Shown here: one piece after another, positions 1 to 64,000 of the stretch | How the letters are laid out: every line of letters begins with the position of its first letter | Position numbering within the stretch: the stretch's first letter is position 1 | NCBI RefSeq assembly: GCF_964275005.1 | Contig: NW_027307661.1 | Location: 62,001 to 126,000 of the forward strand | Direction: 5' to 3' | Source: Diadema setosum | Taxonomy: Eukaryota; Echinodermata; Echinoidea; Diadematoida; Diadematidae | DNA length: 64,000 bases | Made by a program: the position numbers and the translations under genes | Notes under the pieces: model-generated | What the model was told of the DNA's origin: nothing | Databases searched by the model: none | What the model saw: only the letters and a program-made list of their open reading frames with translations

Positions 1-26
1 GTTCACGTACTCAATGAAACACTCAC

Positions 27-174
27 CACATAACTCCTTGTTTTTCCAGCTACAGAAGAGCAAATGCACGTCAAGGAGATTGGCACTGTCTTGTTGAAGT
101 ATGGCTTGGCAATGGGTGGACTGATAGTCTCCCTCTGAATGTCGATCAATTCCCCAGCTGATGCATTTCTTGAG
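27..174 (-). pseudogene. Open exon of G1 with weak death-fold resemblance
   Basis: Mirror of 26333-26480, described there. It is a 148-nt open segment between ATGAATTAG and GTGAGTG. The G2 copy of this exon (about 9474-9621) has in-frame stops. Confidence 0.3.
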
Positions 175-595
175 CTAATTCATGGTAATAAACACAAGAG
201 TCAACCTTTCATAACTTGATTACACTCAACTTCAGCACAGTGGCAGGTGACAGATCACACCCCCCCCCCACAACAACAACAAATAAAATACTAAACCCAG
301 GACAATGATATTCCCTGAAAGTATGAAATAGTCAACATCCCCAAGCATCTGTGACTTGAAGGCCTGAAATTCATCAAACAAATCATATTTGTAGGGGTTT
401 TAGTGCCCTCAAGCACTCAATAAAGGAGCCTGAAGAGAGAGTAATGTCTCAACCTCATTCACACACTTTGAGTCATTTCTATCAAGAATATTATTTTCAA
501 TGAGGTAATATTCAGTAAACATCACATCACAAAATGTCTGCATATGAAATTTCAGAGTTCATATGCTGATTCATTAAACACTATACATGTACATG

Positions 596-636
596 AGTAC
601 ATGAGAATGTAATGTGCATTACATTCTCACGTACTG
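596..636. repeat. Short perfect-like hairpin
   Basis: GTACATGAGAATGTAAT pairs with ATTACATTCTCACGTAC around a 2-4 nt turn. Copies are near 10074-10114, 25870-25912 and 44048-44090. It lies in an intron-like part of the gene unit; no function is visible. Confidence 0.7.
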
Positions 637-3200
637 CAACTATGCCTTAAACCCATAAACTGCACACATGAAATTTGTAAACATGTATGCATTTCTGTCA
701 CAAGATTTGAAAATTGGTATTTGCTTAATTCATGCCTATGAGAGATTACCAACTGGAAAGTGAAAACTTAATGTAAGCATGTACTTGTGTATTTCTTATT
801 ATTTTTTAAAAAATTTAATTCATTATCATTCATACAACATAAAGTTTTGACTGAATCTTAACACAAGTAATAAACAATACTGAGTGGCTAACTCTTCCAC
901 ACAAGAAAAATCTTATGGTGTAACAACAGTTCATATTTCCAGGGAGATGGGACTCACTATTGCAGGTTTCACTTTTGACCTATTTCTCTGGTAAAGGTGT
1001 CAAAAGGTGGTAAAAACAAACGAAGAAAAAAATGTTATCTCAAATGTTAAACTGTTTCTTACACTGTAGCTGTTTGCTCTGAACAGAAATATCCTCCCAT
1101 ATTCCATGTACAAGAACCCTGAACCTCGTGTAAATTTACAGTTTTACTTACTGTATAAATTCATTAGAAATTGTGACTCATAATACATTATATCAGTTGA
1201 TGTACTTGATGACATACTCACCACTTAGCTACTTGCTTTTCTAGATTTTAATGAGCAAAACACACATGAGGAAGATTGGCAATGTCTGGGTGAAGCATGG
1301 ACTGACAGTCTTCCTCTCAAGTCATGTCAATACAGTCCCAGGCACTTCTTGAGCTACATCATGGTGATAAGACACAATAAAAACTTTGATAATTCGATTG
1401 GACACAACTTCAGGACAGTGGTAAATGACAGATCACAACCCTTTGCCCAAACAAAAAAAATAACAATCACTGTGGAAACTGAAATTCCATGAAAGTATGA
1501 AATAGTCAACATCCTCAGACAGCAACAACTTGACGTCCCAAAAATCATAAAGGGAAAGGATTTTGAGGAGTTAAGTGATTTAGAATAAGGGTAAAAGAAC
1601 TAGATTAACCTTACAAAGTAGCATTCAAGGTTTATTGGCTTTGACTTGTGCCTACTGACTTAAGGATCACACACTACTCAGTCAACCTGAGTGAAAAAGA
1701 AAAGCTTGTTTGCTTGCCAATAACCGTCTATGATCACCTGTCATATGACATTTTTGTGTGAGTGGGAGAGGGTTGTGGGGAGAAGGAATGATCACAGATT
1801 GTTTTGTTACGAGAAATAGGAATGGGAAAGTGAAATGTGATGACCAAGAGGAGTATGATATTAGTTACTGACCAATGATAAACTTCCAATTGGGACACAC
1901 ATACATAATACCTCTACATTCATATCCACATTAGATATTCTGCAGACACAACATACTGTTTATAGTTTAAGAACTGATTCAGCCAGCAAAGTGAAGAAAA
2001 ATAAAACATGTTACAAATATGCCACCTGACAGAAATTTGAACACCTCAAGATCCAATTTCATCATCTTGTGAGTAAATGCAGTTCACTGTATATTTTGAT
2101 TTTCTGATTTTTCCTTTTTAATGGCATACATATTGGTAACACACTAACAACTGTTGTCAGCCCAAGATATCTTTAACATTTATCTTATCTTTTCTGACAT
2201 GACGTACTGCTGCTATGGTCCAGGCTAACATCACAATCTTCTTTGACTTTATTACAGCAAAGTGGTTCCCAACCCTTTCTAACGTATTGATTTTAACTTC
2301 ACATTTTTTAAAATGTGATCATACACAGCCATGTCGCTGTAAATGAAGTTGCGATGCCATATAATGCTTTGCACGGCGTCTGTTCAGGCTAGTGATCAGT
2401 AAAATAGTCTAGGCTAGGAAGATTACAGTGCTTATCAATAGATATTCTTTGCCTAAGAATTCAAAACATAAGTGAACTGGGGGGGGGGGGAGTAACGTGG
2501 CCCATGTGCATTGTATGTCATTAATTATGTGAAAATAAGCAATGTGTGAAGAATTAAAAAAAAAACAAAATATTATGCCTTTGCTAGTAATACAGTATGC
2601 TGGGGAAATACTCCATGTCTATTACATTCGTGTTCCACGAATCTCCAACGTACTGATCAACATACCTATATCATACTATATATACATGGATTCTATGATT
2701 CCAAAATATTACAGAATGACTATCCCAGTGACCTGTCATTAGCCAATTTTCCATGTCCAACCATATATACGGCCAACATAATTTGTACTGGTGCCTCTGT
2801 TCCTTTTAATCATTGTTTAGCCTTGCATTGACTATAATTTTCAAGTCTCACCTTAAATATGCACTTTACAAATTTGATAATTTTCAGAATTATGGGGGTA
2901 AATAGAGGTCTACTACGTATAGATTCCACTGTACTGTCCAATTAGTCTTTTGCATACTCTTATACTGTATGAGTGTAACGTTAAACAGAATAGACTCTAG
3001 CAATATTTAGGCATATTCCTAGTCCTACTTGTTCACAATAAGTAGGTCTAACGCTAGGTCTACTAGTCTATTTATAGGAGCCTACTATTAGTACAAAATA
3101 AGGCGCTAATGTAGTTTGGTTCTGTGTAATTATTGAGATTTGGTCATGGATACGACGGTAGATCATCAGCGTCTATAGTATAACCCACAAGGCCACATAT

Positions 3201-3332
3201 TCATTCATGGCAATCACGACGGGCGCGCTCCCCCAGAGCTTCGGCGGGCCACTCCGTCAGGAAAAGTGAAAGTACAACTACTACAAGGCTGGAACTTGGA
3301 AGACGGACAAGTCGAGTAATTTTGGAGGGCAT
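3201..3332 (-). pseudogene. Signal-peptide-like first coding exon of G1
   Basis: Forty-three codons beginning MPSKITRLVRLP, then a hydrophobic stretch LVVVVLSLFL and a possible cleavage region WPAEA before LGERARRDCHE and a TGA. G3 has TGG at the position of this TGA and continues. Relative to G3 the frame differs by 6 nt and 3 nt, both whole codons, which suggests past selection on the reading frame. A secreted or membrane protein is the inference; the family is not recognised. Confidence 0.4.
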
Positions 3333-3768
3333 TTTCTAATCGTGTACCTACAGTTTTCCTGTTAACTGCAGTTCTGTATGACATGAGACACATTAGTGTA
3401 GTAGACAAATAGTTTGTATTGCTATTAATCAATATCAAAAAATCAAATGAACTTACTGTCACAGAGGGGTGCAATTCAATGTCGAGTACATTCAGAGTAG
3501 GCCTAGCTAGGTCGGATACTTCGCGTGCGGTGCGGTACAGCGTACGTCTACATTCTTCAATGGGCATGCAGTCTGCCACAGCCAACGTTAGCTTACTGTA
3601 TATCATATGAAAGGTAATTTATTGTCAATGGTGATGAAAATTATAAAAAGGCACGATTTGTAACAATGATAGATAAAAGATAATGATAATGTACTGTTGT
3701 CTGTAGACTGACTACTAAAGTATAGACCTGTATTACAATTTTTATTTTATTATTTTTTTAAAGGATAT

Positions 3769-4206
3769 AAAGCCTTGCGCACGGCTAACTTTCCAGTAGC
3801 CTGGCGGCCCGTTAGGGTACACTTGACTACGTGTAGTAACAAGCCGTTACGTGTGCCTACACCTCGCGTAACGCGTGGTGGAGTATGGCAAGCCGTTCGG
3901 GTCAATGCGTCAGGTAACTACACGTACCTCGAAACACCTACGCGTGCCTGACCACACGTAACGTGTGGGTACACGTCACGTTACGTGTACCCACACGTCA
4001 CGTAACGTGTACTTAAGCACGCGTAACGCGACGCGTGGGTACACGTTACGCGACGTGTACCCTGGCGTAACGCGTGGTTGTACCTGGCGCTACACGTAGT
4101 CCACCACGCGTTACGCGTGGGGTAGGCACACGTAACGTCAGGTTGACTACACGTAGTCAAGTGTACACGACGCCACGCCAGGCTCCTGAAAAATTAGCCT
4201 TGTTTC
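3769..4206. mobile_element. GC-rich foldback (hairpin) element HP1, recombinant
   Basis: A CpG-rich inverted repeat in AT-rich surroundings. The outer arms read GGCTAACTTTCCAG on the left and CTGAAAAATTAGCC on the right. Inside are short palindromes such as CACACGTAACGTGTG and TACACGTTACG. The flanking heptamer AGGATAT is present on both sides (3762-3768 and 4207-4213) and may be a target-site duplication. No coding capacity. The P/Q junction at 3884-3885 is inside it, and the halves do not match each other as well as those of HP2. Superfamily unknown. Confidence 0.8.
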
Positions 4207-4244
4207 AGGATATGTTTTTGTTTTTTAATCTGCTATAGTCGATC

Positions 4245-4346
4245 CGTGTCTAAATATTTTTAATGAGCTGAGATATCTTGTGTAGGGGAAAAACACGTGT
4301 CTAAATAATTTTGATGAGCTGAGATATCTTGTGTAGGGGAAGAATA
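4245..4346. repeat. 51-bp tandem duplication in the 3' flank of G2
   Basis: Two adjacent copies of a 51-bp segment starting CGTGTCTAAATA and containing GAGCTGAGATATCTTG. The G3 flank near 13870-13920 has one copy, the G1' flank near 30760-30850 has two. The Q' mirror is at about 49809-49910. Confidence 0.85.
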
Positions 4347-4950
4347 TCTAAGTTACGGAATTATGATTCATTATTTCATTTTTAATGAGAGTGTTTTGTT
4401 TTTTTACTTTGTGTCTGCTAAAATGAAATCGATACTTTTTAGTGTAGTCTGTTGACTTTTAATGAATAGGCCTATGGCGTTAATTTCACGGATTATGATT
4501 TTTGTGATTGTTTCTTATTTTTTCTTATGTTATATATCCTATATGTGTAGGCATTTGTTTCATGTTACTTTCATTTGTTTTTACCGCTTCTTCAGTATAC
4601 TGTTCTTCAGTATCACTTTGCACTGATCATTACAGTACCTGTACAGTATTTGGTCCACATAATAGTGATGAACATAGATGCCAGTTACGTTATTGTTTAA
4701 TTTAGGTCGTTGGCTGAGCAATTAAATTCTTCCTTTTCAACCACAACTGGAAACTGATTGTTTGAGGAGAAAATGAAACAACCGGAGAGGGTCAGTTTAG
4801 CCACAGAGAGAGAGAAAAAAAAAACAGGAAAAAGAAAGGGAGAGGGAGATCGGAAAGGAGAGGAGAGGAGAGAAGAGAGCTTGTGGAGCAGAAAAAGGCA
4901 GAGAAAATTTGAGCTGCTAAACACTGATGGACACAGTCACTCACACCTTA

Positions 4951-5000
4951 CATACACACATAAACACACACACATACACACACACACACACACACAAACG
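4951..5000. repeat. CA/CACATA microsatellite
   Basis: Runs of CACA with interruptions. Diverged-length copies are at 14509-14553, 30100-30145, 39608-39655 and 49155-49205. Open frames across them are low-complexity. Confidence 0.9.
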
Positions 5001-6013
5001 ATCACATACATACAATTCAGTTTTTTCTATAACTTTATTACTACTTTCACTTTTAACTTGTGGATCTATGGAATATGGAATTTATCAGAATAATTTGCCA
5101 GTTTCCAAAGATTCCCCCTTTTATCTACCTTGCTCTTTATCACAACCACAAGCATCAGATAACCATCATCTGTCATTCATGCAATCATTTCGGCTCACAA
5201 CAACAAAACAATTGTTTTCCCATCAAATTTTACAATTTTTTGTTTTGAGAATCATATTTTCAATGAAATCACAATTTTAATTATGTAATGCACATATCAA
5301 TAAAATACAGTAATGCACTTGCCGCCATGGTCCATATGCTCATGCCACTTCTAGTATGTACCAATGAACATGCTTCTGCTTCTTGGCCCAATTTCAGTTA
5401 TATGTATTACAGTGTGTACTTGAAATGTTGGTTTTGTTGCAATAACCTAATACAAGGCTGAACATTATCCTTGGTCTAGGGACAACAGTAAGAGATAAAC
5501 GGGTCACTGAAAATTTGTGAGCATTTCCATTGTTCCTATATGTCTTCCTTGCCTAGAAAATGGAAGAAGATCTCACGGCTCACTAATTGCATGTATTTGA
5601 GCTATCGTCACGTGATGTCAGATCACCATTACTCTTCACAGCTATTGAAAGTTATTTCTAAATTGCTTTGTTACAGTCATTGTGTGCATATTGCAGTCTG
5701 TAAACAGTGAAGGATAAACATATCACTCAAGGAACCTGGCATACCATTGCATTGTTCCCCAAAATCATCCAATTGGAAACAATGAAAACAAACATATTTT
5801 GAGAATGAAAGTATTCATTAGCACCACCAAACAAAATCTGGTGAAATTTTGTCACAGCTCTTAACCTTGCGACAAATGTCCATATCTGCGACAACTTTTA
5901 CTCATTAATCAAACTGCTATACTTCTGCATTGAAAACCTTTTTACTAGTATTTGTGCAGTGGTTGTTTACTTTTCTTTTAAAGTTTGAATGTATCCGACA
6001 TAAGCTATCTATA

Positions 6014-6014
6014 T

Positions 6015-6066
<52 letters not shown>
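6014..6066. repeat. (AC)n(AT)n microsatellite beside a MITE
   Basis: CA repeats followed by about 18 AT units, ending 20 bp before the MITE at 6087. Related tracts are at 15528-15582, 29095-29136, 38590-38635 and 48088-48140. Confidence 0.9.
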
Positions 6067-6072
<6 letters not shown>

Positions 6073-6086
6073 GAAATATAGATATG

Positions 6087-6256
6087 CAGTGGCGGATCTA
6101 GGGGGGCGCAAATGGCCCACACCACCCCCCCCCCCTTTATTTTAGGTTAAAAACAAAAGATATAAAAAGAAAAAAAAATGAAATGAAACCTGGAAGTGGC
6201 ACCAGGAATATTAGTTGCCCCCCCCCCCCTTTACAGAATTTCTGGATCCACCCCTG
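6087..6256. mobile_element. MITE with CAGTGGCGGATC ends (hAT-like TIRs), in G2
   Basis: A 170-bp element with terminal inverted repeats CAGTGGCGGATCTAG and CTGGATCCACCCCTG, poly-C tracts and no coding capacity. Ends beginning CAGGGG are known from hAT elements. An 8-bp target duplication is not clear here because the flanks are TA-rich. Confidence 0.7.
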
Positions 6257-7212
6257 ATATGTATATTGACACATACATACACGCACATATACTAGTAAAC
6301 ATTCTTATTCACATATGTCATTTGTTATCTGTGGCTTTCACCATGTAAAAGACACTTTCACGGTCTGCATATTTGATGCGGTCACACCATTAATCATAAA
6401 AGCACATGATTTCATATACTATATGAGAAATGCATTATGCCCCACTAAAATCTACTTGTTGCAAAACAATCATCTTGTCCTTTTCATACTGAATGCTTGT
6501 ATACATTTTACACTGTAGACCAAGAACAAAGCTCCGTGCACAATCACCATTTTATACACCGTCCCTTTAGTTAATGCTCTCAAAGTGAAAGAAATTGTCA
6601 GTTTTGAGTTATGTTAAAGAGTAAATTCCAGAATGAAAGCACATTGTAAATTTGAAAAGGCAGATATTGAAAATGCATGCCTTGCTGAGTTTTGAAGAGC
6701 CAGTCATCTTATCTTACTCCTCAGAGATAACATGAAAGAGTTGTTTAATGTAAAATAGCAGAGCATGTGAATAAGTGCTAAAAATGAGATTATTTGCAAT
6801 ACCTCTAGGACAGTTGGAATTTCAGAACTGCAGTACACGATTTCAGTTGCAGAGACCAACAACAACAACAACAACAACAGAAATCGATATTGACCTGCTA
6901 TTGTGATGAGTTGCATGGTCAGATTATTCAATATAAGGAGCCATTACTGTCACTAAACTCTCAAGAAATGTTGAAACTAAGGCTCCCATTTCTGTGCATC
7001 AAGATGCCGTGGACATAGGGCACGGTTAAGTGATGAGATCATTTCTTGCCACAGAAATGAACAAAGCATGGCTCTGTAACATATATTCTATGTGGATGCT
7101 CCACACCAGTGCTTGACTACTGGCTTAACCACACAAAGAATGACATTGTGCCTCATCATCTGTGTACTGTACAAAGAATGAGCTCTTCCAGAAGGGAAAT
7201 ATCCACAAGTTT

Positions 7213-7377
7213 CTAATTGAAATCATAGTCAAGCACCAATACTTCGATGAGTTGTGATGAATTTGTGAGTGTTGCAGCCTCTGACCACTGTCTGCTCATG
7301 ACTTTCTTCCCTTGCTTGCAGAGAGTGATGACCCCGGCAGCCTGATGAAATGTCTTCAGAAAGATTACTGCCTTCTT
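7213..7377 (-). pseudogene. Late exon-like segment of G2 (unknown domain)
   Basis: Contains KQGKKVMSRQWSEAATLTNS, nearly the same as the G3 segment. It has two 3-nt insertions relative to G3 (HQAAG for YQAG, and VLVLD for VLVD) before the frame ends at a TAG. The gain of whole codons only, in the matching part, supports former coding. Domain family not recognised. Confidence 0.35.
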
Positions 7378-7629
7378 TTATCTCCACTGACTGTCGACAG
7401 CGAGCTACTCATCCTTTGCGTGCTTAAATAGTACCACCTTCCAACTTCAAGCTTGCCGAGTATGATGATTGAGTCAACTGAGTTATACCTTCATAAGAGA
7501 CAAGAAATTTCAGAAAAAGAAAGTGGACAAAGAAAATGAGATTATACTTCACACATAAAACATCTCCCAAGAATCTAACATGAGTCTTGTGTTAAGATAT
7601 ATGCACTGAGATGTTAACCTCCCCATATT

Positions 7630-7672
7630 AAAGAAAACAAACAAACAAACAAACAAACAAACAAACAAACAG
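7630..7672. repeat. (CAAA)n microsatellite in G2
   Basis: About ten CAAA units, against four shorter ones in G3 (17111-17130). The mirror is at 46484-46526. Confidence 0.9.
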
Positions 7673-7825
7673 GAAGATTTGACATAGCAAACATGAAGAC
7701 TCTTGTGAAGGCCTATTTCATGCATTACAATACGCCAAAAGACATCTGAATTATGTAGACTGCTGTAGTCGATCATTATCAGAAAATGAAGAAAATTTCC
7801 ATTTTTTAAGGAAAGTGAGACTTAA

Positions 7826-8294
7826 AGGGGACCTCCGGATGATTTTCAGACTTTTACATTTGAACAGCTATAAATCAGTTAAACTGAGTACAGAATTTCA
7901 GAATTTATAGTGATTGGGATAAGGAATGAGAATGTTTTCAAAATTTATAACAAATTGCAATGAACAAGGATGATGACATGCCAGCCTCACCATAAGCATG
8001 ATAAGAATGCATGAGTTGGGGCTCAAGGAAGCAGAACAAAAGAAGAAGGCATGCATAGATTTTTCACAGGTGAACTTGTTGAGCAAGTGGTATTGTAATG
8101 GAATTACACTGCTACATTTATGAAATATATGAGGCTCTGATGTCATCAACACTGTTCAGTGTAATTTGTTTAAGATTTTCAATTTATTGGTTTCTCTGCT
8201 CAAGGACCACAATAAATTCCACGAATCTATACATGGAGCTGTTGATTTATGTACTTCATGATGTGAAATTATGAAAATCGTCCGGAATGTCCCT
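7826..8294. mobile_element. TTAA-flanked MITE in G2
   Basis: A 469-bp element between TTAA at 7822-7825 and 8295-8298. The ends are AGGGGACCTCCGGATGATTT and the inverted AGGGACATTCCGGACGATTT. G3 (17283-17286) and G1' (27665-27668) have a single TTAA at this site, so the insertion happened in G2 after the units separated. TTAA targets are used by piggyBac and Kolobok transposases; which one moved this is not known. No coding capacity. Confidence 0.85.
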
Positions 8295-10919
8295 TTAATA
8301 TGAGATGATGTCTGATCTCTTTATACACAGAATATGAAATTTAAAAAAAAATGTCCTTTCAATGGAGTGAATTATTATCTATAATCAAACTGCATTGCAA
8401 AATTCCTGCCTATGAACTGCCATAAAGTTTTATGTTCTCATCATTATGTTATGCATTATTATTCTTATGTATTGTAAATATGTCTGTGCAGCTCTGCATT
8501 CATTTGTAGACACGTGTGCATTTTTGCCACCATATATCTGTAATTAATATTTGCTTACCAATACCTATTGTGAGAATACCAATTGGGAAGTAAAAATTGG
8601 CATACACATGTTCTTGTGAGTTTGTTTGTGTGTGAATTCATTAAAATTGTGTGATACATTTCTATTAAGCGTTGTACAATCATTCAATCATATTTCAACA
8701 GTTTAATGTACATGTATATGGCTTTCACAATATCTTACGATCAATAATAAACAATTACTAAGTGGCTAAATTCTTGTCTGCAAGACATGTCCAGTGCTCC
8801 AATAACATAATGTTGATATCAGTGCAAGTTTTTTATTTCTTAATTGGTTAAGACACCAATAGCTGCTTTTAAAAAAATAATAATTTCAAATGTCAAACTG
8901 ACACTAGCTGGTGTTCTTGCATGACATACGCAAGAACCCAGAATATGATATAAAGCATTGCTTTTAACCCTCACTATAAGCTGTCGAGGAGGGGGCTGGA
9001 AGGTCCCCCTCGGCATTCCTAGCAATGTCGTCTTCGCAGAAAAACTGTGGCTGTGATGTTTCACAACTTCTTCATTTCAAGTGTCTGTCGCATTCTCCCT
9101 ATAGAGACCAAATTTTAGACACCCAGGAGGAAATTGCATATAAAATATATGTACATGCATGTCAGACCAAGATATGCTCGAAAACGTGGTACAGTTGCAA
9201 TGAAATTTGTGCTTTCAGTCAAATTTCACAACAGCATGATTATTTTTTCTTTTCTTGATTAAAATCAATGAATAACATCTTTTCATGCTCCGAATACTGT
9301 CAACTACAAATTGCAATCGCACTGTTGAGATCTGGAAGGGGGAGGGGGCCTGGGAGGAGCCTAACTAAGATTACCTCCATCCCTCCCTTCCCCCTCTTTT
9401 ATCTTCCTAAACAGTTGAGGTTAATACAATGATAGTAGTTTGGATGAGTTCACGTACTCAGTGAAACACTCACCACATAACTCCTTGTTTTTCCAGCTAC
9501 AGAAGAGCAAATTGCATGTCAAGAAGATTGGCACTGTCTTGTTGCAGCGTAGCTTGGCAATGGGTGGACTGATAGTCTCCCTCTTAATGTCGATCAATTC
9601 CCCAGCTGATGCATTTCTTCAGCTAATTCATGGTAATAAACACAAGAGTCAACCTTTCATAACTTGATTGTACAGTGGCAGGTGACAGATCAACCCCCTT
9701 CCCCCCCCCCCCCCCCAACACAACAACAAATAAAACACTAAACCCAGGACAATGAAATTCCCTGAAAGTATGAAATAGTCAACATCCCCAAGCATCTATG
9801 ACTTGAAGGCCTGAAATTCATCAAACAAATCATATTTGTAGGGGTTTTAGTGCACTCTACGAAAGCACTCAATAAAGGAGCCTGAACATGAAAAGGAGCC
9901 TGAAGATGTAGTAATGTCTCAACCTCATTCACACACTATGATTCATTACTGTCAAGAATATCATTTTAAACGAGGTAAGTTGATATTCAGTAAACATCAC
10001 ATCACAAAATGTCTGCGTATGAACTTTCATAAAGTTCATATGCTGATTCATTCCACACAATGCATGTGCATGAGTACATGAGAATGTAATGTGCATTTCA
10101 TTCTCATGTACTGCAACTATGCCTTAAACCCATTTAAACTGCGCACATGAAATTTGTAAACATGTGTGCATTTCTGTCACCAGATTTGCAAATTGATATT
10201 TGCTTAATTCATGCCTACTGCGAGATTACCAACTGGAAAGTGAAAACTTAATGTAGGCATATACTTGTGTATTCCTTATTATTTCTTATATTTTAATTTA
10301 TTACTATTCCTACAATATAAAGTTTTGACTGAATCCTTACACAAGTCACAAACAATACTGAGTGGCTAACTCTCCCACACAAGACAAATCTCATGGTGTA
10401 ACAACTTACAGTTGACATTTCCAGGGAGGTGGGACTCAGTATTGCAGGCTTGGCTTTTGATCCATTTCTTTGGTAAAGGCACCAAAAGGTGCTAAAAAAA
10501 AAGAAATTAAAAAAAATTATCTCAAATGTTAAACTGATTCTTACACTGTAGCTGTTTGCTCTGAACAGAAACATCCTCCCATATTCTATGTACAAGAACC
10601 CTGAACCTCGTAAAAATACAGTTTTACCTACTGTATAACTTCATTAGAAATTGTGATTCATGATACATTATAGCGGTTGATGTACTTGATGATATACTCA
10701 CCACTAAGCTATCACTTGCTTTTCCAGATTTTAATGAGCAAAACACACATCGGTAAGATTGGCACTGTCTGGGTGAAGCATGGACTGACAGTCTTCCTCT
10801 CAATTCATGTCAATACAGTCCCAGTCACTTCTTGAGCTACATCATGGTGATAAGACACAACATTAACTTTGATAATTTGATTGTACACAACTTCAGGACA
10901 GTGGTAAATGGCAGATCAC

Positions 10920-10970
10920 AACCCTTTGCCCCCCCCCCCCAAAAAAAAAACAAAAAACAAAACAAAAACA

Positions 10971-11002
<32 letters not shown>
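10920..11002. repeat. C-run, A-run and (CAA)n tract in G2
   Basis: Poly-C, poly-A, CAAAA and about ten CAA units in succession. The mirror at 43158-43235 has different run lengths, one of the few arm differences. G1 has only a short tract here (1445-1460). Confidence 0.9.
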
Positions 11003-11004
<2 letters not shown>

Positions 11005-12819
11005 CACTGTGGAAACTGAAATTCAATGAAAATATGAAAAAGTCAAGATCCTCAGACAGCAATAACTTGACGTCCAAAAAATTCATCAAGGCAAAGGATT
11101 TTGAGGAGTTAAGTGATTTAGAATAAGGGTAAAAGATCTAGATTAACCTTACAAAGTAGCATTCAAGGTTTATTGGCTTTGACTTGTGCCCACTGACTTA
11201 AGGATCACACACTACTCAGTCAACCTGAATGAAAAAGAAAAGCTTGTTTACTTGCCCATAACCGTCTATGATCACCTGTCATATGACATTTTTGTGTGAG
11301 TGGGAGAGGGTTGTGGGGAGAAGGAATGATCACATATTGTTTTGTTACGAGAAATAGGAATGGGAAAGTGAAATGTGATGACCAAGAGGAGTATGATATT
11401 AGTTACTGACCAATGATAAACTTCCAATTGGGACACACATACATAATACCTCTACATTCATATCCACATTAGATATTCTGCAGACACAACATACTGTTTA
11501 TAGTTTAAGAACTGATTCAGTCAGCAAAGTGAAGAAAAATAAAACATGTTACATATATGCCACCTGACAGAAATTTGAACACCTCAAGATCAAATTTCCT
11601 CATCTTTGAGTAAATGAAGTTCACTGTATATTTTAATTTTTTGATTTTTCCTTTTTTATGGCATACATATTGGTAATACACTAATAACTGTTGTCAGCCC
11701 AAGATATCATTGTATTTATCTTATCTTTTCTGAAATGATATACTGCTGCTATGGTCCAGGCTGACATCACAATCTTTCTTTGACTTTATTACAGCAAAGT
11801 GGTTCCCAACCCTTTCTAATGTATTGATTTTAACTTCACATTTTTTTTATGTGATCATACACAGCCATGTCGCTGTAAATGAAGTTGCGATGCCATATAT
11901 GCTCTGCACGGCGTCTGTTCAGGCTAGTGATCAGTAAAATAGTCTAGTCTAGGAAGATTACAGTGCTTATCAATACATATTCTTTGCCTAAGAATTCAAA
12001 ACATAAGAGAACTGGGGGGGGGGGAGTAACGTGCCCCATGTGCATTGTATGTCATTATGTGAAGATAAGCAATGTGTGAAGAATTAAAAAAAAAAAGCAA
12101 AATATTATGCCTTTGCTAGTATGCTGGGGAAATACTCCATGTCTATCAGTTGATAATTAAATTGTTCTGCTGTTCCAAGAATCCCCAACGTACTGATCAA
12201 CATACCTATATCATACATATTTACATATATATGCATGGATTCCATGATCATGGAAATTAGCAAAAAAGAAAAAAAAATCACAGAATGACTATCCCAATGA
12301 CCTGTCAATTTTCCATGTCCAACCATAGATGGCCAACATAATCTGTACCGGTGCCTCTGTTCCTTTTCATCATTGTTTGGCCTTGCATTGACTATAATTT
12401 TCAAGTCTCACCTTAATATGCACTTTACAAATTTGATAATTTTGAGAATTATGAGGGTAAATACTAGGTATAGATTTTACTGTACTGTCTAATTTGTCTT
12501 TTGCTTACTGTCGTACGTCAAACATGTAGATCTAACGTTACATTGTAATACACTTGCTGAAAATAGAATAACAATATTTAGGCCTATTCCTACTTGTTCA
12601 CAATAAGTAGGTCTAGGTCTATTTATATAGGAGCCTACTACAGTACTAGTACAAAATAAGGCGCTGATGTAGTTTGGTTCTGTGTAATTATTGAGATTTG
12701 GTCATGGATACGACGGTACATCATCAGCGCCTATACCTATACACAACCCACAAGGCCACATATCCATTCATGGCAATCACGACGGGCGTGCTCCCCCAGA
12801 GCTTCGGCGGGCTACACAG

Positions 12820-12879
12820 TCAGGAAAAGTGAAAGTACAGGGCTGGAAGACGGACAAGTCGAGCAATTTTGGAGTGCAT
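12820..12879 (-). pseudogene. Frameshifted signal-peptide exon of G2
   Basis: Starts MHSKIARLVRLPAL like its G3 relative. A net 10-nt loss then shifts the frame and a TGA follows after 19 codons. The upstream acceptor TCATGTCATACAG and the exon-1 donor remain intact. Confidence 0.4.
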
Positions 12880-13328
12880 TTTCTAATCGTGTACCTACAG
12901 TTTTCGTATTAACTGCAATTCTGTATGACATGAGACACATTAGTGTGGTAGACCAATAGTTTGTATTGCTATTAATCAATATCATGGGCGAAAAATAATC
13001 AAATGAACTTACTGTCACAGAAGGGTGCAATGTCGAGTACACTCAGAGTAGATCCGTTACTCCGCAATTCGTGCGGTACAATCCTGCCATACGTCTCTCT
13101 GTAGTTACGTTATACGTGTCTTCAATCGGCAGTCTAGTCCGCCACAGCCAACGTTAGCTTATTTCATATGAAAGGTAATTTGTCAATGGTGATAAAAATG
13201 ATAATAAGGCACGATTTGTAAGAATGATAGATAAAAGATTATGATAATGTACTGTTGTCTGTAGACTGACTACTAAAGTATAGACCTGTATTACAATTTT
13301 CATTTTATTATTTTTTAAAAGGCTATAA

Positions 13329-13838
13329 GCCTTACGCACGGCTAACTTTCCAGTAGCCTGGCGTGGCGTCGTGTACACTTGACTACGTGTAGTTAACCTG
13401 ACGTTACGTGTGCCTGCACCTCGCGTAACGCGTGGTGGACTACGTGTAGCGCCAGGTACAACCACACGTTACGCCAGGGTACACGTCGCGTAACGTGTAC
13501 CCACACGTCGCGTAACGCGTGCCCACACCACACGTAACGTGTGGTGTGGGTACGCGTAACGCCAGGTCAGGCTTCACTGTGCAAAACCCATAGGCGAGCC
13601 CGACCTGGCGTTACGCGTACCCACACCACACGTTACGTGTGGTGTGGGTACGCGTTACGCGACGTGTGGGTACACGTTACGCGACGTGTACCCTGGCGTA
13701 ACGTGTGGTTGTACCTGGCGCTACGCGTAGTCCACCACGCGTTACGCGTGGGGTAGGCACACGTAACGTCAGGTTGACTACACGTAGTCAAGTGTACACG
13801 ACGCCACGCCAGGCCCCTGAAAAATTAGCCTTGTTTCA
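13329..13838. mobile_element. GC-rich foldback element HP2, best-preserved copy
   Basis: Arms of about 230 bp fold around position 13585: CCTGG at 13357-13361 pairs with CCAGG at 13809-13813, and CCAGGTC at 13562-13568 with GACCTGG at 13602-13608. The loop is about 33 nt (13569-13601) and contains TGTGCAAAACCCATAGG. Both arms are built of CGCGTAACGCG-, ACACGTAACGTGT- and CTACGTGTAG-type palindromes, so the element is self-complementary at several scales. AGGCTAT and AGGATAT flank it. Long open frames across it come from base composition and are not genes. Confidence 0.85.
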
Positions 13839-14517
13839 GGATATATATATTTTTTTAATCTGCTATAGTCGATACGTGAAAAAATATTTTTGATGAGCTG
13901 AGATATCTTGTGTAGGGGATGAATATCTAAGTTATGGAATTATGATTTCATTATTTCATTTGGAATTAGAGTGTTTTTTTTTTTTACTTTGTGTTTGCTA
14001 AAATGAAATTGATACTTTGTATTGTAGTCTGTTGACTTTTAATGAATAAGCCTATGGTGTTGATTTCACAGATTATGATTTTTGTGATTGTTTCTTATTT
14101 TTTCTTGTTATATATCCTATATGTGTAGACTTTTGTGTCATGTTACTTTCATTTGTTTTTACCACTTCTTCAGTATACTATTCTTCAGTATTACTTTGCA
14201 CTGATCATTACAGTAGTACCTGTTGGTCTACATAATGGTGATGAACATAGATGCCAGTTACGTTATTGTTTAATTTAGGTCATTGGCTGAGCAATTAAAT
14301 TCTTCCTTTTTAACCACAACTGGAAACTGATTGTTTGAGGAGAAAATGAAACAACTGGAGAGTGTCAGTTTAGCCACAGAGAGAGAAAAAAAAAAACAGG
14401 AAAGAGAAAGGGAGAGGGAGATCGGAAAGGAGAGGAGCTTGGATCAGAGAAAGGCAGAGAAAATTTGAGCTGCTACACACTGATGGACACAGTCACTCAC
14501 ACCTTACATACACACAT

Positions 14518-14556
<39 letters not shown>

Positions 14557-15594
14557 ATCACATACATACAATTCAGTTTTTTATATTACTTTATTACTAC
14601 TTTCACTTTAACTTGTGGATCTATATGGAATATGGAATCTATCAGAAAAATGTGCCAGTTTCCAAAATTCCCCTTTTTATCACAATCACATGCATCAGAT
14701 AACCATCATCTGTCCTTCATGCAATCATTTCGACTCACAACAACAAAACAATTGTTCTCCCATCAAATTTTACAATGTTTTGTTTTGAGAATCATATTTT
14801 CAATAAAATCACCATTTTAATTATGTAATGCACATATCAATAAAATACAGTAATGCAATTACTGCCATGGTCCATATACTCATGCCACTTCTAGTATGTA
14901 CCAATGAACATGCTTCTGATTCTTGGTCCAATTTCAGTTATATGTATTACAATGTGTACTTGAAATGTTGGTTTTGTTGCAATAACCTAATACAAGGCTG
15001 CACATTATCCTTGGTCTAGGGACAACAGTAATAGATGAACGGGTCACTAAAAATTTGTAAGCATTTCCATTGTTCTTACATGCCTTCCTTGCCTAGAAAA
15101 TGGAAGAAGATCTCACGGCTCACTAATTGCATGTATTTGAGCTATCGTCAAGTGTTGGCAGATCACCATTACTCTTCACAGTTATTGAAAGTTATTTCTA
15201 AATTGCTTTCTTACAGTCACTGTGTGCATATCGCAGTCTGCAAACAGTGAAGGATAAACATGTCACTCAAGGAACCTGGCACACCATTGCATTGTTCCCC
15301 AAAATCATCCAATTGGAAACAATGAAAACAAACATATATTTGGAGAATAAAACTATTCATTAGCGCCACCAAACAAAATCTGGTGAAATTTTGTCACAGC
15401 TCTTAACCTTGCGACAATTGTCCATATCTGCTATACTTCTGCATTGAAAATCTTTTTACTAGTATTTATGCAGTGGTTGTTTACTTTTCTTTTAAAGTTT
15501 GAATGTATCCAACATAAGCTATCTATATACACACAAACACACACACACGCACACATATATATATATATATATACACACAAAATATAGATACATG

Positions 15595-15765
15595 CAGGGG
15601 CGGATCCAGGGGGCGCAACTGGCCTACACCACCCCCCCCCCCCTTTATTTTTCGTTAAAAACAAAAGATATAAATAGAAAAAAGTGAAATGAAACCTGGA
15701 ATTGGCACCAGGAATATTAGTTGTGCCCCCCCCCCTTTTTTACAGAATTCCTGGATCCATCCCTG
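15595..15765. mobile_element. MITE with CAGGGGCGGATCCAG ends, in G3
   Basis: Orthologous insertion to 6087-6256 at the same place in the unit, with better-kept ends (CAGGGGCGGATCCAG and CTGGATCCATCCCTG). It therefore predates the tandem duplication. Confidence 0.75.
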
Positions 15766-16661
15766 ATATGTATATTGACACATACATACATGCACATATA
15801 TACATTCTTATTCACTTGTTATCTGTGGCTTTCACCATGTAAAAAGCACATTTGTCACAGTCTGCATATTTCATGCAGTCACACCATTAGTCATTAAAGC
15901 ACATGATTTCATTATACTACTAGTATATGAGAAATGCATTATGCCCCACCAAATTCTACTTGTTGCAAAACAGTCATCTTGTCCTTTTCATACTGAATGC
16001 TTGTATACATTTTACACTGTAGACTAAGAACAAAGCTGCGTACACAATCACCATTTCATACACCGTCCCTTTAGTTAATGCTCTCAAAGTGAAAGAAGTT
16101 GTCAGTTTTTAGTTATATTAAAGAGTAAATTCCAGAATGAAAGCACATCGTAAATTTGAAAAGGCAGATAATGAGAATGCATGCCTTGCTGAGTTTTGAA
16201 GAGCCAAACATCTTATGTTACTCCTCAGAGATGGCATGAAAGAGTTGTTTAATGTAAAATAGCAGAGCATGTGAATAAGTGCTAAAAATGAAATTATTTG
16301 CAATACCTCTAGGACAGTTGGAGTTTTAGAATCGCAGCATACGATTTCATTTGCAGAGACCAACAACAACAACAGAAATCGATATTGACCTGCTATTGTG
16401 ATTAGTTGCATGGTCAGATTATTCAATATAAGGAGCCATTACCGTCATTTAACTCTCAAGAAATGTTGAAACTAAGGCTCCCATTCCTGTGCATCAACAT
16501 ACCCTGGACATAGGGCACAGTTAAGTGATGAGATCATTTCTTGCCACAGAAATGAACAAAGCATGGCGCTGTAACATATGTTCTATGCGGATGCTCCACA
16601 CCATTCCTTGACTACTGGCTTAACCACACAAAGAATGACATTGTGCCTCATCATCTGTGTA

Positions 16662-16862
16662 CTATACAAAGAATGAGCTCTTCCAGAAGGGATATCCACA
16701 AGATTCTTTGCAATCATAGTCAACCAATACTTCGATGAGTTGTGATGAATTTGTGAGTGTTGCAGCCTCTGACCACCGTCTGCTCATGACTTTCTTCCCT
16801 TGCTTACAGAGAGTGATGACCCCAGCCTGATAAAATGTGTTCAGAAAGATTACTGCCTTCTT
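16662..16862 (-). pseudogene. Open 66-codon segment of G3 (unknown domain)
   Basis: Mirror of 37300-37500, described there. Open between a TAA and a TAG, with no early Met, as expected for an internal exon. Confidence 0.35.
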
Positions 16863-17493
16863 TTATCTCCACTGACTGTCGACAGGTAGCTGCTCATCCT
16901 TTGCGTGCTTAGTAGTACCATCTTCCAAGTTCAAGCTTGCCGAGTATGATGATTGAGTCAAATGAGTTATACCTTCAAAAGAGACAAAACATTTCAGAAA
17001 ATGAAAGTGAAAAAAGAGAATGAGATTATACTTCACACATAAAACATCTCCCAAGAATCTGACATGTGTTAAGATATATGCACTGAGATGTTAACCTCCC
17101 CATATTAAAGAAAACAAACAAACAAATAAACAGGAAGATTTGACATAGCAAATATGAAGACTCTTGTGAAGGCCTATTTCATGCATTACAATAGGCCAAA
17201 AGACATCTGAATTATGTAGACTGCTGTAGTTGATCATTATCAGAAAATGAAGAACACTTTCATCTTTTAAGCAAAGTGAGACTTAATATGAGATGATGTC
17301 TCACCTCTTTATACACAGAATATGAAATAGATTAAAAAAAAAATGTCCTTTCAATGGAGTAAATTATTATTTATAGTCAAACTGCCTTGCAAAATTCCTT
17401 GATATGAACTGCCATAAAGTTTTATTGTCTCATCATTATGTTATGCATTATTATTCTTATGTATTGTAAATATGTCTGTGCAGCTCTGCATTC

Positions 17494-17500
17494 ATCCCAG
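17494..17500. other. Deletion junction inside G3
   Basis: Left of this point the sequence follows unit position about 8510 (CTCTGCATTCAT). Right of it the sequence follows unit position about 2724 (CCCAGTGACCTGTC). Only the two bases AT are shared, so the join looks like end-joining or template switching, not recombination between long repeats. Confidence 0.75.
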
Positions 17501-17805
17501 TGACCTGTCAATTTTCCATGTCCAACCATATATACGGCCAGCATAATCTGTACTGGTGCCTCTGTTCCTTCTCATCATTGTTTAGCCTTGCATTGACTAT
17601 AATTTTCAAGTCTCACCTTAAATATGCACTTTACAAATTTGATAATTTTCAGAATTATGAGGGTAATACTAGGTATAGATTCTACTGTACTGTCTAATTA
17701 GTCTTTTGCATATACTGTATTACTGTAACGTTAAACAGAATAGACTCTAACAATATTTAGGCCTATTCCTAGTTGTTCACAATAAGTAGGTCTAGGTCTA
17801 CTAGT

Positions 17806-18069
17806 CTACTTATAGGAGCCTACTACTAGTACAAAATAAGGCGCTGATGTAGTTTGGTTCTGTGTAATTATTGATATTTGGTCATTGATACGACGGTATA
17901 CATCATCAGCGCCTATAGTATAACCCACAAGGCCACATATCCATTCATGGCAATCACGACGGGCGCGCTCCCCCAGAGCTTCGGCGACGGGCCTAACCGT
18001 CAGGAAAAGTGAAAGTACAACTACTACTAAGGCTGGAAGACGGACAAGTCGAATAATTTTGGAGTGCAT
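17806..18069 (-). pseudogene. Signal-peptide-like open frame of G3, 87 codons
   Basis: Begins MHSKIIRLVRLPAL, then the hydrophobic core VVVVLSLFL and a likely cleavage zone VAEA. The following part has two Cys residues (RRDCHEWICGLVGY), then DDVYRRIND. The tail after that is probably intron read-through. The ATG lies about 50 nt inside the exon defined by acceptor TCATGTCATACAG. A secreted or type-I membrane N-terminus is an inference. The exon-1 donor upstream is mutated, so expression is doubtful. Confidence 0.4.
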
Positions 18070-18521
18070 TTTCTAATCGTGTATCTACAGTTTTCGTACT
18101 AACTGCAATTCTGTATGACATGAGACACATTAGTGGGGTAGTAACGTTAGACGAATAGTTTGTATTGCTATTAATCAATATCATGGGCGAAAAAAAAAAA
18201 TCAAATGAACTTATTTTCACAGAGGGGTGCAATGTCGAGTACATTCAGAGTAGGCCTAGGTCCGTTACTTCGTGCGGTCGGTATGGGTACACAGGGTACG
18301 TACCTCTACATGATTGTCTTCAATGGGCATGCAGTCTGCCAAAGCCAACGTTAGCTTACTGTATATCATATGAAAGGTAATTTATTGTCAATGGTGATAA
18401 AAATGATAAAAAGGCACGATTTGTAACAATGATAGATAAAAGATACCGGTAATGATAATGTACTGTTGTCTGTATTACAATTTTTATTTTATTATTTTTT
18501 AAAGGATATAAAGCCTTACGC

Positions 18522-19015
18522 ACGGCTAACTTTCCAGTAACCTGGCGTGGCGTTAATGTACACTTAACTACGTGTGGTTAACCTGACGTTACGTGTGCCT
18601 ACACCTCGCGTAACGCGTGGTGGACTACGTGTAGCGCCAGGTACAACCACACGTTACGCCAGGGTACACGTCGCGTAACGTGTACCCACACGTCGCGTAA
18701 CGCGTGCCTCACCACACGTAACGTGTGGTGGGGGCACGCGTAACGCCAGGTCAGGCTTCACTGTGCAAAACCCATAGGCGAGCCCGACCTGGCGTTACGC
18801 GTACCCATACCACACGTTACGTGTGGTGAGGCACGCGTTACGCGACGTGTGGGTACACGTTACGCGACGTGTACCCTGGCGTAACGTGTGGTTGTACCTG
18901 GCACTACACGTACTCCACCACGCGTTACGCGAGGTGTAGGCACACGTAGCGTCAGGTTGACTACACGTAGTCAAGTGTACACTTCGCCACGCCAGGCTCC
19001 TGGAAAGTTAGCCTT
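18522..19015. mobile_element. GC-rich foldback element HP3
   Basis: Same hairpin as HP2 with the same loop core, about 494 bp. Its left flank is AGGATAT plus AAAGCC and its right flank AGGACAT. It separates decayed gene G3 from the 3.1-kb unrelated segment. Unit-type flanking sequence continues only to about 19100. Confidence 0.85.
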
Positions 19016-19109
19016 GTTTCAGGACATGTCTTTTTTAATATGCTATAGACAATATGTGTCTAATTACTTTTCATGAGCTGAGATATCCTGTGTAGGTGAT
19101 AATATGATG

Positions 19110-22100
19110 CGGGAGATTCTGTCTTTGAACCATTTAACAATTTTATATTTTTGTTTGTAATTGGGTTATAAAGAAAAAAAAACACATAACTATGGCATGG
19201 GTTCCTGGGGGTTATTTCATCAATTTAGTTAGCCTTGACAACTTGTCAGCTGTGACAGCTTTCATGAAACGGTACCATGGAGTGGCACGTCTATCATTCA
19301 GTATTTTTGGATTGTAATTCACGCATAATAATGATTATAAAGCCGTTTACAAATTCTTCTTCCACAAATATTTGTTGATGAAAATGATAACGTGAAAGTT
19401 TTATTCTAAATGCACTGTAGAAATTCAAGTTGTAGTACTATTATGTATACTGCATGTGCTGCCTGCAGAGATTATGATTTGCATTCGTTCATTTTTGTGT
19501 AATGTGGTCATAATTTTGAGCTGTGCCGCCATGTACATGTATTATGTGGTATACATGTGTACAACAATCTACTGAAGTTTTCTGTCTACGTCCTAATCAT
19601 AACTAACATAAACACTTGCCAATTTGAATCTCTATTTGGCAGATTGCTGTTTATTGTTTTTCTTTCAGGTCAGTTTAATTCCGGCAGAAGGTCGAAATTC
19701 TTTCTTTTTGGACCCATGTCATGGAACTACTCAATTTCTGGGTAGCTTAATGCCTGTATTGTCAATAATCGCATTTAAAAAGAACTGACTTGCTACTCTC
19801 ATGAAATTAAGAAAATATCTCATCAAAATGACACAATATCTCATCTGATAAGAGATGATTATATCTTGCTTTGATGAAATAGAAATATTTTTTTCACATG
19901 TCTCTCCCTGGGCTCCGTATATATACGAAACCCTATCATTATAAAAAAAAAAGTGGACAAAACAATCCATAACTTCGACGATGCTGCCGAAAAATCACCC
20001 AGTCTTCCGTTTTTAACACACGCACCATAACAGTCTGCGTTGATGCTGGCTATTCAGAAAGCTTCTTTCATACCACTCCATCCTATCATGGCGAATTCTT
20101 GTCATTAGATTCCGACAGTGGCATCTGGTTATGTCATCTGTATAGCGGTTGTATTATCATAGTGAGGGCTTTAGCTTTGTAAAAACAAGCCCAATTCTAC
20201 TAGCACTTGGAAAGAACCGAACATTTTCATCAATTCAATCTACATTAATGTACCTGTTAGGGATCCAGCAGAGGTGGGCGCACCGAGCGCGTCCCGCCTC
20301 TTTTATTTTGTTTTTGTTAAAACGATAGAAATAAAAAGACAACGTCAGCCAATGGACCCCCTTTTTACAGAATTCTTGGATCCGCTCCTGTGTACATTGA
20401 TATCGGCATGTCTACCAAACATGAATCTGTCCATCGAAGAAAAACAATGACATATTCTCTATTTTCATTAAGCAGGAATGATATACGATATCGAAGCACA
20501 ATTCAAATGCGATAAATACGAGACATAGATAATGATATCGGTTTTCTTTTGTGTTTCTCTTTCATTTGTCTTTTTGAGACCCTGAATCTCAAAACCGACA
20601 AAAAGTCACAAGACATGAATTTCTTAGGTTTAGGGCAGATTCTAAAAGAACACACTCTGAGCTTTAAATGATGTATTCAATTCAAATGGACTCTCCTAAC
20701 TAATCTAACTATTGGAAAGAAATCACACATTGTTGAAAAGTGTGAACTGTGGAAAGAAGATCTGAAGTAATGGGTGTATTCATGCGCTTTTTAAATCTTC
20801 ACCAAACAGTATACATAACTGTGCCGTGGAATGGGACAAAACGGGATCTAAACCACAGGATCAACAACAACGAAGGCATTATCAGATTAAGCTGAAATAG
20901 AGCATGCTCTAGTAACATATTCTGTCCAGGCTATATTGATGCCAACTTTACAAGCAGTAGCATTCCTTGTTACAGTTCAAAGCGAAGAGTGTGTCTAAGG
21001 GTTTGGAAGATGCTATGGGATTTCCATGCTGAAACATACTAAATGATCTCCCTCACTTTACAACAAAAAAGAGGTTGTAGAAAAACTGCTGAAAACACAC
21101 TTTACCATGCATGTATAATGACCCAAAACTTAAGAGAAATAGTGTATGTGAAAGACTTAAGATTGATCTGGTTTGCCTCCATGTTTTAGCACTGAATGGT
21201 GAAACAGATGAGCGTTTCATTGAGTCCTAATGTAAAATTAAGGGTTGCGACCTTTTGTTGGTTTTGTGATGCACGGTCACATTTATTTTCTACAAGTACA
21301 CAGTACACAATGACTGTGCGTCCATTAGGGAAGGCTGAACATAAATGTTTCTTGTTGCATCAAATTTAATATTTTGAATGCCCCTAAACGGGAAGAAAAC
21401 AAAATGTCATCAAATATCAGTCAATAACAGTCAAAAGTCATAAAAATTAGGTGAAGAGACTGCAGGTATAGCAAAGGGTTTCATAAATGTTTTGTGAGTT
21501 TGAAGATAGAAAGAAAGCCATACCTACGAAGTGAAATTCATGAAGAAATAATGCAATTTATGGACCATGATAATAATGTCAAATTTGGCAGGTACCATGG
21601 TATAAGTATATTACTATGAAAAAGTGCTTAAATTGCGTCATTAACATAATTCGAATAACATGCACTTTGACAAAGTTCATAAAGTCATACCACATCAATA
21701 TGATGAACTGAGATATGAATAGTTTTTTTTCCCCCATGACACATTATGTTCATGAAAATTATTAACGTTGGGGGTATACATACGTCCATTTTTGTCATTA
21801 ATAGATAATTTTATTGTCCAATTTGGCCATTAGAGAAAAAAGGAATAGCGGGTTTGGCTGTATCACAACAGACCGAGGTTGGCCATGGGAGACTAATGGT
21901 GCTCTGGTAACATTGGTCTTGTCGAGAAGCATCTAGCTGGAATGCATGCAGTATGTGACCTATGTGTTGTTCTTCACTTTTTCTTTGCAAGGAAGATGTG
22001 CAAATACACTCTCACAGATTTCTGTGACCCGATCACCTTTCTCTGTTGTCCCGGGGCCACGGCGAAACACCCCGGCCCCCATCCTTTCTTTATGCCCCTG

Positions 22101-22233
22101 AGGCCTGCCGTTACCATGCCACAATCGGAATGAACAGATTTCCAGCAATCATATCACCTCTATCCGACAGAATATCTGCTCTGGTGAAAACATTACTTTA
22201 AATAGATATGCACTGAGACTTTTAGCCTGAAAC
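19110..22233. other. 3.1-kb segment unrelated to the gene units
   Basis: Lies between HP3 and HP4, whose outer flanks face it in inverted orientation. It has no similarity that I can see to units G1-G3. It contains the relic MITE at 20257-20390, a CpG-richer patch near 22040-22090 (CCCGGGGCCACGG) and short open frames under 80 codons that I do not believe. No RNA gene was recognised. Confidence 0.6.
20257..20390. mobile_element. Relic MITE of the CAGGGGCGGATCCAG family in the 3.1-kb segment
   Basis: GGATCCAGCAGAGG on the left and TTGGATCCGCTCCTG on the right with a TTTTTACAGAATTC subterminal block shared with the other copies. A separate, older insertion. Confidence 0.6.
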
Positions 22234-22726
22234 AAGGCTAACTTTCCAGTTACCTGGCGTGGCGTTAATGTACACTTAACTACGTGTAGTAACCAGACGT
22301 TACGTGTGCCTACACCTCGCGTAACGCGTGGTGGACTACGTGTAGTGCCAGGTACAACCACACGTTACGTCAGGGTACACGTCGCGTAACGTGTACCCAC
22401 ACGTCGCGTAACGCGTGCCTCACCACACGTAACGTGTGGTGTGGGTACGCGTAACGCCAGGTCGGGCTCGCCTATGGGTTTTGCACAGTGAAGCCTGACC
22501 TGACGTTACGCGTACCCACACCACACGTTACGTGTGGTGAGGCATGCGTTACGCGACGTGTGGGTACACGTTACGCGACGCGTACCCTGGCGTAACGTGT
22601 GGTTGTACCTGGCACTACACGTACTCCACCACGCGTTACGCGAGGTGTAGGCACACGTAACGGCTTGTTACTACACGTAGTCAAGTGTACCCTAACGGGC
22701 CGCCAGGCTACTGGAAAGTTAGCCGT
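22234..22726. mobile_element. GC-rich foldback element HP4, site of the Q/P' junction
   Basis: A full-length hairpin whose two halves come from different sources. Up to about 22629 it is Q sequence (mirrored at 31533-31928). From 22622 on it is P' sequence (mirrored at 3781-3885). The shared octamer TACTCCAC marks the switch. The loop core is in the opposite orientation to HP2 and HP3. Confidence 0.85.
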
Positions 22727-23174
22727 GCGCAAGGCTTTATATCCTTTAAAAAAATAATAAAATAAAAATTGTAATACAGGTCTATACTTTAGTAGTCAGT
22801 CTACAGACAACAGTACATTATCATTATCTTTTATCTATCATTGTTACAAATCGTGCCTTTTTATAATTTTCATCACCATTGACAATAAATTACCTTTCAT
22901 ATGATATACAGTAAGCTAACGTTGGCTGTGGCAGACTGCATGCCCATTGAAGAATGTAGACGTACGCTGTACCGCACCGCACGCGAAGTATCCGACCTAG
23001 CTAGGCCTACTCTGAATGTACTCGACATTGAATTGCACCCCTCTGTGACAGTAAGTTCATTTGATTTTTTGATATTGATTAATAGCAATACAAACTATTT
23101 GTCTACTACACTAATGTGTCTCATGTCATACAGAACTGCAGTTAACAGGAAAACTGTAGGTACACGATTAGAAA

Positions 23175-23306
23175 ATGCCCTCCAAAATTACTCGACTTGT
23201 CCGTCTTCCAAGTTCCAGCCTTGTAGTAGTTGTACTTTCACTTTTCCTGACGGAGTGGCCCGCCGAAGCTCTGGGGGAGCGCGCCCGTCGTGATTGCCAT
23301 GAATGA
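23175..23306 (+). pseudogene. Signal-peptide-like exon of G1'
   Basis: Identical to the segment at 3201-3332: MPSKITRLVRLP, hydrophobic LVVVVLSLFL, then EALGERARRDCHE and a TGA where G2 and G3 have TGG. Confidence 0.4.
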
Positions 23307-26300
23307 ATATGTGGCCTTGTGGGTTATACTATAGACGCTGATGATCTACCGTCGTATCCATGACCAAATCTCAATAATTACACAGAACCAAACTACATTA
23401 GCGCCTTATTTTGTACTAATAGTAGGCTCCTATAAATAGACTAGTAGACCTAGCGTTAGACCTACTTATTGTGAACAAGTAGGACTAGGAATATGCCTAA
23501 ATATTGCTAGAGTCTATTCTGTTTAACGTTACACTCATACAGTATAAGAGTATGCAAAAGACTAATTGGACAGTACAGTGGAATCTATACGTAGTAGACC
23601 TCTATTTACCCCCATAATTCTGAAAATTATCAAATTTGTAAAGTGCATATTTAAGGTGAGACTTGAAAATTATAGTCAATGCAAGGCTAAACAATGATTA
23701 AAAGGAACAGAGGCACCAGTACAAATTATGTTGGCCGTATATATGGTTGGACATGGAAAATTGGCTAATGACAGGTCACTGGGATAGTCATTCTGTAATA
23801 TTTTGGAATCATAGAATCCATGTATATATAGTATGATATAGGTATGTTGATCAGTACGTTGGAGATTCGTGGAACACGAATGTAATAGACATGGAGTATT
23901 TCCCCAGCATACTGTATTACTAGCAAAGGCATAATATTTTGTTTTTTTTTTAATTCTTCACACATTGCTTATTTTCACATAATTAATGACATACAATGCA
24001 CATGGGCCACGTTACTCCCCCCCCCCCCAGTTCACTTATGTTTTGAATTCTTAGGCAAAGAATATCTATTGATAAGCACTGTAATCTTCCTAGCCTAGAC
24101 TATTTTACTGATCACTAGCCTGAACAGACGCCGTGCAAAGCATTATATGGCATCGCAACTTCATTTACAGCGACATGGCTGTGTATGATCACATTTTAAA
24201 AAATGTGAAGTTAAAATCAATACGTTAGAAAGGGTTGGGAACCACTTTGCTGTAATAAAGTCAAAGAAGATTGTGATGTTAGCCTGGACCATAGCAGCAG
24301 TACGTCATGTCAGAAAAGATAAGATAAATGTTAAAGATATCTTGGGCTGACAACAGTTGTTAGTGTGTTACCAATATGTATGCCATTAAAAAGGAAAAAT
24401 CAGAAAATCAAAATATACAGTGAACTGCATTTACTCACAAGATGATGAAATTGGATCTTGAGGTGTTCAAATTTCTGTCAGGTGGCATATTTGTAACATG
24501 TTTTATTTTTCTTCACTTTGCTGGCTGAATCAGTTCTTAAACTATAAACAGTATGTTGTGTCTGCAGAATATCTAATGTGGATATGAATGTAGAGGTATT
24601 ATGTATGTGTGTCCCAATTGGAAGTTTATCATTGGTCAGTAACTAATATCATACTCCTCTTGGTCATCACATTTCACTTTCCCATTCCTATTTCTCGTAA
24701 CAAAACAATCTGTGATCATTCCTTCTCCCCACAACCCTCTCCCACTCACACAAAAATGTCATATGACAGGTGATCATAGACGGTTATTGGCAAGCAAACA
24801 AGCTTTTCTTTTTCACTCAGGTTGACTGAGTAGTGTGTGATCCTTAAGTCAGTAGGCACAAGTCAAAGCCAATAAACCTTGAATGCTACTTTGTAAGGTT
24901 AATCTAGTTCTTTTACCCTTATTCTAAATCACTTAACTCCTCAAAATCCTTTCCCTTTATGATTTTTGGGACGTCAAGTTGTTGCTGTCTGAGGATGTTG
25001 ACTATTTCATACTTTCATGGAATTTCAGTTTCCACAGTGATTGTTATTTTTTTTGTTTGGGCAAAGGGTTGTGATCTGTCATTTACCACTGTCCTGAAGT
25101 TGTGTCCAATCGAATTATCAAAGTTTTTATTGTGTCTTATCACCATGATGTAGCTCAAGAAGTGCCTGGGACTGTATTGACATGACTTGAGAGGAAGACT
25201 GTCAGTCCATGCTTCACCCAGACATTGCCAATCTTCCTCATGTGTGTTTTGCTCATTAAAATCTAGAAAAGCAAGTAGCTAAGTGGTGAGTATGTCATCA
25301 AGTACATCAACTGATATAATGTATTATGAGTCACAATTTCTAATGAATTTATACAGTAAGTAAAACTGTAAATTTACACGAGGTTCAGGGTTCTTGTACA
25401 TGGAATATGGGAGGATATTTCTGTTCAGAGCAAACAGCTACAGTGTAAGAAACAGTTTAACATTTGAGATAACATTTTTTTCTTCGTTTGTTTTTACCAC
25501 CTTTTGACACCTTTACCAGAGAAATAGGTCAAAAGTGAAACCTGCAATAGTGAGTCCCATCTCCCTGGAAATATGAACTGTTGTTACACCATAAGATTTT
25601 TCTTGTGTGGAAGAGTTAGCCACTCAGTATTGTTTATTACTTGTGTTAAGATTCAGTCAAAACTTTATGTTGTATGAATGATAATGAATTAAATTTTTTA
25701 AAAAATAATAAGAAATACACAAGTACATGCTTACATTAAGTTTTCACTTTCCAGTTGGTAATCTCTCATAGGCATGAATTAAGCAAATACCAATTTTCAA
25801 ATCTTGTGACAGAAATGCATACATGTTTACAAATTTCATGTGTGCAGTTTATGGGTTTAAGGCATAGTTGCAGTACGTGAGAATGTAATGCACATTACAT
25901 TCTCATGTACTCATGTACATGTATAGTGTTTAATGAATCAGCATATGAACTCTGAAATTTCATATGCAGACATTTTGTGATGTGATGTTTACTGAATATT
26001 ACCTCATTGAAAATAATATTCTTGATAGAAATGACTCAAAGTGTGTGAATGAGGTTGAGACATTACTCTCTCTTCAGGCTCCTTTATTGAGTGCTTGAGG
26101 GCACTAAAACCCCTACAAATATGATTTGTTTGATGAATTTCAGGCCTTCAAGTCACAGATGCTTGGGGATGTTGACTATTTCATACTTTCAGGGAATATC
26201 ATTGTCCTGGGTTTAGTATTTTATTTGTTGTTGTTGTGGGGGGGGGGTGTGATCTGTCACCTGCCACTGTGCTGAAGTTGAGTGTAATCAAGTTATGAAA

Positions 26301-26332
26301 GGTTGACTCTTGTGTTTATTACCATGAATTAG

Positions 26333-26480
26333 CTCAAGAAATGCATCAGCTGGGGAATTGATCGACATTCAGAGGGAGACTATCAGTCCACCCATTGCCA
26401 AGCCATACTTCAACAAGACAGTGCCAATCTCCTTGACGTGCATTTGCTCTTCTGTAGCTGGAAAAACAAGGAGTTATGTG
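26333..26480 (+). pseudogene. Open exon of G1' with weak death-fold resemblance
   Basis: A 148-nt open stretch preceded by ATTACCATGAATTAG and followed by the donor-like GTGAGTG. It reads LKKCISWGIDRHSEGDYQS, later LQQDSANLLDV and SWKNKEL. The order of an acidic GD turn, a Leu-rich helix and a W-K-x-K-E end recalls the last helices of death domains, and another frame upstream reads LAQEMHQLG. This is a weak eye-level resemblance, not a family assignment. A diverged sister exon lies about 1.2 kb upstream (25150-25290), so the exon was tandemly duplicated within the gene. Confidence 0.3.
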
Positions 26481-26506
26481 GTGAGTGTTTCATTGAGTAC
26501 GTGAAC

Positions 26507-29092
26507 TCATCAAAACTACTATCATTGTGTTAACCTCAACTGTTTAGGAAGATAAAAGAGGGGGAAGGGAGGGATGGGGGTAATCTTAGTTAGGCTCCTC
26601 CCAGCCCCCCCCCCCCCCCCCTCCAGATCTCAACAGTGTGATTGCAATATGTAGTTGACAGTATTCGGAACATGAAAAGATGTTATTCATTGATTTTAAT
26701 CGAGAAAAGCAAAAATAATTATGCTGTTGTGAAATTTGACTGAAAGCACAAATTTCTTTCCAACTGTATCACGTTTTTGAGCATATCTTGGTCTGACATG
26801 CATGTACATATTTTATATGCAATTTCCTCCTGGGTATCTAAAATTTGGTCTCTAAAGGGAGAATGCGGCAGACACTTGAAATGAAGAAGTTGTGAAACAT
26901 CACAGCCATAGTTTTTCTGCGAAGACGACATTGCTAGGAATGCCGAGGGGGACCTTCTAGCCCCCTCCTCGACAGTTTATAGTGAGGGTTAAAACCAATG
27001 CTTTATATCATATTCTGGGTTCTTACCTGTGTCATGCAAGAACGCGAGCTAGTGTCAGTTTGGCATTTGAAGTTATTATTTTTTTTTTGAAAGGAGCTAT
27101 TGGTGTCTTAACCAATAAAGTAAGAAAAAAAAACTTGCACTGATAGCAACATTATGTTATTGGAGCATTGGATTTGTCTTGCGTACAAGAATTTAGCCAC
27201 TTGGTAATTATCTATTATTGATCTAAAGATATTGAGAAAGCCATATACATTAAACTGTTGAAATATGATTGAATGATTGTACAACGCTTAATGGAAATGT
27301 ATCACAATTTTAATGAATTCACACACAAACCAACTCACAAGAACATGTGTATACCGATTTCTACTTCCCAATTGGTATTCTCACAATAGGTATAAATTAC
27401 CGGTAAGCAAATTTTAATTTCAGATATATGGTGGCAGAAATGCACACGTGTCTACAAATGAATGCAGAGCTGCACAGACATATTTACAATACATAAGAAT
27501 AATAATGCATAACATAATGATGAGAAAATAAAACTTTATGGCAGTTCATATGAAGGAATTTTGCAATGCAGTTTGACTATAAATAATAATTTACTCCATT
27601 GAAAGGACATTCTTTTAAATTTATTGCATATTCTGTGTATAAAGAGGTGAGACATCATCTCATATTAAGTCTCACTTTGCTTAAAAGATGAAAATGTTCT
27701 TCATTTTCTGATAATGATCAACTACAGCAGTCTACATAATTCAGATGTCTTTCGGCCTATTGTAATGCATGAAATAGGCCTTCACAAGAGTTTTCATATT
27801 TGCTATGTCAAATCTTCCTGTTTATTTGTTTGTCTTTTTTTTTCTTTAATATGGGGAGGTTAACATCTCAGTGCATATATCTTAACACAAGGCATGTGTT
27901 AGATTCTTGGGAGATGTTTTATGTGTGAAGTATAATCTCATTCTCTTTTTCCACTTTCTTTTTCCGAAATTTCTTGTCTCTTTTGAAGGTATAACTCAGT
28001 TGACTCAATCATCATACTCGGCAAGCTTGAACTTGGAAGGTGGTACTATTTAAGCACGCAAAGTTACAGCTCCATGCTTTGGTCATTTCTGTGGCAAGAA
28101 ATGATCTCATCACTTAACTGTGCCCTATGTCCAGGGTATGTTGATGCACAGAAATGGGAGCCTTAGTTTCAACATTTCTTGAGAGTTTAGTGACAGTAAT
28201 GGCTCCTTATATTGAATAATCTGACCATGCAACTAATCACAATAGCAGGTCAATATCGATTTTTGTTGTTGTTGCTGTTTGTCTCTACAAGTGAAATTGT
28301 ATACTACAGTTCTGAAACTCCAACTGTCCTGGAGGTCTTGCAAATAATTTCATTTTTAGCACTTATTCACATGCTCTGCTATTTTACATTGAACAACTCT
28401 TTCATGTTATCTCTGAGGAGTAACATGAGATGACTGTCTCTTCAAAACTCAGCAAGGCATGCATTCTCATTATCTGCCTTTTCAAATTTACGATGTTCTT
28501 TCATTCTGGAATTTACTCTTTAAAATAATATAACTCAAAACTGACAATTTCTTTCACTTCGAGAGCATTAACTAAAGGGACGGTGTATAAAATGGTGATT
28601 GTACACGCAGCTTTGTTCTTGGTCTACAGTGTAAAATGTATACAAGCATTCAGTATGAAAAGGACAAGATGATTGTTTGGCAACAGGTAGATTTTAGTGG
28701 GGCATAATGCATTTCTCATACTAGTAGTATAATGAAATCATGTGCTTTTATGACTATTGATGTGACTGCATCAAATATGCAGACTGTGGTTGTGCTTTTG
28801 ACATGGTGAAAGCCACAGATAACAAATGACATATGTGAATAAGAATGTTTATATGTGCACATATGTATGTGTCAATATACATATCAGGGGTGGATCCAGG
28901 AATTCTGTAAAAGGGGAGGGGGCATAACTAATATTCCTGGTGCCAATTCCAGGTTTCATTTCATTTTTGTCTTTTTAATACTTTTGTTTTTAACGAAAAA
29001 TAAAGGTGGGGGGGGGGGGGGTGTGTAGGCCAGTTGCGCACCCCGGATCCGCCACTGCATATATCTATATTTTGTGTACATGTATTATACAT

Positions 29093-29137
<45 letters not shown>

Positions 29138-31532
29138 AAAAGTAAAAAACCACTGCAAAAATACTAATAAAAACGATTTTCAATGCAGAAGTATAGCAGT
29201 TTGATTAATGAGTAAAAGTTGTCGCAGATATGGACATTTGTCGCAAGGTTAAGAGCTGTGACAAAATTTCACCAGATTTTGTTTGGTGGTGCTAATGAAT
29301 ACTTTCTTTCTCAAAATATGTTTGTTTTCATTGTTTCCAATTGGATGATTTTGGGGAACAATGTAATGGTGTGCCCCAGGTTCCTTGAGTGACATGTTTA
29401 TCCTTCACTGTTTACAGACTGCGATATCCACACAATGACTGTAACAAAGCAATTTAGAAATAACTTTCAATAACTGCGAAGAGTAATGGTGATCTGCCAA
29501 CACTTGACGATAGCTCAAATACATGCAATTAGTGAGCCGTGAGATCTTCTTCCATTTTCTAGGAAAGGAAGACATGTAAGAACAATGGAAATACTCACAA
29601 ATTTTCAGTGACCCGTTCATCTATTACTGTTGTCCCTAGACCAAGGATAATGTTCAGCCTTGTATTAGGTTATTGCAACAAAACCAACATTTCAAGTACA
29701 CATTGTAATACATATAACTGAAATTGGACCAAGAATCAGAAGCATGTTCATTGGTACATACTAGAAGTGGCATGAGTATATGGACCATGGCAGTAATTGC
29801 ATTACTGTATTTTATTGATATGTGCATTACATAATTAAAATGGTGATTTCATTGAAAATATGATTCTCAAAAAACAAAACATTGTAAAATTTGATGGGAG
29901 AGCAATTGTTTTGTTGTTGTGAGTCGAAATGATTGCATGAAAGACAGATGATGGTTATCTGATGCATGTGATTGTGATAAAAGGGGGAATCTTGGAAACT
30001 GGCAAATTTTTCTGATAGATTCCATATTCCATAGATCCACAAGTTAAAGTGAAAGTAGTAATTAAGTAATATAAAAAACTGAATTGTATGTATGTGATCG
30101 TTTGTGTGTGTGTGTGTGTGTGTGTGTTTATGTGTGTATGTAAGGTGTGAGTGACTGTCCATCAGTGTTTAGCAGCTCAAATTTTCTCTGCCTTTCTCTG
30201 CTCCACAAGCTATCTTCTCTCCTCTCCTCTCCTTTCCGATCTCCCTCTCCCTTTCTTTTTCCTGTTTTTTTTTTTTCTCAGTCTCTCTGTGGCTAAACTG
30301 ACCCTCTCCGGTTGTTTCATTTTCTCCTCAAACAATCAGTTTCCAGTTGTGGTTAAAAAGGAAAAATTTAATTGCTCAGCCAACGACCTAAATTAAACAA
30401 TAACGTAACTGGCATCTATGTTCATCACCATTATGTAGACCAAATACTGTACAGGTACTGTAAGGATCAGTGCAAAGTAATACTGAAGAACAGTATACTG
30501 AAGAAGCGGTAAAAACAAATGAAAGTAACATGAAACAAATGCCTACACATATAGGATATATAACATAAAAAATAAGAAACAATCACAAAAATCATAATCT
30601 GCGAAATCAACGCCATAGGCCTATTCATTAAAAGTCAACAGACTACACTAAAAAGTATCGATTTCATTTTAGCAGACACAAAGTAAAAAAACAAAACACT
30701 CTCATTCCAAATGAAATAATGAAATCATAATTCCATAACTTAGATATTCATCCCCTACACAAGATATCTCAGCTCATCAAAATTATTTAGACACGTATTT
30801 TTCCCCTACACAAGTTATCTCAGCTCATCAAAAATATTTAGACACGTATCGACTATAGCAGATAAAAAACAAAAACATATCCTGAAACAAGGCTAATTTT
30901 TCATGAGCCTGGCGTGGCGTCGTGTACACTTGACTACGTGTAGTCAACCTGACGTTACGTGCGCCTACCCCACGCGTAACGCGTGGTGGACTACGCGTAG
31001 CGCCAGGTACAACCACGCGTTACGCCAGGGTACACGTCGCGTAACGTGTACCCACGCGTCGCGTTACGCGTGCTTGACCACGCGTTACGTGACGTGTGGG
31101 TACGCGTAACGTGACGCGTGGGTACACGTAACGTCAGGTTAGGCACGTGTAGTTGTTTTGGACCACACGAGGTGTTTGAGAAACCTCACGTACTTCCAAA
31201 ACCTTACGCGTGCCTGACCACACGTAACGCGTGGGTACACGTCACGTTACGTGTACCCACGCGTCGCGTAACGCGTGCCCCCACCACACGTAACGTGTGG
31301 TGGGGGCACGCGTAACGCCAGGTCGGGCTCGCCTATGGAATTTGTACAGTGAAGCCTGACCTGGCGTTACGCGTGCCCACACTACACGTTACGTGTGGTG
31401 TGGGCACGCGTTACGCGACGTGTGGGTACACGTAACGTGACGTGTACCCACGCGTTACGTGTGGTCAGGCACGCGTAGGTGTTTCGAGGTACGTGTAGTG
31501 ACCTGACGCAGTGAGCCGTATGGCTTGCCATA
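26507..31532. repeat. Continuation of P' (partner lies left of the window)
   Basis: This segment continues P' and has no near-identical partner in the window. It is a diverged relative of the reverse complement of about 3877-9446 and 13350-17496, so it is the 3' part of a third tandem gene unit (G1). Against G2 it lacks the TTAA MITE (empty site at 27665-27668) and has a 334-bp deletion at 28063/28064. It ends inside the enlarged foldback HP5. Confidence 0.85.
28885..29058. mobile_element. MITE with CAGGGGTGGATCCAG ends, in G1'
   Basis: Same insertion as in G2 and G3, inverse orientation because G1' is on the other strand. Ends are CAGGGGTGGATCCAG and GGATCCGCCACTG. Confidence 0.75.
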
Positions 31533-31928
31533 GTGGAGTACGTGTAGTGCCAGGTACAACCACACGTTACGCCAGGGTACGCGTCGCGTAACGTGTACCC
31601 ACACGTCGCGTAACGCATGCCTCACCACACGTAACGTGTGGTGTGGGTACGCGTAACGTCAGGTCAGGCTTCACTGTGCAAAACCCATAGGCGAGCCCGA
31701 CCTGGCGTTACGCGTACCCACACCACACGTTACGTGTGGTGAGGCACGCGTTACGCGACGTGTGGGTACACGTTACGCGACGTGTACCCTGACGTAACGT
31801 GTGGTTGTACCTGGCACTACACGTAGTCCACCACGCGTTACGCGAGGTGTAGGCACACGTAACGTCTGGTTACTACACGTAGTTAAGTGTACATTAACGC
31901 CACGCCAGGTAACTGGAAAGTTAGCCTT
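30889..31928. mobile_element. Double foldback element HP5, site of the P'/Q' junction
   Basis: About 1.04 kb made of two hairpin blocks fused at 31533. The left block (30889-31532) has the usual arms plus an extra inner part with CACACGAGGTGTTTGAGAAA near 31172 and a variant main loop near 31321-31360. The right block (31533-31928) is a truncated hairpin that is the mirror of HP4. The fusion reads GGCTTGCCATAG followed by TGGAGTACGTG. Confidence 0.8.
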
Positions 31929-34900
31929 GTTTCAGGCTAAAAGTCTCAGTGCATATCTATTTAAAGTAATGTTTTCACCAGAGCAGATATTCTGTCGGAT
32001 AGAGGTGATATGATTGCTGGAAATCTGTTCATTCCGATTGTGGCATGGTAACGGCAGGCCTCAGGGGCATAAAGAAAGGATGGGGGCCGGGGTGTTTCGC
32101 CGTGGCCCCGGGACAACAGAGAAAGGTGATCGGGTCACAGAAATCTGTGAGAGTGTATTTGCACATCTTCCTTGCAAAGAAAAAGTGAAGAACAACACAT
32201 AGGTCACATACTGCATGCATTCCAGCTAGATGCTTCTCGACAAGACCAATGTTACCAGAGCACCATTAGTCTCCCATGGCCAACCTCGGTCTGTTGTGAT
32301 ACAGCCAAACCCGCTATTCCTTTTTTCTCTAATGGCCAAATTGGACAATAAAATTATCTATTAATGACAAAAATGGACGTATGTATACCCCCAACGTTAA
32401 TAATTTTCATGAACATAATGTGTCATGGGGGAAAAAAAACTATTCATATCTCAGTTCATCATATTGATGTGGTATGACTTTATGAACTTTGTCAAAGTGC
32501 ATGTTATTCGAATTATGTTAATGACGCAATTTAAGCACTTTTTCATAGTAATATACTTATACCATGGTACCTGCCAAATTTGACATTATTATCATGGTCC
32601 ATAAATTGCATTATTTCTTCATGAATTTCACTTCGTAGGTATGGCTTTCTTTCTATCTTCAAACTCACAAAACATTTATGAAACCCTTTGCTATACCTGC
32701 AGTCTCTTCACCTAATTTTTATGACTTTTGACTGTTATTGACTGATATTTGATGACATTTTGTTTTCTTCCCGTTTAGGGGCATTCAAAATATTAAATTT
32801 GATGCAACAAGAAACATTTATGTTCAGCCTTCCCTAATGGACGCACAGTCATTGTGTACTGTGTACTTGTAGAAAATAAATGTGACCGTGCATCACAAAA
32901 CCAACAAAAGGTCGCAACCCTTAATTTTACATTAGGACTCAATGAAACGCTCATCTGTTTCACCATTCAGTGCTAAAACATGGAGGCAAACCAGATCAAT
33001 CTTAAGTCTTTCACATACACTATTTCTCTTAAGTTTTGGGTCATTATACATGCATGGTAAAGTGTGTTTTCAGCAGTTTTTCTACAACCTCTTTTTTGTT
33101 GTAAAGTGAGGGAGATCATTTAGTATGTTTCAGCATGGAAATCCCATAGCATCTTCCAAACCCTTAGACACACTCTTCGCTTTGAACTGTAACAAGGAAT
33201 GCTACTGCTTGTAAAGTTGGCATCAATATAGCCTGGACAGAATATGTTACTAGAGCATGCTCTATTTCAGCTTAATCTGATAATGCCTTCGTTGTTGTTG
33301 ATCCTGTGGTTTAGATCCCGTTTTGTCCCATTCCACGGCACAGTTATGTATACTGTTTGGTGAAGATTTAAAAAGCGCATGAATACACCCATTACTTCAG
33401 ATCTTCTTTCCACAGTTCACACTTTTCAACAATGTGTGATTTCTTTCCAATAGTTAGATTAGTTAGGAGAGTCCATTTGAATTGAATACATCATTTAAAG
33501 CTCAGAGTGTGTTCTTTTAGAATCTGCCCTAAACCTAAGAAATTCATGTCTTGTGACTTTTTGTCGGTTTTGAGATTCAGGGTCTCAAAAAGACAAATGA
33601 AAGAGAAACACAAAAGAAAACCGATATCATTATCTATGTCTCGTATTTATCGCATTTGAATTGTGCTTCGATATCGTATATCATTCCTGCTTAATGAAAA
33701 TAGAGAATATGTCATTGTTTTTCTTCGATGGACAGATTCATGTTTGGTAGACATGCCGATATCAATGTACACAGGAGCGGATCCAAGAATTCTGTAAAAA
33801 GGGGGTCCATTGGCTGACGTTGTCTTTTTATTTCTATCGTTTTAACAAAAACAAAATAAAAGAGGCGGGACGCGCTCGGTGCGCCCACCTCTGCTGGATC
33901 CCTAACAGGTACATTAATGTAGATTGAATTGATGAAAATGTTCGGTTCTTTCCAAGTGCTAGTAGAATTGGGCTTGTTTTTACAAAGCTAAAGCCCTCAC
34001 TATGATAATACAACCGCTATACAGATGACATAACCAGATGCCACTGTCGGAATCTAATGACAAGAATTCGCCATGATAGGATGGAGTGGTATGAAAGAAG
34101 CTTTCTGAATAGCCAGCATCAACGCAGACTGTTATGGTGCGTGTGTTAAAAACGGAAGACTGGGTGATTTTTCGGCAGCATCGTCGAAGTTATGGATTGT
34201 TTTGTCCACTTTTTTTTTTATAATGATAGGGTTTCGTATATATACGGAGCCCAGGGAGAGACATGTGAAAAAAATATTTCTATTTCATCAAAGCAAGATA
34301 TAATCATCTCTTATCAGATGAGATATTGTGTCATTTTGATGAGATATTTTCTTAATTTCATGAGAGTAGCAAGTCAGTTCTTTTTAAATGCGATTATTGA
34401 CAATACAGGCATTAAGCTACCCAGAAATTGAGTAGTTCCATGACATGGGTCCAAAAAGAAAGAATTTCGACCTTCTGCCGGAATTAAACTGACCTGAAAG
34501 AAAAACAATAAACAGCAATCTGCCAAATAGAGATTCAAATTGGCAAGTGTTTATGTTAGTTATGATTAGGACGTAGACAGAAAACTTCAGTAGATTGTTG
34601 TACACATGTATACCACATAATACATGTACATGGCGGCACAGCTCAAAATTATGACCACATTACACAAAAATGAACGAATGCAAATCATAATCTCTGCAGG
34701 CAGCACATGCAGTATACATAATAGTACTACAACTTGAATTTCTACAGTGCATTTAGAATAAAACTTTCACGTTATCATTTTCATCAACAAATATTTGTGG
34801 AAGAAGAATTTGTAAACGGCTTTATAATCATTATTATGCGTGAATTACAATCCAAAAATACTGAATGATAGACGTGCCACTCCATGGTACCGTTTCATGA

Positions 34901-35050
34901 AAGCTGTCACAGCTGACAAGTTGTCAAGGCTAACTAAATTGATGAAATAACCCCCAGGAACCCATGCCATAGTTATGTGTTTTTTTTTCTTTATAACCCA
35001 ATTACAAACAAAAATATAAAATTGTTAAATGGTTCAAAGACAGAATCTCC
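31929..35050. other. 3.1-kb segment, Q' copy
   Basis: Reverse complement of 19110-22233 with no length change, including its T/A runs. Confidence 0.8.
33772..33905. mobile_element. Relic MITE (Q' copy of 20257-20390)
   Basis: Mirror of the relic in the left arm. Confidence 0.6.
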
Positions 35051-35146
35051 CGCATCATATTATCACCTACACAGGATATCTCAGCTCATGAAAAGTAATT
35101 AGACACATATTGTCTATAGCATATTAAAAAAGACATGTCCTGAAAC

Positions 35147-35640
35147 AAGGCTAACTTTCCAGGAGCCTGGCGTGGCGAAGTGTACACTTGACTACGTGTA
35201 GTCAACCTGACGCTACGTGTGCCTACACCTCGCGTAACGCGTGGTGGAGTACGTGTAGTGCCAGGTACAACCACACGTTACGCCAGGGTACACGTCGCGT
35301 AACGTGTACCCACACGTCGCGTAACGCGTGCCTCACCACACGTAACGTGTGGTATGGGTACGCGTAACGCCAGGTCGGGCTCGCCTATGGGTTTTGCACA
35401 GTGAAGCCTGACCTGGCGTTACGCGTGCCCCCACCACACGTTACGTGTGGTGAGGCACGCGTTACGCGACGTGTGGGTACACGTTACGCGACGTGTACCC
35501 TGGCGTAACGTGTGGTTGTACCTGGCGCTACACGTAGTCCACCACGCGTTACGCGAGGTGTAGGCACACGTAACGTCAGGTTAACCACACGTAGTTAAGT
35601 GTACATTAACGCCACGCCAGGTTACTGGAAAGTTAGCCGT
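35147..35640. mobile_element. GC-rich foldback element (Q' copy of HP3)
   Basis: Reverse-complement copy of HP3 in the right arm, same length and loop. It separates the copied 3.1-kb segment from G3'. Confidence 0.85.
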
Positions 35641-36092
35641 GCGTAAGGCTTTATATCCTTTAAAAAATAATAAAATAAAAATTGTAATACAGACAACAGT
35701 ACATTATCATTACCGGTATCTTTTATCTATCATTGTTACAAATCGTGCCTTTTTATCATTTTTATCACCATTGACAATAAATTACCTTTCATATGATATA
35801 CAGTAAGCTAACGTTGGCTTTGGCAGACTGCATGCCCATTGAAGACAATCATGTAGAGGTACGTACCCTGTGTACCCATACCGACCGCACGAAGTAACGG
35901 ACCTAGGCCTACTCTGAATGTACTCGACATTGCACCCCTCTGTGAAAATAAGTTCATTTGATTTTTTTTTTTCGCCCATGATATTGATTAATAGCAATAC
36001 AAACTATTCGTCTAACGTTACTACCCCACTAATGTGTCTCATGTCATACAGAATTGCAGTTAGTACGAAAACTGTAGATACACGATTAGAAA

Positions 36093-36356
36093 ATGCACTC
36101 CAAAATTATTCGACTTGTCCGTCTTCCAGCCTTAGTAGTAGTTGTACTTTCACTTTTCCTGACGGTTAGGCCCGTCGCCGAAGCTCTGGGGGAGCGCGCC
36201 CGTCGTGATTGCCATGAATGGATATGTGGCCTTGTGGGTTATACTATAGGCGCTGATGATGTATACCGTCGTATCAATGACCAAATATCAATAATTACAC
36301 AGAACCAAACTACATCAGCGCCTTATTTTGTACTAGTAGTAGGCTCCTATAAGTAG
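36093..36356 (+). pseudogene. Signal-peptide-like open frame of G3'
   Basis: Identical in translation to 17806-18069; see that entry for composition and caveats. Confidence 0.4.
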
Positions 36357-37299
36357 ACTAGTAGACCTAGACCTACTTATTGTGAACAACTAGGAATAGG
36401 CCTAAATATTGTTAGAGTCTATTCTGTTTAACGTTACAGTAATACAGTATATGCAAAAGACTAATTAGACAGTACAGTAGAATCTATACCTAGTATTACC
36501 CTCATAATTCTGAAAATTATCAAATTTGTAAAGTGCATATTTAAGGTGAGACTTGAAAATTATAGTCAATGCAAGGCTAAACAATGATGAGAAGGAACAG
36601 AGGCACCAGTACAGATTATGCTGGCCGTATATATGGTTGGACATGGAAAATTGACAGGTCACTGGGATGAATGCAGAGCTGCACAGACATATTTACAATA
36701 CATAAGAATAATAATGCATAACATAATGATGAGACAATAAAACTTTATGGCAGTTCATATCAAGGAATTTTGCAAGGCAGTTTGACTATAAATAATAATT
36801 TACTCCATTGAAAGGACATTTTTTTTTTAATCTATTTCATATTCTGTGTATAAAGAGGTGAGACATCATCTCATATTAAGTCTCACTTTGCTTAAAAGAT
36901 GAAAGTGTTCTTCATTTTCTGATAATGATCAACTACAGCAGTCTACATAATTCAGATGTCTTTTGGCCTATTGTAATGCATGAAATAGGCCTTCACAAGA
37001 GTCTTCATATTTGCTATGTCAAATCTTCCTGTTTATTTGTTTGTTTGTTTTCTTTAATATGGGGAGGTTAACATCTCAGTGCATATATCTTAACACATGT
37101 CAGATTCTTGGGAGATGTTTTATGTGTGAAGTATAATCTCATTCTCTTTTTTCACTTTCATTTTCTGAAATGTTTTGTCTCTTTTGAAGGTATAACTCAT
37201 TTGACTCAATCATCATACTCGGCAAGCTTGAACTTGGAAGATGGTACTACTAAGCACGCAAAGGATGAGCAGCTACCTGTCGACAGTCAGTGGAGATAA

Positions 37300-37500
37300 A
37301 AGAAGGCAGTAATCTTTCTGAACACATTTTATCAGGCTGGGGTCATCACTCTCTGTAAGCAAGGGAAGAAAGTCATGAGCAGACGGTGGTCAGAGGCTGC
37401 AACACTCACAAATTCATCACAACTCATCGAAGTATTGGTTGACTATGATTGCAAAGAATCTTGTGGATATCCCTTCTGGAAGAGCTCATTCTTTGTATAG
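37300..37500 (+). pseudogene. Open 66-codon segment of G3' (unknown domain)
   Basis: Runs from after a TAA to a TAG with no initiator Met. It reads KKAVIFLNTFYQAGVITL, then KQGKKVMSRRWSEAATLTNS, QLIEVLVDYDCKES and GYPFWKSSFFV. The mix of charged, aromatic and Cys residues looks like a folded globular domain. In G2' the matching base after FFV reads CAG instead of TAG, though that copy is already out of frame. A second exon-like run (171-299) lies just upstream, with QSSYSASLNLEDGTTKHAKD. I do not recognise the family. Confidence 0.35.
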
Positions 37501-38396
37501 TACACAGATGATGAGGCACAATGTCATTCTTTGTGTGGTTAAGCCAGTAGTCAAGGAATGGTGTGGAGCATCCGCATAGAACATATGTTACAGCGCCATG
37601 CTTTGTTCATTTCTGTGGCAAGAAATGATCTCATCACTTAACTGTGCCCTATGTCCAGGGTATGTTGATGCACAGGAATGGGAGCCTTAGTTTCAACATT
37701 TCTTGAGAGTTAAATGACGGTAATGGCTCCTTATATTGAATAATCTGACCATGCAACTAATCACAATAGCAGGTCAATATCGATTTCTGTTGTTGTTGTT
37801 GGTCTCTGCAAATGAAATCGTATGCTGCGATTCTAAAACTCCAACTGTCCTAGAGGTATTGCAAATAATTTCATTTTTAGCACTTATTCACATGCTCTGC
37901 TATTTTACATTAAACAACTCTTTCATGCCATCTCTGAGGAGTAACATAAGATGTTTGGCTCTTCAAAACTCAGCAAGGCATGCATTCTCATTATCTGCCT
38001 TTTCAAATTTACGATGTGCTTTCATTCTGGAATTTACTCTTTAATATAACTAAAAACTGACAACTTCTTTCACTTTGAGAGCATTAACTAAAGGGACGGT
38101 GTATGAAATGGTGATTGTGTACGCAGCTTTGTTCTTAGTCTACAGTGTAAAATGTATACAAGCATTCAGTATGAAAAGGACAAGATGACTGTTTTGCAAC
38201 AAGTAGAATTTGGTGGGGCATAATGCATTTCTCATATACTAGTAGTATAATGAAATCATGTGCTTTAATGACTAATGGTGTGACTGCATGAAATATGCAG
38301 ACTGTGACAAATGTGCTTTTTACATGGTGAAAGCCACAGATAACAAGTGAATAAGAATGTATATATGTGCATGTATGTATGTGTCAATATACATAT

Positions 38397-38567
38397 CAGG
38401 GATGGATCCAGGAATTCTGTAAAAAAGGGGGGGGGGCACAACTAATATTCCTGGTGCCAATTCCAGGTTTCATTTCACTTTTTTCTATTTATATCTTTTG
38501 TTTTTAACGAAAAATAAAGGGGGGGGGGGGTGGTGTAGGCCAGTTGCGCCCCCTGGATCCGCCCCTG
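38397..38567. mobile_element. MITE (Q' copy of 15595-15765)
   Basis: Mirror of the G3 MITE with the same ends. Confidence 0.75.
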
Positions 38568-39605
38568 CATGTATCTATATTTTGTGTGTATATATATATA
38601 TATATATGTGTGCGTGTGTGTGTGTTTGTGTGTATATAGATAGCTTATGTTGGATACATTCAAACTTTAAAAGAAAAGTAAACAACCACTGCATAAATAC
38701 TAGTAAAAAGATTTTCAATGCAGAAGTATAGCAGATATGGACAATTGTCGCAAGGTTAAGAGCTGTGACAAAATTTCACCAGATTTTGTTTGGTGGCGCT
38801 AATGAATAGTTTTATTCTCCAAATATATGTTTGTTTTCATTGTTTCCAATTGGATGATTTTGGGGAACAATGCAATGGTGTGCCAGGTTCCTTGAGTGAC
38901 ATGTTTATCCTTCACTGTTTGCAGACTGCGATATGCACACAGTGACTGTAAGAAAGCAATTTAGAAATAACTTTCAATAACTGTGAAGAGTAATGGTGAT
39001 CTGCCAACACTTGACGATAGCTCAAATACATGCAATTAGTGAGCCGTGAGATCTTCTTCCATTTTCTAGGCAAGGAAGGCATGTAAGAACAATGGAAATG
39101 CTTACAAATTTTTAGTGACCCGTTCATCTATTACTGTTGTCCCTAGACCAAGGATAATGTGCAGCCTTGTATTAGGTTATTGCAACAAAACCAACATTTC
39201 AAGTACACATTGTAATACATATAACTGAAATTGGACCAAGAATCAGAAGCATGTTCATTGGTACATACTAGAAGTGGCATGAGTATATGGACCATGGCAG
39301 TAATTGCATTACTGTATTTTATTGATATGTGCATTACATAATTAAAATGGTGATTTTATTGAAAATATGATTCTCAAAACAAAACATTGTAAAATTTGAT
39401 GGGAGAACAATTGTTTTGTTGTTGTGAGTCGAAATGATTGCATGAAGGACAGATGATGGTTATCTGATGCATGTGATTGTGATAAAAAGGGGAATTTTGG
39501 AAACTGGCACATTTTTCTGATAGATTCCATATTCCATATAGATCCACAAGTTAAAGTGAAAGTAGTAATAAAGTAATATAAAAAACTGAATTGTATGTAT
39601 GTGAT

Positions 39606-39644
<39 letters not shown>

Positions 39645-40330
39645 ATGTGTGTATGTAAGGTGTGAGTGACTGTGTCCATCAGTGTGTAGCAGCTCAAATT
39701 TTCTCTGCCTTTCTCTGATCCAAGCTCCTCTCCTTTCCGATCTCCCTCTCCCTTTCTCTTTCCTGTTTTTTTTTTTCTCTCTCTGTGGCTAAACTGACAC
39801 TCTCCAGTTGTTTCATTTTCTCCTCAAACAATCAGTTTCCAGTTGTGGTTAAAAAGGAAGAATTTAATTGCTCAGCCAATGACCTAAATTAAACAATAAC
39901 GTAACTGGCATCTATGTTCATCACCATTATGTAGACCAACAGGTACTACTGTAATGATCAGTGCAAAGTAATACTGAAGAATAGTATACTGAAGAAGTGG
40001 TAAAAACAAATGAAAGTAACATGACACAAAAGTCTACACATATAGGATATATAACAAGAAAAAATAAGAAACAATCACAAAAATCATAATCTGTGAAATC
40101 AACACCATAGGCTTATTCATTAAAAGTCAACAGACTACAATACAAAGTATCAATTTCATTTTAGCAAACACAAAGTAAAAAAAAAAAAACACTCTAATTC
40201 CAAATGAAATAATGAAATCATAATTCCATAACTTAGATATTCATCCCCTACACAAGATATCTCAGCTCATCAAAAATATTTTTTCACGTATCGACTATAG
40301 CAGATTAAAAAAATATATATATCCTGAAAC

Positions 40331-40832
40331 AAGGCTAATTTTTCAGGGGCCTGGCGTGGCGTCGTGTACACTTGACTACGTGTAGTCAACCTGACGTTAC
40401 GTGTGCCTACCCCACGCGTAACGCGTGGTGGACTACGCGTAGCGCCAGGTACAACCACACGTTACGCCAGGGTACACGTCGCGTAACGTGTACCCACACG
40501 TCGCGTAACGCGTACCCACACCACACGTAACGTGTGGTGTGGGTACGCGTAACGCCAGGTCGGGCTCGCCTATGGGTTTTGCACAGTGAAGCCTGACCTG
40601 GCGTTACGCGTACCCACACCACACGTTACGTGTGGTGTGGGCACGCGTTACGCGACGTGTGGGTACACGTTACGCGACGTGTACCCTGGCGTAACGTGTG
40701 GTTGTACCTGGCGCTACACGTAGTCCACCACGCGTTACGCGAGGTGCAGGCACACGTAACGTCAGGTTAACTACACGTAGTCAAGTGTACACGACGCCAC
40801 GCCAGGCTACTGGAAAGTTAGCCGTGCGTAAG
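40331..40832. mobile_element. GC-rich foldback element (Q' copy of HP2)
   Basis: Reverse-complement copy of HP2. It lies between the 3' end of G3' and the 5' end of G2'. Confidence 0.85.
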
Positions 40833-41283
40833 GCTTATAGCCTTTTAAAAAATAATAAAATGAAAATTGTAATACAGGTCTATACTTTAGTAGTCAGTCT
40901 ACAGACAACAGTACATTATCATAATCTTTTATCTATCATTCTTACAAATCGTGCCTTATTATCATTTTTATCACCATTGACAAATTACCTTTCATATGAA
41001 ATAAGCTAACGTTGGCTGTGGCGGACTAGACTGCCGATTGAAGACACGTATAACGTAACTACAGAGAGACGTATGGCAGGATTGTACCGCACGAATTGCG
41101 GAGTAACGGATCTACTCTGAGTGTACTCGACATTGCACCCTTCTGTGACAGTAAGTTCATTTGATTATTTTTCGCCCATGATATTGATTAATAGCAATAC
41201 AAACTATTGGTCTACCACACTAATGTGTCTCATGTCATACAGAATTGCAGTTAATACGAAAACTGTAGGTACACGATTAGAAA

Positions 41284-41343
41284 ATGCACTCCAAAATTGC
41301 TCGACTTGTCCGTCTTCCAGCCCTGTACTTTCACTTTTCCTGA
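41284..41343 (+). pseudogene. Frameshifted signal-peptide exon of G2'
   Basis: Same as 12820-12879: MHSKIARLVRLPAL, then a shifted frame and a stop. Confidence 0.4.
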
Positions 41344-43157
41344 CTGTGTAGCCCGCCGAAGCTCTGGGGGAGCACGCCCGTCGTGATTGCCATGAATGGA
41401 TATGTGGCCTTGTGGGTTGTGTATAGGTATAGGCGCTGATGATGTACCGTCGTATCCATGACCAAATCTCAATAATTACACAGAACCAAACTACATCAGC
41501 GCCTTATTTTGTACTAGTACTGTAGTAGGCTCCTATATAAATAGACCTAGACCTACTTATTGTGAACAAGTAGGAATAGGCCTAAATATTGTTATTCTAT
41601 TTTCAGCAAGTGTATTACAATGTAACGTTAGATCTACATGTTTGACGTACGACAGTAAGCAAAAGACAAATTAGACAGTACAGTAAAATCTATACCTAGT
41701 ATTTACCCTCATAATTCTCAAAATTATCAAATTTGTAAAGTGCATATTAAGGTGAGACTTGAAAATTATAGTCAATGCAAGGCCAAACAATGATGAAAAG
41801 GAACAGAGGCACCGGTACAGATTATGTTGGCCATCTATGGTTGGACATGGAAAATTGACAGGTCATTGGGATAGTCATTCTGTGATTTTTTTTTCTTTTT
41901 TGCTAATTTCCATGATCATGGAATCCATGCATATATATGTAAATATGTATGATATAGGTATGTTGATCAGTACGTTGGGGATTCTTGGAACAGCAGAACA
42001 ATTTAATTATCAACTGATAGACATGGAGTATTTCCCCAGCATACTAGCAAAGGCATAATATTTTGCTTTTTTTTTTTAATTCTTCACACATTGCTTATCT
42101 TCACATAATGACATACAATGCACATGGGGCACGTTACTCCCCCCCCCCAGTTCTCTTATGTTTTGAATTCTTAGGCAAAGAATATGTATTGATAAGCACT
42201 GTAATCTTCCTAGACTAGACTATTTTACTGATCACTAGCCTGAACAGACGCCGTGCAGAGCATATATGGCATCGCAACTTCATTTACAGCGACATGGCTG
42301 TGTATGATCACATAAAAAAAATGTGAAGTTAAAATCAATACATTAGAAAGGGTTGGGAACCACTTTGCTGTAATAAAGTCAAAGAAAGATTGTGATGTCA
42401 GCCTGGACCATAGCAGCAGTATATCATTTCAGAAAAGATAAGATAAATACAATGATATCTTGGGCTGACAACAGTTATTAGTGTATTACCAATATGTATG
42501 CCATAAAAAAGGAAAAATCAAAAAATTAAAATATACAGTGAACTTCATTTACTCAAAGATGAGGAAATTTGATCTTGAGGTGTTCAAATTTCTGTCAGGT
42601 GGCATATATGTAACATGTTTTATTTTTCTTCACTTTGCTGACTGAATCAGTTCTTAAACTATAAACAGTATGTTGTGTCTGCAGAATATCTAATGTGGAT
42701 ATGAATGTAGAGGTATTATGTATGTGTGTCCCAATTGGAAGTTTATCATTGGTCAGTAACTAATATCATACTCCTCTTGGTCATCACATTTCACTTTCCC
42801 ATTCCTATTTCTCGTAACAAAACAATATGTGATCATTCCTTCTCCCCACAACCCTCTCCCACTCACACAAAAATGTCATATGACAGGTGATCATAGACGG
42901 TTATGGGCAAGTAAACAAGCTTTTCTTTTTCATTCAGGTTGACTGAGTAGTGTGTGATCCTTAAGTCAGTGGGCACAAGTCAAAGCCAATAAACCTTGAA
43001 TGCTACTTTGTAAGGTTAATCTAGATCTTTTACCCTTATTCTAAATCACTTAACTCCTCAAAATCCTTTGCCTTGATGAATTTTTTGGACGTCAAGTTAT
43101 TGCTGTCTGAGGATCTTGACTTTTTCATATTTTCATTGAATTTCAGTTTCCACAGTG

Positions 43158-43191
<34 letters not shown>

Positions 43192-45862
43192 TGTTTTTGT
43201 TTTGTTTTTTGTTTTTTTTTTGGGGGGGGGGCAAAGGGTTGTGATCTGCCATTTACCACTGTCCTGAAGTTGTGTACAATCAAATTATCAAAGTTAATGT
43301 TGTGTCTTATCACCATGATGTAGCTCAAGAAGTGACTGGGACTGTATTGACATGAATTGAGAGGAAGACTGTCAGTCCATGCTTCACCCAGACAGTGCCA
43401 ATCTTACCGATGTGTGTTTTGCTCATTAAAATCTGGAAAAGCAAGTGATAGCTTAGTGGTGAGTATATCATCAAGTACATCAACCGCTATAATGTATCAT
43501 GAATCACAATTTCTAATGAAGTTATACAGTAGGTAAAACTGTATTTTTACGAGGTTCAGGGTTCTTGTACATAGAATATGGGAGGATGTTTCTGTTCAGA
43601 GCAAACAGCTACAGTGTAAGAATCAGTTTAACATTTGAGATAATTTTTTTTAATTTCTTTTTTTTTAGCACCTTTTGGTGCCTTTACCAAAGAAATGGAT
43701 CAAAAGCCAAGCCTGCAATACTGAGTCCCACCTCCCTGGAAATGTCAACTGTAAGTTGTTACACCATGAGATTTGTCTTGTGTGGGAGAGTTAGCCACTC
43801 AGTATTGTTTGTGACTTGTGTAAGGATTCAGTCAAAACTTTATATTGTAGGAATAGTAATAAATTAAAATATAAGAAATAATAAGGAATACACAAGTATA
43901 TGCCTACATTAAGTTTTCACTTTCCAGTTGGTAATCTCGCAGTAGGCATGAATTAAGCAAATATCAATTTGCAAATCTGGTGACAGAAATGCACACATGT
44001 TTACAAATTTCATGTGCGCAGTTTAAATGGGTTTAAGGCATAGTTGCAGTACATGAGAATGAAATGCACATTACATTCTCATGTACTCATGCACATGCAT
44101 TGTGTGGAATGAATCAGCATATGAACTTTATGAAAGTTCATACGCAGACATTTTGTGATGTGATGTTTACTGAATATCAACTTACCTCGTTTAAAATGAT
44201 ATTCTTGACAGTAATGAATCATAGTGTGTGAATGAGGTTGAGACATTACTACATCTTCAGGCTCCTTTTCATGTTCAGGCTCCTTTATTGAGTGCTTTCG
44301 TAGAGTGCACTAAAACCCCTACAAATATGATTTGTTTGATGAATTTCAGGCCTTCAAGTCATAGATGCTTGGGGATGTTGACTATTTCATACTTTCAGGG
44401 AATTTCATTGTCCTGGGTTTAGTGTTTTATTTGTTGTTGTGTTGGGGGGGGGGGGGAAGGGGGTTGATCTGTCACCTGCCACTGTACAATCAAGTTATGA
44501 AAGGTTGACTCTTGTGTTTATTACCATGAATTAGCTGAAGAAATGCATCAGCTGGGGAATTGATCGACATTAAGAGGGAGACTATCAGTCCACCCATTGC
44601 CAAGCTACGCTGCAACAAGACAGTGCCAATCTTCTTGACATGCAATTTGCTCTTCTGTAGCTGGAAAAACAAGGAGTTATGTGGTGAGTGTTTCACTGAG
44701 TACGTGAACTCATCCAAACTACTATCATTGTATTAACCTCAACTGTTTAGGAAGATAAAAGAGGGGGAAGGGAGGGATGGAGGTAATCTTAGTTAGGCTC
44801 CTCCCAGGCCCCCTCCCCCTTCCAGATCTCAACAGTGCGATTGCAATTTGTAGTTGACAGTATTCGGAGCATGAAAAGATGTTATTCATTGATTTTAATC
44901 AAGAAAAGAAAAAATAATCATGCTGTTGTGAAATTTGACTGAAAGCACAAATTTCATTGCAACTGTACCACGTTTTCGAGCATATCTTGGTCTGACATGC
45001 ATGTACATATATTTTATATGCAATTTCCTCCTGGGTGTCTAAAATTTGGTCTCTATAGGGAGAATGCGACAGACACTTGAAATGAAGAAGTTGTGAAACA
45101 TCACAGCCACAGTTTTTCTGCGAAGACGACATTGCTAGGAATGCCGAGGGGGACCTTCCAGCCCCCTCCTCGACAGCTTATAGTGAGGGTTAAAAGCAAT
45201 GCTTTATATCATATTCTGGGTTCTTGCGTATGTCATGCAAGAACACCAGCTAGTGTCAGTTTGACATTTGAAATTATTATTTTTTTAAAAGCAGCTATTG
45301 GTGTCTTAACCAATTAAGAAATAAAAAACTTGCACTGATATCAACATTATGTTATTGGAGCACTGGACATGTCTTGCAGACAAGAATTTAGCCACTTAGT
45401 AATTGTTTATTATTGATCGTAAGATATTGTGAAAGCCATATACATGTACATTAAACTGTTGAAATATGATTGAATGATTGTACAACGCTTAATAGAAATG
45501 TATCACACAATTTTAATGAATTCACACACAAACAAACTCACAAGAACATGTGTATGCCAATTTTTACTTCCCAATTGGTATTCTCACAATAGGTATTGGT
45601 AAGCAAATATTAATTACAGATATATGGTGGCAAAAATGCACACGTGTCTACAAATGAATGCAGAGCTGCACAGACATATTTACAATACATAAGAATAATA
45701 ATGCATAACATAATGATGAGAACATAAAACTTTATGGCAGTTCATAGGCAGGAATTTTGCAATGCAGTTTGATTATAGATAATAATTCACTCCATTGAAA
45801 GGACATTTTTTTTTAAATTTCATATTCTGTGTATAAAGAGATCAGACATCATCTCATATTAA

Positions 45863-46331
45863 AGGGACATTCCGGACGATTTTCATAATTTCACATCATG
45901 AAGTACATAAATCAACAGCTCCATGTATAGATTCGTGGAATTTATTGTGGTCCTTGAGCAGAGAAACCAATAAATTGAAAATCTTAAACAAATTACACTG
46001 AACAGTGTTGATGACATCAGAGCCTCATATATTTCATAAATGTAGCAGTGTAATTCCATTACAATACCACTTGCTCAACAAGTTCACCTGTGAAAAATCT
46101 ATGCATGCCTTCTTCTTTTGTTCTGCTTCCTTGAGCCCCAACTCATGCATTCTTATCATGCTTATGGTGAGGCTGGCATGTCATCATCCTTGTTCATTGC
46201 AATTTGTTATAAATTTTGAAAACATTCTCATTCCTTATCCCAATCACTATAAATTCTGAAATTCTGTACTCAGTTTAACTGATTTATAGCTGTTCAAATG
46301 TAAAAGTCTGAAAATCATCCGGAGGTCCCCT
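45863..46331. mobile_element. TTAA-flanked MITE (Q' copy)
   Basis: Mirror of 7826-8294, with TTAA on both sides. Confidence 0.85.
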
Positions 46332-46779
46332 TTAAGTCTCACTTTCCTTAAAAAATGGAAATTTTCTTCATTTTCTGATAATGATCGACTACAGCAGTCT
46401 ACATAATTCAGATGTCTTTTGGCGTATTGTAATGCATGAAATAGGCCTTCACAAGAGTCTTCATGTTTGCTATGTCAAATCTTCCTGTTTGTTTGTTTGT
46501 TTGTTTGTTTGTTTGTTTGTTTTCTTTAATATGGGGAGGTTAACATCTCAGTGCATATATCTTAACACAAGACTCATGTTAGATTCTTGGGAGATGTTTT
46601 ATGTGTGAAGTATAATCTCATTTTCTTTGTCCACTTTCTTTTTCTGAAATTTCTTGTCTCTTATGAAGGTATAACTCAGTTGACTCAATCATCATACTCG
46701 GCAAGCTTGAAGTTGGAAGGTGGTACTATTTAAGCACGCAAAGGATGAGTAGCTCGCTGTCGACAGTCAGTGGAGATAA

Positions 46780-46944
46780 AAGAAGGCAGTAATCTTTCTG
46801 AAGACATTTCATCAGGCTGCCGGGGTCATCACTCTCTGCAAGCAAGGGAAGAAAGTCATGAGCAGACAGTGGTCAGAGGCTGCAACACTCACAAATTCAT
46901 CACAACTCATCGAAGTATTGGTGCTTGACTATGATTTCAATTAG
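46780..46944 (+). pseudogene. Late exon-like segment of G2'
   Basis: Same as 7213-7377. It carries the two whole-codon insertions relative to G3' and then a 4-nt length difference after the TAG. Confidence 0.35.
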
Positions 46945-47900
46945 AAACTTGTGGATATTTCCCTTCTGGAAGAGCTCATTCTTTGTACAGTACACAGATG
47001 ATGAGGCACAATGTCATTCTTTGTGTGGTTAAGCCAGTAGTCAAGCACTGGTGTGGAGCATCCACATAGAATATATGTTACAGAGCCATGCTTTGTTCAT
47101 TTCTGTGGCAAGAAATGATCTCATCACTTAACCGTGCCCTATGTCCACGGCATCTTGATGCACAGAAATGGGAGCCTTAGTTTCAACATTTCTTGAGAGT
47201 TTAGTGACAGTAATGGCTCCTTATATTGAATAATCTGACCATGCAACTCATCACAATAGCAGGTCAATATCGATTTCTGTTGTTGTTGTTGTTGTTGTTG
47301 GTCTCTGCAACTGAAATCGTGTACTGCAGTTCTGAAATTCCAACTGTCCTAGAGGTATTGCAAATAATCTCATTTTTAGCACTTATTCACATGCTCTGCT
47401 ATTTTACATTAAACAACTCTTTCATGTTATCTCTGAGGAGTAAGATAAGATGACTGGCTCTTCAAAACTCAGCAAGGCATGCATTTTCAATATCTGCCTT
47501 TTCAAATTTACAATGTGCTTTCATTCTGGAATTTACTCTTTAACATAACTCAAAACTGACAATTTCTTTCACTTTGAGAGCATTAACTAAAGGGACGGTG
47601 TATAAAATGGTGATTGTGCACGGAGCTTTGTTCTTGGTCTACAGTGTAAAATGTATACAAGCATTCAGTATGAAAAGGACAAGATGATTGTTTTGCAACA
47701 AGTAGATTTTAGTGGGGCATAATGCATTTCTCATATAGTATATGAAATCATGTGCTTTTATGATTAATGGTGTGACCGCATCAAATATGCAGACCGTGAA
47801 AGTGTCTTTTACATGGTGAAAGCCACAGATAACAAATGACATATGTGAATAAGAATGTTTACTAGTATATGTGCGTGTATGTATGTGTCAATATACATAT

Positions 47901-48068
47901 CAGGGGTGGATCCAGAAATTCTGTAAAGGGGGGGGGGGGCAACTAATATTCCTGGTGCCACTTCCAGGTTTCATTTCATTTTTTTTCTTTTTATATCTTT
48001 TGTTTTTAACCTAAAATAAAGGGGGGGGGGTGGTGTGGGCCATTTGCGCCCCCCTAGATCCGCCACTG
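47901..48068. mobile_element. MITE (Q' copy of 6087-6256)
   Basis: Mirror of the G2 MITE, two bases shorter because of C/G-run length. Confidence 0.7.
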
Positions 48069-48082
48069 CATATCTATATTTC

Positions 48083-48140
<58 letters not shown>

Positions 48141-49948
48141 ATATAGATAGCTTATGTCGGATACATTCAAACTTTAAAAGAAAAGTAAACAACCACTGCA
48201 CAAATACTAGTAAAAAGGTTTTCAATGCAGAAGTATAGCAGTTTGATTAATGAGTAAAAGTTGTCGCAGATATGGACATTTGTCGCAAGGTTAAGAGCTG
48301 TGACAAAATTTCACCAGATTTTGTTTGGTGGTGCTAATGAATACTTTCATTCTCAAAATATGTTTGTTTTCATTGTTTCCAATTGGATGATTTTGGGGAA
48401 CAATGCAATGGTATGCCAGGTTCCTTGAGTGATATGTTTATCCTTCACTGTTTACAGACTGCAATATGCACACAATGACTGTAACAAAGCAATTTAGAAA
48501 TAACTTTCAATAGCTGTGAAGAGTAATGGTGATCTGACATCACGTGACGATAGCTCAAATACATGCAATTAGTGAGCCGTGAGATCTTCTTCCATTTTCT
48601 AGGCAAGGAAGACATATAGGAACAATGGAAATGCTCACAAATTTTCAGTGACCCGTTTATCTCTTACTGTTGTCCCTAGACCAAGGATAATGTTCAGCCT
48701 TGTATTAGGTTATTGCAACAAAACCAACATTTCAAGTACACACTGTAATACATATAACTGAAATTGGGCCAAGAAGCAGAAGCATGTTCATTGGTACATA
48801 CTAGAAGTGGCATGAGCATATGGACCATGGCGGCAAGTGCATTACTGTATTTTATTGATATGTGCATTACATAATTAAAATTGTGATTTCATTGAAAATA
48901 TGATTCTCAAAACAAAAAATTGTAAAATTTGATGGGAAAACAATTGTTTTGTTGTTGTGAGCCGAAATGATTGCATGAATGACAGATGATGGTTATCTGA
49001 TGCTTGTGGTTGTGATAAAGAGCAAGGTAGATAAAAGGGGGAATCTTTGGAAACTGGCAAATTATTCTGATAAATTCCATATTCCATAGATCCACAAGTT
49101 AAAAGTGAAAGTAGTAATAAAGTTATAGAAAAAACTGAATTGTATGTATGTGATCGTTTGTGTGTGTGTGTGTGTGTGTATGTGTGTGTGTTTATGTGTG
49201 TATGTAAGGTGTGAGTGACTGTGTCCATCAGTGTTTAGCAGCTCAAATTTTCTCTGCCTTTTTCTGCTCCACAAGCTCTCTTCTCTCCTCTCCTCTCCTT
49301 TCCGATCTCCCTCTCCCTTTCTTTTTCCTGTTTTTTTTTTCTCTCTCTCTGTGGCTAAACTGACCCTCTCCGGTTGTTTCATTTTCTCCTCAAACAATCA
49401 GTTTCCAGTTGTGGTTGAAAAGGAAGAATTTAATTGCTCAGCCAACGACCTAAATTAAACAATAACGTAACTGGCATCTATGTTCATCACTATTATGTGG
49501 ACCAAATACTGTACAGGTACTGTAATGATCAGTGCAAAGTGATACTGAAGAACAGTATACTGAAGAAGCGGTAAAAACAAATGAAAGTAACATGAAACAA
49601 ATGCCTACACATATAGGATATATAACATAAGAAAAAATAAGAAACAATCACAAAAATCATAATCCGTGAAATTAACGCCATAGGCCTATTCATTAAAAGT
49701 CAACAGACTACACTAAAAAGTATCGATTTCATTTTAGCAGACACAAAGTAAAAAAACAAAACACTCTCATTAAAAATGAAATAATGAATCATAATTCCGT
49801 AACTTAGATATTCTTCCCCTACACAAGATATCTCAGCTCATCAAAATTATTTAGACACGTGTTTTTCCCCTACACAAGATATCTCAGCTCATTAAAAATA
49901 TTTAGACACGGATCGACTATAGCAGATTAAAAAACAAAAACATATCCT

Positions 49949-50271
49949 GAAACAAGGCTAATTTTTCAGGAGCCTGGCGTGGCGTCGTGTACACTTGACT
50001 ACGTGTAGTCAACCTGACGTTACGTGTGCCTACCCCACGCGTAACGCGTGGTGGACTACGTGTAGCGCCAGGTACAACCACGCGTTACGCCAGGGTACAC
50101 GTCGCGTAACGTGTACCCACGCGTCGCGTTACGCGTGCTTAAGTACACGTTACGTGACGTGTGGGTACACGTAACGTGACGTGTACCCACACGTTACGTG
50201 TGGTCAGGCACGCGTAGGTGTTTCGAGGTACGTGTAGTTACCTGACGCATTGACCCGAACGGCTTGCCATA
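49949..50271. mobile_element. Truncated foldback element (Q' copy of HP1) at the palindrome edge
   Basis: Mirror of 3884-4206. It keeps one arm and part of the inner repeats and stops at GGCTTGCCATA, where the single-copy right side of the window begins at 50272. Confidence 0.85.
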
Positions 50272-50746
50272 CAGACGGTCGGTCTAGCGAGTCGTGTGTC
50301 GGGTTATTGCAGTTTATGAGTGTGCGTATGCCAGATGTGTATTGTGGGGGCTTGCGTACACATTGGCTATGGGTCACGCCGAATATTGTGATATTTTGGA
50401 AGGTTAGCCTCGGTTAAATGCTGTAGTATATTTTCCTTGGTAAGGCTAATCTTTTGAACAATCGTGCTATGTGGTCGTTTGTATGGAGTGTGTATACACT
50501 CATTTAATGTTTTTAGATCACATGCTTATGTGATGCAGTGGTGTTTTGATTATATACCTGATTTGAAGGCTTAGGGATTTTGTTGTTTTCTGCTTTGTGT
50601 TTATCGCAGGAAATTTTTGCCTACTTTGCATGTGTGACTGGGTTTTGTGTGTACATGTATATTCATACGTGGTGCATTTTTGTTGGCAAGGCTTTGTAGT
50701 TTTGTGAGAAATTGTTACTTCTTGCAAGTTTTGATTTTGATATTCC
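50272..50746. other. Right flank of the palindrome, no gene seen
   Basis: Starts CAGACGGTCGGTCTAG immediately after the palindrome edge. No repeat of it was found elsewhere in the window. It may belong partly to the Ty3/gypsy remnant that follows. Confidence 0.5.
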
Positions 50747-51240
50747 CATAATGGCTGATGTGGTGCAGAGCTTTGTTGATGAACCCACACTGGAAGGTTT
50801 TAATAACCTTAGGAAGGCAATGTTAGCGAGTTCTCCGGTTCTTGCAGCGCCGACCTTCGACAAGCAGTTCATATGGTGGACGCCAGTGACACAGGAGGAG
50901 GAGGAGCCCTGATGCAGAAGGATGACAACGGAGTTGACCATCCCGTCGCGTATATGTCCAGAAAATTCAACAAACATCAGTGACAGTACTCCACTGTCGA
51001 GAAGGAGACGTTGGCGCTCGTCATGGCTCTTCATCATTTTGACGTACACGTGTATTTGAACATTACAAAGTATCCGTTGCTGGTGTACACAGACCACAAT
51101 CCGCTTGTGTTCCTGTCGCGAATGAGGAACAAAAATGGACGCCTAACCAGATGGGCGCTAGTGCTACAGGAGTATAACCTTTTGATACAGCACGTACGCG
51201 GAAAAGACAGTGTCGTTGCAGACGCTTTGTCCCGTGGATA
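50747..51240 (+). mobile_element. Ty3/gypsy LTR retrotransposon fragment, RNase H part of pol (broken)
   Basis: A fossil of the Ty3/gypsy group covering the end of the reverse-transcriptase connection and the RNase H domain. Hallmarks are YTDHNPL, the LTRW motif and the ADALSR end typical of this family. Only a fraction of pol is present, with a few breaks, and no matching LTR pair was identified. Moderate age is inferred because the family signature is still easy to read. Confidence 0.85.
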
Positions 51241-52188
51241 AGATAGAAGTACATGTGTATGCGTATTTCCACGGATAGGACAAAAGGACACCAAATGTGC
51301 TTATTATCCAGAGATATTCAATAGACTGGTGATGACATGGAAGCACGAACAATATTAGACAAAAGAAATGTGTTCCATGTTATTGTAAGAGAAGGATATT
51401 TCTCATGTCAAAAAAAGTGTTCTTGTTTTGAAAGGATGACACAAACATTGTGTACACTGTTTTAATTTGTATCCATAATTTTTTCTTGTCTGCATGGAAA
51501 AAGCAGCATGTTCTCCAAATTGTTATGATTTTTGCACCAAAACAGGGCAAAATCATTTCCAGTATTTTATGCTTTATGTGCTGAAGAAAAGGGTTTTGAG
51601 TAATACAGCTTATTTTGATACAGTGTATAATGTAGACATTGTATTAATTGGAACTGCAAATTAAGTTGCATTGCTGTTAGAAAGCACACACAAACACACA
51701 AAAGCTGTTGCATCCCTTCAAATGCTTAATTTGCAAGAGTTGGAATATTTGTGATATCACAGAATTGATCAATTATACACATTTTCCATAGCATAGATAT
51801 CGATTGAGTGAAATTATGACATTATGCTATTCATAATGTTGTGGATGTGAAAGGTTCATGAGACCATACAGGTGTACAGTCATAACCAGGTTATATTCAT
51901 GTGATATCTTGTTTCAGAAACAGGGAGAGTAGGCCTATAGCAGGTGTTCATAATTGAATTGCTTTGCTATACTCCAGTGTACTTACTGTACATACATTTA
52001 TTGTCTTGACGAACAAGGCTTTACAGTACTTGAAGAGACGTGTCAAGTAATTAGAAATGTAGAGATGTTTGTCAGACCAAACAGTTGAGCTGAACGCATT
52101 GTTACGTCAGTTTTCATCAAAGGTCAGATTGCTACAAGCTCGCCATGTAAAAATGGTTACTAAGTACTGTAAGTGAATGGCAGATTAC
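51241..52188. other. AT-rich stretch without recognisable genes
   Basis: No open frame, repeat pair or RNA gene that I can support. It may include further remnants of the neighbouring elements. Confidence 0.5.
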
Positions 52189-52720
52189 TTTTTTTTTTTT
52201 ATTCTCCACTCATGGGATGGATTGCCCTGGTCAGCTAAAAGCTGGTTTTCACAGGGGTCCAACCAAAATACAAAACATGCCATCAGTACAAACAACAAAT
52301 CAATCAATAATATACAACTGAAATTACATAAAAAAGCCAGAATGGCATAAGCTACAATTTAACTAAGGAAAAAAAAAAACCTACATACTAAGAAATTAGA
52401 AACCATAATCAACATCAAAAATCGAGGAATGGGGGTGGGGGATGGGTGAGAAAAATCGTTCTTGTACAATCTCAAATAATCTACTAATTTCGTTGACTCA
52501 TTATCCTGCAAAAATAGGTATGTCGGGGCTGTGATTTACGTAGCGTTTGAATGCTTCAATTGATACGCTATAATTGAAGAGGGATAATTAAGCTCATTCC
52601 AAAGTTTGGCCCCTCGATAAGATAGGGACCGTTTACCATAGTTGGTCTTCGGTTGAATGAGTTTCAGTTTGGATGGGCCGGACCTTGTGCTATAAGCAGT
52701 CTGTCGAAAACAAAACATTT
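52189..52720 (-). mobile_element. LINE 3' end, 5'-truncated (LINE A)
   Basis: The minus strand encodes the C-terminal end of a non-LTR retrotransposon reverse transcriptase protein: TRSGPSKLKLIQPKTNYGKR, then SYRGAKLWNEL. A single frameshift separates this from the normal tail IEAFKRYVNH and its stop at 52501. The 3' end is a 12-base poly(A), seen as T12 at 52189-52200. About 0.5 kb remains of what would be several kb. Jockey/CR1-type C-termini look like this; the clade is not certain. Confidence 0.75.
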
Positions 52721-53337
52721 AATTTAAATATTATTGGTGACATTTATACAACAACAAAACTGTATAGAGTTCGTTATTTAAACTGCATGATTATCAGTGT
52801 ATGCAGGTTAGTCAGTGATATGTGTAGCGGTTTTTTCTCAAGCATATGCACATCAAGCTAAGAGAGAAGTTTGATATGTCCATAGTTATGGTATATTGTT
52901 TCATGATACAAGTACAGTGTATTTTGTTCTGAACCAGCAGCATTTCTTATGACTTCGACTAGGTATTGAAATGTTTGGCCATTTGATACTCATAAGCATT
53001 TCAGGAAAGCTAAAGAAAATACATGCTTCATGATTTATGACCACGCAGAAGAAAACACAAAAGAAAACAAGGAATGTTGTGGTTGTAAAGTTTTGCGCGT
53101 ATACGCACGTGTATGCTTGTTCCGAGCAGGTAGTGGGTCTATATTTAGACAGTTAGCCTACGCTCAAGGAGGTTTTTGATATTAAAGGCTCATAAGTCTG
53201 AGCTTGTTTATATGAAAGATCCACTTTAGTGTATGAACACACAACCGTGTATTTTGATGTACATGTATTGTGTTTCGGAACATGTTTGTAACGTCTGTTT
53301 GCAGTTTAACTGGAAAGTTCTTCCATAACTTCCCGTC
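52721..53337. other. Stretch without recognisable genes
   Basis: AT-rich; nothing supported on either strand. Confidence 0.5.
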
Positions 53338-53341
53338 TTAA

Positions 53342-53840
53342 CTCTTTACGTGCCACGTTCGCACGTCCGGCTCAGTCGACGGCTTGCCAACTTCGCATAT
53401 TCTGCTCAACAAACAAAGCCGCCAAAACCGATCGATAAATCGCTAATCCCGCGGTACAATCCAAGCGTTTCTCACGCTTTTCTTCCTTTCACATACGGCT
53501 TGCATTCTATATGGTGATTGACTATCAAGCGGTGTTCACAACTAGATTTGCGTGTACATTCTAAGTTTATGTCACTATTTTATGTGCAAAAGTCATGCCT
53601 TTACAGTGATGAAGGTACTGGTAATTCAAAAGAAAAATTGAAAATAGAATTGTTATACATTGCATTGGGAAGCAAAGTTTGGCATTCCTCTTTAACTCTG
53701 CTCACTATTATGTCCAGCTTAAAAGAAATTTGTAGAAGTTATATAAATTGGAAAAACAGAATTATTTTTCAAAGCATGACTACCTTCGTGTCTCAGAATA
53801 ACGTGGCACACAGGGGGTTTCCACCATGGCACATAAAGAG
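53342..53840. mobile_element. TTAA-flanked MITE with CTCTTTACGTGCCA ends (piggyBac-like)
   Basis: 499 bp between TTAA at 53338-53341 and 53841-53844. The TIRs are CTCTTTACGTGCCA and, inverted, CTCTTTATGTGCCA. TTAA plus a CYCTTTRCGTGCC-type end is typical of piggyBac-derived nonautonomous elements. It has a possible open frame of 108 codons (53518-53844) with no recognised domain, probably chance. Confidence 0.7.
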
Positions 53841-53944
53841 TTAAGGGGGGGGGAGATGTGATGCGCCTTGAACAAGGCTAATACCAATAAAGAGGTCCGC
53901 AGCAAGTTATCGCTCTCAGATCAAGACATGGCTTTTTAATTGTG

Positions 53945-53975
<31 letters not shown>

Positions 53976-53989
53976 TTTGCAACATTGTT

Positions 53990-54422
53990 GTGATGGTTTG
54001 GGTGCGATCTGCTAGGAATGGAGCGGAACATTTTGATTGTCGTGATGTGGTGATTGGGTTGAGTCGTGACATTTGTTTGCACATTTTTTATTACTTTTGG
54101 TTTCAGCAGCTGGCTAGCTGTTGGGAGGGTGGTCCTTGTCCTCCTCTGCATCAACAATTGTGCTGGATCAGCATCTAGCCCATCGATCGGTGTGTTCCGA
54201 TAGTCAAGAAATGCCAAATCTGGATCTGTTCCATCTCTCATTGCCTTTTTCATTAGACATTGCGATTTGCACTGTCTTTTCAGCTTCCCCGTTGCTATGT
54301 AGAAAGTGATGAAGACGTGACATGCTTGAATTGGTACTGACAAGCAAACTCTTTGAATTGGTCACTTGTAAACTGTGTACCGTTATCTGATACCACAATC
54401 TCCGGTATAACATTACGTGCAA
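53990..54422 (-). mobile_element. Ty3/gypsy integrase fragment (broken)
   Basis: A fossil fragment on the minus strand covering the later part of the integrase core and its C-terminal region, with the HSNGEAEKTVQ stretch and the YRNTPIDGL / PAQLLMQRRTRT pattern of the Mag-like Ty3/gypsy lineage. It is opposite in strand to the RNase H fragment at 50747, so the two are probably separate insertions. A few breaks; no LTRs assigned. Confidence 0.8.
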
Positions 54423-54864
54423 AAGTGTTGTTTGAACACTTCAATTACTCTTACGCTAAACATTTTTTTTTCCGTTTCTGATGATAAACTGGCCAAACTG
54501 CATGAGCAAACTAGTCACCTCGATGGATTGGCACGGTGAACCACATGTTTGTAATCATATAGAACAAAATTTGGTGACTTCATTTCATAATGCTATACCT
54601 CGAATGGATTCGACATTATTTTTTTTTTTTTTTGGATCACCATTAATGATAATCTGCAAATTTATTACAAGTATATGGGTCAGAATTTTGAACGATGTAC
54701 AATTGAGCCAAAACAAGGCAAAATTTAAAAAGTAGGAAATTCTCCAAATCATTCATCTTACCTGAAAGAGTATAACCCAAGCTTTAATATGAACCCAATT
54801 ATACTAGGATTTTCCCAGAGGAACAAGTTTTTATTCACCGCTGAAGTTTACCATGCCCAAAGCA

Positions 54865-57800
54865 GCGAACGTCCGTGAGGAATAGTACTGCACATACATT
54901 TGAATACCATTTAACATAGTTTCCAAAGATCTGATTCAGTTCAAAATCCGAACGAAATATCTTAAGGGACATGTGTACGTGATTGCAGAATATTAAGCTA
55001 GTACTCGTAACCTGTACGTAATGGTAGACAACTGATGATTTAACTAAATTCGTCATTTCTGTGAAAATATTGCTCTTCCGCTAAACACTTTCTCCACTTT
55101 ACGCGCATTTTACAGAAACTCAATATTTTCACCTCTTATTTCACTATCCTATACTTTAATCCTCGCTCCCAAATAATAATATACCTTTTTAAGATGTATC
55201 TCATCTGGGCAGTCTCTATAACCCAACAAACATAGCATAGTTTTCATCACGGAGGTTCGCATGTAGCTCACGGACGTTCGGAACAAACAAGATATTGAAC
55301 AATGCAGCTCTCTTGAGTTGGAAACGTATTCTACTCACAACAAACAGCAATTACATGTCGAGAACAAACTCCTCTGCAAAATCCTGAATAGATATTACCA
55401 ATTCTCAATTATATAAGCTTGTTTATCTTCTCATACTGAGGAATCAAAGAAAACAATTTTCCATCTCTCGTAAATGAACGTACAAACGTACGTGTAATCT
55501 CAGTGACGTATAGTCCATCCTTGAGAACGAATATATTTATCACAATTTCGCTATCATGAATTAAATATTCAGGTCCTAAACTTCAATAAAGTCTACAATG
55601 CAAAATTTGTTTTTTATATAACGAACATGGTCACAGCTAAAATTATGACAAAGAATTAATATAGAAAAACAACAGAAATGTGCTCCGTTATAGAAATACG
55701 AAGTTTAGCTGGGGAGGGCAAACGAATACGTTAGGAAGAAATCCCTCTGTGTTTGCTCCTTGTGTTACACACTGTTACCGAAAAAAAAAAATTGTGTTAT
55801 TATATTAGTCAGAAATGATAATAGGTTCGACACTGCGAAGTTTCGTCATAACAAGACACAATAAGTCCATATATCTTGGATGGATGTTTGTGACTTCGAT
55901 ATTATACAATAATGGTTTGTTATAACAAACCTTTTGTAGCGCGTCATTTCGGAGGCACGTTATTCATACAGTTTGCCAATACGAAAATTGATAGAGTTCG
56001 TATAATTATGAAGCTTTTTTATTCGGTAAATGATAGGAATCTCCGAAGGTTGACCGAAAGGCTTATTAATTGGAACATGAAAACTTATGTTCGCTTATCC
56101 AAATGTGGAGAAACAAGTTAACAACTAAAATCCTCCAATTTCAAAACCTCATAATAACTGTTTTCACCGAAACGAATATCAGGCCCATTCTACTTTTAAA
56201 AGAACGGACCTAAAAATAATGATCCTTAATATCTATTTTTCGAAGAACATTTCTAATAACAAACCTCCTGAACTAACTACATTTTTTTTTCATTTTAGAA
56301 TGACAAACCTTTGGACATCGGAGTAACGAATCTTTGGAAGAGCGAACGTATCAAAGAGCAACCTTAAACCTATTCTTAATCATTACTTTTTTTAACATGT
56401 GTTTTCAAAGTAAGCACAAAAGCACAACCAAACTGACGATCTCTCTGTCTCTTAAATGTAAAATGAAAAAAAAAAAATCTTGGAAAAAATTACAAATGAA
56501 TATTGCTTTTCATTGATGAGTATAAAACAACACCATGTGATGATAAGCGATGGATTTGTGTGTTTTCATCAGACAATGATTGTATACTGCATGATTTTTT
56601 GTTCGCTTGTGACGGCATTTCGATGAATAAAAAACATAAACAAACAGACAAAAACTTCTCCAGAGGAATTTGGTATAACGGGAGTGCACTGGCAATTCTT
56701 TTCTCTGTGTGTTGGAGCTCGATCCTTTCTCTGTTTCTCAGTCATTTTCATTCAACTGCTTCCACGTCCTTTTGAAACTTTTCCGTTTCTCATTCAACAC
56801 ATGCTCATTACAGACTTCTTCCGTCATTATCCTGAATGTGATTGCGTAGCACTTTTCGGATTTGTTTTGGTTTGTTTTGTTTTGTTTTTGTTTTCTGTTT
56901 GGTCGCAGCATGTGCAGGCTATTGAGGAAATGAGAGAAAAATCGTCATGAAGAGAAAAATAAGAATGAATTAAGGCATTTAATATCATGACAATTACAGC
57001 GAACGTCCGTTATGGAGACCAAAACTGGATGTGTTCTGTTTGAGACGGCAGCTACCATACTCAAAAGATAAACACTTAGAGCACCTGACACTAAAAAGTG
57101 GCACTGATCCTCTTTCTCCTACTATGTAATCCAATGACTTATTCAACCAACGAACATCCGTGAAAAAAACGTTTTCCGTTTGTTATTGCAGGTAAATTGC
57201 GTGCTGAACGCTATTCACTTTCGGGTATGAGCGGCTCCGTGATTTGGTAATATTTTCAACTGACATTAATCTTATGTGCAGTGATATATTTGTAATTGTC
57301 AGAAATTTCCTTTCTCGGACAGAACGTCCGTGAGCGAAACTTTTAGAACCTGTAACAGTACAAATTGTCTCCAGAACCTCATTAGAAAGAAATATAAACG
57401 CACAGAAATTACAGATTACGCAAAGTTCCATTTTCCCATAACTTTGTTTTAAGTGTTTAGCTGTTTTTGTATAATTAGAGGGAAATCAAGCGTAAAATTG
57501 TGAGTAAATTTTCAATTGTTTGTTCATCATGATCACATAACGCCTTAAAAATTCTGAAACTACTGCTCTAAACTCATTGTTTACTTTGTAAAACTTTATT
57601 TGTCGCTATTCGAGCCAAAAGTTTTAAAGAATACAGGACACTTTCGGGACAAGTTATCCCTATCGGAGGGATTGCATACGTCACGGACGTTCTCTGGAAT
57701 TATCACGGACGTTCGTTCTACTACTAGGGTCATGTTCCAGGACGGATAACTAATCGGCAGAGAGTACCTAGCCTTCCTAACTCTTTCAAAAATTTGAAAA

Positions 57801-58435
57801 GGTGTTGTCAATGCAAATTATAAGAAATTTGACATCCTTACAACATATGTATTGCTCAGAGGGGGATCAGGAGGTGAATTTTCAGAGAAAATATCAATTA
57901 TTTGCTTGGTTTTTGGTGAATTGCATGGTCCAAAAACTGCGGACGAATCTCAGTCCGCTCCAAAAATGGCATGCAGCTCCTCGGCAAGAGAGCCAAAGGT
58001 AAAATGCACCTTCGCCATCAAAGCAAGATGGTGTCCCACTCGAAAACGTTTTAATCATCACGGACGTTCTTTTTTTCTTGGAGGTTCGTCTAGAAATACA
58101 ACTTCGGTTCCTATTTGACAAAGGATGGACAGAAACTCAAAACAAACATATTATCGTGTTGCTAGATCTTAGTTGATTACGACTCAGAACAATATCGCCA
58201 ACAACGTTTCATGGGCTACGATCTTTATTAGAAAATAGCGGAAGCACGTCCGTGACGAAACCTGAGTATAATTTTGCATAAAAGAATATCACGTCCCATG
58301 TAAAGCCAGCAGACGTACAATTTTTGCAGGATATGTTCATTAGGTGGAACACCAAATTTTCGTATACGTTACAGTTGAGACAACAAAGTAGAATTTGCAG
58401 CAGCGATAGAAATAAAAGCATCACGGACGTTCGTC
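54865..58435. repeat. Dispersed TCACGGACGTTCG motif array
   Basis: Clear copies in both orientations at 54865-54879, 55267-55281, 56999-57010, 57148-57163, 57321-57336, 57681-57694, 57702-57718, 58057-58070, 58243-58259 and 58420-58435. Variants with GGAGGTTCG are at 55246-55260 and 58079-58090. The core GGACGTTC is nearly self-complementary. None were noticed elsewhere in the window. Confidence 0.8.
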
Positions 58436-58643
58436 TGTTTAGGACTTTGATATTTCAATTGTTCTCTGTAATTTTGTACGTGCTCATAAAGTTCTTATAA
58501 TTTTGTGGTACATACTCATGATATGTCAGATCCAGAACATGGTCAGATATTCGATGCCACGTACCATTAAAAATGCACATCATTAGTTTGAAAAACAAAA
58601 ATTATTGTGAAAATAGCGTTTTTACCGTATTTTTACGCTTTAA

Positions 58644-59000
58644 AGGGGAAGGCTAGTAACTGATCAGTGGGAATCGGTGGAAATGCTGGGAGATGATTGA
58701 TCTAATCCTTATGGGATTCATTCAAGAGTTAATTGTATATCTTTTGTTGTGTGAAAATGATTTGCTTCAGAACGGTCTCATATTCAAGTAATGTGCAGAT
58801 TAATGCTCCGTCACTGACCAGGGACGCTAACCTGGAAGCATTAAACTGCACATTACTTGAATATGAGACCATTCTGAAGCAAATCATTTTCACACAACAA
58901 TAGATATACAATGAACTCTTGAATGAATCCCATAAGGATTGGATCAATCATCTCCCAGCATTTCCACCGATTCCCACTGATCAGTTACTAGCCTTCCCCT
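58644..59000. mobile_element. TTAA-flanked foldback MITE nested in the 4.5-kb element
   Basis: 357 bp between TTAA at 58640-58643 and 59001-59004. Long arms starting AGGGGAAGGCTAGTAACTGA fold around a loop of roughly 40-50 nt near 58800-58845. The arms are still nearly complementary, so the insertion is fairly young. No coding capacity. Confidence 0.9.
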
Positions 59001-59695
59001 TTAAGTCCTTGTGAAATGAAAAATATCCGATAAAAGTCAACCAAACCATATATTTCCTGAAAGGAAATTTACCAATCTTTGAGATGATATGAAAAAATCT
59101 GGTTTCTTAGAGCATCCTGGCGTGTTCTAAGGGAAAGAATGTCATAAGGTACGAAAATTGGCAATTGTACATCGTTCAAAATTCTCACCCATATAATATA
59201 TAAATTGTATGTCTTGGCGTTTGTATAATATGATTAAATTGTAATAACAGGAGATCTTTTTATGACTTTCTTAAGTTGTGCGTGACAGGTCAGAGTACGA
59301 GTTCTGATTGCAAACAAAAGAAAAGAAAACATGTACTGTTTCAAAATCAACGGCTTGGTCCAATATTCGACAAGGCACATCTTGTTACTGGCTTCATAAC
59401 TTTAAATATACTCCAAGCAAAAATTTACCTTCCTCCGCCACGATTTATCAGTGTCCAAGATACAAGATCAAAACTTCCGTCTACCACCTCTCTGGTCAGA
59501 AACAGAAACAGGAAATCCAGTGGCAACCGAGTTTCTTGATTTGGTGCTACAGAGTTTACGGTGTGTCCTCATGAACATAATATTTAGCGACCTTTAGATT
59601 TGGGACGCTAATGGTTATGATGCACATCCTTGTAGATTGGACCATTGGAATAGCAATGCGCATGTGCAGAACAGTTTTGTGTTTCCTGATAACAG

Positions 59696-59938
59696 CGTCG
59701 TTGGATTGGAGGCGCAAACTTAACGCTCTCTACTGCGATGCCAGCACACCCGAAAGCACTTACTCTGGTTTCACTCTAAATGTCGAAACTCACACACCGG
59801 CAGTTGCAGTAAAAATTATTTCTTCTTCAGAAGTATGTATCAGGGTTGTTTCAAAATTAAAGCAGAGCAACTTGTACAGGAAAGTGACAACAGTTAAGCT
59901 CGTCTCGCAAAACATTATATGGAGTGACCGAATCAAAG
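59696..59938 (+). CDS. Possible 243-nt internal exon, copy 1 (unknown domain)
   Basis: Preceded by a pyrimidine-rich tract and acceptor (GTGTTTCCTGATAACAG) and followed by a strong donor (ATCAAAG|GTATGTG). In the open frame both boundaries fall after the first base of a codon, so this would be a symmetric phase-1 exon, the class found in shuffled extracellular modules. It encodes 81 residues including LDWRRKLNALYCDASTPEST, SGFTLNVETHTPAVAVKI and SQNIIWSDRIK, with two Cys. The domain is not recognised and no partner exon was found. Confidence 0.35.
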
Positions 59939-60105
59939 GTATGTGTGACAATAAAACCCTGTCTTATACTGTATATGTATTTTTGTTCTCTTTCATTTTA
60001 CCAATAAGACTTTGATAAATATGACCGTCTTTGACAAGTACCACTCAAATTATGGCATGCTGATGATTAGGAAAGTTCAAGCAAATCAATTTAACCCCTT
60101 TGCTA

Positions 60106-61710
60106 CTTTCCTTAACATACCCGTTTCTTTTTCTCCCTCTCTTCACCTCTTCAATATTTGAAGATATCACCTATTACTTCATGCTGTTTTAAAGTAACAT
60201 TAAATCTAAGGATGAGATTAATAATCATATAAATAGTATGTTTCGGAAAGAACATTTTGATATATTTCTTCCAGAAGGCCCTGTTTAATGTGGACATTCA
60301 ATACAACTTTTTTCGCCTAGTCATGTAGTACATTTTACTACTTGTGGACAGACCTTATAGGTGTGCCTTTTGTTATTGTTTTGTTTTCTCTTGCAAGGTT
60401 GACTTGGCAAATTTGCGAAAGTGGCTTCTATAATGCAGCTATGAATATCTCTTATTGCAGAGGCGTCGATTTGCTTTAAAGGTAGGGAATCCCATTTGCA
60501 TGCCTTAAATGAAGAGTTGTATTAAACACAGTGGTATGTTGAAGAGAGTATCATTTTAGAAACTCCCATAAAGTATTGAAAGTGGAAGGTAACATTTAGT
60601 ACATTTTTAATGACCGTTAGATTTTGAATTGATTTTTTTTTTTTCGGGGCTCACCGTAAATTCCAGTACATTACTAGGCTACCTTTGCAGACCCATGCAC
60701 TGCATGTGTGTCCATCATGTATATTTTGTGAAGAAAGTTCATCAAAACTTACAAACATTTCTATATATACATTCTTGCCACACACTCTATTATGTTATTA
60801 CATCAGCTCTTATACTTTTAGATTTGTGTTTATATATAAAAAATACAGAAGACTGCAACAAAAAGGCTTGGGTGTGGCTGACACACAGAACTACAGAGTA
60901 GTTGAGTTTTGTGCATTATTCAAATTGTAGATAACTGTTGACTTCCAAATTTCTAAACAGTGGCCTAAACAAGTCTCCCCTGAGGTTCATATTTAATGTT
61001 TTGCTGCATTTTGGGAGTTCTGTAAAAGGTATTCCCTACATTTAATACTTTATGTGCCACGTTCGCACGTTCTCACGCCCGACTCAGTTGACAGCGTGCC
61101 TACTTTTATGTTCTGCCCAAACGCATAAACCCGCCCAAACCGATCGATAAACCTCCAAAACTAGTGCCACAGTATAATGTAGCTGTTCAATTCCAACGAC
61201 ATGTACCTTGAATTTCTAGTGAGTATCAACTATGTGTGTCCTACTGGATATGGGAGTAATTCTGAGTGTCTTTGTTTTGAGCGGGGAGAGGGTGTGTTAC
61301 GGAATTATATCCTCCTACCACACGAGGGAATTTTCTATTTTTTTTTTCAGAATTAAAATCAAACGACCTGGGCCCTGTTTTATCAAAACCTATAATCCAG
61401 TATAAGTCCCCCAAATTAATGGGAATCTGAGTTGCGCGAACGACAAATTAATCTCTAACAGTGTCAAAAAGGTTATACATTACGACAGATAGGTGTAAAC
61501 ATTGCTTGCCTGCAAGTTGCTTTCAATATTAATGGATTGACTATTGATATGGCGGGAAACGATTCCTGTGTGACTTGTATGACGCGCGATTTCTTGAGCA
61601 TCGTTATGGTCCTTTTGGTGACGCGACGATAACGTTTCCTAACATGATCCTTAAATGCTTTATCAATCTATGAAAACCGTCTGAGATATGGATTCTGAAC
61701 AGGTTCTTCT
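60106..61710. other. Spacer between duplicated segments, no gene seen
   Basis: AT-rich. The only recognised piece is a partial relative of the CTCTTTACGTGCCA MITE at 61042-61170, including the shared stretch CCAAACCGATCGATAAA. Confidence 0.5.
61042..61170. mobile_element. Partial copy of the 53342 MITE
   Basis: TTAATACTTTATGTGCCACG followed by TTCGCACG and, further on, CCGATCGATAAAC, matching the left part of 53342-53840. The right end is missing. Confidence 0.6.
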
Positions 61711-62147
61711 GTTTCTGATGATAAACTGGCCAAACTGCATGAGCAAACTAGTCACCTCGATGGATTGGCACGGTGAACCACATGTTTGTAATCATATAGA
61801 ACAAAATTAAGTGACTTCATTTCATAATGCTATATCTCGAATGGATTCGATATTAATTTTTGTTGGTTTTGGATCACCAATAATGGTAATCTGCAAATTT
61901 ATTACAAGTATATGATACATCAATTGTATTTTCTTGGCATTTGTATAATATGATTAGATTGCATTAACAGGAGATCTTTTTATGACTTTCTTAAGTTGTG
62001 CGTGACAGGTCAGAGTACGAGTTCTGATTGCAAAAAAAAAAAAAAACCGAAAACATGTACTGTTTCAAAATCAACGGCTTGGTCCAATATTCGACAAGGC
62101 ACATCTTGTTACTGGCGTCATTAGCTTTAAATATCTCTAAGCAAAAA

Positions 62148-63316
62148 TTCAATTCAATTCAATTCAATTTATTTTCATATTTCTCGATGAAAAATTACAT
62201 CATATATAACAAAATTAAATGAAATACATGACATACATAGAATATTGCACATAAGGAAAACATAATAGTGGTCGATCTGTTAAGTATGGAATCTGTGAAT
62301 GAATGCTAAAGAAATATGAAGGAACCTACTTAAAAGCGAGCTTGTTGAGTGTAGGTCCCGGTTAAAAACGAGTTTAAGATTGAGAAGGGGAGCACGGGTA
62401 CAACAATGACCGTAACATAAGAGAAGAACAAAACAAAAAAGTACAAATATACAGTTATATAGCAAATTCTTCTCTAGTGCAGGTTAGGGGTCGGAAAAGC
62501 CACATGCTGTATATAGGCGGATGAACCATTGTCGTTCTGGCAATACAATATGACTTAATATAGTTATAATAACAATGATACCGTTCAGACAGTATTAGAA
62601 ATGTGTACATTGCTTGTATTAAGAAGGGAACACATGCACCTGCAAATCCATTAAAAAAAGACATTCAACAACCAGTTGCAGTGCAGTGAGAATATGAAAT
62701 ACCAGCTGTTTCCTCGTCCCAGCTATCTTTAAAGAAGGAAAAATATACATAAACACAGTGATAGAATTTAAGGGCGCAAACAGCTGGGCTCTTAAAGTCT
62801 GGTTTAACATGACAACAACCCTGGAGTACAGTATAACGGGATAGTCCTGGACAGCACAAAACAGAATTTCAATGAGCTGATGTAGCGTAATTATTCAATA
62901 AATACTGTCTTAATTTGCATTTGAAGGATGATAGTGATAAACAACCTTTGAGTTCAGGGAGAGGTCGTTCCAGTATTTCGGTCCCGCATACATAATTGTT
63001 TTCATCGCGAAAATTGTGCGAGTACGTGGAAGGTGATAAGCGTCCCGTTGGCGGGTGGGATAATTGTGAACTGAGTAGTTTCTTTTGAACATATGAAAAA
63101 AAAAAAACATCAGGAAGATCATTCGTTGAGTATTTATACATGAAAATACCTAGATTGTAAGCAAACAAATCAATCAATTTCAAAATTGTATTCTTGTGAA
63201 AAAATTCATTTGTATGAGATAAATATCCGGCGTTATTGATAATTCTGATGGCGCGTTTTTGAAGAAGGAATAGCGAATCAAGCAAAAATTTGGACGAAAT
63301 ACCCCATGCTAAAAAA
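62148..63316 (-). mobile_element. LINE 3' end, 5'-truncated (LINE B)
   Basis: The minus strand at 62869-63285 encodes the C-terminal part of a non-LTR retrotransposon protein: LLQKRAIRIINNAGYLSHTN, then FMYKYSTNDLPDVFF and SSFKCKLRQYLLNN. About 0.7 kb of 3' untranslated region follows, ending in (AATTG)n, seen as CAATTCAATTCAATT at 62149-62168. The target duplication is about AAAAAT. The uninterrupted site is preserved at 59417-59428. 5' truncation is the usual result of incomplete reverse transcription. The clade is CR1/Jockey-like, not certain. Confidence 0.8.
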
Positions 63317-63590
63317 TGTACCTTCCTCCGCCAAATAATTTATCAGTATCGAAGTTACGAGAACAAAACTTCCGTCTACCACCTCTCTGATCAGAAACAG
63401 AAACAGGAAACCCAGTACAGACGGGTTTCTTGATTTAGTGCAAATGAGTTTAAAGTGTGTCCTCATGAACATAACATTTAGCGACCTTTAGATCTGGGAC
63501 GCTAATGGTTATGATTCACATCCTTGTAGATTGCACCATTGGAATAGCAATGCGCATGTGCAGAACATTTTTTGTGTTTCCTGATAACAG

Positions 63591-63833
63591 CGTCGTTGGA
63601 TTGGAGGCGCAAACTTAACTCTCTCTACTGCGATGCCAGCACACCCGAAAGCACTTACTCTGGTTTCACTCTAAATGTCGAAACTCGCACACCGGCAGTT
63701 GCAGTAAAAATTATTTCTTTTTCGGAAGAACGTATCAAGGTTGTTTCAAAATTAAAGCAGAGCAACTTGTACAGGAAAGTGACAACAGTTAAGCTCGTCT
63801 CGCAAAACATTATATGGAGTGACCGAATCAAAG
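63591..63833 (+). CDS. Possible 243-nt internal exon, copy 2 (unknown domain)
   Basis: Duplicate of 59696-59938 with identical splice-like sites, length and phase. About seven base changes separate them and six alter the amino acid (for example Ala to Ser in KLNSLYCD, and VC to ER near ISFSEERIKVV). No stop or indel has arisen. The substitution pattern does not show purifying selection, so it may be neutral. Confidence 0.35.
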
Positions 63834-64000
63834 GTATGTGTGACAATAAAAACCTGTCTTATACTGTAAATGTATTTTTGTTCTGATTCATTTACCAACA
63901 AGACTTTGATAAATATGACCGTCTTTGACAAGTACCACTCAAATTATGGCATGTTGATGATTAGGAACATTCAAGCAAATCAATTTAACCCTTATGCTAC

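Follow-up and report, generated by a model that had tools for sequence, protein, structure and literature searches.

The interlocked inverted repeats of the analyzed stretch of DNA—64,000 nucleotides, hereafter the window, corresponding to positions 62001-126000 of contig C35 in a genome of 912.7 Mb and 102 contigs—are almost certainly a nested transposon insertion, and a seemingly paradoxical interlocked palindrome is thereby reduced to one insertion.

Nested insertion at C35

Self-BLAST of the window confirmed the order P Q P' Q' described in a sequence-only reading. Positions 1-3885 match 26506-22622 reversed at 100% and without gaps, and 3883-22629 match 50272-31533 reversed at 99.952%, with 0 mismatches and 6 gap openings; matches so long and so identical are far beyond chance. 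The same reading predicted that about 5 kb to the left of base 1 would be the reverse complement of 26507-31532, and C35:56984-62000 indeed matches it over its whole length. On the contig, the layout is A (C35:56984-65885), Q (C35:65883-84629), A' (C35:84622-93532) and Q' (C35:93533-112272). A and A' differ by 9 gap bases and no mismatch, and the limits of the mirrored region, C35:56984 and C35:112271, are both transposon ends.

The inner element E (Table 1) and its outer reversed twin (C35:56984-112271), which is split by E, both begin with TATGGCAAGCC and terminate with GGCTTGCCATA, and each is flanked on either side by its own 6-bp duplication (GTGGAG and CAGACG, respectively). Since Q A' and A...Q' share the same ends and have their own duplications, Q A' constitutes a single transposon, E, of which A...Q' is a second copy, reversed and split. 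Neighboring blocks overlap by 2 bp (3884-3885) and by 8 bp (22622-22629), corresponding to the 6-bp target duplication plus TA, the TA being shared by chance between the start of the element and the host site. When E is skipped, one copy of the duplication dropped and 60 + 60 bp of host joined, the resulting 120 bp equal an uninterrupted site in the inner copy, which therefore holds the empty site. A single insertion of E (= Q P' R) into the reversed twin between A and Q' thus yields A [Q A'] Q', i.e., P Q P' Q'. Of the earlier interpretation, the geometry and the prediction for the left neighbor stand, whereas the requirement for at least two strand switches, or for recombination between inverted sites, is not supported, as one insertion gives the observed order.

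Table 1. Features of the nested insertion in the window, and further insertions of the same family
Feature	Position	Strand	Remark
First piece A of outer reversed copy, right part	1-3883	-	outer copy starts at C35:56984, 5,017 bp before window position 1
Left 6-bp target duplication GTGGAG of inner element	3878-3883	.	
Inner element E, 27,649 bp, TATGGCAAGCC...GGCTTGCCATA	3884-31532	+	
Left terminal domain (tip5), 22-bp CACGT-rich subrepeats	3884-4292	+	
Internal palindrome e1, ~495 bp, 92% self-complementary	13337-13830	.	two tips back to back
Internal palindrome e2	18521-19013	.	
Segment X	19023-22223	.	second copy within element not seen
Internal palindrome e3	22233-22727	.	inner element inserted into its outer-copy counterpart
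Right terminal domain (tip3), 22-bp subrepeats	30796-31532	-	
Right 6-bp target duplication GTGGAG of inner element	31533-31538	.	
Remainder Q' of outer reversed copy, terminates GGCTTGCCATA	31533-50271	-	
Right 6-bp target duplication CAGACG of outer element	50272-50277	.	left partner C35:56978-56983
Insertion	C18:22231252-22258860		duplication GAACAC
Insertion	C4:20767915-20805636		duplication TTATTG
Insertion	C4:46168189-46205460		duplication CGCATC
Insertion	C6:34600542-34700020		duplication ACAGTA
Nest	C4:20768412-20786887		duplication CGCGAC; within host's terminal repeat
Nest	C6:34637091-34699062		duplication GGTACA

In the proposed sequence of events, the outer copy would have inserted earlier into other DNA of C35, with the duplication CAGACG, and E, a large DNA transposon with terminal inverted repeats, would then have inserted in inverted orientation into palindrome e3 of this near-identical copy, giving rise to the target duplication GTGGAG. 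Mobilization would rely on a DDE transposase provided in trans; to judge from the TA..TA ends and 6-bp duplications, this enzyme is probably IS3EU/GingerRoot-like. The family may prefer to land in its own CACGT-rich repeats, perhaps as the transposase binds them.

The 6-bp target duplications at the inner and outer boundaries are the mark of insertion, and they bear directly on the idea that two strand switches, or an inversion by recombination between inverted palindromes, built the structure, which we regard as extremely improbable. The three self-complementary palindromes e1-e3 within the element are possible recombination substrates, and unpaired ends at C6 suggest a rearrangement there; however, at both boundary pairs at C35, perfect transposon ends are bordered by direct duplications of 6 bp, and such duplications are, to our knowledge, not a known product of homologous exchange or template switching. 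It is also very unlikely that the assembler passed twice through one element, an explanation that draws on the absence of any substitution between the 27.6-kb twins, on the fact that seven of their nine indels lie in long single-letter runs (typical of sequencing error), and on a family locus on C11 that terminates in a 100-N gap (C11:3225024-3225123). All six indels between Q and Q' fall in single-letter runs, while the three between A' and A are a difference in a C run, the presence or absence of the four bases ATTC, and CCCC versus CC. In the sequence examined, the ATTC site occurs at 11 distinct places and lacks ATTC solely in the outer copy; the CC/CCCC site occurs at five distinct places and has CCCC solely in the inner copy, although this too is a short run whose difference could come from sequencing error. 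That each twin has a private indel argues against a double walk of one sequence and makes an assembly-graph artefact appear unlikely; the coherent duplications at the four C35 junctions and two further nests with 6-bp duplications, on C4 and C6, likewise speak against it.

The near-identity of the twins could partly come from assembly, and we counted against nested insertion that the parts translated yielded no transposase, that three of the 12 end pairings tried fail, and that C35 is short (381 kb), as compared with the 37-49 Mb contigs carrying most other copies. With 0 substitutions over 27,649 bp, divergence is below ~1.1e-4 per base (95%), hence the nest is young. The possibility that C35 is a haplotig was rejected: in a search with 3 kb of each flank (best 40 candidates scored per flank), a whole-flank match was found at no other place among the matches listed, the fullest being C10:28464997-28467717, to which the right flank aligns in three pieces (85-95%), and the remaining ones interspersed repeats. 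For long-read assemblies, the nested insertion at C35 advises a check of target duplications before strand switching is invoked.

Composite structure of E and recurrent self-insertion

The tips of E, roughly 400 to 700 bp long, carry 22-bp CACGT-rich repeats, and the ~9-kb arm is present as U itself, in shortened form and reversed (U'). Palindromes e1-e3, ~495 bp each, correspond to two back-to-back tips minus their outer 95 bp; in e3, GTGGAG lies at 22629-22624 on the minus strand. Because back-to-back tips are what self-insertion leaves at an inner end, the composite E may record older nests that have since lost their inner ends.

A pattern search allowing at most 3 mismatches recovered 26 family ends in the whole genome, against 0 for the reversed-pattern control. 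By our reading, 11 of them adjoin the tip repeats of another copy (two on C35, two on C4, five on C6, one on C11 and one on C5) and 15 adjoin other DNA, one of the latter being a relic on C19. Exact 6-bp duplications, of nine different sequences, were found for nine of the 12 end pairings tried, six outside family DNA and three inside another copy (C35, C4 and C6); the failing pairings are two trials on C6 and a 221-bp element on C5. An independent single copy at C18:18048847-18078793, with its own duplication CGTAAC, aligns to the whole of E in three blocks, at identities of 98.96, 98.18 and 98.62%, between which lie ~2.0 and 0.3 kb of extra sequence. For the nests on C4 and C6, the empty site matches an uninterrupted tip of E over 200 bp without a gap, at 97.0% and 99.0%, respectively.

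The noteworthy part is this recurrent self-insertion: on several occasions a member has inserted into the end of another, which makes a family so rare a natural case for asking whether repeats that bind the transposase attract insertion. The family blocks listed sum to 295,716 bp, or 0.032% of the genome, and under uniform insertion the probability of at least three of nine falling inside the family is ~3e-9, a figure that assumes independent insertions and the present family size and cannot separate tip preference from local hopping. The evidence leaves evenly balanced the proposal that E is a self-homing transposon, for which the CACGT-rich repeats of its own tips are the preferred landing site: the family would grow largely by self-nesting, and nests that lose their inner ends would become composites (tip-U-e-U-e-X-e-U'-tip) jumping as units of ~28-37 kb and piling up to the 99.5-kb block at C6. 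A possible but rather doubtful source of the nests is local or sister-chromatid hopping, without preference for the family's own repeats; the C35 twins, devoid of substitutions, fit one as donor, or one recent donor for both. On the other hand, the inner 18.5 kb and the outer 19.2 kb (without the inner) at C4 are differently built, so that the inner is not a fresh host copy, a comparison made through E, to which each is 96-99% alike block by block, and not by direct mutual alignment. In addition, all three verified nests sit in tip or e repeats, which by our sum make up about a tenth of E. Relative to its host, the nested copy is inverted at C35 and runs in the same direction at C4; on a partial reading of the host, the direction at C6 seems to be the same as well.

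The C6 block, between ACAGTA flanks, carries stacked ends on both sides: three left ends within 476 bp and three right ends within ~960 bp. Partners were assigned for the outermost ends and for one inner pair; two trial pairings lack matching duplications. At C11:3216822-3225123, a copy begins 61 bp inside the tip stub of another copy, with the 100-N gap at 3225024. The 221-bp mini-element at C5:17838623-17838843 has an extra end inside and no matching 6-bp duplication, and is perhaps a collapsed nest. The C19 relic (C19:30589890-30590032) is a 143-bp degenerate remnant with similar ends.

Relation to known transposons

The closest precedent is the maize double Ds, in which one copy sits in reverse orientation within another, identical one and is flanked by a target duplication. 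The C35 nest is likewise an inverted, near-identical copy (nine small indels) with a target duplication, here with a nested element of 27.6 kb. Members of the hAT superfamily, to which Ac/Ds belongs, have 8-bp duplications and Ac-type ends, whereas the E family has 6-bp duplications and TATGGC ends. The TU elements of sea urchins also make 8-bp duplications. Helitrons are rolling-circle elements that leave no target duplication, and Polinton/Maverick elements carry polymerase, integrase and capsid genes.

According to the available part of PMC3260210, Ds elements that become nested acquire the ability to break chromosomes and selection would act against them; double Ds were not detected in B73. 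The E family thus raises the question of how genomes tolerate double-Ds-like, potentially chromosome-breaking structures. In Fusarium Helitrons, self-insertion leads to composite elements with several termini (PMC5148889, in the portion available); self-insertion is common to both, although the mechanism is different. An assignment of E to Polinton/Maverick was rejected, given no Pfam hit in the scanned frames, the 6-bp duplication (also that of Polintons in an excerpt of PMC10045372) being the sole fit.

According to that same excerpt of PMC10045372, TA..TA termini are invariable in complete IS3EU families, and their duplications are usually of 6 bp. Paired insertions of the E family resemble IS3EU/GingerRoot in their TA..TA termini (TATGGCAAGCC...GGCTTGCCATA) and in their exact 6-bp duplications at nine of 12 pairings. 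In contrast, the defining transposase was not found in the translated parts of E, and the excerpt, in its description of IS3EU/GingerRoot, mentions no elements of the size or foldback form of E. Foldback elements, whose hosts include a sea urchin (the element cited as Lieberman et al. 1983), are exemplified in the accessible text of PMC4079207 by Tetris of Drosophila virilis, with long inverted repeats containing tandem subrepeats, no apparent coding capacity and 8-10 bp duplications. E has this foldback form, with 22-bp subrepeats in tips and palindromes and inverted arms of ~9 kb, in contrast with its duplications of 6 bp. Taken from the TA..TA ends and 6-bp duplications, these features suggest that E is a non-autonomous, IS3EU-like and foldback-shaped element.

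Coding content and neighboring sequence

Six-frame translations of window 3884-13840 and 19000-22300 gave no Pfam match at E<=0.1; most of the remaining sequence of E repeats these parts, with identities of about 85-95%. Genome-wide, none of the 126 matches listed for rve_3 (best 150 of 809 candidates scored) or of the 150 listed for rve (best 150 of 1451) lies in a family locus. The family sequence read lies outside C6:34652501-34694029 and, for the most part, outside the interiors of C4:46168189-46205460 and C18:22231252-22258860. The C19 relic end, checked for an autonomous relative, has a longest open frame of 82 codons over 2.5 kb. Neither Rfam nor tRNA scans of the window gave a hit, and Pfam matched neither of two ORFs in the flank. 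One 3.5-kb piece against a phage collection and one 8-kb flank piece against a plasmid collection likewise returned nothing. As for the host, COX1 on C102 is read with TGA as W and carries AAA at four positions that translation table 9 (mitochondria of echinoderms and flatworms) renders as N (N36, N86, N157 and N201); its protein resembles COX1 of sea urchins, in which N is conserved at positions of this kind.

On the minus strand of C6:34604838-34608835, within the nested block, are open frames of 278, 312, 470 and 276 codons, which look like a LINE and would be a later passenger in the block. A 156-codon open frame in window 62869-63339 (minus strand), without a Pfam match, looks like the end of a LINE reverse transcriptase. 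Also outside the element are a 365-bp palindrome, 93% self-complementary (window 58640-59004), and a direct repeat, 93% identical, at window 59408-60106 and 63299-64000; on the contig, C35:121408-123607 matches C35:125299-127453 as a direct repeat. Finally, C35:132692-135259 is minisatellite-like, and each of its strands has long open frames that encode a TTGQYHR-type repeat.
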